NCBI GenBank assembly: GCA_963978895.1
Contig: OZ022246.1
Location: 24,150,526-24,214,525, forward strand
Origin: Erpobdella octoculata
Taxonomy: Eukaryota; Annelida; Clitellata; Hirudinida; Erpobdellidae
Length of the DNA: 64,000 nt
Reading direction: 5' to 3'
A program made the translations under genes and the position numbers. The notes under the pieces are model-generated. The model had not been told where the DNA came from and did not search any database. It saw only the letters and a list, made by a program, of their open reading frames with translations. This document shows positions 1 to 64,000 of the stretch, piece after piece. The stretch's first letter is position 1. Every line of letters begins with the position of its first letter.

Positions 1-988
1 ACACATTAAAATGCACGGCTGTTGAATATACTAGTCCATCTGATAGCTTTGCTGGTTGTTGGATTCACGATGATCCAAATATATCACACACTCCAGGATA
101 TAAAGCCGATAACTTGTTTGCCATTATATTTAGAGCAAATAAATCAGTTGATATTTGTATTGGAGACATATCAGATAGTTAGTATTTTTAAAACATTATT
201 TTATTTTTTTCAACTTCATTCTACCAATTAAATACTTAAATAAAATAATGTTCAAACCAGTAAAATTTGTGACGACCGCTACAAATTCTCCACATGTAAC
301 TTCAACAAACACAGCAGGTATTTAGAATTTTATTTTAATTTTGTTCTTCAAACATAAATTTCAACATTTTTGATGGATGTTTATCAGGACAAAATGTACA
401 TGACGAAAACAATCCCAATCGTAAGTTTTTGTGGTAAAATGTATATTTAAATGAGCATAAATTTGTCAATTATTAAATAAAAAATTACTTTCAGCGTTTT
501 CAAATTTATTAACATTTTTGTTTTAGGAAACCTTCTTATAAGTATTCTTGTTCCAGTTTTTATTTTACTTGCCATCATTATTGCAATAACTGTTATCATT
601 GTTTATTTTTGGAAAAAATCAAAACGAAATAGGTTGATTCTATTTTTAAATATTGACATAATTCTATTCTAAAATACTTATAAATACAAATTTTATAAAT
701 TGAAACATTTTTTTAGAAGATAATCATTATGTTTATAATTACTCAATAAATTTTATTATAATTAATTATAAAATACATTTATTTTTACTTCGTAAAAGAA
801 AACCTTCAAGCACCTCCAGCATAGTAGTTGAAGAACAATTGGCTCTTCCTAATTATGCCGCTGTTGACAAACCACTCAACTACATCGACATTGAATTTCA
901 AAAGAAAGAAAACATTGGCCCTCCGCAGATAACCAATGATGATAACACAACTTCATCACACATTTATTACAATACAGAGATATCATGA
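1..988 (+). CDS. R1, receptor gene, 3' part only (PAN end, stalk, TM, ITIM tail)
   Basis: The window opens inside the PAN-like exon, so the signal peptide, CTLD and first PAN cysteines lie outside. Exons I infer: 1-177 (PAN end, with the family signature KSVDICIG), 261-317 and 388-420 (Thr/Asn-rich stalk), 527-632 (TM helix followed by W-K-K-S-K-R-N), 799-988 (cytoplasmic tail, stop 986-988). The tail carries NYAAV, LNYIDI (fits the ITIM pattern L-x-Y-x-x-I) and a terminal IYYNT. Exon order, stalk exon sizes (57 and 33 bp) and tail match R5 closely, and the spacer to the next gene is also shared, so R1 and R5 are duplicates. A possible AATAAA signal is at about 1222. Likely a membrane receptor with inhibitory-type signalling; ligand unknown. 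Confidence 0.85.
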
Positions 989-2288
989 TCAACATTCACC
1001 TAACTTTCTGACACCAATACCTAAAAATTCTTGAAAGCTTTATTTAGTTAATTTAAAATTAATTGTTTATCTGATTTCCGTTTCCTTTCAGCAGCAAATT
1101 ATTTAATTTTTTTAGCATGGCTAATTAATTTTTTTATTTAATGCAATTTTTTTTATTTTAATCTGTTTTGAAAACAAAATGATGTAAAGTTGTCCTCACA
1201 CATGATTATATTGTTAAGGTAAATAAAGTTGATTTAGCTATAATTATGATTCATTTTAATTGTACTTAGAATATCGGTGAACTTATTTATTTACATCAGA
1301 AGTAAAAACCAGTCATAAACATTAATTATTAAACAGAATGAAAAAAGATATATAGTTATTTGCTGATATATTTATTTGCGTTTTGTATTATTGCTCACAT
1401 TTGATCTTCAAGCTGGTTCTTCAACCACTTGCTCTTTGTATTCAGCCAACTGCATGATTCAAACACTTATAAATTTAAATGAAATTTATTCATTGACATA
1501 AAAATATTGACTGCAACGTAGCATTTTAACTGAAAATGTCTGTCTATTATATGTTTTGTATGTTTCCTGTATTGAATTTTATAAAAAAAAATAATTTAAC
1601 AATCACGTATTTGAGCTAATTTTCCTTCTACTCCTAGTTGAGACTGACATTAGTTGGAATGGAAGCTGAGTTGACCATAGCTGTAAAATTGAACTTCTTC
1701 AAAATAACAATTACGCGATGCGGGATTTATTCAGAGTTCTTTAAATTAAGCACCTCCAGCGTAGAAACAAAAGATTTTATTGCTGCACTACTGTTATAGC
1801 TGACTTGACATGTTAATTAATCTAAAACATTTTCAACCCTCGAATGTTTAAACAAAATATATTTTCGACAAGTAAAATAAATTACATTGACAATAATCAT
1901 TATCTTTTAAGAAATTTGAATTCTAAAATGGCTAAATTATCACTTAAGACATATGTTAGCTGCTTGATGCTTTAAAAACAAGCTTCAAAAGTGACCAAAG
2001 AGTCATTTGTTAAATACTGATGTACAACTTGGAAATTTTATAGGGCTATCTAATAAGTACTCAATGAAGTTTACAAACGTTTACATTTATTGATTTGTAA
2101 CTTTAATTGGTTTCTATTTATAGCTTTTTGATTATTCATATTTTAAAATCAGAGTACTTAATGTTGCGTTATTGAGTGATTGATAAGAAGCTAACACTAC
2201 AGAGCTGTTGTAACTACCTGTACATGTTTAACAATAATAACTACTTTTTGAAATTGCCAAATGTTTTTAAAACGAACAAATTTTAAAC
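989..2288. other. Intergenic spacer R1-R2, duplicated at 16075-17425
   Basis: No gene seen. The stretch from about 1380 to 2288 is a diverged copy of 16490-17425, with long near-identical blocks such as TTCAACCACTTGCTCTTTG (about 1420 and 16530). The block ACACTACAGAGCTGTTG at about 2195 lies just upstream of R2 and recurs before R6 and R5. Confidence 0.8.
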
Positions 2289-3907
2289 ATGTTTAAATTT
2301 TATTCAAGGATTTCTCATGTAAACGTTTTGTTTCTGACGTTGTTTATTCAAATGATAGATGGAGAAGTATATCGTTGGTGTGATCCTTATGAGACATATT
2401 GTTTGTTTTCATTTGGACCTGAATTAACTGTTTCTAATTTAACGGAAGCTCAACAATTTTGTACGGAAGCTAAATATGGCAGCTGGCCTGTTGAAATTAT
2501 AAATGATCGAATAAAAAATCGCTTGACACAATTTATGAAAAATAACTCGTTGCCAAGCAATTCTTCAGTAATTCTTAATGCTGAGTTGAGAAATAATGGT
2601 TGGTATTGGATTCAGAACAATCAAGGTAAACAAACAAGTTATTGATTGAAATAATAATTATTGCATAACAAATATTGAATAAATAATTACATTTATTTTC
2701 TTACAGTTATAACAGACACTGGCTTGCCAGAAAACGGTAGTTTATGCTTTATGTATAACACATACAAAGCATGTTCAAAAATTCTTGAAAGTACAGTTGT
2801 TTGTACTACAGGTATTGAATTTTTAACTTAATAAAAGTATTTATTACAATCAATAACTTTGTTTGTTTTCATTTTAGAATGTAAAGCAGCGTGGATAAAT
2901 TTTGAACAGAAAGCAGTTGATGGAGCAGAGTATCATTATGAAGATATACGCAGTTCACCAGAATGTAAAGACAAATGTGAAGTTGACGATGCATTGAAAT
3001 GCACGGCTATGGAATTCACTAATTCATCGTCTTCTGCAAATGCTGGCTGTTGGATTCACAATAATTCTAATATACTAAACGCATCTAAGGGATACAATGC
3101 CAATAATTTGCTAGCCGTTATACAAAGAACAAACAAAACCGTAGACATTTGTGTTGGAAATATACCAAGTAACTCAACTTTTGTAAGTTTGTTAATTATT
3201 ATCTTTTAATTTAAATAAGTCAAACAACTATTAAACAGTGCCAATTCGGACTACTACCACAGTTTTTTCGCATATTACTTCGACGAATGCAGGAGGTATT
3301 ACAGTTTGTTTTTAAAAACCATTTATAAAACATTAAATAATTGTTTATCCAACTGAAGTACCTGTATTGAAAAAAAAATCACGTTTTGTATTATTATTCT
3401 GTGTTTATAATTGAATTAAAAAATAATTGTACATAATTATTCACTTAACCACAATTTTGTTTTAGACAACATTTTTATCAGTGTCCTTGTTCCAGTAATT
3501 GTGGCAATTTTAGTTGTTGTTATAATATTTATTGTCGTTGTTTGCCTCTGGAAAAAATCAAAACACAAAAAGTTTGTATCAAATTCTTATGTTAGAATAA
3601 ATGAAAATTAAAACGCTTAAACTTATAATAACAAATTATTAAATGTAAAAAATATATTTCAAATAACTATAGTTTTTTTTATAAATAAAACATACTAATA
3701 TTTTATATTTCCTAAAGAAAACCTTCAAACACTTCCAACATAGTAGTTGAAGAACAACTGGCTCATCACAATTATGCAGCTGTTGACAAACCACTCAACT
3801 ATATTGACATTGAATTTCAAAAGAAAGAAAACATTTTAAGCCCAGAGATGAAAGATGATGATAACACAACTTCATCACACGTTTATTACAACACGGCGAC
3901 TTCATAA
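2289..3907 (+). CDS. R2, CTLD-PAN-TM receptor with ITIM-type tail
   Basis: Exons 2289-2625, 2707-2811, 2878-3168, 3239-3295, 3466-3571 and 3718-3907 join to an open frame of 361 residues. Exon 1 encodes a signal peptide and the CTLD start (YRWCDPYETYCLFSFG, then E-A-Q-x-x-C and SWPVEI); exon 2 holds the last three CTLD cysteines; exon 3 is the PAN-like domain (ECKAAW to KTVDICVG, six cysteines). Many N-x-S/T sites suggest a glycosylated surface protein. The TM exon is followed by W-K-K-S-K; the tail has NYAAV, LNYIDI (ITIM pattern) and VYYNT. It pairs with R6 as a duplicate. Two further TM/tail cassettes follow downstream (4536-6322) and could be alternative 3' ends. Function as a recognition receptor is inferred from architecture only. 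Confidence 0.9.
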
Positions 3908-4535
3908 TCAACTTTCGCATAGTTTTCTGAAACCATTACATGAAAGTTTTGACAATTTCATTTAGTTAATTTGAAATTAATTCTACATCTAATTTCAGTT
4001 TGATTTTAGCTGCAAATCATTTAATTGTAATTAATTATTTTTTATTTAATGCGATTTTTTCATTTTAATTTGTTTTGAAGACCAAATGATGAAGCAGTAT
4101 CCCCAAACAATTTTATTTTCTTGATATGTTATAATTTTCATCAGTTTTCATGTTATGATTTACACTAATTGTTCACATATAATTTGTGAACCTTTTTATT
4201 TAAATCAGAAGTACAAACCAGTCATAAACATTAATTATCAAACAGGAAGAAGGAAACATAGATAATTATTTATTTTTATATTTATTTGCGTTCTGTATTT
4301 GTGCTGGTTTTTCAACCACTTGCCCTTTGTATTCAACCAACTGTATGATTGAAAAACTTCTAAATTTAAATGAAAATTTATTTATTGACATTAAAATATT
4401 GACTGCAACGTAGCAATTTTAAAAAATGCAACAAATTGTTTTTAAATGTTGTTACAAAATTTTTAATTTTCGTATTATAAAGTTATTTATATTTAATTTT
4501 TTTACTGATTAATAATTGTACTAAAATTTGTTTAG
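3908..4535. other. Spacer after R2
   Basis: No gene. The part from about 4280 to 4400 repeats the conserved post-gene block also found after R1 and R5 (TTCAACCACTTGCCCTTTG at about 4312). Confidence 0.7.
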
Positions 4536-4944
4536 AAGATAATCTCATCAGTATCTTTGTTCCAGTGATCGTAGTTGTATTATCTATTGTTGTTGTAATA
4601 TCTGTTGTCGTTGTTTCGATCTGGATAAATAATAAAAACACAACAGGTGTGTTTTTATTATTTATGTTTAAATCACTAAAAAACAAAATTAATGAAAAAT
4701 TATGTTAATTTGAATTTTAAAAATTAAAAGAGTAAATAAGTTTAGTATTTTGATTGCCAATTTTTGTTTTTATAAATTCGAAACAGAAAAACAACAACAG
4801 GCAACTTAAGCATAGTTAAAAATTAACTGCCTGCCAATTATGCAGCTGTTGAGAAACCACTCAACCAAACGGACACTCCACAGATAAGAGATTGTTGAAA
4901 ACGCAACTTCATTACACGTTTATTATAAAACAGACGTATCGTAA
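4536..4944 (+). pseudogene. Degenerate TM + tail cassette
   Basis: A TM-like exon (about 4536-4646, NLISIFVPVIVV then a long V/I run) is preceded by TTTAG and followed by a GT donor. A tail-like stretch at about 4787-4944 still shows NYAAVEKPLN, but the LNYIDI region is damaged by deletion and the end is out of frame (the remains of the N-T-T-S-S-H-V-Y-Y end are read in another frame). The TM exon also ends in the wrong phase for this tail. It is a decayed copy of the R1/R2 type 3' end, with no CTLD or PAN exons attached. Confidence 0.7.
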
Positions 4945-5260
4945 TCGACATTTTCATAACTTTTTGAAACCACAGCTTGAAAGTTCCTTAATGTTTTATT
5001 TCGATGATTTTAAAGCATGCGTTCATATCATTTTTGCCTGGTTTTGGCTATAAATAAAAATAAATTGTTGTTTGAATATTTGCGTATGGTTTGTTGTTTA
5101 TATTCAGTTTAATGCTCAAATTTAAATTTTGTAAAATCTTCAGGAAGCAATTTCATCTTTTACGAAGCTCTCATCAATTCAGTTGTACTTGTTGTTTCAA
5201 TAATGTTTTTAAATAAAACTTTTAAATCCTTGAAATTAAATCAAATGATTTGTTTACCAG

Positions 5261-6322
5261 ATGATCTTAGAATCAAAATTGCTGTTCCTGTGGTTGTTGT
5301 TCTTGTTATCATCATCATGACCACCGTTGTTATTGTTCTGCTAAGGAGAATGTTTACACATAAAAAGTTAGATCTCTAAGTTTTTTTTTATTAAAGTTAG
5401 AATTTGTTGTTCTAATATTGACTGGCATAATAATTGTCATTTAATAAAAAAAGGCAATAATCTAACATATAGGTAACTAATCATTGAAAATATAATTAAA
5501 ACATTATCATACAATTCAACAACAAAAATAAATAAACGGTTTCTATTTAAAAATAAAAAGAAAAAAGTTCTTTTAAAATCTAAAAATTTGTTCGTCGTTA
5601 TTGTTGCGCTGTGTCTGAAATGTAAGAACATAATAATATGTTAAAGTTCAATCCCGTGCCAAACAAAAGTGTGTAGGTACTGCTCCTAAGATTTACTTTT
5701 GGGGATGTTTTTCTGGCAGCTTTTGTCTGTATACGTTTGTAGTTTTGTTATTGATGAACTATGTTTAGTGAACCATCTCTTTAATATTTCCAACATAATG
5801 TTTCCCGCGTTAAAAGCACTTGTCGGAAAAGTTCAATCATTCGATTTTCATGTCTAACATTTATTTGGGCTGAGTAGGCTAGAAAAAATTGAAAACTACA
5901 CAGCTGATCTGGAAATTTAAATAACGTTCACGTTATTACAATTTTGTGTAGAAAATCTTGTGATGGACAATGAAACTCATAATTAAATTTTTTGTTCTAG
6001 ATTATTTGAAATTATTTTTTGAACAAAGTCCTTGAATTTTTGAAAATTGCGAATATATTTGTAGTTTCTTATAACTAAATTATTTTTTTTTAATTTTATT
6101 TAACAACGATATTTATATTTGTTATGCTAATTTATAAACCGTTTCTTTAAATAATTATACAGAACCAACTTTCCATCACCAGAAGAACAAGAAGAAGAAC
6201 AAGGGGCAGACAAATCACAGAACACGAATTCTGTCCAAGGAAATGAAATTTATAATCAACTTTCAACAGAGCCGAATAATTATGGAATGATAGAACATAT
6301 TTACGAAAAATTAGAAGTTTGA
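5261..6322 (+). CDS. Orphan TM + ITAM-like tail cassette (intact)
   Basis: Two exons without any ectodomain: 5261-5366 (TM, after TTTACCAG; LRIKIAVPVVVVLVII then LLRRMF) and 6163-6322 (tail, stop 6320-6322). Both have exactly the lengths (106 and 160 bp), phases and nearly the sequence of the R7 TM and tail exons at 22837-22942 and 23702-23861. The tail reads EIYNQL, NYGMI, HIYEKL, so YNQL and YGMI are six residues apart, as in an ITAM. Both frames are open and the splice sites look good, so it may serve as an alternative 3' end for R2 by splicing past the R2 TM exon; otherwise it is a recent relic of a duplicated gene that lost its 5' part. Confidence 0.7.
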
Positions 6323-7835
6323 AAATGCCGATTAAATTTCAATTTAAAAAATGTAATTTGTTTTTTATCCAACTAATAAAATAATATAATTAGTATTTTG
6401 AACATTTTCAAAAGAGCTTAAATAACAAATGTTTTTTAGTCATGATTTTGACACGTTTAAAGTAAAAATGAACGTTTTGTTTTAGAAAATATAGAAACAA
6501 TTAAATTTCTGTACAGTCCTACAGAAATATTACTAAATCAGTTAGAAATAAAAAAAAATTATTATGCTGAATGTCTTTTGTATGCATAACTCAGCGTAAG
6601 CATTAAAACATAGTTTCAGATTGTCTATCATGGTTTTCAATCAACAGTTTAATTTTTTTAATTATATTACATTTTTAATATTGACTTGATTGTTATCATT
6701 ATTGAAGTTTTTGTTTTCATAGTCATTGTCGTCATGTCCTCATTATCGTAATCTTCGTCGTCACTACCACAACCCTTAGTCTCCGACACCGACAACGTCA
6801 CCGTCACCATCATCATCGCCATTTTCATCATCACGACTATCGTCATCATCACCATTGTAATCTTCGTCGTCACTACCACAACCCCTAGTCTCCGACACCG
6901 ACACCGTCACATCATCACCATCACCACTATCATCATCATCACCATCATCATCGTGATCATCATCATTAATTATCATTATTAAGAAGCATTGCAAGCAAGT
7001 AGCTGAACAAAGCAGATTTTCAGCCTCTAAGCAACAATTACATCAACGATCCTTTTTTCAGTAAAGTTGTGTCATACACTTATTTGCTACCGATTTAAAT
7101 ATTTGGCCAGACAAAGGAAGTAAAGCATGATTCAAAGGTCGTCGGCATGTTTAGTCAAGCCCAAAACTCTGCAGTAAAAATGTTTTGATGTTTGGAGTCC
7201 AATTAAAAAGGAAAGTTTTAACATGAAACCAGAAACTTCATATTGCAATGATTTAAGCTATAGTGGACTGTATTTGAGTTGAAGTAAACTAGAAACACTT
7301 TAAGATACAATAAAACTGCAAACATACCTATATATGTGTTAACTTGAAATAAAATCTGATCATAATAATATTTTTTTAAATATTACCCATTCAAATGCTA
7401 CAATAGACCGTTATTCACTGGTGTGACACAAATAGAAACTAACATTAAAGAACTGTTGAACACAATTAGGGCTTTATTTACTTACCTGTATTCAGGATAT
7501 ATAGTGGTCGTCGTCATTGACGTCGTCGTGGTAATCGTCAACGTCATCGTCATCGTCATCATCATCGTAATCATGACAATCATGATTAGTGAAGTACATC
7601 GCAAGCAAGTAGCTAAACAAAGTATATTTTCAAACGTATCAGCCACTGTCAGCAACAATAACGCCGACATTCTTTCTTTTGTAACGTTTTGTCAAAAGTT
7701 ACCAACCTGAATATTTAGCTAGATGAGGAAGTAAAATGTGGTATGAAAGTTGAATATATGATTAGCCATGCCCTTTAGCTTTACTGTTGAGAAAGTTTTG
7801 ATGTTTGAAGTCAAATACAAAAGAAAAGTTTTAAA
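6323..7835. other. Spacer with CAT/CGT-rich simple repeats and duplicated R3 5' flank
   Basis: No gene supported; the ORFs here are translations of trinucleotide-rich DNA. About 6680-6975 and 7498-7580 are ATC/GTC-rich. The flank GCAAGCAAGTAGCT is present at about 6988 and 7599, and the sequence before the R3 start (GTTTTGATGTTTG and AAAGTTTTAA followed by ATGAAA) also occurs at about 7180-7230, so the R3 upstream region has been tandemly duplicated. Confidence 0.7.
6680..6975. repeat. ATC/GTC-rich simple repeat with internal duplication
   Basis: Imperfect trinucleotide-rich DNA. An internal block containing CTTCGTCGTCACTACCACAA and then CTCCGACACCGACA occurs twice (about 6754 and 6864), so the tract grew by a step of about 110 bp as well as by small steps. 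Confidence 0.75.
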
Positions 7836-9279
7836 ATGAAATTAAACCTTCACATCGCAGTAATTGTTATTGCAAACTTTCTGCAGGTGTCAAATGCTAA
7901 ACTTTACAGCCAATGTTACCCTTACGAAACTTTTTGTTTATTTTCTTACGGTCTAAGTTTGACCGCTTGCAGTCTTGAAGATGCTAATCGAGTTTGTACG
8001 GAGGCTAAAAACGGTAGTTGGCTGCTGGAAAAACCAACTTCTCCTGAATCTGATGCACTGAATCAGTTTTTAATGACGTTTGCGTTTCCACTGAATGCAA
8101 AAATTATTTTCAGCAATGGTATACATATTGTTTTATTTAAATTCAACTTTATTTGAATAACTCATAAAAATGGTTTAAAAAAATAATGTATTCATTCAGA
8201 TTCATGGCAAACTGTTGATTCTTTAATCAACAACAAATCCTCTGTTAATCCAACTGCTTCTCAATCACCAGGTTCATTCAATGTGATATGCAAATCAAGT
8301 TGGTAACATGTTTAATTTATCTGTTAATAAGTTTATTTATTACGTTTTTGCATTTGTTTCTGAGGTTGTTTTGCTACGTGGGAAGGAACCACACAACAAA
8401 TTGATGTAACATCTAATTCCCGACAGATATATCCATCTGGAATTAATGCTCTGGAAGATTGCAAATCATCATGCGAAACTTATAAATTTTCAGACTGTTC
8501 TTCAATTACATGGACTTACATGGGTCCTGTGCCAAAAACTTGCATTCTTTATATTGTTCCTGTAACATATATCGTGCATCAACGCTCCTATGTCTATCTA
8601 TTTTCTATAAATCGCACGGAAAAAACTGTTGAAAACTGCGTTGGACATCTTTCGGGTATTTAGTAATTCACATTTAAATTTAAAATTATTTTTTTTTGAA
8701 ATTAATAGTATTTTGTGTAGGTAATTTATAACTTTTTTTTTATTTGAAGAACCTACCAGCCAATATTGTCCTAAACTTAGTTTAGAGACAACCGTTTACA
8801 TCAACACCAATTTGACAATACTACCTTTAAAAACAACAGCTTTCGTCAACACCAGTTTGAATACATTAACGCCTATGGAAGATCAAAATAATATATTCAG
8901 TAAAAGATTTTTCATATATGAAACCAATACAATTATGATATCTTAAAGTTATTTTATTTAAATAATTTTTTCAGAAAAATTAACAGCAATTTTTGTCTCA
9001 TGTACAATCATATTCCTTATTACAACAGTCATCTTAGCTTGCTTATTATACATAAAAATTTATAAAAGGTAAGATTTGATTATTTTGATTAAAAATATAA
9101 AATGCATTATAAATTAATAGTTCATTTTTTTAAACTGAGCCAGAAATCAGCCAAGAAGTAACATTCCAGAAGGTGACCCGTCAAACGATCATTACAATAC
9201 GGCTGGATCATCATCTGACAGTGAAAATAAATATACCGATCTTAATGATAGCGATGTTGTTTATCATAACAGTAATTAG
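7836..9279 (+). CDS. R3, divergent family member
   Basis: Exons 7836-8118, 8200-8298, 8365-8655, 8750-8899, 8975-9068 and 9144-9279 give 350 residues. It has a signal peptide (MKLNLHIAVIVIANF) and keeps C-x-PYETFCLFSYG and CTEAKNGSW, but the CTLD is eroded: the W-Y-W-I strand of exon 1 is missing and exon 2 has one cysteine (VICKSS). The PAN-like exon starts CFATWEG and ends KTVENCVG with altered spacing. A 50-codon Thr-rich stalk follows, then a TM helix and a short tail with KYTDL and VVYHN. All exons are open and splice sites are present, so it is probably functional but under different constraint from its neighbours. The exon 2 donor (A|GTTGGT at 8298) is the least certain boundary. Confidence 0.8.
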
Positions 9280-10204
9280 TTTTAATATGCATTTCATAGC
9301 AAACTGTAATTCTTACAAATAGTTTTTTTCAAATATAAATTGATATTTTAATTATTTGTGTAGTTTTAATAAATAATGGTCATCACGAATCTGTTTTATG
9401 TTTGAAAACTAAACTAACAGAATAAATAAACACATAGATTAAATAAAATGTGTTTATTTTTATAACATCAAACTATTCAGGTGTTATATTTCAATGACAC
9501 TTTTTGAAGGAAGTTGTGTCACAAAATATAGTAGGCCACCAAATATGAGCGTTCAATTTTAAGTAAGCTTGTTCACCTTCTAGCTAGCTAATGAATAGCA
9601 ATGCAACAGTAGTCGAATTTAATATTTTACAAAAACATTCCAAATTTTTGATATAAATGTATTTATTAGCCGACTATTTATTTAAAAACTAAAAACATGT
9701 AACATGATTTTATAACAAATGCTGCACAAACATTTTTTATAACTAATTTGGCTTAACTTATTATCTAAATTAATATATTTGGAACTAAGTAAAAATACCA
9801 TCACAGTTTTGAATAAATTAATAAATTATAAATAAAGAAGTGAATGAACGACCATCGAATGATTACTATTTTTAGGACAACAAAAACTACATGAAGAGAC
9901 CTATACTATTCATTTTCTATTAGCTTTCTGTTTAATTCAATAGATCAATAGAAGTGTATTGAAAACAAACTGTATCAAATGAGATATAATTTCATAATGT
10001 TTAAATTTAATAATTGATAATTTATTTACTAACTTATTACAAGGATACAAGGAAATGCTAATTGCAAATGTGATGAACATAGAGAATTACACAATGGAGC
10101 TGTTAAAAATTATCCAATTTTTAATTGATTAAACATGTTCAAAGTATAAATGTGCGTCTTAAATATTGACTATATTTTGAATTTAACGTATACAATATCA
10201 ACAG
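9280..10204. other. Spacer R3-R4
   Basis: AT-rich; no gene, clear repeat or RNA gene recognised. A weaker form of the promoter block (ACACAATGGAGCTGTTAAAA, about 10090) lies upstream of R4. Confidence 0.6.
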
Positions 10205-12864
10205 ATGAATAAGCAAGTTTTAATTAAGGTTGAATTTCAACTTAAAGCTATTCATGTTAACGTTTTGCTTTTGATATTGTTCCTTCCAATGATACACGGA
10301 GAAGTTTACCGTTGGTGTGATCCCTACGAGACATTTTGTTTGTTTTCTTATGGAAGTGATGTTACTGTTTCTAATTTAAAGGAAGCTCAACAACTTTGTA
10401 CGGAAGCTAAAAATGGCAGCTGGCCTGTTGAAATTACAAATTTTCAAATAAAAAATCATTTAGCACAATTTATGTTGAATAACTCATTCCACAGCAATTT
10501 TTCGTTAATTCTAAACGCTGAATCAAGAAAAAATAAATGGTATTGGATTAAACATAATCAAGGTTAATAAAAATACATTTACTGGCATAATATAAGCCAA
10601 ATAATATTTGCTAATTATATTGACTTTCCGTAGAAATATCAGATATTGACTTGCCAGCACACGACAGCTTATGCTTCAGAAATGGTGCATATGAGACTTG
10701 TTATGAAGTACTAAACAACGCAGTTGTATGCACTATAGGTAATGTAGTTGTTGTTTTTGTTCTAAAACATTAAAATGTAAAATTGTACTGTAATATTACA
10801 GATAATGTATTTGTGTGTTAAAAGTTATGGTTATTGTAATATATTTTTATATTTTAATTCAGGATGCAAAGCAACATGGCTCGAATTTCAAAATAAAGGA
10901 ATTAATGGAGCAACTCAACATACAGAAATAAAAAGTTTATCGGAATGTAAAGAAAACTGTGAGACTGACGAGACATTAAAATGCACGGCTGTTGAGTATA
11001 CTAATTCATCTGATAACTTTGCTGGTTGCTGGGTTCACGATGACCCCAATATATCACACACTCCAGGATTTAGAGCCGATAACTTGTTCACCATCATTAT
11101 TAGAACAAATAAATCAGTTAATATTTGTATTGGAGATATATCTGATAGTTAGTATTTTTAAAACCTCAATTTAATTTTTTCAATTTCATTCTCCAATTTA
11201 AATACTTAAATTAAATAATGCTCAAACCAGTCAAATTTTTGACAACCACAACAAATTCTCCACTAATAACTTGTTTTGGAAACATATCAGATAGTAAGTT
11301 ATTTTTCAACTTAAAAGTTTTTAGTACAATTACAAGAAGAAAAACACATGTTAATCCTGCTAAATTTGACATTTTTTAAAAATTTTGTTTTAAAAGCAAC
11401 GGGTACTCTACAAACCTTTTGTTTAGTTAACATATTTAATTTTTGTTTTATTATAAAATAGCTGCTTCCGGCGGAAATATTGGCAACAATAGTAAGTTTT
11501 TAAATCTTCATTTTCAAGTTATCTACTCAAGAAACAGTGTTTATAAATTAAAGTTGACAAACGTTCATGATTAATTACCTTGACAAGAAATAAAACCTCC
11601 TCAATTATGAAAATTGTTTTGCAATAATGTTTCTATTGTTATTTTGTTTTTATACTAATAATTAGTTTTTTTAACAGTTTATAACTTTTTACACTGGGTC
11701 TTTGAAAACTTAAATAGTTGCTTATAGAAAATAACAAAATATTTTTTGTTACAGATCATAATTTCCCACCTTTTTATATCTAAAGTTTGGAATAGTTCCC
11801 ATTTTTTTAGGCGGATTTTGATATTAATAACTTAATTTTTAATAAAAATGTTGTTAATTGTTTTATTTAAATCAAACGATGTTACTCAACGTATCAATTA
11901 TAAAATTTTTAATAACAAAAAAGTTGAAGGAGCATCAGAAATAATAAGTTTAAAAGTGTCAATTCTTGTAAAAATAGACAATTCATTTTTTCATTGACTA
12001 CCTAAGACCGATACAACAAAATAATATTTCTCATTAAAATATACAGTAGATTCCGCTTCATTGGGACACACTGGGACCTAGGAAATTTGGCCCAATTAAG
12101 CGGCTGCCCCAATTAAGCGAATTTCACATACACTTAAACAATGCATATTATTCTTTTTTGAAATTTGACCCAAATTAGCGGCTGCCCTAATTAACCAGTG
12201 ACCCAATTAAGCGGAATCGACTGTATTTAATTTAAAAATTGAGAAATGACTACTCTGAAACGTGGTAAAAATGCAGTCACGTTGTGAGTCAAATTTGTAT
12301 TTATATATATTGCTTTTTTGTTTTTTACCAATAAAAATAATAAACAATTTTTAAAACTATCATTTATTTTTTTCAGTTTATTGTGGTGTGAAACAAGGTA
12401 AATGATTTTGAAAACGTCAACCATTTTCGGCATGAATTGACTTTTCTTAAACTGAATAATTGTTTTTTAAACTAAATGTTTTTGAAAATAACCATATTTA
12501 TTTTTTCTAAATGGTTTGGTTATGTTTTTCAGAATTGTTCATTGGTGTTACTGTATCCCTTATTGTCATTCTCATCATTTCTGTTACATGTTTATCAATC
12601 ATCGTTTGGAATTTGAAAAAGTTAGTCATTTTAAGTTCTATATAGTTTGAATTAATTTAGAGATTTTACTTATTAATAAAACATACTTTGTAAAGAGTCA
12701 ATGCTTTGCTGCAACTAAAAGTCGCAAATGAAACATCAAAAGAAAATCAACAACCTTCAAGAAGTGATGTTAGAAGTAATACCGGTGCAACTTATGATCA
12801 ACTCACAAACTATGAAAACAGCCTTGAAAGAGATGAACATGCATATAATACTTTGGTGACGTAA
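10205..12864 (+). CDS. R4, CTLD-PAN-TM receptor with Y-x-x-L pair tail
   Basis: Exons 10205-10562, 10634-10738, 10863-11147, 11231-11293, 11462-11491, 12377-12397, 12533-12620 and 12696-12864 join to 372 residues. CTLD and PAN exons resemble R5 (EVYRWCDPYETFCLFSYG; KSVNICIG). Three small stalk exons follow. The first (63 bp) is a hybrid: it begins like the R5 stalk and ends CFGNISD, which is a copy of the end of the PAN exon. TM and tail are unlike R5: the tail has ATYDQL, then AYNTL, with 13 residues between the two Y-x-x-L motifs, like R15. So the ectodomain belongs with R1/R5 and the 3' half with R15, pointing to exon exchange. A pogo-like MITE sits in the intron before the last stalk exon. 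Confidence 0.85.
12044..12223. mobile_element. pogo/Tc1-mariner-like MITE in an R4 intron
   Basis: A 180-bp element with terminal inverted repeats: left CAGTAGATTCCGCTTCATTG, right (reverse complement) CAGTCGATTCCGCTTAATTG, flanked by TA on both sides (12042-12043 and 12224-12225). TA target duplication and CAGT termini fit the pogo/Tigger branch of Tc1/mariner. Internal copies of CCAATTAAGCG make subterminal repeats. No transposase ORF, so non-autonomous. Confidence 0.85.
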
Positions 12865-14360
12865 TTATGCTTGAAAGTTAAATTAAAAATATACAAGTGA
12901 AAATTGCAACTAAAAATTAACATATCTGAAAACTTAAAATCACTAACTAAAATGCAAAAACTATTTGTTGACATTGAATAAACTGTATTGTCTAAATTCT
13001 ATTATTCAAGCTTTAATGTTTACACTTTTCAAATTGGATGTTGGTAAATTCAAGATGTTATATAAATTTTTAGTTTTAATATATTAAATTTGAACAACAA
13101 AAACTTTGACTTGTTTTAAAACAGAATAAAAATCATATTTGTTAAATAAATCAAATTTGTTAAACAAATCAAATTTGTTAAACAAATCAAATTTGTTAAA
13201 CAATTCAAATTTGTTAAACAAATCAAATTTGTTAAACAAATCAAATTTGTTAAACAATTCAAATTTGTTAAACAAATCAAATTTGTTAAACAAATCAAAT
13301 TTGTTAAACAATTCAAATTTGTTAAACAAATCAAATTTGTTAAACAATTCAAATTTGTTAAACAAATCAAATTTGTTAAAAAACGATCACCGCTACGAAA
13401 ATTGCTAACACATTTTTTCAAGGTCCTTAGCTTATCTCATTGAACATTCAGGTGTCCATAAATGGCTGTCTCTGGATGAATCGGGTCTACAAAGAGATTC
13501 AGTTACAGCTTTTGTTGTGAGAAGACGCTATAAACATTTTTAGTTCTACATTTACACTTTACATAACAAATACAAATTTTTAAGCAAAATATATTTTTTC
13601 TAAACAACAAACAAACACATTTAGAAATTATAACAAATATTATTGGTTTTTTAAAATATTATATTGTTCAAACTTAAATTATAAGGCTGTTCAATCACTA
13701 GTTGAGACATATGCGAGTGGTTTGGCACTTTAAGAATGAGCTTGGCAATTGACTTGAAGCACCACTCGTAAGTTATCGATGAGACATTGACGATCGAAAG
13801 CTAGGAAACCGTATGAAAAATTATGTCAACTACAGGTTTTCGACTAATAATACTCGAAATAATGAATTTCGTTCAACTACATTACTTAAACAAAGCAGAA
13901 ATAATGTCTTTAAAAATAACAGGATGAGATAAAGTGGATGGTTAAATTGCCACCAATGAGTAGCCAAGTGTTTGAAAGTCTAAAATTATGTCCAGTTAAA
14001 TTAATATTTATTTTTGTACTTTGATTTTTAACTATAAAAATTCAAATAAAAAATTATTACAATAAATAGAAATCGGGGTGTTTTTAAGTCTCAAATAATA
14101 ACTAAAACAATATCAATTCATTATGTACACATTTTTAATAGCTCATTTTGTTTGTTTCTATTATTAGTTATGGGAATATTCATACTTTACATTCAAAGCA
14201 TTGAGTGTTTGCTTATTGCGTAATTCACGTGTGGCTTACACTACAGAGCTGTTGAAAGAAATTTATTTTTTATTTTACTGTTTAATAAGCAGAAGAATAA
14301 TTCTGTTTTGATATTAATATTGATTTTAAGACATTAATCACTATATAAATAATTGTTTAA
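12865..14360. other. Spacer R4-R5 with an 18-bp minisatellite
   Basis: Apart from the minisatellite at 13134-13382, no gene is seen. ACACTACAGAGCTGTTG recurs at about 14240, roughly 120 bp before the R5 start. Confidence 0.65.
13134..13382. repeat. 18-bp minisatellite, AAATCAAATTTGTTAAAC
   Basis: About 13-14 tandem copies of an 18-bp unit. Two variants differ by two bases (AAACAAATC and AAACAATTC) and alternate with a mostly three-unit period, a small higher-order structure. The unit contains the near-palindrome AAATTTGTT/AAACAAAT, so it reads open in several frames on both strands; those ORFs are artefacts. Confidence 0.9.
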
Positions 14361-16074
14361 ATGTTTCGATTAATTCTAAAAGTTTTTTATTTTAACATTT
14401 TGTTTCTGACATTGTTCATTCAAATCAAAGATGGAAATGTTTACCGATGGTGTGATCCTTATGAGACATTTTGTCTGTTTTCTTACGGATCAAATGTAAC
14501 TGTTTCTAATTTAATGGAAGCTCAACAACTTTGTACGGAAGCTAAAAATGGCAGCTGGCCTGTTGAAATTACAAATGATCGAATAAAAAATCGTTTAACA
14601 CAATTTATGTTGAATAACTCGTTTCACAGCAATTCTTCGGTAATTCTCAATGCTGAATCAAGAAAAGGTAAATGGTATTGGATTAAACAAAATCAAGGTT
14701 ACTATAAAATACATTTACTGGCATAATATAAAACCAAATAATATTTGCTAATTATATTGATTTTTTTAGAAATAATAGATATTGGCTTGTCAGCAAACGA
14801 CAGCTTATGCTTCAGAAATGGTACAAACGAAGCTTGTTCTAAAGTACTAAACAATGCAGTTGTATGCACTATAGGTAATGTACTTGTTGCTTTTGTTTTA
14901 GAACATTAGAAAGTAAAGTTGTACTGTAATATTACAGATAATGTATTTGTGTGTTATAAATAATGGTTACTGTAATATATTTTTATATTTTAATTCAGGA
15001 TGTAAAGCAACATGGCTGGATTTTGAAAATAAAGGAATTGATGGAGCAGCTCATCATACAGAAATAAAAAGTTTATTGGAATGTAAAGAAAAATGTGAGA
15101 CTGACGACACATTAAAATGCACGGCTGTTGATTATACTAATACATCTAATAACTTTGCTGGTTGCTGGGTTCACGATGATCCCAATATATCACACACTCC
15201 AGGAGATAAAGCCGATACTTTCTCCAGCATTATAATTAGAACAAATAAATCAGTTAATATTTGTATTGGAAACATATCAGATAGTTAGTGTTTTTAAACC
15301 CTTATTTTAATTTTTTCAATTTTATTCAACAAATTAAACTTTTAAAATAAATGTTGTTCAAACCAGTAAACTTTGTGACGACCACTACAAATTCTCCACA
15401 TGTAACTTCAACAAATACAACAGGTATTTAGAATTTTATTTTAATTTTGTTCTTCAAACTCAAATTTCAATTTTGATGAATGTTTATCAGGACAAAATGT
15501 TAATGACAAAAACAATGTCAATAGTGAGTGTTTGGGATTATTGATCATAATTTTGTCTATTATTAAATAAAAAACTACTTTCAACTTTTTTTAATTTAAC
15601 AACATTTTTGTTTTAGGAAACCTTCTTATAAGTATTCTTGTTCCAGTTTTTGTTTTACTTGCCATCATAATTGCAATAATTGTTATCATTGTTTATTTCT
15701 GGAAAAAATCAAACCGCAATAGGTTGGTTAAATTTTTATTCGTTGAAAAAAATTTATTTTAAAATACTTATAAAAAAATCGTTATAAATTGAAAAACATT
15801 TCAAAAGATAATAATTTTTTACGATTACTCAAAAATGTTTATTATATATAATAAGAAGATACATTTATTTTTACTTTCTGAAAGAAAACCTTCAAGCACT
15901 TCCAACATAATAGTTGAAGAACAGCAGGCTCCTCCCAATTATGCCGCTGTTGACAAACCACTCAACTATATTGACATTGAATTTCAAAAGAAAGAAAATA
16001 ATGACTCTCCACAGATAACAAATGATGAAAACACAACTTCATCGCATGTTTATTACAATACAGAAACATCATGA
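14361..16074 (+). CDS. R5, CTLD-PAN-TM receptor with ITIM-type tail
   Basis: Exons 14361-14697, 14770-14874, 14999-15283, 15367-15423, 15491-15523, 15617-15722 and 15885-16074 give 370 residues. Signal peptide, then CTLD (VYRWCDPYETFCLFSYG, EAQQLCTEAKNGSWPVEI, WYWI; exon 2 LCFRNG ... ICTI), PAN-like domain (GCKATWLDF to KSVNICIG), two short Thr/Asn stalk exons, TM, and a tail with NYAAV, LNYIDI (ITIM pattern) and VYYNT. It is the full-length counterpart of the truncated R1, with matching exon sizes. An in-frame stretch upstream of the tail exon is intronic. The CTLD lacks the EPN/QPD and WND calcium-sugar motifs, so ligand binding is probably not classical. Confidence 0.9.
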
Positions 16075-17425
16075 TCAACATTCACCTAACTTTCTGACAC
16101 CAACACCTAAAAGTTCTTGAAAGCTTTATTTAGTTAATTTGAAATTAATTGTTTATCTGATTTCCGTTTTATTTTAGCAGCAAATTATTTATTTTTTTCA
16201 AGTGTGGTTATTATTTTTTTATTTAATGCAAATTATTTTAATTTTAATTTGTTTTAAAGACAATATGATGTAAGGGTGTCCTCACACAATATTATATTGT
16301 TAAGATATGTAAAGTTGATTTAGCTATGATTTTTATTAGTTTTCATGTTATGATTCACTCTAGTTGTACATAAAATATCTGTGAACTTATTTATTTGCAT
16401 CAGAAGTAAAAACCAGTCATAAACATTAATTATTAAACAGGATGAAAAAACATATATAATTATTTCATAATATATTTATTTGCGTTTTGTATTTTTGCTC
16501 ACATTTGATCTTCAAGCTGGTTCTTCAACCACTTGCTCTTTGTATTCAGCCAACTGCATGATTCAAACACTTATAAATTTAATTAAAAATTTATTTATTG
16601 ACATAAAAATATTGACTGCAACGTAGCATTTTAACTGAAAATGTCTGTCTATTATACGTTTTGTATGTTTCCTGTATTGGATTTTATAAGAAAAAATAAT
16701 TTATCAATCACGTATTTGAGCTAATTTTTTTCTACTCCCAGTTGAGACTGACACTAGTTGAAATGGAAGCTGAGTTGACCATAGCTGTAAAATTGAACTT
16801 CTTCAAAATAGCAATTACGCGATGCGGGATTTATTCAGAGTTCTTTAAATTAAACACATCCAGCGTAGAAATTAAAAAAATTATTACTGCACTACTGTTA
16901 TAGCTGACTTGACATGTTAATTAATCTAAAATATTTTTAAACCTTCGACTACAAGACATCGACTGTTTAAACGAAATATATTTTCGACAAGTAAAATAAA
17001 TTACATTGACAATAATCATTAACTTTTAAGAAATTTGAATTCTGAAATGGCACAATTATCACTTAGGACATATGTTAGCGGTTTGATGCTTTAAAAACAA
17101 GCTTCAAAAGTGACCAAAGAGTTACTTGTTAAATACTGATGTACAACTTGGAAATTTTATAAAACTATCTAATAAGTACTCAATGAAGTTTACAAAGGTT
17201 TACATTCACTGATTTGTAATTTTAATTGGTTTTTATTTATGGCCTTTTGATTATTCATTTTTTAAAATCAGAGTACCTAATGTTGAAGTATTGAGTAATT
17301 GATAAGAAGCTAACACTACAGAGCTGTTGTAACTAACGGTTCATGTTTAACAAATATAAGTGTTTTATAAATATTGATTTCTTTTTGAAATTACCAAATG
17401 TTTTTAAAACAAACAAATTTTAGTC
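16075..17425. other. Spacer R5-R6, copy of 989-2288
   Basis: No gene. Collinear with the R1-R2 spacer from the stop codon to the next start, including the promoter block ACACTACAGAGCTGTTG (about 17310). Confidence 0.8.
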
Positions 17426-18993
17426 ATGTTTAAATTTAATTCAAGGATTTCTCATGTAAGCGTTTTGTTTCTGACGTTGTTTATTCAAATGATACAAGGA
17501 GATGTTTATCGTTGGTGTGATCCTTACGAGACATTTTGTTTGTTTTCTTATGGACCTGATGTAACTGTTTCTAGTTTATTGGAAGCTCAACAACTTTGTA
17601 CGGAAGCTAAAATTAGCAGCTGGCCTGTTGAAATTACAAATGATCATATAAATAATCGTTTAACACAATTTATGTTCAACAACTCGTTTCCTAGTGATTC
17701 ATCCATAATTCTTAATGCTGAGTTAAGAAATAATCATTGGTACTGGATTCAAAACAATGAAGGTAAACAAACAATTTATTGATTGAGATATTGATTATTG
17801 TATAACAAATATTGAATAAATAATTACATTTATTTTCTTACAGTTATAACAGGCACTGGCTTGCCAGTAAACGGTAGTTTATGCTTTATGTATAACACAT
17901 ACAAAGCATGTTCTAAAGTACTTGAATGTACAGTTGTTTGTACTACAGGTATTGCATTTTTAATTTATTAAAGGTAATTATTATAATCAATAATTTTGTT
18001 TGTTTTCATTTTAGAATGTAAAGCAGCGTGGATAAATTTTGAACAGAAAGCAGTTAATGGAGCAAAACAATATAAAAATATAAGCAGTTTACCAGAATGT
18101 AAAGACAAATGTGAAGTTGACGATGCATTGAAATGCACGGCTATGGAATTCACTTATTCGTCTTCTGCAAATGCTGGCTGTTGGATTCACAATAATCCTA
18201 ATATACTAAACGCATCTATGAGAGACACTGCCAATAATTTGCTAGCCGTTATACTAAGGACAAATAAAACAGTTGATATTTGTGTTGGAACCATATCAAG
18301 TAACTCAACTTTTGTGAATTTGTTAATTGTTATCTTATAACTTAAATAAGTCAAACAACTATTATACAGTACCAATTCGGACTACTATCGCACTTTTTTC
18401 GAATACAGGAACAATTTATTAAACATTTTTTGATTGTTCATCTAATTGAAAACAAAATTTTCACGTTTTGTCTTATTATATTGTTGGTTGTAATTGAATT
18501 ACAAAATAATTTTCCACAATTATTAATTTAATTCCATTTTTTAGAAAACATTTTTGTCAGTATCCTTGTTCCAGCAATTGTGGTAATTGTGGTATTTGTA
18601 GCTGTTGTTATAATATTTATTGTCGTTGCTTACTTTTGGAAAAAATCAAAACACAAAAGGTTTGTTTTAATTTTTTATGTTAGAATTAATGTGATTTATA
18701 ACGCTCAAAATTAATATGACAAATTAGTGAATGTAAGAGATATATTTGAATAACTATAGCTTTTTTATTATTTATACATTCATAAATTTTGTATTTTCTA
18801 AAGAAAAACGTTAAGTACTTCTAACATAGTAGTTGAAGAACAATTAGCTTGTCCCAATTATGCAACTCATGATGAACACCTGATCTACATTGACATTGAA
18901 TTTAAAAAAAAAGGAAATATTGACACTCCGCCGATGAAAGATGAGGAAAACACAACTTCATCGCACATTTATGACAACATAGAAACTTCTTAA
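17426..18993 (+). CDS. R6, CTLD-PAN-TM receptor with ITIM-type tail
   Basis: Exons 17426-17762, 17844-17948, 18015-18299, 18545-18659 and 18804-18993 give 343 residues. It is the duplicate of R2, with the same signal-peptide region and the same CTLD and PAN exons. The stalk exon that R2 has at 3239-3295 is still visible here (from 18370, I-P-I-R-T-T), but it is shortened and has lost its GT donor (GAGGT became GAACA) and would run into a stop; because stalk exons are symmetric (phase 1 at both ends), skipping it keeps the frame. The tail has LIYIDI (ITIM pattern) and IYDNI. Expected role: surface receptor with inhibitory-type signalling and a shorter neck than R2. Confidence 0.87.
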
Positions 18994-21118
18994 ATCAACA
19001 TCCGCATAACCTTCTGAAACCAATACTTGAAAGTTTTTAAAAGTTTTATTTAGTTAATTTAAAATAAATTGTTAAATCAATTTTTGTTTGATTTGAGCAT
19101 CATGTTATTTAATTATTTTTAGTGTAGGTAATTATTTTTAGTATAGTTAATTATATGATTCAAACAATTAAAAATTTAAATGAAAATGTATTTAACAACA
19201 TTCAAATATTGACTGCAGCGTTGCATTTTTATTGAAAATGTTTGCAAAATCTAGTATACCGTCTGTAAATTTCTTGCACTGAGTTTTATAAAATAAAATA
19301 TGAATATACTTTTTGATAAAAATAATCTCATGTTTAAAAAAATTTTAATAAGCATACAGTTCCTTGAACTAAATACTAACAACTAGCTTGTAAACTTAAG
19401 AAAACATTCTGATCATTCTATAATTCAAACTCAGTAAGGTATGTAAATGTTCAAAACTGGTAATGATTGATCTCGACTGGTTTTCTATCAATGGCGTTTT
19501 GATTATTAATACTTTTAAGTCAATACTTTTAAATCCTGTAAAACCTTCAGGAAGCAATTTCATCTTTAATGTGTCTTGATCAATTCAGTTGTACTTGTTG
19601 TTTCGATAAATTTGTTTAATTTATAACCAAAATAGAAATCAGTTTAAAATTTTTTTGCTATTCTTTACAGCAGTTCAACAACGTAAATTGTGGACCACTA
19701 AGCGAATATCGGTGTTGTAACTTTTCTAAGTAAATAACAGCCAAACGTGTTTAGTTGAATGGTTGTTGTTCTATGTGTCTCCATTCAAGTTGCAAAAACT
19801 AGTTGTTATTACTAAAGATAATTACTTAGTTTTATTACAACTAACAAACTAGTACAACTTTTTGTTCAGATTCCGTGACCTCATCAAATTGATGTGATAA
19901 AATATTTTTATTATGTGTCAGTAAACGTTCTGTGGTTGGTGAATATCAATAGCAATTCATGAATAAATTTATATAATTTAACTTTGTTTGCACACTCGAT
20001 ATTAATACACAGCAGCTGTAAGTATGTTTCACCAGTGTATAACACTTTAGACATTAACACAAGGAAGCTATTGAAAATAAAACGTTTTTTAGTTTATTGG
20101 TACTTGATCGAGACCAAATTTCAATCGAAAAAAGTCAAGTACGTAACGCAGACAGTCAGTGTGATCAAGGAGATCTAAAATGACCGAACCTGAGATCGAA
20201 ACAGATTAGTGTACGTTGTTAACTTACTCGCAACGTTAAATCCAAAGCTGCAAGCTCACTCCATCTTAACGCCCAACTCTACCAGTTGACTCCTACTTTG
20301 AGCACTAAACTACTGGCGTTACCACCGAGATTCAGTTGCACGAGCAATTTAACAACGTACCCACAGCGTACACTTTAAGCTGCTTGTAAGCGAGCATAGA
20401 GAACTGCAGAAACGAAAGCATAAAAAAAGATGAACGACGTTGGAGAATCGCTAAAAAAAATATTCAGTCTGAGGTAACGTTCGAGCGACACGGAGAGGAC
20501 TTTATCCTTAAACGACAAGCCGCTGGCCGCTTTGACGGGTTGGATGGGTTGAACAAAAAAAAATTGCTTGGATAATTTAGCGTACTTTTTCTTAATTTAA
20601 TCAGCAATTTATAACAGCGAGGGAGTTTGCAAATAGAATTGCCAATGCACCTGATCGAGGTTTGATGATTCAAGAGACGTAGGAAAGCAATTCTACCTAT
20701 TAAAACAACGTACCATTTGACTGGCTGTGTCGGGCAAAAGAGGCTTTTTAAAATAATAATAATTTGCTATGACCTTTTGCATTTAGCTAAGTTCAAGTTG
20801 GTACCAGATCACTCTATAGTTTGGCTTTCAGAGCTTGTTTCATTAACAATTATACCTTGTTAGCCGTCGTTTTTGTAAACCATAGTTGTATTGTTGTACT
20901 GTACCGCTGTAAATAAAAAATGGTTTAGGCTGAAATTGTAAAGATTTGTAAATTTAGCTTTCAATTCTTTTGTTTGAAAAACAGAAGTTGTCCTATTTAA
21001 ACTAACTGTGTAGATGTTGCATGAGTTACATTTATATTACAGGTTATTTTAAATAAAACTTATGTATTTAAGTTACAATGATTTAAAAACTATTTAATGA
21101 ATTTAAGAAAATAGTGTG
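18994..21118. other. Spacer R6-R7, including a decayed GC-richer stretch
   Basis: No intact gene. About 19540-19615 matches the sequence before the orphan cassette (about 5138-5205), showing that the duplication once reached that far, but the cassette itself is absent here. About 20210-20760 is clearly richer in GC than its surroundings and may be a decayed mobile element; I could not assign it. Confidence 0.55.
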
Positions 21119-23861
21119 ATGAATTTTATTAAAACAGTGAAAAAATTGTTTTGGATATTTTTGGTATTTTTTGGTCCAACTGTACAATGTTCTATTTACC
21201 GTTGGTGTGATCCTTATGAGACATTTTGTTTGTTTTCTTATGGACCAAATGTAACTGTTTCTAATTTAATGGAAGCTCAACAACTTTGTACAGAAGCTAA
21301 AAATGGCAGCTGGCCTGTTGAAATTACAAATGGTCAAGTCAAGAATATTGTACTACAGTTTATGTTGAATAACTCGTTTCCAACAAATTCTTCAGTTTAT
21401 CTCAACGCTGGAGTAAGAAACAACAAATGGGTTTGGATTGAAAACAACCAAGGTGATTATAAGGGTTATTATTATTTTATTGAAGTATTATCTTTAACAA
21501 CAGTATCTATATTGGCACACAAAATACACTCATAAATTACACTTTTCTGTTTATTGTTTTCATAAATTTAAATAATTTTTAACTTCTGCAAGTTATGTTA
21601 TAATATTTTTTTTAAATTACACTGAATTGCATTAACCTAAATTAATAAATATAAATTCAATATTATTGAAATATTTTAATTGATTATTTGTGAATGTTTC
21701 TTTACAGATCTCAATAATGCAGATTATCCAATTAGTAACAGTTTGTGTTTTAGAAACGGTTATTCCGAATCGTGTTTTGTTAAAGATAGAAAAGCTGTTA
21801 TTTGCAATGTTAAAAGTAAGTAAAAAAAATTAATTGTTTTATTTTTATTATAAAACTTATTATATAATATTGCTTTTAATTTAAAATAAAGATTGTAAAG
21901 CAACGTGGATATCATTTGATAATCAACGAGTCTTAGGAGCAACACATCATTTCAATGAAATAACAAATGTTCCAGCTTGCAAGGAAAAATGTGAAACCGA
22001 CAAATCATTGGCTTGCACGGGATTTGAATTTACTTCTGTTGTTTTTGATGGTTACGGCAACTGTTGGATCCACACAAGACCTGATTTGTTAAATTGTTCA
22101 AAAGGTGTTTTAGCCAGCAATATATTCCAAGTTATAAATAGAACAAGCAAAACAGTTGATACGTGTATTGGATATATTAAAGGTTGTTTAATTACTTTAA
22201 AATTATTATGGGCAGTATTTTATTTCAATATTTTGCTAGTATAACAATTGTATTATTTTATTGTTAATGTGAGCATTCAACACCAATAAAAAGTTTGAAA
22301 TTAATAAATATTTTTTTACTTTGATCTTACCACACAGAGCAAATTTATTTAAATTAATACAAGTTAAATTTTGATTTAAAAACATTTTTATATTATTTAT
22401 ACTTTTTTTAAACTTAAAATAGGAAAAATATTGTTAAAACGTTTTTCATTAAAAATTTCATTTGTATAGATTTTATTTGGCAAGAAACGACCCAAATTAC
22501 AAGTAATTTGTCATACAATAAATTTTATTACCAGTTAATTACCATACATTAAATTAGATTTCTATAATTGTTTTGTATTACTCTTTTTATTTTTAATTTT
22601 AGAAATTTTACTGCAACAAACATCTAACAACGGTAACAATTATCATTTTAACATTGAATTTCAGTTCCATAATATTTTTAAATACTTATTTTTTTATAAT
22701 TTTAGAATTTTTACGGCAAGAAACATCTAACAACGGTAACAATAATTATTATAACGTATACTTAAATGAATAAAAATAGTAAAAATTTATTGAGCATAAA
22801 ACTTTTAAATCTTTGAAATTAAATCAATTTTACCAGATGATCTTAGAATCAAAATTGCTGTTCCTGTGGTTGTTGTTCTTGTAATCATTATCATGACCAC
22901 CGTAGTTATTGTTCTGTTACGGAGAATGTTTACACATAAAACGTTAGATTTCTAAATTTTTTTTATTAAAGATACAATGTGTTGTTCTCATATTGACTGG
23001 CACATTAATTGTCATTTAATGAGAGAAAAAGCAATAATTTAACATATAAATATAATCATTGATATTATAATTAAAATTATAAAACAAATAAACACAAAGA
23101 AATAACATGAAAGGTTTCGATGTAAAAAATAGAGAAAAATTTCTTTCAAGTCTAAAACGTTGTTCCGCATTGTTGTTACGCTGACTCTGAAATTTAAAAA
23201 CATAATGATATGTTAGTTCAATCCCGTGCTAAACAAAAGTGTCTGCTGCTCTTAAGATTTACACTTGCAGGTGCCGTTCTAGAAGGATTCAGCTGTATTA
23301 TTTTTGATGAACAATGTTGAAAGAATAATTTTCTTGATATTCCCACATATAGCCCCCACGTGTGGAAAGTATTTGTCGTAAAAGTTCAATCATGCGACTA
23401 TCGTGTCTAAAACATTTATCTGGTTTGTGGAAAAAACTCAAAAAATTGAAACCACACAGCTGATCTGGGAATGGTTATATAAATAACGTGTAAAATGTTT
23501 GAGACAGACAATGAAATTAATAATTAAATTTTGTGTTCTAGATTAGTTAAAATAAGTTTTTAAACAAAGTCATTTAAAGTTTGAAAATTCTGAAGATATT
23601 TGTAGTTTCTTAAAACTTAATTAATTTTTTTATTTTATTTAACAACAATATTTATATCTATTGTGGCAATATATAAACCGTTTCTTTAATTAAATTTTCA
23701 GAATCAACTTACCATCACCAGAAGAACAGGAAGAAGAACAAGGAGTAGACAAATCACAGAACACAAATTCTGTCCAAGGAAATGAAATTTACGATCATCT
23801 TTCAACAGGGCCGGATAATTATGGAATGATAGAACATATTTACGAAGAATTAGAAGTTTGA
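21119..23861 (+). CDS. R7, CTLD-PAN-TM receptor with ITAM-like tail
   Basis: Exons 21119-21452, 21708-21815, 21892-22182, 22470-22502, 22603-22632, 22706-22735, 22837-22942 and 23702-23861 give 363 residues. I start at the ATG at 21119 (MNFIKTVKKLFW), not the GTG before it. CTLD (SIYRWCDPYETFCLFSYG; LCFRNG ... VICNV) and PAN-like domain (NCKATW, LACTGFEF, KTVDTCIG) are complete. Three tiny stalk exons of 33, 30 and 30 bp encode variants of one peptide (FIWQETTQIT, ILLQQTSNN, FLRQETSNN), so they arose by repeated exon duplication. The tail has EIYDHL, NYGMI and HIYEEL; YDHL and YGMI are six residues apart, the usual ITAM spacing. The same 3' exons occur as an orphan cassette at 5261-6322. Confidence 0.88.
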
Positions 23862-25016
23862 AAAAACCGATTAAGTTTCAATTTGAAAATTGCAATTTGA
23901 TTTTAATTTAATTGATAAAATAGTAGAATTAGTATTTTGAACTTGTTCACAAGAGCTTGAATAATAAATATTTTTTAGTCATGATTTTGTCGTTTTGATT
24001 CAACACTTAAATTTGGAAAAAAAATTGCTTAAAAAATTAAAACATATAAAAAGTTCTTTTTTAATAATATCTTCCTTGAGAAGATTTTTATAAGAAAAAC
24101 ATTTTTTTTTATATTTTTCTGTTTTAAAAATCACACTGAAATGCCATGTTAACAATCTTTTGTGTTTCCTATAATATTCAGAGCCGGGTCCAGTTTTTTA
24201 GGGTTTTTAAATGGGATTGGCTTGAAATCAAGCCTGGTTTGGCCGAGCCAAATTTTTAATCAAGAAACAAGAAGGATAGAAATTTTAATAATAGAAATGT
24301 AAATACGGGCTGTGCTGGCCCAAATTAAACGAGCCGTGCCAAGTCGGGCCGCAAAATATCAACCGGTGCAGTATTCTAATCTATGTGCAATAAAAATTAA
24401 ATATTAATAAAATGGATTTGTAATAAAATGTAACGATCTTGATTGGTTTAGGAAGTTTAATAAATTTAAAAGTGCTGAGTTACAAGTAAGCAGAAGTATA
24501 AGAAAAACACACAGTGAAAACTGTTTCTGTTAAAACTTATTATTGTTGATATGACGCAAAACCTGAAAAATATTTATCACGCAAGGCTTCTAATAATAAA
24601 TCTTCAAGTCATGTTTTTCTTTTTAGGAAAAGAAGGGAAACAAAAATTTTTGGTGTCAGCTTTTGTAGAAAGTACTGTGCTAATGGCAGCTGGTCTAATT
24701 AAATTTTCAAAATTGATTAACATAAAATTCTAACACACAGTTTGTCTCATAGCAAGTCTTAACTTTAAAATAATAATTAATTATTGATACTAGATTGTGA
24801 TAAATCAAGGTTGGTAAAATAAAATAACTTAGATAAAATTTCTTACGGGGATATTTTAATAATGATTATTACTCTGGGTAACTAATAAATATAATTCTAA
24901 ACGTTTTAAAAATTACAAAAAGGTATTAAAAAGAATAGACTAAAAACAGTTTAACTTGAGTACGTTTTTGATAAAACTGAATATTTTTTTGTGTAATCTT
25001 GCTTTACAATTTCAGT
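23862..25016. other. Spacer R7-R8
   Basis: No gene. About 24180-24360 is a GC-richer patch with GGCCGAGCC and CGGGCTGTGCTGGCC/GTCGGGCCG words that can fold on themselves, probably a transposon remnant; not assigned. Confidence 0.5.
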
Positions 25017-27521
25017 ATGGTAAAATTTCTCAAACAACTAGGAGACACCTCTTGGATATATTTTGTATTTTTGTGTCCGGTTGTACAATGTATTGTATAT
25101 CGTTGGTGTGATCCGTATGAAACATTTTGTTTGTTCTCATTTGGTCCTGATGTGACTGTTTCTAACTTGATAGAAGCTCAACAACTTTGTACGGAAGCAA
25201 AAAATGGCAGCTGGCCAATCGAAATTGCAAATGATCATATAAAAAATATTGTAGAACAATTTATGTTGAATAATTCATTTCCAATAAATTCTTCGGTTTT
25301 TCTCAACGCTGAAGTGAAAGACAACAAATGGGTCTGGATTCAAAACAACCAAGGTGATAGTAATAACTATAGAAACAACTAAAAATGAAATAAATAAATT
25401 ATAAATTTTTTAACTAGTTTAAACACAATGTGTATTAATTTACAGATGTAAAAAATGCCAGCGTTGTAAATAATGAGAGCTTATGTTTAAAAAATGGAAG
25501 TTACAAATCCTGTTTAATGAAAGATAAAAAAATTGTTGTTTGCTATGTTTCAAGTTAGTTTATTAAAATTAAAAAATACAGTTTAACATTTCATTTGTAA
25601 TTTTGTAAATTTGGAAAAGATTGCCGAGCAACTTGGACATCTTTTGATGGTCAACGAGTTTTTGGAGCGCCATATCATTTCTCTGAAATAACAAATGTGG
25701 AAATTTGCAAAGAAAAATGTGAAACTGACAAATCATTAGCTTGCACTGGATTTGAGTTTACTCCGTGTGTATATAATGGTTTCCCAATTTCCTGTTGGCT
25801 TCACACAAGTTCCGATTTGTTGAATTGTTCAAAAAGCGATTTAGCTAACAATACATTTCAAGTTATAAATAGAAGGAGTAAATCAGTTGATATCTGCATT
25901 GGAAATATCACAGGTTCAGAAATTTTCAATTTAATTTAGACACATTATTGTGTAGATACAAGCATGAATAAAACTGAAATTGTTTTCTGTTTAAATTTGT
26001 ATTAATAAAAAAATTGAAAGCAGCTAGATTTATATTTATGAGCTGGTCATATAAGCTAACAAATAACTTAATAATTAATTAAATTTGCATTTTTATTAAC
26101 ATTATATTGTTAATTCATTACACATAATTAATTTGGCCACATATAACTCAGTTTAGAAGTGAGTTAATAGTTTATTTTTATTTTATTAACAATTGTAATT
26201 TATGTCAGCACAATTTTTACAGATATTTTAAAAACTTTTTAACACTAATAACCAGGTACCATTGCATTAGTGACAGCAGGTACCATTACATCAGTCACAG
26301 CAGGTACCATTACATCAGTGACAACAGGGACCATTACATCGGTGATAGCAGGTTCCAATACATCAGTAACAACCGGTACCATTACATCGGTGACAGCAGG
26401 TACCATTACATCAGTAACAACAGGTACTATTACATCGGTGACAGAAGGTACTATTACATCGGTGATAGCAGATACCATTACATCGGTGACAGCAGGAACC
26501 ATTACATCAGTGACAACAGGAACCATTACATCGGTGACAACAGGTACTATTACATCAGTAACAACGCGAGTAGAAAGTAACTTATAAAAGCTGATTTAGC
26601 TGAATAACAACTTAGTTTTTTATTATTTAAATTTTTTTTTGAAATAAGTTTGCATATATATTATTTACAGATAACTTATCAATAGTGTTAAAATAACACT
26701 TTTTAGTTTATTAAAAAACAAGTAAAAAAATTAAATTTTATTTTTACTTTTTCATTTAAAAAAGAATTTTAAAACGTTTTTTATGTCGTTAAGTTGGTTT
26801 TTAAGTTAATCAAATTAAAATTTTTATTACCAGCCTGATATGCCAAAATTTTTTTACAGCTTCGATCACGCAAGAAACAATAAACAGAACAAGTATTTTA
26901 TTCAATTATTTAATTAATTCAAGTAAATTTTAATTGTAGTTTTTGTTGGAAAATTCTTTCTACAATGGTAATAATCGTAACTACAATAACTGAAATGTTT
27001 AAAACAATTTATTTATCCAACATATAACTTCCAAATTTAAACTTAAGTTTGTTTTGCAGATGATTTTAAAATTATACTTCCTGTTGGTGTGGTGGTTGTT
27101 CTTGCCATCATTATGGTGGTTGTTCTTGGCATCATTATCATGACCGCAGTTGTAATTGTTTTGCTAAGGAAGAAATTCAAAACTCAAAGGTTGGATTTTT
27201 AAATTGTTCAATTGACATGCAAGTCATTTTAATTGACCGTCTGAAGTATTTTTGTTAATTATATTTAATCGTTTTTAAAATAAATTTTAGTGTTTTGTAA
27301 GTAAATTAGTCGATAGAAAAAAGTGTTTAATTTAATTATTTTTTATGATGATATAAAAAATTATGTTTGATTTTTTCAGAAAGAAATTACCGTCACCAGT
27401 AGAGCAAGAAGTATACAGACTACAAAACGATATTTCCAACAACGAACTTGCAACTTATGACCAAATTTCATATGGAACGGATAATCATGGGGTGACTGGA
27501 CATGTTTATGAAATTGTATAA
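25017..27521 (+). CDS. R8, CTLD-PAN receptor with expanded Thr/Ser stalk and Y-x-x-I/V tail
   Basis: Exons 25017-25353, 25446-25553, 25620-25913, 26256-26576, 26860-26892, 27060-27189 and 27380-27521 give 454 residues. I start at ATG 25017 (MVKFLKQL); the upstream TTG is not needed. CTLD and PAN-like exons are standard. The fourth exon (321 bp, exactly 107 codons) is a 24-bp minisatellite encoding an eight-residue T-I-T-S-V-T-A/T-G repeat, a mucin-like neck. R18 has the same exon as a single 33-bp copy at 60179-60211. The TM exon contains an internal duplication (GTGGTTGTTCTTGCCATCAT and a close copy), making a long hydrophobic stretch. The tail has TYDQI and VYEIV separated by 13 residues. 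Confidence 0.85.
26256..26576 (+). repeat. 24-bp coding minisatellite in the R8 stalk exon
   Basis: About 13 copies of a 24-bp unit close to GTACCATTACATCGGTGACA plus GCAG. Every copy contains CAG|GTA, so each unit could act as a splice donor or acceptor, and copy number can change without breaking the frame (24 = 8 codons). Encodes a Thr/Ser-rich, probably O-glycosylated neck. Confidence 0.92.
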
Positions 27522-28445
27522 AATACAATTTTAACTTATGACAATTTAAACTTTTTAATTAAATTTTAACTTATGACAATTTAAACTTTTTAATTAAATT
27601 TTAACTTATGACATTAATTCATTTATAGTTTTTTCACATTGAACAATTTGGGTTCAAGTATTTATTACAGGGGAAATTTTTTTTTATCATTTCAAAAGTT
27701 GTACGTGCAAATGGGAAAACGTTTGTATAATTATTTTTACATAGCGTCATTACATTTTTTACAGAAACCAAAATACTAAACGTTATATTGAAATTGTAGA
27801 ATCTTCAAATACTAATATTAAATTGCATTTAATACTTATTATACATTACATTGTCACAAAAAAAACGACGAACAAGTGGAGAATATCGTTGTACAGATCA
27901 CAAAATGGATGTTCAAGAAATAATCACATGGTCGGGTTTCTGTAACACGAATGTCTTCATTTAAGACATTTTAATTTTCCAATCGGAATAAACCTTGTAC
28001 TTTGAATTGTTTGTGTTACCAGTGAGTAAACTTCCTTATACTTAACAGCCATTGTTTATGTTCTGTGGGCTTGTGAATCAAACTTCGACAGTTCTTCAAT
28101 GGCTGCCTCACGAAACATTGAGCAACTTATCAAGTATAGAATAAGATAAACAATTTGTTAAACAGTTTAAAAAAGAATAAAAATAAAATTTAAAAGATAT
28201 TTTAATGTATGCTGTCTAATGCTATGACAAAAGCCTTCTACAACTAATAAGTTAAAAATTGAACAATAAAGGTTTTTTTTTAAATAGTTTAAATTAGTTT
28301 CTTTACAAAATATTTTTAGTTTTTTTTTGAAATTCTAACTACATAATCAATACAGAAAAAAAACTGAATAAAAAACAAATTACCCTATTGAACACATTCA
28401 GTATAAACTCAATATTTTACATAATCAATTCATAGTCATGACTTT
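27522..28445. other. Convergent spacer R8-R9
   Basis: No gene. 27526-27612 is a short direct repeat of about 36 bp (TTTTAACTTATGACAATTTA and following) in two and a half copies just past the R8 stop. Confidence 0.7.
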
Positions 28446-30098
28446 TTAAAATGTCTTATCAACTTCTGTGTAAGCTTCACCTCCAGGTCCATTGTACCGT
28501 TTAGGCTCACAAGTAAGCACAAAAGACATGTTTGTCTCTCCTACATTGTTACTTGAATCTACGTTAGTTTTTTGTTGTCTTTGTTGTTGTTTTTCAAAAT
28601 CAATGTCAGGGTAGTTGAGGGAACTTCTTTTTGGAAATTTGGTATTCAAATCATTTTTATTTTCTAAATTTTCTAAAGTTTGTCTCCTAGTTGATAGTGA
28701 TCTAAGAAAATTATATAACATTTTATTCCAAAATTTATAAAAATAAAAACTATTTAGGGATAAAACACGTGGCTAAATAATAATTTTTTTAAATTTAAAT
28801 GTATATTAGAATACAAAACGTTGAACGATGTATAAAACCTTGGAAGTTTGCGTCTACAGAATAGCACTCCGACAACAATACACACTATTATAATGAGGAA
28901 GAACATGGGAATTAAAACCCCAAGGAGAATTTTTGCTAAGCAAATAAAGTATTATTAATTAAATTTGACGACCAATAATTATAGAGTAAATATAAATAAT
29001 TATTATTTTAAAAACCATACAGAATAATATGTGAAAACTGTAAATACTATTTTAACTTGTTATTTGTTTTAATAAGTTATTGTTTATTGTTATCGTAAAT
29101 TTAATTGTCTAACTTTTCTCAGACGATTCCCATAATGGTGTATTGTTTTGATTTGAATTATTATCTGTGGAATTTGTGGAATCTGTAGTTTGTCATCAAA
29201 CTATTTTTAACAAGACTGTTGAAAATATAAAAAATATAAATACAATTTTTAGATTCAAATACTTTTGAGTTTTCCAATGCACTGGTCCACTGATTTAAAA
29301 GTTCGATTTATTTTATCATGTGACGTTCCGAATTTATATCCAGGTGTAATATTTGCAATATTTGGATTATTGTGAATCCAACAACCAAAGTCATTTGAAC
29401 CAGGAGTCCAATCAAAAGCAGTGCATTTATATGATTGCACAGTTTCACATGCATTCTTGCATTCATCATAAGATTGATAATTTAGGTAAGATTGGGCTCC
29501 ATTAATTGTAGAGTCGTTATAATGCTTCCACTCTGCCTTGCATTCTGAGAATTGTGGTGACATAATTGAACACATTAAAGAGAATAATTCGTGAATAGTT
29601 TTACTTACCAACTGTACAAATTACTGCGTATGTCACATAAATTAATTTGTTTCCACTTCCGTATGATACAATATTGTCGTCCACCGAAAACTTGCTGACT
29701 GAAAAATCTATTTGCAAAGTTATTTAGTATTAGAGTTATAAATTAACAAATTTAATTAAATAAATAACTTTACTTGATTTGTTTTTAATCCAATACCAAC
29801 TGTTGTTTTGAAAAACAGCATTTAAAATAACATTTACATTTAACGGTAAGGAAACATTTATTAAAAACTGTTTCAAAACATCTTCAACATGTTGACTAGT
29901 TATTTCAACTGGCCAGCTGTTATTATTAACTTTTGTACAAACTTCTTGAGCTTCCGTAAGATTTGAAACTTTAAGTTTAGATCCGTATGAAAACAAACAG
30001 AAAGTTTCATAAGCGTCGCACCAAGTATAAACGTGTTCCTTCGATAGTGCAATTAAAGTTAATATAGTTGTAAAACAGACTAATAATTTTGTTAACAT
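28446..30098 (-). CDS. R9, CTLD-PAN-TM receptor, minus strand, LNYPDI tail
   Basis: Exons in transcript order: 30098-29774, 29707-29609, 29544-29263, 29182-29114, 28935-28839, 28701-28446, giving 375 residues. Signal peptide MLTKLLVCFTTILTLIALS, CTLD (VYTWCDAYETFCLFSYG, SWPVEI, WYWI; exon 2 ends AVICTV), PAN-like domain (ECKAEW, YKCTAFDW, KSVDQCIG), one 23-codon Ser/Thr/Asn stalk exon, TM, and a single-exon tail. The tail holds LNYPDI (fits the ITIM pattern) and ends in EAYTEVDKTF. Exon 2 is two codons shorter than in most plus-strand members and lacks two of its cysteines (only ICTV remains). It is head-to-head with R10, the first of three such pairs. Likely an inhibitory-type surface receptor. 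Confidence 0.88.
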
Positions 30099-32197
30099 TG
30101 TACGGTGTTTGTTATTGTCATTTAGTTACAAATTGGAAATAATAATAATAATAAATTTGAATCACTTGCTACGATATCAACTAGTCCATTGTACACTAGA
30201 TATAGAAAAGCTGCCATTGTTTGCCTGAAAAGCAAATCTTATACCGCATGAAATTAATTTGTAAAACCGCATCAAATAAATTTGTAAATCTGATGATACT
30301 AAAATTAAAATTTTAAGCGCTTATTTTTTTATTATTTTTAGGCTGATAAACCTATTTAAACTGATTAAAAAGTTCAATCAATCACTTCATTAATTGTAAT
30401 TGATTATAAATAATAAACTAAAACGATTCGTGTCTTTCACTCTACCTACTAACCACTAGTCTATAACTAGACATCATGAGTTAGAAACTGAATGACTAAT
30501 GTACATAAATCTAATTATTATCATATACATTGATTATAATAAAGTTATATGATAATATTCATAGTTTATAGCTTTGGGTTACTAAGAATGTTGAGTTGTC
30601 TATTAACCAAATATTTTGGCTTCAACTTGGTTCTTGTTTTTGTTTCATTAATTAATTTGTTGTTTTTAATAGTGAAATAGCTTCATGATATTCTAAAAAC
30701 TAACTAATTCATTATAGTAGATCCTGATAATAGCAGTTATTTCCTGTTAACTTGTTAGTGGTATCTTGGGAAAAAACTCGACAACTTCAATAAAGTCAGT
30801 TTTTTCACTATAGTACCTATTAAACGAATAAAGTTCGTTTTGCAGTCAGAGCACAATTCAAAAAGTATTCATTCATTCACATAGCTTTTCTGAACATAAG
30901 GTTTCAATGTTTCCACTTTGTTTTCTTTAAAGGAGTTAGTTAATTCCGCGAGACCAATTCGAGTAAATTCCTTGCTCGCGTGAGCTACGTGGGCGCTCCT
31001 TGCCACAGTCTCTTTTTCCTCAGCAACTGGAAGCAGATGATCACACGTTCCTGCCTCCGCACACCCTCCACGTACGCTTATGAGATTCGAATATCCAACA
31101 TTAGGCCAACAGGCAAATGCTTTATCGCAATACTTCCAGCACCTTTATATTGGTTTTAATTCAGATAGATTAAAGATTGTTAGCAATTGTTTTACTGAAA
31201 TTAACGTATTTTTTATGATGCAGATCTTTAATCAAGAATTTAAATTAATTATTGATGATTTTAGTTATCCGGAAAATAACTATTCCGACTAATCGTAAAA
31301 GACTAACACAGTGATGTTATGAATTAAATTAATTTGTATTTAAATTGAAATAGTTGAACTTATGTTTTAAATAAATTAATTATTATAAACGTAAATGTAA
31401 ATGTATAACATTAGGGCGCTACTTCGTATATCAATTAATACCCCAGCAGCGCCGGGAACTGCTAGTGCATATGGGATCACACAGTGTGTTACCTGCCACC
31501 CGCATATGTCTCCGAAATCGGAACGTGCCGAACCCTATTACATACCAGTCGTGAAACTGGTACTCATTCATCGACCAGTGAAGGATGAAAGGCTGAGTTG
31601 GCCTGAGCAGTGTGAGTGAATTCCTTGCTCAACGGAATTACGCCTCGCCGTGACTGAGATTTGAACCCACGACGGCAGGATGATAGCATAGCTGCTTTCA
31701 CCACTGTGCTACGGCGCCTCTACGGGCCTCGTACAGTCATACATGTTTACAATTGGTACTCAATAACCCAAGCAAGAAATAATTTACGTCGTTTACTTCC
31801 CTTGGGCTGTGTCCTCAACTTTACGTTTTATGTTAACCATGTGTTTGATAAGTACAAGTTTTATGACTGTGAAGATTAGAAACCAGCACATTTTTATTAC
31901 AGATACACCAGCAGTTGGCATATCCAACAGTGTGATACCAAAAGCTAGTGTAAGAATTATTTAGCTTTGGTGTACGTTTAAAACACAATAAGCAGATAAT
32001 GTCACATGTCGAGAAGCTAAATAGGTGTAAAAATAAAGTTGCCCTTAAAGTGAAAAGTAAAAAAAAACGCTTTGAAGTAATAAAGTTTTAATGATATCGT
32101 TAGAGTGATAAACGTATTTTGCACTTCTTTTAAAGTTATTTGCTTGGTCTAAGAGAATTTACAAAGTTACATTATAGTCTTTTTCAAATTACATAAT
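30099..32197. other. Divergent promoter region R9/R10 with SINE insertions
   Basis: No protein gene. Contains the SINE at about 31400-31725 and a related fragment at about 30945-31075. The stretch at about 30470-30545 (ATGACTAATGTA... then ATTATAAT) recurs in the other two divergent spacers. The proximal R9 upstream block (about 30190-30220) is shared with R11 and R13. Confidence 0.65.
31400..31725 (-). mobile_element. tRNA-derived SINE, minus strand
   Basis: On the minus strand the head reads like a tRNA promoter: A box TAGCACAGTGG (about 31701-31711) and B box GGTTCAAATC (31658-31667) at normal spacing. The body continues to about 31400 and is markedly richer in GC than the surroundings. 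The word TAAATTCCTTGCTC at about 30968 and GTGAATTCCTTGCTC at about 31616 link it to a second fragment at 30945-31075. Ends are approximate; no target duplication was resolved. Confidence 0.75.
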
Positions 32198-34570
32198 ATG
32201 ATGTTTAGAAAAAATAAATTAATTTTAGTTACAATTTTAATTGCAATTAGTCAATTATTACTTGGTAACGTTTATCGCTGGTGTGATCCTTACGAGACAT
32301 TTTGTTTGTTTTCTTATGGACCAAATGTAACTGTTTCCAATCTTGAAGAAGGTCAGCAAGTTTGTACGGAAGCTAAAAATGGAAGCTGGCCAATTGAATT
32401 ATGGAATTCCAGAATTGAAAGTTCTGTAAAATTATTCATTGGGAATAACTCGTTTCCAAGCAATTCATCAATATTACTAAATGCCGAACTGAAAAAATAT
32501 GGAGTACTTTATTGGATACAAAACAAAACAAGTAGAATTTTTACTTTAGAAATATTTGATTGACACTGACTTTACTTTGTTTTTTAGACGTAGCAAATTT
32601 CAGTGTGACGAACAAACCAATAAATGCAAGCATATGCCTTAGAAATATGAACTATGAAGTTTGTCCTTCAGGGAAAACAATCTATACTATTTGCACTAAT
32701 GGTGAATTAGTTATTACTTATTAGATTACAATCATAACCGGGTTTATCTAAATAATTAATTTCTTTATAAAGAATGCAAAGCATCATGGACGTTCTATGA
32801 CAATCAAAGAAATTTGGGTGCTACTCAACAACCTGGAATAACAAATTTAACAAATTGCAGATATTTGTGTGAAACCAACAGAACATTAAACTGCACAGCT
32901 GTTGATTTTACAACAACTCTTCAAAATGGATGGGCAGGCTGTTTTACGCATACAAAGTCCATTTCAGAATTAGATCTAGAAAGAAGCAGTCTTGCTTATA
33001 CTTCAGAACATGTTATCAACAGAACACATAAAACAGTTGATTTTTGCATTGGAGATATTTCAAGTGAATTCTGCTTTTTATCTAAATAAAATGCTCTATT
33101 TTTTCAACTTTAAAGGTAAATTTAAAATGTTTTATACAGAGAGGGTTACTGAAAAAGTTACTCAATTTTTAAATTCTTCCGGTTTTTCAATTTCACCTAC
33201 AACAAGATTTGAAAGTGAGATAACTTAAAAAAAATATATTATACAATGATTAATTAAATTTAAAATCCTTTTAAGGAAACCTTTTTAAAATTAAAATATT
33301 AAAACATAAATTGTGAAACGGATGTGTTATTTAAAAAAATCAACTCATAAAACAGGTGTTGAATTCATTTTCCTATATGGTCGATTTTTTTGTTTTCAGA
33401 CTTTTCGAATACGAATAAATTGTTAATTGGTTTAAATTCCACTCTGATTAGTATACGTAACTATTTTAATGCAATTATGAAAACATTTAGAAATAACAAA
33501 AATGTAATATAAATCAGGGTAGTTGTTTTAGTAAATAGTTCATACTACAACAATAACTGCACTGACCTATGCATTTATAAGGATCTACTACTATCTGTGC
33601 CCTTATTAAAAATAAAGTTCAAATTTAAACAACGAACACTCAAATAATTCAACGCCGTTTGAAAACATATTTTTACAAATTCATAAAATATGAGTCCTTT
33701 GTTTTTTCCAGACACTAATTCCATATGCAAATAAATCAACAATAATTATATCGCAAAATAGTTTCAAATTTGGATTTTTCACTTAACACATACTTTTATC
33801 AGCGTACATTATTATTTGTTTTTATAAATTTCTATTACTATTTATTTGTACAATGTTTAACAGTACAAATGAGATCTCTAGCTGGATCATTCATTGGTGG
33901 ACCGCTTGGTGCTATTGTAGCCATACTCGGAATTACAGTATTCATAATTGTAATTGTAAAGAAGAAGTTTGACATTAAAGGGTACTTGTTTGTAGCGTAA
34001 TTTTATTATTGCTTTGTAAAAAATCTTTATTAGATAATATGAACTTTTAAATAATTTCAGTTTATATCATACAAGAAGTACAGATACTGAATTAAAACAC
34101 AACCGAAAGGCACAAGAGGCGTCTCCAAATTCTGAACTTTTCTACATTGGGTTGGAGTTTCTAACTTTTTGAACTTTACATTTTTGTGAATAACAAATTT
34201 GGAAATAGATTTAAATTTTGTCATTACAAAAATGTATTTTTATTGTATTAGCTTGCAGCACAGAATAGCTTACGAAAATTTGCCTCAAAGAAACGAAGGA
34301 GTTTCTTCAAAAGCTGAACACATGTACAACAAGTTAGTTACAAATGACATTTGAACCCATAGATTTTTATTTTTGAGTAATTATGTCATTTTTAAGATTG
34401 GAAATAATTTTGCCAATTAAATGTGAAGATAATTTTTTAAATATTTTAGATTAAAAGCGGAAACAGCAGGTCAAAAACTTACATATGAAAACCTGTCAAA
34501 CAATAATGAATCTTCTCTTATTTATGAAAATAAATATAAAACCTTGTTATCCCCACCAGCTTTTAAATAA
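32198..34570 (+). CDS. R10, CTLD-PAN-TM receptor with multi-exon Y-x-x-L tail
   Basis: Exons 32198-32531, 32588-32701, 32773-33063, 33116-33214, 33400-33450, 33864-33981, 34061-34150, 34252-34332 and 34450-34570 give 432 residues. CTLD exon NVYRWCDPYETFCLFSYG; exon 2 ICLRN ... TICTN; PAN-like ECKASW to KTVDFCIG. Two stalk exons (33 and 17 codons). The TM exon has a glycine-rich start (SLAGSFIGGPLGAIVAILG) that differs from the R1-R9 types. The tail exons are in phase 2; the second carries AYENL and HMYNK with the following leucine supplied by the next exon, and the last one has LTYENL (ITIM pattern) and LIYEN. Head-to-head with R9. ITAM-like pairs suggest activating or dual signalling; unproven. 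Confidence 0.85.
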
Positions 34571-35141
34571 ATTGTCTTAAGAAACGGTTATAATTTACCG
34601 AGTTGAATGTTTATTAAATATTGTTTAAATTGATCAAGTTTGCATGTAGTAGAATAAAAGTGTTTCGAAGGCTTTGGATAATATTCATATTTAATCTTAC
34701 GGAAGCTCAAGAAGTTTGTACAAATGTTTAATAATAACAGTTGAAAACCACATGTCGTTGAGGCTTATTTTATTATACTGATGAAAGGAGGATGCACATT
34801 GGCCTCTCCAGATCTTGTCAGTTGAAAACAAAATTGTTTTTAGATGCATTAGGCGAGTTAAAATATGCATCTGCAAAACGTTTTCACTCTCCCTTAAAAA
34901 ACTAAAACTAAGTGTTTGTGGAGATGCGTAACATAGACAAAGATTGTTAGGAAAAGTGCCAACAGCCCGTCCTGATCTAGATACCCTCTTGAAAAAAATG
35001 TTGAAATATTGACGTGGGGGTATTCATCCACGTGTTCCCCTTTGGCTACGCGCTTGTACACAAAAATAACTAAATACAAATCACTTTACCCTAATAAACG
35101 CATTTTAATACTTGACACCTTCAATGAATCATCATGACTTT
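34571..35141. other. Convergent spacer R10-R11 with exon 1 relic
   Basis: Holds the relic at 34690-34750; otherwise no gene. TGACTTTTTAAAATGTCTTATCAACTTC around 35140 is shared with the R9 3' end. Confidence 0.65.
34690..34750 (+). pseudogene. Relic of a CTLD exon 1
   Basis: Reads NLTEAQEVCT and then, after a one-base frameshift, the remains of V-N-N-N-S. These residues match exon 1 of the minus-strand genes (R9, R11, R13), yet this piece lies on the plus strand. Only about 60 bp survive. Confidence 0.7.
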
Positions 35142-36812
35142 TTAAAATGTCTTATCAACTTCTGTGTAAGCTTCACCTCCAGGTCCATTGTACCGTTTAG
35201 GCTCACCAGTAAGAACAAAAGACATGTTTGTCTCTCCTACGTTGTTCCCCGAGTCTACGTTGGTTTCTTGTTTTCTTTGTTGTCGTTCTTCAAAATTGAA
35301 GTCAGGGTAGTTGAGGAAGTCATTTCTTTGAAATTCGGTATTCAAGTCATTTTCTTTCTCTAAATTTTCTAACGTTTGTTTTCTAGAATAATATGATCTA
35401 AAACATAATATGAACAATTTTAATTTTTGGTTTTTAAAATTTATCTGCATTTTACAAATAAAAAAACTACTTAAATTTTTAAACAAGAGATAAATTTTTA
35501 TCTAATTTTATTTGGATGAACAGTAGAACACTGAAAATGAGTCAATACAACAAAAATCACCTTTGAAGTTTGCGTCTACAGAGTAGAACTCCAACAACAA
35601 TAAACGCTATTATAATGAGGAACAACAGAGGAAGTAAAACTCCAAGCAGAATAATCTCTAATAAAATAAAGTAGTATTAATTTAACTTATTTGCAATACT
35701 CAATATTGTTGAATAAACATTATTAAATAATTTTTAGTAAACAGAAGAAATAATATGTAAAAACTGTGAATAATACATAATATATGTAATATGATTTTAA
35801 TAAATAATCAGTTGATTTAAATAATAAATATAATCGTTTAACGTTTTTCAAATAGCTCACTTGAAGTTGTGTCGTTTTGATATGTTGGAATATATGTGGA
35901 GTCTGTAAAATCTGTAAGTTATGATCACATTATTCTTAATCGGATTTAAAAAAAAATGTTTACAATTTGCTTTAATACCTTTGAGTTTTCCAATGCAGTG
36001 GTCAACTGATTTTGAGGTTCGATCTATTATATCATGTGATACTCCAGGTTTATATCCAAGTGTACTATTTGCAATATTTGGATTATTGTGAATCCAACAA
36101 CCGTAGTCTTTTGGACCAGGACTCCAATCAAAAGCAGTGCATTTATATGACCGCACTGTTTCACATGCATTTTTGCATTCTTCATAAGATTGATATTCTA
36201 AATGAGCTTGTGCTCCTTCAATTCTAGAATCGTTATAATGCATCCACTCTGCTTTGCATTCTGCATTTTGTTATGACCGTATTAAACACATAAAGAGAAT
36301 AATGCATGTATATTTTACTCACCAACTGTACAAATCACTTCGTATGTCACATTAGTGATTTTGCTGGCAGTTCCGTATGATACAAAATTGTCATCCACCA
36401 AAAACTTGCTGACTGAAAAATCTATTTGCAACGTTATTGAGTATTAGAGTTATAAATTAACAAATTCAATTAAACAAATTATTTTACTTGATTTGTTGTT
36501 GATCCAATACCAGCTGTTGTTTTGAAAAACAGCATTTAAAAGAACATTTACATTTGATGGTAACGAGATATTTATTAAAAACTGTTTCAAAACATCTTCA
36601 ACATGTTGACTAGTTATTTCAACTGGCCAGCTGTTATTATTAACTTGTGTACAAACTTCTTGAGCTTCCGTGAGATTTGAAACTTTAAGTTTAGATCCGT
36701 ATGAAAACAAACAGAAAGTTTCATAAGCGTCGCACCAAGTATAACCTTCTTCTTTAGATAAGGTAACTAAAATTAGTATTGATGTAAAACAGCCTATTAA
36801 TTTTGTTAACAT
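35142..36812 (-). CDS. R11, CTLD-PAN-TM receptor, minus strand, LNYPDF tail
   Basis: Exons in transcript order: 36812-36488, 36421-36323, 36260-35979, 35911-35861, 35657-35561, 35397-35142, giving 369 residues. I start at the ATG at 36812 (MLTKLIGCFTSILIL), in line with R9; an upstream GTG is not needed. Domain order and exon sizes equal R9 (325, 99, 282, stalk, 97, 256 bp); only the stalk differs (51 against 69 bp). The tail has LNYPDF in place of LNYPDI, so the first tyrosine motif loses the strict I/V/L at +3, and keeps EAYTEVDKTF. R11 and R9 are recent copies: much of exons 1 and 6 is nearly identical. Head-to-head with the R12 pseudogene. Confidence 0.88.
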
Positions 36813-38111
36813 TTTGCTGTATTTGTTATGCTCTTGATAATACTGTAACACATCGTTTAGGTAACAAAAACCTATAGTAATACTGAATCATATGCGACAA
36901 TATTAGCTCGTTGATTGTACAATAGATATAAAGAGCTGCAATTGTTAGGTCTAAGCTTGCAAAGCAAATCTTAGACCTTATCATATAAATTCGTTAACCT
37001 GCTAATGAAAAAATCTACATTTTAAACGCTTATTTAGTATTTTAAAAGATGAATTTGTTTAAAATAATTAACAAAATCATGAAACACAAACAGAGTCACA
37101 GTAATAACTGTAATTAATAATGAATAAACAAACTGTTATGATTCACGTATTTTAGTTTAAAGCAGTCAATTATAATTAGACATCGTGAATTTTTGACACA
37201 ATGACTAATGTATACTCATCTGATTATTATTATCTTATTCTTCGATTGTTATAGCCTAAGGCTTTGAGTCAATAAAAGTGTTGTGCTGTCTATTAATCTG
37301 ATGTTTATTTAAACGTTTTTGATCCTATCATGCCTGGACATGATCGTTATAATGTAATCGTGTTTTTATTGTATTTGGAGCTTTTACTGAAAAAATATTA
37401 ACACTATATTCTGAAAACTGAATGGATGAAAATATTTTGGTAGTTAAATATTTTTTTGATGGAAAATCTCATTATTGAAATCTAATGTGTTAAAATATTT
37501 AGATAAGCCAGACGAGAGAGTGTCCATATTCCAGCACATCTTCTATATCTTACTTATACAATTTTCCAGCTCCATGCACTCACTCAGTCTGGAACACTAA
37601 CGTTCACTAATCCCATCCTCATGCAAAAGCCCATTCTTACGCAATCATGGAAGAATATTATAGCAGGAAGTGCTAACGCACATACACATAACTAAACAAG
37701 CTGTTTAGCAATGAATTTTGACGTTTAAAATATTTAATCAAGCTTTTCCTTTTTCTTCATAAGACATCATTTTCGCACAATGAACACGTGTGTGGACAGG
37801 TTTGTGCAAGTGATTATTACTGATTATGTGTATATGTATGCGTGTGGACGCTCACCTGTTCATTATTGGGTATATTCAAAGAGACAGCGTGGGTGTTATT
37901 CTATTATTTTTTAATTATGTAGTCTATATTTAAAAAAACAGGCGCGTGCGCCGATCAAACTATTTATATAGATAATACTGTTTTTATTACAATAGGTTTC
38001 TTATAATAAACAAACATACAATGCTTACCTATCAAGTCATGTTTTAAAGAAAAAAACGTCACATGACTGCTTTGGAAGGAAGTATTTGGTCGATAATTAT
38101 ATATTTTTGTA
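36813..38111. other. Divergent promoter region R11/R12
   Basis: No gene. Shares with 30099-32197 and 41615-43132 the stretch around CAATGACTAATGTATA (about 37200) and the word GTGCTGTCTATTAATC (about 37283). The R11 proximal block TAGATATAAAGAGCTGCAAT is at about 36923. Confidence 0.65.
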
Positions 38112-39296
38112 ATGTTGAATGGAGAATTATATCGATGGTGCGATCCTTACGAGACATTTTGTTTGTTTTCTTATGGAAGTGATGTAACTGTTTCCAATCG
38201 TGAAGAAGGTCAACAAGATTGTACGAAAGCTAAAAATGGAAGTTAACCAATTGAAATATAGAATTCTCAGATAGAAGATGCTGTAGAGTTATTCATTAAA
38301 AATACATCGTTTCCAAGCAATTCATCGATATTACTAAATGCTGAGCTACAAAAGAATGGACAATTTTACTGGATAAAAAACAACACAAGTGATTTTCTTT
38401 ATTTCTTTAAAGGTTGACTAATAATTATTTACTGTATATTTTAATTAAATTCTAGAAACCACGCAAATGGATGCAACACATTTTTTAATAAATGGAATCT
38501 TATGCCTAAGAAATAATAATTATGATGTGTGTTCTCCAGGAAAAACCCTTTTTCTTATTTGCACAATTGGTAAATTAATAACAGTTAAGATGAGATCTTC
38601 AGCTGGATCGATCGTTGGTGGACTACTTGGTGCTATTGTAGCAATACTCGGAATAAGCGTATTCATAATTGTAATTCTAAAAAAGAAGTATAACTTTAAA
38701 AGGTTTTATTGTTTGGTAAATATTTACATGATAACAATTTTAACTTCTTTTTTAAAATATTTTTAGTTTATATGACAAAAGAACAGCAGCTACTATATTG
38801 GAACACAACAGAAATGCTCGTGATCATTTGCCTGAACAAGGAAAAGTTTCTTCAAATTCTGAAATTGTTTACATCGAGTTGGATATTTCAACTTTTTATA
38901 TTCATGTTTTTTTACTAAAAATTTAGCAAAAAAATTAAATTTTGACATTACAAAATTTTATTTTTTATGGTATTAGTTTGCAACACAAAAACGTGTATGA
39001 ACATTTGTCTCAAGAAAACGGAGAAACCTCTTCAAAACCTGAACACATGTACAAGGAGTTAGTAACTCAATCGATTTTAACCTTTATAGTTTTATTTTTG
39101 ATAACTTAGGTCATGTTACAGATTATAGTATTTTTAATAAATAGATGTACAAATAGTTTCTTAAATTTATTGTAGATTAAAAACAGAAGCAGATGGACAA
39201 CAACTTACATATGAAAAACTGTCAAACAATAATGAATCTTCTCTTATTTATGAAAATAAATATAAAACACTGCAATATCCAATAGAACTAAAATAA
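38112..39296 (+). pseudogene. R12, broken receptor gene with intact tail
   Basis: Copy of R10/R14 with several defects. The signal peptide is missing. Exon 1 (38112-38398) carries two nonsense changes where family members have tryptophan: in the SWPIE region at 38244-38246 and at 38259-38261. The PAN and stalk exons are deleted, leaving the CTLD exon 2 sequence (38456-38569) only 15 bp from the TM exon (38585-38702), and the two now read through in frame. The tail exons 38767-38877, 38977-39057 and 39176-39296 are fully open, with VYEHL, HMYKE, LTYEKL and LIYEN. No secreted or surface lectin can be made from it as it stands; the open tail suggests the ectodomain broke recently. Confidence 0.85.
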
Positions 39297-39788
39297 GTTG
39301 CTATAACAAACATTTTTCAATTTATTGATTGCTGTTATGAAAATAATGTGATAGCTTAAAAACAATACTTTTTTGGTTTCCATCTCCTTCAAAAGTTACA
39401 AGTTGAAGAAAATAAATTAATTTATAATAAAAAAATACTTTAAAATAAAAAAATAATGTTATTAACTATAAAATTAATAAATTTTTAATTTTTTGTTATT
39501 TAATTGTAACAAAAAAGTTTTTATATTATAAATGCTTTTCAGTTCATGATATTCCATAGAACGGATGTTTGCTAATTTGAAAAAACATTGATGTGCTGGC
39601 TGTATAAAATTAACCATAAAATCTTTCTAGTTTTGTAATTGGTTTTTATTTTGAAATAAATTCCGTTACTTTACAGAAAACACGTTTTTCTCTTATAAAT
39701 TTTATATTGTTATCAATGCAAAAAACTGCTAAATACAAATCAAGTTAGCTTATTAAACCAAGTTTGTATAATTTCAGTATTTACACAA
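39297..39788. other. Convergent spacer R12-R13
   Basis: Very AT-rich; nothing recognised beyond shared 3' flank with R11. Confidence 0.6.
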
Positions 39789-41614
39789 TCAATGTATAGT
39801 CATGAATTTTTCAAATGTTTTATCAACTTCTGTATAAGCTTCACCTCCAGGTCCATTGTACCGTTTAGGCTCACCAGTAAACACAAAAGACATGTTCGTC
39901 TCTCCTACGTTGTTTCTTGAATTTACGTTGGTTTGTTGTTGTCTTTGTTGTTCATTTTTGAAATTGATGTCAACGTAATTGAGAAAAGTATTTCTTGGAA
40001 CATCGGTGTTTAAATCATTGTCGTTTTCTAAATACGCAAAAGATTGTTTTCTAGCAGAATTTGATCTAAAACGGACGTTAGTAATAATATGTTATCTTAT
40101 ATTTTCCAACTACAAATTCAAGTTTCTAAATGAAACAACAAAATTTTGTTTCGTAAATAATGAATGATTTTTAATGCATTCTAAATATATTGGTACTATA
40201 AATGAAACAACAAAACAAAACCTTTGAAGTTTTCGTCTGATGAGTATAACTCCAACAATAATTAAAAAGACAATAATTAGAAACAAAATAGGAAGTAGAA
40301 TTCCTAGAAGAATCTTTGCTAATGAAATAAAAATAAAGTATTAAATAAACACTATTGAATTTTAATATAAAAACGGTTTCTAATATTATATAGGAATGTA
40401 TGTAAATATCAAACATTAATTGTATTTCAGAATGTATTTTTGCAATAAAATAATGCAATTTTTAGTTTGTTGAAATAAATAATAATATTTTTTAGTTACA
40501 ATTTAAATAAACTTTTTATATTAACTTATAGGTAATTTACAAGACAATACAATGGTCATTTAGTTTTTCCTTAATTCTTTGCAATAACTCACTTGAAGTT
40601 GGGTTGCTTTTGTTTATACTAATCTCTGTGTAAGATGTAGAATGCGCAATATCTGTGTAACTTGTAATATCTATAAAATCTGTACATTTGTTAGTAGATC
40701 TAATTAAAACAATCAACATTTCATTTATATTTTTTATATTTATAATACCTTTGAATTTTTTAATGCACATATCCACGGTTTTTGAAGTTCGATTTATTAT
40801 ATCATGTGACACTCCAGTTTTATTTGCAGGTATAATATTTGCAATATTTGTATTATTGTGAATCCAACAACCAGAGTGTTGTTGTGAATCCGGATTCCAA
40901 TCAAAAGCAGTGCATTTATATGATTGCACTGTTTCACATGCATTTTTGCATTCATCATATGATCGATATTCTGAGTAAAGTTGTGCTCCACCAACATTAG
41001 AATCGTTATAATGCTCCCACTTTGCCTTGCATTCTGCAAATTGTAATTAAAACATGGAATTTGTTACAAATAATATAATTGTAATCACTTCATATGTATA
41101 TTATGTTTTACACATTAGCTTACCAACTGAGCAAATCACTGCGTATGTCACATTGGACGTTTTGGTAACATTTCCGTATGATAAAGTACTCTCTTCCACG
41201 CAAAATGTTTTGCTTGAAAAATCTATTTAAACTAACAATGTCTTACAATTGTACACATAAAAAGCATTCAACAAATAAATTTACTTTACTTGATTTGTTT
41301 TCTATCCAATACCAGCTGTTGTTTTGAAAAACTGTATTTAAAATAACATTTATACTTGAAGGTAGTGAAATATTTATTAAAAACTGTTTCAAAACATCTT
41401 CAACGTGTTGACTAGTTATTTCAACTGGCCAGCTTTTATTATTAATTTCTGTACAAATTTCTTGAGCCTCCGTGAGATTTGAAACTTTAAGTTTAGATCC
41501 GTATGAAAACAAACAGAAAGTTTCATAAGGGTCGCACCATGTATAAACTTCTTCCTTCGGTAGTGCAATTACAGTTAGTATTGTTGTAAACAAGGCTATT
41601 ACTTTTGTAAACAT
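39789..41614 (-). CDS. R13, CTLD-PAN-TM receptor, minus strand, extended tail
   Basis: Exons in transcript order: 41614-41290, 41222-41124, 41033-40749, 40679-40593, 40318-40222, 40065-39789, giving 389 residues. Start at ATG 41614 (MFTKVIALFTTIL). Same plan as R9 and R11. The stalk is longer (29 codons) and contains a near-repeat, SYTDIAHSTSYTEI. The tail has LNYVDI (ITIM pattern) and EAYTEVDKTF, but the stop used by R9 and R11 directly after that phenylalanine is changed from TAA to GAA, adding about seven residues before TGA at 39791-39789. Head-to-head with R14. Confidence 0.87.
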
Positions 41615-43132
41615 TTTATTATCTTTTATTACACAAAAACCCAAACTTATGAATCATCTTTTACGATATATAAGGTTGTCGATTGCACATTAGATATAAA
41701 AGAGCTTCCATTGTTCACTTTCAAGCTTGAAAAACAGATTGACTTCCGCATCTTAGGAATTTACAAGCCGGTTGTTAATAAAACAACATTTCAAAGACTT
41801 GTCTCCTAGCTCACTAGCCGTCTATATTTAGTTGGCTGCACTGGTGGTATACCGATAAGGTAAAACCTTGGGGGGGGGGGAGGGGGGAGTAGCAACATGT
41901 CCTGAAGGCTCACAAATTTGTTAAATAAAACTAACTTTTCGAAACATCTTTTCATATTTGCTCCCTGAAAATCTGTTTTTCGAAATATTTTTTTATTTTT
42001 GTTGCCAAAAAAGTTGATGACCAAAATTTTGTTAAATCTAGCCCCAAACCGAAATTATTACCATTTTTTTAAAAGTAATTGCTTTGGGTTATGTTAAAGT
42101 AGGTACTATCATTCGGTAGCTTAATAAATGCATAATAAAAAATAATAAAAACATTTTTCAATTAGAGACAGAATGATCTTGAAATGAAATTTTACGTACT
42201 AGTATTTTTTAGGTTTTTTTTCCAAAAAACCGTACTGTTGAATCATATGTTCGGCTACAGTATGACAATATTAAATTCCTACACAGTTTAAGCCAAACCC
42301 TTTTGTTTTTTAACAGATGTAAAAAATAACTGACGCTGCTCCTTGTAAGCTTAAAGAATTTTTACCATAAATTTGTAAATCTGTAAAATCATGAAAGCAA
42401 AATAAATTGTTTGTTGTGACGAAAAATAAATTAAAATGAATTCCGTGTTTTTCTTCAATAAAAATCAATAGTAAGACATTGTGAGTTATTGGAAGAATAA
42501 CTATTGTTTACACATCTAATCTTCATCCTATACTTTGATTATAATTACTATAGTTTTAAGCTGTGAGACATTTAAAGAAAGATGTGCTGTCAAATAATCA
42601 AATAATGTTAAGTAATAACAGTTTTTGAATTTTATGTTTAGCGTCTAGGGTGCTGGCAGGCAAACAAAAGTCTAAGTCGCATAATGTCGTCTGAAAAAAA
42701 GTTCAATTTTACGGTTAAGTTAAATCCAGTTTTCTATCTAAATGTTGAAGTTTATGTAATTATAGTGTCAGTTTTGAGCAGTTGTAATTTCTGATTAGCA
42801 CATTTTCAGTTTAGATAGACGTGCAAAAAGAAGTTAAAACTGTTTGATTCCATACGAACAAGATGTTAAATGTCCACTACATAAAATTTGTATCATGTAA
42901 AAAGCTTAATTGATTATTCATAAAGTTATTTAAGCACGTGTTGAACAACTTAGTAAATTTAAAAATACATTGAGCTGTAATACGTTTAATAGCGACAAGG
43001 AAGTTTAGAATAAAGTAGCAATAGCAATACATTTATTCAACACAAACATACTTTGGTTACGCCTGTCTTGAAAATACCTTCATAACTTGAAAGAATTTAA
43101 TCCGTTTTGGTTTTTTTTAATCAGTTGTTATT
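41615..43132. other. Divergent promoter region R13/R14
   Basis: No gene. A run of ten G followed by AGGGGGGAG occurs at about 41870-41890. The R13 proximal block TAGATATAAAAGAGCTTCCA is at about 41691. The shared divergent-spacer element is at about 42474-42545. Confidence 0.65.
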
Positions 43133-45509
43133 ATGTTTACAAGAATTAAAATTTTAGTTAAAATTTTAATTACATTCAGTCAATTAATACAAGGAGATGT
43201 TTATCGTTGGTGTGATCCTTACGAGACATTTTGTTTGTTTTCTTATGGAGCAAATGTAACTGTTTCTAATCTTGAAGAAGGTCAAAAAAAATGTACGGAA
43301 GCTAAAAATAGAAGTTGGCCAATTGAAATATGGAATTCTCGGATAGAAAATGCCGTAGAGTTATTTCTTCAAAACAACTCGTTTCCAAGCAATTCATCGA
43401 TATTACTAAATGCTGAGCTACAAAAGAATGGACAATTTTACTGGATAAGAAACAACACAAGTAATTTTTTAGTTTTAATTATAAATTTATCTGAATAACA
43501 GTTAATTTTTTATTTTTTCGATCACTTGGATTTACAGATTTAAATATTGCAGACAATACAACAGATGCAAACATATGCCTTACAAATAATAACTATGGCA
43601 TTTGTCCTCCAGGAAAACCGATTCTTCTTATTTGCACAATTGGTAAATTATAAACACTTAAACTACAGACTATTGTTTTTATTTATTTTATTTAAAAAAG
43701 TTGTTTTTGTAGAATGTGAAGCAACATGGGCGACTTATGAAAATCAACGAAATACGGGCAGTATTCAACAATTTGGAATAACAAACTTGACGGATTGCAA
43801 ACATTTGTGCGAAACGAGCAGAACATTAAACTGCACAGCTGTTGATTTTACAACATCTCCTCAAGCAGGCTGCTGGACGAACACAAAAAACTCCTCACAA
43901 TTGAATTTTGATAGAAGCAACCGTACCGGTACATCAGAACATGTCATCAATAGGACGTGCAAAACAGTTGATGTTTGCATTGGAAATATTTCAAGTGATT
44001 ATGTTTTTTAGTTATAAAATGAAGTTTTTTGTTGTTTTAAGTTTGAAAGTGAGTTTTAAATTCTCTATAAAGCCGAAACTATTGAAAACTCACCCATTTT
44101 GAACCACTCTATCAAAGTGTTGAGTTGTATTTCACCAAGTGGAGTCTTAATGATAACCTTTAACTTAATTATCAGATTACATTTTATTTTATTAATCATT
44201 AGTATAATGTTTGATCCCATTTTTTTTTAAATAATGTTTCTTTATAATAATAAAGCTTTAGCAGTACACGATGGACCTTCAAGTGGATCTTTGGTTGGTG
44301 GATTACTTGGAAGTATTGTAGCTATACTTGGAATAACTGTATTCATAATCGTAATTGTAAAAAAGAAACATGACTTAAAAAGGTATTTGCGGTAGCGTTA
44401 TGGGTTTTTGTTTAGTACGAAAATCTATTAAGAAAAATCTACTAGATTTTTTAATCATTATACTGATTTCCAATATCTTCAGTTCATATAACAAAAGAAC
44501 TCCAGTTACTGAATTGAATCGCAAAAAAGATGAAGCTGATGAAAATTTACCACAAGAAAATGAAAATGAATCAAATCTTGAAACTTTCTATAATATGTTA
44601 AATTTTCTAATTTAGTCTAATTAGTTGATGTTTATGTTTTTGAGATTTAGATATTTTAAAAATTAAATCATTAATGTTGATAGAAAAAATGTATTTGTTT
44701 TCTAAGATTACAACACAAAAACGACTCCGAGAATGTGTCCCAAGAAATAAGAATTTCTTCAAATCCTGATTACATGTACAACCAGTGAGTGACGAATGTA
44801 ATTTTAGACCACATATTTTTTCCAATACTAATTCTGTCATTTTATATATCTAATTTAACTTTGTTGAGACACGAAAAATATATCTTTCTGGTATTAGGCA
44901 ACATCACGATGATGCCTACCAACATGTGCTACAAGAAAACAAAGATTCTTCAAATCTTAAACACATATACAAGCCGTAAGTAACAAATGCTAATTTAAAT
45001 TTTAAATTTTTTTTTTAGAGTAATTAAGTCATTTCATACTTTTAATTTAATTTTGTTGGTAATAGATTGCAGGAAAGAGACGCTTACCACCATTTGTCCA
45101 ACGAAAACAATGTTTATTCAAATCCGGAACACATGTATAAACCGTATGTAATAAAAATGCCACTTTAAATTTTATAATTTGTGTTTCAAGTACTTAGAAT
45201 ATTTTAAATGTTTTAATAATCGTGCTATATAAATATGAAACCAGATTAGAAACGGAAACAACTGAACAAATGGAAGTTTATGTAAAAATGGAAACTTATG
45301 AGAAAATGGAAACTTATGAAAAAATGGAAACTTATGAAAAAATTGAAACTTGTGAAAAAATGGAAACTTATGAGAATATGGAAACTTGTGAAAAAATGGA
45401 AACTTGTGGAAAAATAAAAACTTATGAGAAAATGTCTGAAAATAATGATTATTCTCTTATTTATGAAAATAAACATAAAACTTTGCTATGCCCAATAGAA
45501 TTAAAATAA
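43133..45509 (+). CDS. R14, CTLD-PAN-TM receptor with long tail and YxxM repeats
   Basis: Exons 43133-43460, 43538-43642, 43713-43994, 44265-44382, 44483-44596, 44707-44784, 44898-44975, 45066-45143 and 45245-45509 give 481 residues. CTLD and PAN-like exons are complete; the PAN signature has an extra cysteine (NRTCKTVDVCIG). No stalk exon was found between PAN and TM. The tail is spread over five exons: three repeated modules of 78 bp with AYQHV/HIYKP and AYHHL/HMYKP motifs (some first tyrosines lost in the first two tail exons), and a last exon in which an 18-bp minisatellite encodes METYEK-type repeats, giving five Y-x-x-M motifs before LIYEN. Y-x-x-M is the known consensus for PI3-kinase p85 SH2 binding. 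The CTLD is close to the R12 pseudogene. Confidence 0.85.
45268..45440 (+). repeat. 18-bp coding minisatellite in the R14 tail
   Basis: About eight to nine imperfect copies of ATGGAAACTTATGAGAAA. The unit equals six codons (M-E-T-Y-E-K); in some copies TAT is TGT, replacing the tyrosine by cysteine. Absent from the corresponding last exons of R10, R12 and R17. Confidence 0.92.
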
Positions 45510-46140
45510 ATTAACATTAAAAGTATTTTGTCTTTATTGAGTTGAGTTTTTAAAGTAATGTGTACATTGATGGGGGATGCTTAGAAGGTTATAAAGATGA
45601 CTTTATAGCATGGAGAACAAATTATATTTTGTGTTGGCTTCTATCGATAGTGAAGAAATACAAAATTTAAATCGGAAAAGTGTAAAATTAATTTTTAATG
45701 CAAAAAAAAGTTCTTATTAGAAAAAAAACTTTTAAACTATTATACCAATTGAGGACAATTTAAAAAAAATAGAACACACACTTCAAGTCGTTTTACCAAG
45801 TTAATAAAATGTTCATGCTAAATAACTAATAAATGATAAGCTACCCAACGTGATTAATTATGCAAACCGAAAACGTAAGCACAACATATTAAAATTATCA
45901 AAATTGAAATTTTGCCATAACATTTTTACATCATTCATAATGTTATATCAGTTATCATTATAGTACTTTCGCATTCACTATTGTATGTAGACTGTAGAGT
46001 ACCTATGTACACCATCGAACACACTAAATAAATCTCTTAAAATATCATTTACGTAAAATTGCAACGGGTTGTTGTTGATAATATTTAAATTGTGTTTATT
46101 CAGTTTAGATTCTTAGACACGACAAATGATACTATTTCAG
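45510..46140. other. Spacer after R14
   Basis: AT-rich, no gene or repeat recognised. Confidence 0.55.
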
Positions 46141-46456
46141 CAGCTCCAATCATAGGAGGTGTAATCGGTGGCATAGCAGGACATGTAATAATCATTACAA
46201 TTCTGACGCTCATTATAAAGAAAAAAATCAACGCTACCAAGTAGTCTTATAATATATTTTTATTTGATTAATTAATAATTAATGATTATTAATTGATAAT
46301 TAAATTGGCCTATAAATGTTTTGATTTTGTTATAGAACTAAACCTCCTAAACCTAATCCAGAAGACGCTTACGAACATCTTCCAAATACCAACAGTGACA
46401 ATAATGGCGCAATTTCAAATTCTGTACATTTGTATAATCAGTTAAGAAAAGAGTAA
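46141..46456 (+). CDS. Orphan TM + Y-x-x-L tail cassette (intact)
   Basis: Two exons with good splice sites: 46141-46240 (after ACTATTTCAG; Gly/Ala-rich TM start APIIGGVIGGIAGHV, then KKKI) and 46336-46456 (after TTATAG). The second has AYEHL and LYNQL and ends in a stop at 46454-46456. Lengths and phases (1 into TM, 2 into tail) match family rules. No CTLD or PAN exon lies between R14 and here, so it is either an alternative 3' end for R14 with a shorter tail, or the remains of another gene. Confidence 0.65.
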
Positions 46457-47293
46457 ACGTGTTTATTCATTAGTGGATATCTAGGTGATTGTATTAAAAA
46501 TAAAGTTCAATATATTTTGGTGACACAAAAAAAAACAATTTTCAAGGACAATGTTGTTTAATGAATTGTTTGGTAACATTTTGTAAATGCTGTGTGGTTC
46601 TGAAACGGACATGGGTTGGATTGGTTGACCCATGGGTTGGTTGGGTTGGGTCTACTTTGGGTTGAATTTAAAAAAAATAATTTTTTTTAATTAACAAACA
46701 CGTTTTATCTGTGGGTTAGAAAATTTAACTTTTCTCGTGGGTAGGGTTGAGAAAGTGGTGGGTTGGGTTGGGTCGCCAAAAATGGACTCATGTCTACCTT
46801 CAAGGTAAATACTATTTTTCAAAAATACAATCGTGAAATTGATGTCTTTTTATATCAAAAACTATTAATTTCATAACTGAAATAAAAAAATTATTCCAGA
46901 TTCACAAAAACAACGAATGACCAAATGAAAGCAAAAAAACATTCAAACTCTGGGAATAATTTTTTAGTTTTAAAAAACTTTGTTATAAACATTGATTTCA
47001 AACAGTTTACTACAACCACATATCAATCTAAATTAATTGAACAATGTGAAAACTTCTTAGAAATTTTTGAAACTAGATCATTGTTGAGCTACCATTGTCA
47101 AAGCTTACAAAATATATTGGTTTGAGTTTCTAAAAACGAGAAAGTTATACAAAATTGAAATTGATGTTTTAACTTTAAGTTGTTTAAGAATTAAAATAAA
47201 ATTAGTTTTAAATTTGCTTTTATTGTGACAAAAGTATTTAAAAACATTTTTTTAGGTTTGTAGATTAAACTATTTTTATAAATAATTTTTAAC
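46457..47293. other. Spacer with GGGTTG-rich repeat element
   Basis: About 46605-46800 holds repeated GGGTTGGGTTGGG words, GACATGGGTTGG at one end and ACTCATGTC at the other; a related piece is at about 49455-49502 (GGGTTGGGTTGACCCATGTC). Probably a dispersed element; superfamily not determined. No gene. Confidence 0.6.
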
Positions 47294-49402
47294 ATGTTTA
47301 TTGTTTGCAAAAATCTGGAGAAGTTACGTTGCTCATTTTTGATTGTATTTTGTCCAATTGTACAATGTGCTGTTTATCGCTGGTGTGATCCTTACGAGAC
47401 ATTTTGTTTGTTTTCTTACGGACCAAATGTAACTGTTACAAACTTAAAGGAAGCTCAACAACTTTGTACGGAAGCTAAAAATGGCAGCTGGCCTGTTGAA
47501 ACTCCAAATGATCATATAAAAGATATTGTTGCACAATTCATGTTAAATAACTCATTTCCAACAAATTCCTCAATTTGTCTGAACGCCGAAGTACAAAACA
47601 ATAAATGGGTTTGGATTGAAAGCAACCAAGGTGACTGTTTTTTGTTCTTAATTTATTGAACAATTTATTTCGAGACAAAAATGTTTTTATTAAAATGATT
47701 AATCTGGTTAGTAAAATAATGACCATAGCATTTAAATGTTTGTAGGATTTTTCTCTCTAAAACCTTTTAAATGGGTTGTTAGGAAATTATTTTGTTTCAT
47801 GGCAAATGTTTCTTAATGTAATTTGTTAGGTTCAAGGATGTTTAAACACATTGAAACAGTATTAAGACAATTATTTAAATAAAAATTATGTGTCAATTCC
47901 AAAAACTCTCCAAAACGTTTTTATTGTTACTATAATTTGTATGTTTTTTTAACAGTTGTGCAAAGTGCAGACACGATAAACGGTTACAGTTTATGTTTAA
48001 GAAATGGTAACCACGAAGCTTGTTCTATAAAAAAAGCAAATTTTGTTATTTGTACTACAAGTAAGTAATTTGAATTAAAAAATAAACCAAACTTGTAAGT
48101 AAAATAATGTATTTATTACATTATAAAATAAAAACAGAATGCAGAGCAGCGTGGATATCTTTTTATGGTCAAAGAGTTACTGGAGCAACTCTCAACAGTG
48201 AAATAACAAATGTGGAAGCTTGCATGGAAAAATGTGAAACCGATAAATTATTGGCTTGCACAGGATTTGAATTTACTCCGTATGTAAGCAATGGTTACCC
48301 AATCACCTGTTGGATTCACACGAGAGCTGATTTAATTGATTGCACAAAAGGAAATTTAACCAACAATACATTCCAGGTTATAAATAGAAATAGCAAATCA
48401 GTTGATATCTGTATTGGAGATATTACAGGTTATATATAAGATTTAATTACTTCAAATTGTATTTATTCACCTAATTTGTTGTATAGTAACTTTACTTTTA
48501 TATAACCTTTATTATTTTTATACATTGAACTCAAAACGCATTTGTACAGAAAAATAAATAACAGAGAATAATGAGCCAATTATAATAAGTGTGATGAGTG
48601 TTTTTAATTGTGTGGTTAAGCAATTTCTTATCCAATAAACTTGAACAATGTATGTAAAACGTACTGTAACAATAATTTGTAATAAAACAGAAAAACTACC
48701 ATATCCTTTGTTGACAACAACTGTTACTCGTTAGTTTTACTTAACTTTCTATAACCCAGCAATAATCTGTTATAACAATGTTATTTGGAAAATACACCTA
48801 ATTTGTATAGCAAAAATAAATACAGTTTGTTTTATTTTTTTGTTTGTTTCCGTTTGAGCTTAAATTAATTATTTTTCACACTTAAACATTAAATGTAAAA
48901 TAAAATTTAAAAAAAAATTTCAGTAAAAGAAAGTGTTCTTACTGTTAGGCAAGGTGATGACATTTAAATTGCATTTATAATTATAATAAAAAAAATTTAA
49001 TTTTGAAAAAATAACAATTTGTTAAATTAATTAAACAACACATTTGTTGTGATTAGACATTTTCATAGGAGTAACTGTCAGCCTTGTCATCATCATTGTT
49101 ATTCTTAGTTCTATAAATATATGGTTATTGAGGAACAAGCTCAGGTTGGCTTAATTTAAATTTAAAGTAGTAGTTATAACATCTTATTAAATTTTTCATC
49201 ATTAAACAGTTTATTGAACAATTTTTTTGACAGTTGTTGCGTTGTGCCATTTAAAAAACGTGAAAGAAATAAATTGCCGGACAGTATGTCTTCCAATTTA
49301 GAAGAAATATCAACTGGAAACAATTCTTCGTATGATCATCTTTCTAAAACAATTGAAAACCAAGACACAGCTGAGCATATGTATAATGAATTGAAAATGT
49401 AA
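47294..49402 (+). CDS. R15, CTLD-PAN-TM receptor with Y-x-x-L pair tail
   Basis: Exons 47294-47630, 47956-48060, 48138-48428, 49057-49144 and 49234-49402 give 329 residues, the shortest complete plan here. Signal peptide, CTLD (AVYRWCDPYETFCLFSYG, EAQQLCTEAKNGSWPVE, WVWI; LCLRNG ... VICTT) and PAN-like domain (ECRAAW, LACTGFEF, KSVDICIG). No stalk exon is needed for an open frame. TM (FIGVTVSLVIIIVIL, then R-N-K), tail with SYDHL and MYNEL separated by 13 residues, an ITAM-like pair with a longer spacer. TM and tail are close to those of R4 although the ectodomain is closer to R7/R18. Confidence 0.87.
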
Positions 49403-50394
49403 ACTTATTCAAAGTTTATATTTATTTAGAACATTTTAAACCACGAAGAAGGTACGCTTACCCAGGGTTGACAAGGGTTGGGTTGACCCATGTCCAGCTC
49501 TACGCTTTCCACTGCACTAATCAAACAAGCCGTTGGACACCGTTTTATTTCTTCATCTGAAATATCTTGTTTAACAGTAAATAACACAATACACTTTTGT
49601 TTCAGAAACATGTTTTATTTAAAATTTAATTGTTTCAAAAACGTTCAACGTTTTGCTTTGAATATAGTTGCCAAACATATCAATGTTTGTTTATTCGTAT
49701 CAAAAGCTATCCAAAAAGTGTCAAAACAATTTTTTTAATTATAAGAAATTAGTCTCAGTTGTTTGGGGCAGAATTAAAAAATAAATTATTTTAGCTATAA
49801 AGTAAGTTAACTAGAAGAAATTAAAAATTTGTTTTTAATTGAAAGAATTAATATAACAAATCACATATGGGTGTCATTAGGTTAGTGACCGGCCAATCTC
49901 ACTAAATAGCTCTTATATGAATCGGAAACCTCATATATAGACGTTAGAAATTCTTGGCTTAATAAATTAATTACATCTGTTTCAATAAGCAAACTTGATT
50001 GAATGTTGAAATTAGTTTTGAGTTTAATTTGTGTTACAAATAAGTTCTGAAAACTGTGTGACAAAGACTTGATTCTATTCTTATTACAGGTTTTATTGCG
50101 TAGTCATTTTCACACGTTAACAGTAGATCAACAACATCAACAGAGAGTTAGTCATCCATTCTGTTTATTAGTGCTATGAAAAATGCATTTACCTCAATAG
50201 GTACTGTTTTTTCTCTCACTCAATTAATTCTGGGCGATTACTGTTAGAGCTAACACAATAAACCAGTCTCAGCTTCACTGGGCGTGTAGCTGTTTAACGT
50301 TCTTAATAGTTGTTTAAATACCTGAATGCAGTTAGCTGTGACCATGCTTTTGATGAAAATTGTAAAATAAAGCACCGATTAATAAAATTTTAAT
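49403..50394. other. Spacer R15-R16
   Basis: No gene. Contains the GGGTTG-type fragment at about 49455-49502. Confidence 0.6.
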
Positions 50395-53215
50395 ATGACG
50401 AAAGTTTGCAGAAATCCGGAAATGTTTATATACGCATTTTTGATAGTTTTCTCTCAACCTTTACAATGTGCTGTTTATAGCTGGTGTGATCCATACGAAA
50501 CATTTTGTTTGTTTTCTTATGGACCAAATGTAACTGTTTCTAATTTAAAGAAAGCTCAACAACTTTGTACAGATGCCAAAAATGGCAGCTGGCCTATTGA
50601 AACTACAAATGATCAAATAAAAGATATTGTAACAAATTTCATGTTGAATAATTCTTTTTCAAACAATTCTTCAGTGTATCTCAATGTTGAAATAAGAAAC
50701 AACGAATGGTTCTGGATAGAAAACAATGGAAGTAATGTTATGTTTCTATTTTATAAAAAATTCTTTTTAAACATATAATTGTATCTATTAAAATAATTAT
50801 AACCAGTTAGCCATTTTTACGAGGTAAAAGATTCACTTTCAAGAACATGTTTTGTCATCAAGGAAACAATTTGTGCTTAATAATGTTTTACAGGTATTTT
50901 TTCATAAAACAGATCGCTTTAGAGGCCAACATGACCTTTGCTAGAAATATTTAGAATTTTCATTTTTTGTAGAACCACAGTGGTGCAACCAGAAGTGTAG
51001 GTGTTTGACATAGTATAAAAATGTAATTTACCAAATTGTCAAAGTAATGTGTTTTCATGTTTATTTTGTATTTACGTTAACATTTTTTTTCAAATTTTAA
51101 ACTATTGTTTTTTGCAGGTGTAACAGGTGTGGATTTTCCAAATAATAACACGTTATGTTTCAGAAATGGTAGTTATGAGTCGTGTTCTATTATAGAAAAC
51201 AGCCCTGTTATTTGTAATGTTACAAGTGAGTTATTTAAAACTGAATAATTATTGATTATTGTGGAAATTTCATCTTAAAAGTAACCTTCATAAATTTTAA
51301 ACAGAATGCAGAGCTACGTGGACGAAACTTTATAATCAATATGTTTCTGGGTCGATTTATCACTTTTTTCGCAGGAAAGATGAGGAAACCTGCAAAGATT
51401 TGTGTGAAACTAACAAATCAATGGCTTGCACGGGATTCGATTACCTTCCTTATTCATACGATGGTGTCGGATACAGGTGTTCGCTTCATAATAGAACCGA
51501 TTTGTTGACTTGTTCTAAAAGTTTTTCACAAACTGATCATCTTTTAATTATAAATAGAACCCTCAAATCGAGTGATAACTGTATTGGAAATATAACAGGT
51601 TGTGCAAATTTGTTAAAATCATTTTATTGCACTTTTCAAAACAGGTTGTAGAAATTTGTTAAAATCATTTTACTGCACTTTTTCAATAAAAAACTATTCA
51701 TGAAACTTTGTTTATGTTATAATTTTCTATTAGATCAATAAAGGTTTTGCTATTATTTATTTAGTTGTTTAACATAACGAGCTGTTAGTTATTTCACAGT
51801 TTTAATTTTTAAACAGATTTCGTTTTGCCAGAAACATCAAATGTTACACGTATGTTATAACAGGGTTTTAAGTTTAAAAGTATTTTATTATTTAAAAATG
51901 TTCAAACAATATATTTTTTATAAGATTGTTTCTTTCAATCTTCATAGTGATTAGTTATTGAATGAAGTTTTTTTTATCTTAGTAGCGACATGATAAACAA
52001 TCAAATTTAGTTATAATTTTATTTTAGTTATTTATTTCACAAAACAACACTTTATTACAGTAAAAACATTTTATTATTTAAAATCCAATTGTTAAAAATT
52101 GAAAATCATTACAAATTTTAAATTGGAAACTAATAGTAATGACGTAAGTTTAGTTTTAATAGCACACTGTCAATTATTAAACAGGTATCAGCACATCAGC
52201 GAAGACACAAGTGACAAGTAATTTATAGAATAAAAAATTTAATTGATTAAAAACTTACAATTTGAGTAATTTGTTGGTACTTTCAGGTATTCCAGTTGCA
52301 AATCCTCTCCCTTCTGGTAATAATTTTACACCGATTATTAAAATTACTTAATTGATATCTTGCTGGACTTAACAAATACAGGGTTCATTGAAGCAATCGA
52401 CAACCATTTTTAATAATTAAAAATAAATACAATAAAATATTAATTTGCTAGAATTATTTCATTCAAAAAAAATATTCTTTTTAAAACAAAAATTACTGCA
52501 TCGTATTATTCAACGGTGCGAGTGTGTGTAATTGAAAAGAAAAAAAACAGCATATATTAACTAGATTAAATTATTTCACGGTTGCAATCTCATGAAACAA
52601 CTTTTTAAGATTTGTGTTTTAAAAATCAATTTATTCTCTGTAGCAGTAGTAAGGTCAAGAGCATTATGGTTGATAAGGTGCACTAAGGAGCTGTATTTAA
52701 GCGTGGTGAATGTTGCGGCTAAGATCAGCTTGTGCCTTCGAGAGGGATCGCACAGTTTCTCCTGCTACCAACACTTTTTTCTGAAACCAGACTCTGTCAT
52801 AAATTATTTTCCCTGGTAGAAAGTCTGATTTTTAAATCACAGTTAATAGAGCACTGAGTTGATCTGAACCATAAAAGTCAACGGCTTGCCAAAAAAGCTA
52901 ACAGTATGGAGTTTTTCTTATCCAGGGTTTGAACCCACGACCATGGCTGAAAAATTAGAAAACTCTGCCTTTGTACCATCGCGCCTTTAATAACATTATA
53001 AACTATTATAACTTTAGCATGTATACTGGAAAAATGTGTAACCAACTTTCACTATATTATTTTTTTGAGTTAATTCTTAAAATTTCACATTTACATTTTT
53101 TTTAACTGTAAATGCAGGATGCTCGGTTGGACCAGCTGTGGGTAGAAAACTTGCTGGTATTGCAACAATGCTGGGATTAGGTTTACTTACAATTGTAATT
53201 ATTAAAATAATATAA
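50395..53215 (+). CDS. R16, CTLD-PAN-TM receptor without a cytoplasmic tail
   Basis: Exons 50395-50731, 51118-51225, 51305-51598, 51817-51849, 52185-52217, 52287-52316 and 53118-53215 give 310 residues. CTLD (AVYSWCDPYETFCLFSYG; the usual R before W is S) and PAN-like domain are complete; three tiny stalk exons follow. The TM exon is of the R10/R17 type but has lost its donor, and a stop follows directly after IVIIKII. A decayed tail exon remains at about 53338-53392 (NVELKHI, matching the start of the R10/R17 tails). The protein would be anchored with no signalling tail: a decoy, or one that needs a partner. There is no charged residue deep in the TM that would point clearly to an ITAM adaptor. 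A 46-bp direct duplication at 51598-51692 repeats the PAN-exon donor. Confidence 0.8.
51595..51692 (+). repeat. 46-bp direct duplication carrying a splice donor
   Basis: The block from ACAGGTTGT through TTTGTTAAAATCATTTTA and TGCACTTTT occurs twice in tandem, so the donor at the end of the R16 PAN exon (CAG|GTTGT) has a second copy 46-50 bp downstream. Confidence 0.8.
52830..52995 (-). mobile_element. tRNA-like SINE head in an R16 intron
   Basis: On the minus strand a tRNA-like head reads GGCGCGATGGTACAAAGG followed by B box GGTTCAAACC (52926-52935). Different family from the 31400-31725 SINE. Boundaries approximate. Confidence 0.6.
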
Positions 53216-53666
53216 CATTTAAAAAATTATTATTAGATATTTAGTTATTGTTTAAATATATGTAATATGTACAAATCAAATAATATTTATTAATTATTTC
53301 AATATGCTTAAATAACTCGAAATGTATATATTTTCAGCACTGAAAATGTTGAATTAAAACACATCACAACAAAGGATTTGAACAAAGATTAATAAAATTT
53401 TTAACTTCAAACATTTGTGCAGCCAAACAGGGCAATCGAAACTTTGTTTCTTAATGTTTGTTTTTCTTTGATTAAATAATTCTCTAAGTTATTGTTATTT
53501 TGTCAAAACCGATGTTATATTTATGTGCAATTTGTTGTTGTAATTTATAAACAAAAACGACTGAACAAATACCTGATTTAAGGACATATTATTTAAACTA
53601 ATAATTTTTGATGGATTGCATCTTTGTACTTATGCTAATTTTTTCCAGACAATTTGTATGTTTAAA

Positions 53667-53894
53667 CAAGGATATCTTGATATAACAACTGGATCCACAA
53701 CCTACTCTAGTAGGCCTAATGTTTTATCACTTCTTATATAATAGTTATAAATATATTGATGTAGCAAACTACAAAAGTATCAGTAGTTATATCATACTTA
53801 TACACATTTTGATGTAACTATGATTTAATTGGCTGAACTGTCTAGGCCTACTAAAGTAGGTTGTGGATCCAGTTGTTATATCAAGAAATCCTTG
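53667..53894. mobile_element. Foldback MITE with about 55-bp inverted repeats
   Basis: A 228-bp element starting CAAGGATATCTTGATATAAC and ending in the near-perfect inverse; both arms contain AACTGGATCCACAACCTACT. The flanks carry an exact GTTTAAA on each side (53660-53666 and 53895-53901), a likely 7-bp target duplication. No coding capacity. Confidence 0.88.
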
Positions 53895-53949
53895 GTTTAA
53901 ATTTTCTGTTACGTGTTTATGTGGCGCCAATCTAGGTGCGTGTTAGGTT

Positions 53950-54400
53950 TAGCAAGGCCGGATTTAGGCATGGTCAGGGTGTGCCACTGCACATGGCTCC
54001 ACCAGTAAGGGGCTTTCACAAACCAAAATAAAATTAATAAAAACTAAACGTGATTATAATTTCACTTTCTGTTGTTGTTATGCCATATAACAGTCGATTA
54101 AGTACAGAAAATGCAATCACAAAACTTAGGAGTGCAACTCTTTTCGTTTTCTTTGCTCCAAGTCCCGGAAGTTGACTTTACGTAGAATGTCGGCTTCTAT
54201 GTTTATCAGAGCCAGATGAGACAGCCGATAATTGCAAAGTCTTCTCTCTATCTCAGTTTCATTTTTGAGAATGAACGCTCCGCACAGCAGTTGCTGCTTA
54301 ATAGCACCAGATAAATGCGGAGAACTATTCTCCACATTATAAAATAATTTCTGAACTTGCTTCTTGTATATCAGCTGAATCATCAAAGTCTTCCTAGAGA
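53950..54400 (-). pseudogene. hAT-family transposase C-terminal remnant
   Basis: An open stretch at 54126-54386 (minus) reads ERRLCNYRLSHLALINIEA and then ILRKVNFRDL, which resembles the C-terminal dimerisation region of hAT-type transposases (R-L-x-x-L-A-L-I-x-I-E). Next to it, AAGGCCGGATTTAGGCATGG (about 53955) looks like a hAT terminal repeat. Only the end of the transposase remains. Confidence 0.6.
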
Positions 54401-54810
54401 TATGTTTAGTTTGTTCGTTTTATGAATGCCTTAACAAAGTCAGCAAACTGGTCAAACTTATTTCTGAAAAAAACATCAATGTCATCTGTAAATAAAAATT
54501 AAAACTGCGTAAGCACAAAGTATACCTGGCTCAGGGATTCTGCAAATTTCTATTAACAAGCGCTTATTAAAGTTGTATAAGGTTTATTGTGAACAATTTA
54601 ACCTAATAAATAATTGTTAGTGAATGTCTAGCAGTTCAATAGATGTACCAATAAACTGACTTAATATAGCGCTGACACACAAAAGAACACATTTGGCAGC
54701 AATCAGGAAGTTTTCACTAGCACACCAAGATCAATAAATCTATTTCTCACAAGCTTACATGCATTTACAAAACTTATAAAAATATTATAATTTTTTATAT
54801 AGCTTTTACA

Positions 54811-56892
54811 ATGTTTGAAATAATTATAACAACTTTTTTTACAATTTTAATTTCCTTTAGTCAATTATTACACGGTAATGTTTATCGTTGGTGTGATCCT
54901 TACGAGACATTTTGTTTGTTTTCTTATGGAAGTGATGTAACTGTTTCCAATCTTGAAGAAGGTCAGCAAGTTTGTACGAAAGCTAAAAATGGAAGTTGGC
55001 CAATTGAAATATGGAACTCTCGGATAGAAGATGCTGTAAAACTATTCATCAAGAATAATTCATTTCAAAGCAATTCATCGGTAATACTGAATGCCGGACT
55101 GCAAAATGATGGAAATTTTTACTGGATAAAAAACAATAAAAGTAATGTTTTAATATTTATTTGTTAACAATTGAATTTTTTCTACTGTGAGTTGATTAAA
55201 ATAGTTTTTTTTATTTAAGGAATAAATACAGTAAATATAACAAATCTTCCAATAAATACAAGTTTATGCCTTAGAAATAATAACTATGAAGTTTGTTCTA
55301 TTGGAAACACTATCTATGCTATTTGTACAATTGGTAAATTAATATTAACAATTGAATTATAAGCAATTAATTGTGTTTATCTTATTGGTAAATCTGCTTA
55401 TGAAGGATGCAAAGCATCATGGACGTCTTATGAAAATCAACGAAATATAGGTGGTACTCAACAACCTGGAATAACAAGTGTGGAAGACTGCAAAGATCTG
55501 TGTGAAACCAGGAAAGAAATAAACTGCACAGCTGTTGATTATTTAACAACTCCTCAATATGGATGGGTAGGTTGTTTCACGCACACAAAATCTTCTTCAC
55601 TATTAGATATCGGAAGAAGTAGTCTTGCAAATAATTCAGAGCACGTTATCAATAGGATATTCAAGATAGTTGATTTTTGCATTGGAGATATTTCAAGTGA
55701 TTATAAATTTTTCTTACTACATTTTTTTCTGTTACTTGAAAAGTAAAATAAAATATTATTTACAGTTAAATTTAATAAAGATGTCACGTTTTTCACATTA
55801 ATAACATTTTCAACAAACGTTACAGGTAAGACTCAAAATCTTCTATTTCATTTTAATTATAATTTTATTTCTGCGATTGACAAAAAAAAATTCACAAAAT
55901 TCAAAATTGCTCAAACAAGAAAAATTTTTTTTTTTAATTTAAACGGCTAATTCAATATTAAAAAAACTGTTTTGAATTTAAATAGTTATATGTTTATTGA
56001 ATAATTTATATTAAAATAGTTTCTTTTTTATGATTTGTTTAATTTTATTATTGTTTTACATTTATATAACTGAGTGTTACAAGCTAATTATTATAAGTCA
56101 TTATATATATTAGTAATACTATTTAAATCTAAATTTAATTATGAAAAATGTTGAAATATTTCAAATTAAAATTAATTAAATTTTACATTTTAATTAATTT
56201 AAATAGTTTATGAAAGATCTTCAGCTGGATCAATTGTTGGTGGAGTGCTTGGTAGTATTGCAGTAATGCTGGGAATAATTACACTTACAATTGTACTTGT
56301 AAAACGGAAATTAAATACAAAAAAGTATTTGCTTATTAATAGTTTCTTTCTAGTTTTTATAAACTTATTAACAATAAACAAAATTTTCTTTAGTCACTTA
56401 ACAGTTTTTAAAACTCACTTAAATTACCTTAATTAAAGAACTACAGATATTGAATTGGAACACAACCAAGATGCATACGAACATGTGCATAAAGAAAACA
56501 ACTTTTCTTCAAATCCTGAACATCTCTACAACCAGTGAAAATTTTACTTTTTTATTGTTTATGTTTTTTTTAAATAAATCTGAAAAAATAATCTAATTTT
56601 TTTATTAAACAAATAAAAATAATTAATGTTTGTCATCTTTTAGATTACAGGACAACAGAGACGCTTACGAACATTTACCTCAAGAACAAAAAATGTCTTC
56701 AAAACCTGAACATTTGTACAATCAGTTAATAAAACATGTTGTTTTAAGCATTGCTTAGGTTCATAGTTTGAACCATTTGCCTAATTTTATTTACTTTTTA
56801 AAGAAATTTGAAAACAATATTTTATAAATTTTAGATTAGAAACGAAATCAGCTGGACAAAAGCTCACCTATGAAAATTTATCAAAAAAATAA
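54811..56892 (+). CDS. R17, CTLD-PAN-TM receptor with modular Y-x-x-L tail
   Basis: Exons 54811-55141, 55220-55333, 55406-55696, 55766-55825, 56207-56324, 56439-56534, 56644-56724 and 56835-56892 give 382 residues. CTLD NVYRWCDPYETFCLFSYG with E-E-G-Q-Q-V-C as in R10, PAN-like GCKASW to KIVDFCIG, one 20-codon stalk exon, Gly-rich TM (GSIVGGVLGSIAVMLG). Tail: two repeated module exons with AYEHV/HLYNQ and AYEHL/HLYNQ, each pair spaced by 13 residues, then a last exon with LTYENL (ITIM pattern) that stops after SKK, earlier than in R10 and R12, so the LIYEN motif is lost. Belongs to the R10/R12/R14 subfamily. Confidence 0.87.
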
Positions 56893-58753
56893 TGAAAATA
56901 AATGGAAAACACACTGCAAAACTCATTACAATTAGAACAAATTTGTATTTAATAAATTGATTTTCTTAAATATTATAGGATTCTATTAAGTATTTATATT
57001 AATCTAAAGGTTCAGAAAGTTGAAAAAAAATGTAAAAACTGGCGAATGATTTATTAAATTTGATCTGTTTAAAATTTTGATTCAAAGTTGTTGAAGCTGA
57101 ATAGAATCGGGAACCATAAGTTGAAATTTGTCAAACATCATGTTACGTATAACTTAAAAACTTAAAATTTAATTGATCTTTTGACTGTTTTGTTTTGTAG
57201 TAAGATTTCTAGGATTTGTAATATTTGTAAAATAAAGTAATAAAGTTATTCTTTTTGTCAAAAGAAACATTTTCAACTAGTAAGTTTTGATATTAACAAT
57301 TGTTTTGATATTTATATAGTTTGTTTAAAAAACACAATTTGTAATTATTTAACAATTTTAATGATTGACTAAATGTGTATTTGGCCAGAAACATCACCAA
57401 TAACAAGTTAATTTTACTATTAATTACATTTATTTTGAAAAAAAATTATTTTTTATTTATCAAATTTAACTTTAAAAAAGTTTAAATAATCAAATAAGTA
57501 TTTTTATTTACATACTTTCAATGTGTTATATAATGAACCATTGTTGTTAACTGTATTTTTTATAAACATTTTTGTGACTCCTATTTAGTAAAACATTGCT
57601 TTGTCACCATTCTATTCCAAGCTGGATAAAAGCTTGTAATCAAAAGTTTGATTTGAAAATACAAACCATCAACATGCAACAAACAAAGTTAAATAAAAAC
57701 GTATCATAAAAAACGTGTAAAAAATTAAAAACAGCACATTTTTTAATGAAAAAAATTAAAATCAATTTTATTACTTTTTTAAAACTTTGTGTTTTCAAAT
57801 TATAAAAAAACGTATTTACCTGAATAAAATGAAAAAATTAATACTATGCAGTTTAGCATTCCGAGTTTCAATAAAAAGTATAAAAGTGTAAGTAAATCTA
57901 ATAAAAATTAAAAAAAACTTACAACTACATAGTTGCAACAGGCTAAAATTTCGAATTAAACAACATAATGAAAAAGTTTTGATTAAATACATTTTTGGTG
58001 CCTGGAAATAAATTACAAAAGTTTTTGCCTGCTTTCTTTAAAATTTCAATTAACATGAAATTTTCTTATGTTTTGCTATGCCAGCATCGTACAGCATATA
58101 TGCATAGTCAGCATGTTCGCATCGTTCATCAAGTTCGCATATTGATAATATTTTGAACAACTAATAATATATAATATATGATATAATATATCATTATTGT
58201 ATCTTTAAAAAATAGTAATTATAGCAACTCTTCTGATCAAAAGGTCACAAGATAATAAAAACAAATATATAATTGTATAGCACCAGGAAAGTCTAAGGCG
58301 CTTACATATGTCCAACTAAACAGAAACTTTGTTAAACCTGTAAAGTATCATGTCACCTAAATAGGTGTTCGTAAATCTGCCCAATTGTGAGATGTCGTAT
58401 GCATGAATTATTTTCAGTGTTTTCTTAAAACAACAAAGTAATTGAGAAATAATACAAATATACTAATTTTCATTCCCCTTGAAAACTACGTCCGTTTCTG
58501 GCTACCTATGTCATTTCAAAGCTCACACAAATGGCTCTCAATTGTTGGGCTGTGAAAATAACAGCTGGCTGAATGTCGGCAACAAAAACTTAAAAATTAC
58601 ACAACTAATTCGCATTGCTTTAAATCTTAGAAAAGGAAGTGTCAGCTGCTCATTGTAGATGTTATTATATAATGAATCAATAGGTTATTTGACGTTTTTA
58701 GTTGTTTATTAAAAAATAATCAAATGAGTTTTATTATTTTATAAGATTATAAT
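56893..58753. other. Long AT-rich spacer R17-R18
   Basis: No gene or RNA recognised. About 57280-57420 loosely resembles stalk-type exon DNA (CCAGAAACATCA near 57386, as in R16), possibly a relic; too short to call. Confidence 0.5.
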
Positions 58754-61197
58754 ATGTTTGAGTTTTGGAAAGAAAAAATTTGGTTACTTAGCGTATTGCT
58801 TGTCATTTTCTGTCCATGGTTAGAATGTGTTGTATATCGTTGGTGTGATCCTTATGAGACATTTTGTTTGTTTTCTTATGGACCTGATGTAACTGTTTCT
58901 AATTTAACGGAAGCTCAACAACTTTGTACGGAAGCTAGAAATGGCAGCTGGCCAATTGAAATTGCAAATGATCAAGTCAAGAATATAGTACTACAGTTTA
59001 TGTTGAATAACTCGTTTTCAACAAATTCTTCAGTTTATCTCAACGCTAAAGTAAGAAAAAATCAATGGGTTTGGATTGAAAACAACCAAGGTAAATTTAT
59101 TAGTAATTGTTTTATTAAGAAAAAAATTAATCAAACAAAACTTGTAAAAATATAAATTTATAAAAATCTACGATGAAAAATAGTAAAACTACCAAAACAA
59201 GCAATTATAAAAAAAGTTTTCAAACGTTAATTTTAATTGAATGACAAATATTTTTAAATGAAAAAGACGGACACAAATTTTGTTTTTAATTCGTTTTTGT
59301 ATTGTTTGAATATTTGCAGATATTCAAATTGCAGACAAATCAAACAATGTCAGTTTATGTTTAAAAAATGAAAACTACGGATCTTGTATTACAAACAAAA
59401 ATTCAGCTGTGATTTGTAATGTTTCAAGTAGGTTTTATGAAATAAATTATTATTCGTAATTTTGAAAAAGTCAGTCAACTGTTTCAACATTTTAAAACAG
59501 AATGCAGAGCAGCGTGGATATCTTTTGATGGTCAGCAAGTTGCTGGAGCAAATATGCACAGTGAAATAAAAAATGTGGAAGCTTGCATGGAAAAATGTGA
59601 AACCGATAAATCATTGGCTTGCACTGGATTTGAGTTTACTCCGTATGTAAACGATGGTTTCCCAATTGCATGTTGGATTCACACAAGAACTGATTTATTA
59701 ACTTGCGGAAAAGGCGATTTAGCCAACAATACATTCCAGGTTATAAATAGAACAAGCAAATCTGTTGATATCTGTATTGAAAATATTACAGGTTCAATAT
59801 TAATAATTTATTTCTCATTTTTACCTTAAAATTGTTTTTAATATTTTTTATACAAAGATAGTTTTAAAGTAAATTTGAAAAACAGTATTGAAACAACAAA
59901 ATAAATATTTTAATTGATTTTGTTCAATTAAGTTATTCGATTGAAGAACATTTTTAAAGTAACAAAACATATTACTGAGAATGTTTGTTTTAATTGGTTA
60001 TTTGTTATTGATATCCTAATAATAACCATTTTACAGAATTAAAATTGCTGCAAACCACAGAAATTACAAGTAATTTTTTATTATAATTGTTTTTTTTTAT
60101 TTTCTGCTGATTGTTTTAAAATATTTAAACACCACAACACTTATAAATAAATTTCCACATTTTGAAATTTGTAATCAGGTACCATTATATCGGTGACAAC
60201 TCAAGTTACAAGTAACTTAAAACACTTAAATTTCATTTTTTTACCATATTTTAATGACATTGTGTTTTTTTTTAAATGTTTTTATAACAAATTTATTACA
60301 GGGCGTAGCCTGGTTTTTGTTTTTTAGAAGGTAAAAAAACAAAAAGAATGCATTGAATGCAAAAAGCATTAGCATTTTTTTTAATGTAGTAAAAATAGTT
60401 TCTAAGAATAGTTGATAACTGAAAAAACAACAGTCGTTAGTTATTTTAAAACGATTTAAAAGTTTTATTTAAGTAAATTAATTTGTCAAACTAAATAACA
60501 TGAAAACAAATTTCTAAATGCAAATTTTTGTTTTAGGGGCCACCCTCCTTTTGGCTACGCCACCATAATAATTGTAGTTGAGAAATTGTATTAATTTTTT
60601 TATATAATAAAAGAAATTAAATCATCTGCTGTTTAAAGTTGATTAATTCAGATATTTGTTATTTAGGCTCAATATTTATAGAAACGTTTCCAACCAGTAT
60701 TGTTGTTCCTGTTGTGGTTCTTCTTGTCATCATTATTATAATAATAACAGTCATTGCCATTTTGCTACGAAAGAGATTAAAATTAAAAAGGTTTGTTTTG
60801 TAAGTTATCCCCTCCATGGTTAATTAATTTTTAAATCTAGAGCTATGCTATTTCGAAACTAAATGTTTGACATTAGTTTGAATATTTTAATTTTGTTCTT
60901 GTTTAATTACAAAAAAAACAATTCACTAACTTCTACTTATGATTGTGATATATGTTTATGATTGATATCAGAAGTTCAACCACTGACTTGAGCACGCAAA
61001 TTATACGACATCCATCTCTGTATCCATCCACTAATGAACACGAGTTGAACTACATCGATGTTGATTTCAAACCAGCAACTCAAACTCTTCCACCTGGAAA
61101 CGACGAATATTCGTCTCCTTTTCAAGTTTATCATAACATGGCGGCAGAGCAAAACAGTTCAAAAAGCCAAACATATGCCGAAATTGAAAAATATTAA
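58754..61197 (+). CDS. R18, CTLD-PAN-TM receptor with ITIM-type tail
   Basis: Exons 58754-59090, 59320-59427, 59501-59791, 60037-60069, 60179-60211, 60667-60790 and 60972-61197 give 383 residues. Signal peptide, CTLD (VVYRWCDPYETFCLFSYG; LCLKN ... VICNV), PAN-like domain (ECRAAW, LACTGFEF, KSVDICIE with the usual G changed to E), two 33-bp stalk exons; the second (G/S-T-I-I-S-V-T) is the single-copy form of the R8 minisatellite exon. TM then tail with LNYIDV (ITIM pattern), VYHNM (Y-x-x-M) and TYAEI near the end. A MITE-like insertion lies in the intron before the TM exon. The exon 2-exon 3 region is almost identical to R19. Confidence 0.88.
60301..60564. mobile_element. MITE-like insertion in an R18 intron
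   Basis: Ends are inverted: GGGCGTAGCC at the left and GGCTACGCCACC at the right, with TTTTTGTTTTT-type sequence just inside both. No ORF. The target duplication is not resolved. Confidence 0.6.
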
Positions 61198-62181
61198 ATA
61201 ACAATTATCTGTGTTACTTCGTAAAAGTGTTTATATGATTTAATCAATAGGTGCGTTTTAAAACTTGTCATTTAATTTATTTATCTTTTTTGTGTCAAAT
61301 GTTTTTGTTCTGCTATTATTGATAAAAAATTGAAAACAACGTAATTTAGAAGCAGAATAATTATAGTTTCATTTTGTTACACAAGTTTTTTTTATACATT
61401 CTTCAAAACGTTTCAACACCTTCCAAATCAATTAAAAGTATATTATGTCGCATTTGGACTAAATAAATCTTACACACAAAAACAGGCAATGGGTTATTGT
61501 AATAGTTTCAATTGCTAAATTCATGGAAGTTAATGAGCACTGACAAGATTGCCAGTCAAGAGAGAAGGTTGTTATAAAGTGCAATGTCAATCATATTTAG
61601 TAGCATTGGCGAGTCTTCGGTATAAATCTGCTCGAACGCTGTTTCACTTTAAAATATTGATTCATTTGGAGGGATTAATCCCCCTTTTCCCCTCTTCCGG
61701 TCATGAACTCTTCTAGAAAAAAAGTCAAATTAAATTTAACTCCTTATTTTTTTCCGTGGGACAAAATTTTTCTACACACCAGGTAGTAGGCCAAGGGACT
61801 TGCTCGGATCATCCATATTTAAAAAAAAAAGTTAGATAATGAAAAGTGGTAAAGATCATATGCTGTAAGATTTTCACTGATCATTTACTTTCTACTAAGC
61901 AAAGTTAAATCTCGATAAATGAAGTTGGTCGATTATTTTCGTATCGCTTCTGATTGAATGGTGAAACAAAATAAACAACTGACCAACGGACACACACAAT
62001 GAAAACATTGATATAGATTTGGTCAGAATGACAAAAAAATTAACTGGGTTAAAAAATGTGAAATATCTTCATAAACTTGCTTATTGTTTTTTGATAATAA
62101 CGTGGGTACAACTTTTTGTTTTTTAAACGTTTTATTTAAAAAGTAATAAAATTACAAAATCGTGTCAGGAAAGTTTTCAAC

Positions 62182-62514
62182 TTCTATTTATAAAATGAAT
62201 ATATTCTATTTATAAAATAAATATATTTTATTTATAAAATGAATATATTCTATTTATAAAATAAATATATTCTTTTTATAAAATGAATATATTCTATTTA
62301 TAAAATGAATATATTCTATTTATAAAATGAATATATTCTATTTATAAAATGGATATATTCTATTTATAAAATGAATATATTCTATTTATAAAATGAATAT
62401 ATTCTATTTATAAAATGAATATATTCTATTTATAAAATGGATATATTCTATTTATAAAATGAATATATTCTATTTATAAAATGAATATATTCTATTTATA
62501 AAATGAATATATTA
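62182..62514. repeat. 22-bp minisatellite
   Basis: About 15 copies of CTATTTATAAAATGAATATATT with few substitutions (GAATATAT/AAATATAT/GGATATAT variants). Highly uniform, so recently expanded or homogenised. Not coding. Confidence 0.93.
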
Positions 62515-62732
62515 AGCCTTCGATTGTTGGAATTTATAAATCGAAGCAAGATATTTGTCGTACACATAAAGTAAACTGCTACGTGTACAATCTCGAATCT
62601 TATTATATGAAAAGTGATGTGTGATAGTTTTTTTTATGAAAATTCTAACCGTTGTACAGTTTTGTACATAATTTAGCGTAATGGTAGTACTTACAAGTGT
62701 TATCAATAATTGTATCTACATGGATCTTGTAT

Positions 62733-62810
62733 TTTTATGGGCCTGATGTAACTGTTAGCTTAACAATTTTGTACGAAAGCATCAAATGGTAGTTCATCTG
62801 TTAAAAAACA
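62733..62810 (+). pseudogene. Relic of a CTLD exon 1
   Basis: TATGGGCCTGATGTAACTGT followed, after a deletion, by TTTTGTACGAAAGC and a decayed GGTAGTTCATCTGTTAA. This matches the YGPDVTVS ... LCTEA ... GSWPVE stretch of family exon 1 with internal deletions. About 370 bp before R19. Confidence 0.75.
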
Positions 62811-63189
62811 TAGTTTACAATCCATTTCTAAGTTATTTCAAAGCCTGAATATTAATTAAAAATAATGTTTCTTGAAAATTTCTTCAAATCAAATAATTAC
62901 TATTTAGTAATTTTATTCTATTTTCTCTATTAAAAATTGCGCATTCAAAGCTCAGGCGAACAGCTATTAATTACCAAGTTCTAAAAATAGCTGTAAGTTA
63001 AATGCTGGGAAAATATTATAAAAACCACACAACCTTATTTCAAGGCTTTAAGTCTTGCAAAAACAGTTGATAGTTACGTAGTGTACGCTGCTTTTGTGTA
63101 TATTTCATATTCTGTCTTAATTTTTTAATTGATTTAAAATTCATTTAAAATTCATTTGTATTAATATCAACTGTTTATGAGGTTTGAAT

Positions 63190-64000
63190 ATGTTAAAAAT
63201 TTGTAAAAAACAAATTTTGGTTTCAACCGTTTTGTTGATAGTTTTTTGTCCAATTGTACAATGTGCTATTTACCGTTGGTGTGATCCTTACGAGACATTT
63301 TGTTTGTTTTCTTATGGACCAAATGTAACTGTTTCAAATTTGATGGAAGCTCAACAACTTTGTACGAAAGCTAAAAATGGCAGCTGGCCTGTTGAATTAA
63401 CGAATGATCAAGTCAAGAATATTGTTGTACAATTCATGTTGAATAACTTGTTTCCAACAAATTCCTCAGTTTATCTCAACGCTGAAAGAAGAAACAATAC
63501 ATGGGTTTGGATTGAAAACAATCAAGGTAAATATATTAGTAATTTTTTTTTATTTCAAACAAACGAAACTTGTAAAAGAATAAATTTATAAAAATCTGGG
63601 ATGCAGAATAGTAAAACTACTAAAATTAACGGTTATGAAAAATTCTTAACACGTTGACAAATCTTTTTAAAAAGACGGACAAAAATTATGTTTTTAATTC
63701 GTTTTTGTATTGTTTGAAACTTTACAGATGTTCAAATTGCAGACAAAATAAACAATGACAGTTTATGCTTAAAAAATGAAAACTACGGATCTTGTTTTAC
63801 AAACAAAAATTCAGCTGTGATTTGTAATGTTTCAAGTAGGTTTTATGAAATAAATTATTATTCGTAATTTTGAAAAAGTCAGTCAACTGTTTCAACATTT
63901 TAAAACAGAATGCAGAGCAGCGTGGATATCTTTTGATGGTCAGCAAGTTGCTGGAGCAAATATGCACAGTGAAATAAAAAATGTGGAAGCTTGCATAGAA
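63190..64000 (+). CDS. R19, receptor gene, 5' part only
   Basis: Exons 63190-63526, 63728-63835 and 63909 to the window edge. I start at ATG 63190 (MLKICKKQILVS); the TTG two codons earlier is not needed. Signal peptide, CTLD exon 1 (AIYRWCDPYETFCLFSYG, EAQQLCTKAKNGSWPVEL, WVWI), CTLD exon 2 (LCLKN ... VICNV) and the start of the PAN exon (ECRAAW). From about 63790 to the end it is practically identical to R18, including the intron 63836-63908. One N-glycosylation site common in the family (NNSF) is NNLF here. TM and tail lie outside the window. Confidence 0.88.

Follow-up and report, generated by a model that had tools for sequence, protein, structure and literature searches.

A clustered leech receptor family combining CTLD-like and PAN domains with re-paired ITIM- and ITAM-like tails

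The 64-kb window analysed here, a single stretch of Erpobdella octoculata DNA of 64,000 nucleotides, carries 19 related receptor genes in a tight row, built on a probable CTLD-like module, a PAN/apple domain, a transmembrane segment (TM) and a tyrosine-motif tail, and among which ectodomain and tail sign have been recombined, a feature that the preceding sequence-only reading had not reported. The cluster likely encodes germline type I surface receptors that form a paired activating/inhibitory system, and its composition suggests an independently assembled sensor of self/non-self or of microbes, for which we infer an immune or allorecognition role.

The census rests on two profile searches. 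An exon-1 profile built from three copies matched 18 of the 19 loci (E 1.2e-54 to 2.4e-16), the sole exception being G1, which is cut by the window edge, and the weakest match falling on the latter half of the interrupted exon of G12; a PAN-exon profile built from four exon-3 copies likewise matched 18 of 19 (E 1.6e-49 to 1.5e-9, with 8e-8 for the edge-cut piece in G19), leaving out only the pseudogene G12. Gene models built by eye comprise 16 complete and two edge-cut genes with 99 GT-AG introns, and among the 95 introns counted for phase all 50 in the first three positions are in phase 1, with later introns divided between phase 1 (22) and phase 2 (23); since GT-AG borders and open frames steered the choice of models, such regularity counts only in part as independent evidence. 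The initial proposal of one architecture for all 19 loci stands for both diagnostic exons, each with its one exception, and gives way at G12, G16 and G3 and in motif, cysteine and stalk variants: SWPVEI, offered as a common motif, is exact in half of the models (8/16; G16 reads SWPIET), W-x-W-I holds in 12 of 16, with LYWI or FYWI in G10, G14 and G17 and nothing comparable in G3, and no stalk exon was found in G6 and G14. Rfam and tRNA scans of the window returned no matches. A protein homologue search scored only two of 335 candidates (P0001 and P0002, proteins of short ENA contigs), and a prokaryotic or viral origin is without support since searches of genome and viral contigs gave no relative.

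The membrane-proximal domain is the better defined of the two ectodomain modules. Structure comparison reveals the apple/PAN fold together with its cysteine pattern, so that a check on which the earlier PAN/Apple-like assignment could have failed came out in its favour. Pfam PAN_1 matches nine of 16 members at E≤1 (best E 7.5e-5; 18.7 bits against a gathering cut-off of 21.4 for one listed member), and a homologue search with the PAN alignment scored none of 165 candidates. The fold is common to plasminogen, HGF, factor XI and leech anti-platelet protein, all of them secreted and none, to our knowledge, a tyrosine-motif receptor.

The module encoded by exons 1 and 2 is probably a CTLD, as judged from weak profile matches below Pfam level. 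In 12 of 16 models each of the two exons encodes at least three cysteines, a pattern (three in the first part, three in the last) that we take to be the long-form CTLD order; exon 2 has fewer than three in G3, G9m, G11m and G13m. The cysteine pattern, the W-x-W-I motif and the weak matches make the suggested long-form CTLD probable, whereas the score of the Lectin_C profile was not reached: it gave E 0.063 in one of 15 members, where unrelated families equalled or beat it (CBM39 at 0.0015, DUF7676 at 0.015), and none of seven spliced ectodomains matched it at E≤1. Searched against the PDB, the CTLD-like profile returned 18 matches, several of them near-copies of each other and 17 with E above 0.03, which include six Ly49/KLR chains; hhalign against a second true CTLD, rat MBP-A, found nothing (P 0.3). 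The structure model, folded with an intron-coded insert in its sequence, reached a pLDDT of 49.9, and the lack of a CTLD among the 50 Foldseek matches listed of 421 was not weighed against the domain because the model is unusable. The Pfam lists contain no Ig or sushi family, and NCBIfam gave scattered matches to bacterial families only. The EPN/QPD and WND calcium/sugar motifs are absent from all 16 CTLD-like modules, which makes a protein a likelier ligand than a calcium-dependent sugar.

The tails fall into several classes (coordinates are those of the window, plus strand unless stated otherwise). ITIM tail A is carried by the 5'-cut G1 (1..988; the end of the PAN exon, a pair of stalk exons, the TM and an LNYIDI motif), the complete CTLD-PAN receptor G2 (2289..3907), G5 (14361..16074) and G6 (17426..18993; LIYIDI), and a further ITIM tail (LNYIDV) by G18 (58754..61197), whose ectodomain exons are nearest to those of G7, G8 and G15. 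Tail E marks three minus-strand genes: G9m (28446..30098; LNYPDI ITIM plus EAYTEV, exon 2 without the middle cysteine pair), G13m (39789..41614; LNYVDI) and G11m (35142..36812), where the ITIM is lost (LNYPDF). ITAM-like or ITAM-type tails are found in G4 (10205..12864; YDQL-x13-YNTL), G7 (21119..23861; YDHL-x6-YGMI..YEEL) and G15 (47294..49402; YDHL-x13-YNEL), and the multi-exon tail F in G10 (32198..34570; repeated YxxL) and G17 (54811..56892; including YNQL-x6-YEHL). G8 (25017..27521) combines a YDQI...YEIV tail with a Thr-rich stalk encoded by a minisatellite of 24-bp units (26253-26565), and G14 (43133..45509) has five tail exons, the last containing a minisatellite (45263-45434), with five YxxM motifs (YVKM, YEKM three times, YENM). 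The very divergent G3 (7836..9279) keeps one YTDL, G16 (50395..53215) stops immediately past its TM and lacks a signalling tail, the pseudogene G12 (38112..39296, limits set by eye) has a stop in exon 1 and no PAN exon while its TM and tail exons persist, and the 3'-cut G19 (63190..64000) shows exons 1 and 2 and the start of the PAN exon.

The ITIM/ITAM-like character originally ascribed to these tails is borne out by motif counts: 53 YxxPhi motifs against a maximum of 26 in 2000 shuffles, 12 ITIMs ([ILVS]xYxx[ILV]) against a shuffled mean of 2.5 and maximum of 9, and 13 Yxx[IL]-x5-14-Yxx[IL] pairs against a maximum of 4. Because paralogous tails are not independent, the counts were repeated with one tail per class (nine tails), and the excess persists for YxxPhi (22 against a maximum of 14), for pairs (6 against 3) and for ITIMs (5, equalled in 20 of 5000 shuffles). 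L-x-Y-x-D-[IV] is present at seven loci; canonical ITAM spacing (Yxx[IL]-x6-8-Yxx[IL]) is confined to G7, G17 and a set of orphan exons described below (orphan B), the remaining ITAM-like pairs being spaced x5, x10, x13 and x14, outside that range. YxxPhi doubles as an AP-2 sorting signal, and the proteins might accordingly be adhesion or developmental receptors whose tails direct endocytic sorting and do not signal through SH2 proteins; we consider this improbable, given the ordered pairs, which outnumber those in shuffles even with one tail per class, and a conserved L-x-Y-x-D-I/V that exceeds single sorting signals.

Recombined tail sign is seen in G4 and G5, whose ectodomains are 83% identical and whose tails are opposite, ITAM-like in the former and ITIM in the latter. 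Trees conflict, in a test run with 5000 replicates, below the program's advised number, implying sequence exchange among members. Between G2 and G3, where no ectodomain exon matches, lies orphan B (5261..6322), an intact TM exon (5261-5366) plus an ITAM-type tail exon (6163-6322) that is splice-compatible with exon 3 of G2; downstream of G14, orphan F (46141..46456) has open TM and tail exons (YEHL...YNQL), likewise without ectodomain exon matches. From their layout we infer that such orphan tails may be used alternatively. That both sets are instead remnants of dead genes is a substantial possibility, if short of even odds: the neighbouring orphan TM exon and tail A exon (4536..4809) are clearly decayed, with an early stop, and gene conversion could also keep exons alike. 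Against G7, however, the fully open exons of orphan B are 93% identical and its intron 78%, and nine of 89 codons changed in meaning and nine silently. Across 48 exon comparisons (NG86, 16 chosen pairs) dN/dS is below 1 in 45; the three higher values (1.06, 1.40 and 1.50), all in exon 2, rest on 4-6 synonymous changes and make no case for positive selection, which is not supported.

By analogy with vertebrate receptors, we propose that the distal CTLD-like module, with exon 1 as conserved scaffold and exon 2 as its fast-changing part, would bind ligand from its PAN/apple base, whereupon a Src-type kinase would phosphorylate the tail; L-x-Y-x-D-I/V tails may then recruit SH2 phosphatases for inhibition, YxxL pairs Syk-type kinases for activation, and PI3K could be drawn to G14 through its YxxM motifs. 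Genes would gain new specificities and signs by duplicating, by exchanging sequence and by joining ectodomain exons to other tail exons of compatible phase. We more tentatively suggest, as a rather doubtful extension, an independent NK-receptor-like complex on a CTLD+PAN base serving self/non-self discrimination, in which one ectodomain would either inhibit or activate, depending on the paralogue (G4/G5) and on the choice of alternative 3' TM and tail exons at G2 (ITIM 3466-3907 or ITAM-type 5261-6322).

CTLD and PAN domains frequently bind foreign or matrix molecules, and it is quite conceivable, at a little under an even chance, that the receptors mainly detect microbes or damage in the manner of pattern-recognition receptors, rather than self or allogeneic ligands, and arose by ordinary birth-and-death expansion, as the pseudogene, the relic exons, the truncated G16 and the generally low dN/dS would indicate. 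The missing calcium/sugar motifs and the Ly49 NK receptors among the PDB matches speak against it, as do the paired opposite tails, which suit self-monitoring, though pathogen-driven paired receptors as well.

Ly49/NKC C-type lectin-like receptors and KIR are likewise encoded by clustered genes, with inhibitory and activating members of very similar ectodomains, but Ly49 proteins are type II, consist of a CTLD only and activate via adaptor proteins, whereas the leech receptors are type I, add a PAN domain and carry the ITAM-like motif themselves. The Alr ectodomains of Hydractinia are Ig-like, in contrast to CTLD+PAN. As cited in PMC12065747, the Alr complex is an invertebrate locus with ITIM/ITAM-type tails, as is the cluster. 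According to PMC12065747, the fester co-receptors (FcoR) of the Botryllus schlosseri fuhc locus are a germline family whose tails carry ITIM, hemITAM and core YxxI/L/V motifs, resembling the cluster in joining ITIM and activating-type tyrosine tails, but with Ig and sushi ectodomains; at oligomorphic loci splicing reportedly exchanges ITIM and hemITAM, for which the exon layout of the cluster offers a putative counterpart. An allorecognition or histocompatibility locus in the strict sense, like these two, is unlikely: clustering, opposite tails with a possible splicing choice (compare the oligomorphic FcoR loci) and the exchange implied by tree conflict would fit, but the ectodomain differs from both. 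Among the papers listed by searches of open-licence literature, none described a CTLD+PAN receptor with ITIM/ITAM tails. In PMC12065747, allorecognition systems are argued to reinvent ligands and receptors yet converge on ITIM/ITAM signalling; the cluster is a directly testable locus, and a CTLD+PAN family that has tails of both signs, and perhaps exons that switch sign, would add one more independent case of that convergence.

One gene type occurs nineteen times in the window (G1 to G19 in window order), sixteen copies lying on the plus strand and three on the minus strand (G9m, G11m and G13m), in DNA with a GC content of 24.8-30.5% in 4-kb steps. The common architecture proposed for these nineteen loci is borne out by profile searches of the window, in which profiles built from three copies of exon 1 and four of the PAN exon each matched 18 of 19 loci. 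The window ends cut G1 and G19, G12 is a pseudogene, and 16 complete spliced models were drawn by eye from the genomic sequence. In every model introns 1-3 are in phase 1, and the TM-to-tail and tail-to-tail introns are in phase 2, a regularity that is only partly independent evidence because splice-site choice was steered by frame and GT-AG. With phases this uniform, the reading frame would survive duplication or skipping of either ectodomain or tail exons.

Exon 3 is, on its predicted structure, a PAN/apple domain, as the sequence-only reading had proposed: its six cysteines are invariant in 16 of 16 models, AlphaFold pLDDT is 86.1, and the top structural matches (Foldseek, VIA) are the HGF N-domain, plasminogen, leech anti-platelet protein and factor XI (best Foldseek E = 0.0088). 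The long-form CTLD claimed for exons 1 and 2 fared less evenly. Of 18 PDB profile matches 14 are CTLDs judged by name, including six Ly49/KLR chains, the other four being Sec2 coiled coils and only one match having E below 0.03; the PAN profile, as a control in the identical search, gave nine matches and zero CTLDs. Alignment to Ly49C by hhalign (P 0.00025 over 35 columns; PAN controls, P 0.17-0.24) and a count of three cysteines per half, seen in 12 of 16 models, also favor the claim. Against it, the modules do not reach Lectin_C in a Pfam search where unrelated families score higher, and rat MBP-A gave no match (P 0.3). Structure prediction for exons 1 and 2 returned no usable model, probably because the modeled sequence had to include an intron-coded insert, and the calcium/sugar motif is absent from all 16 modules. 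Because of this mixed evidence and the missing motif, we consider exons 1 and 2 a probable long-form CTLD without a canonical lectin site.

The ITIM/ITAM-like character ascribed to the tails held up: YxxPhi accommodates 53 of 83 tyrosines in 19 tails (17 loci, leaving out G12 and G19, plus two orphan sets of TM and tail exons), against a shuffled mean of 13.3 and maximum of 26, and the excess persists with one tail per class (22 vs. a shuffled maximum of 14; nine tails). Among ectodomain tyrosines the count is 15/145 (16 models). The ITIM type L-x-Y-x-D-[IV] is found at seven loci (G1, G2, G5, G6, G9m, G13m and G18) and Yxx[IL] pairs with a spacing of 5-14 at six (G4, G7, G10, G14, G15 and G17), the spacing between Yxx motifs being x6 in G7, G17 and orphan B, one of the two orphan sets. 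The G8 tail ends in YDQI and YEIV, that of G3 has a single YTDL, G11m has lost its ITIM, G16 lacks a tail, and G14 carries five YxxM, mostly minisatellite-coded. In the last G14 exon an 18-bp minisatellite (45263-45434) encodes successive METYEK-like units that contain YxxM motifs. Read from motifs, the tails would have ITIM or ITAM function; they may instead direct endocytic sorting.

Under the signaling reading, inhibitory and activating tails appear on related ectodomains. G4 and G5 share 83% of their ectodomain, yet the G4 tail is ITAM-like and that of G5 an ITIM; G18, with an ITIM tail, is nearest to G7 in exon 1 and to G8 and G15 in exon 3, all three bearing ITAM-like or YxxI/V tails. 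Orphan B (5261..6322, plus strand), 3' of G2, comprises TM and tail exons of G7 type with GT-AG sites and fitting phase, and profile search found no ectodomain exon between it and G3. Compared with G7, its exons are identical at 248/266 positions, its intron at 587/754 (47 gap columns; exon vs. intron, Fisher 3e-9) and its flanks at 142/276 (5') and 193/293 (3'), with nine of 89 codons changed silently and another nine changed in meaning. This better retention of the exons suggests preservation by selection or by gene conversion, and we infer that an alternative 3' end of G2 would be the simplest role. A comparable open set of TM and tail exons (46141..46456, plus strand) follows G14.

Divergence is greatest in exon 2 (52% within-clade identity vs. 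83% and 73% for the others), despite which G2 and G6 are 88% alike there. The exon 1 and exon 3 trees reject each other, at 5000 replicates, fewer than the program advises. With dN/dS below 1 in 45 of 48 comparisons, diversifying selection is therefore not demonstrated by them. Relic exon-1-like fragments of the family at 34687-34728 (E 0.013 in the profile search) and 62720-62830 (spotted by eye) are signs of gene birth and death. An exact ACACTACAGAGCTGTT recurs at 2194-2209, 14238-14253 and 17313-17328, ~95-123 bp 5' of the G2, G5 and G6 ATGs; allowing up to three mismatches it has nine matches vs. 0.44 expected, three of the nine inside PAN coding exons, and it is a possible promoter element common to these three genes. 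Elsewhere lie a MITE-like element (53661-53900) whose inverted repeats, each 58 nt long and 93% complementary, are separated by 124 nt, a short stretch whose ends match each other around CCAATTAAGCGG and that by eye resembles a small DNA-transposon remnant (12045-12225), a patch that by eye resembles a tRNA-derived SINE (31420-31730), for which ARAGORN and Rfam gave no match, and an AT-rich tandem repeat of 15 copies of a 22-bp unit (62182-62513).

Membership in Ly49/KIR is ruled out, as the cluster receptors are type I, with an added PAN domain and ITAM-like motifs of their own. PMC12065747 describes the Botryllus FcoR ectodomain as Ig/sushi, which on that account excludes membership there too, and reports splicing that swaps ITIM and hemITAM, by which FcoR would be the closest functional parallel among the systems compared. 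Ligands may be self or microbial, the sequence fitting both, and the cluster would act like paired NK-type receptors, with a common binding head and opposite tails.
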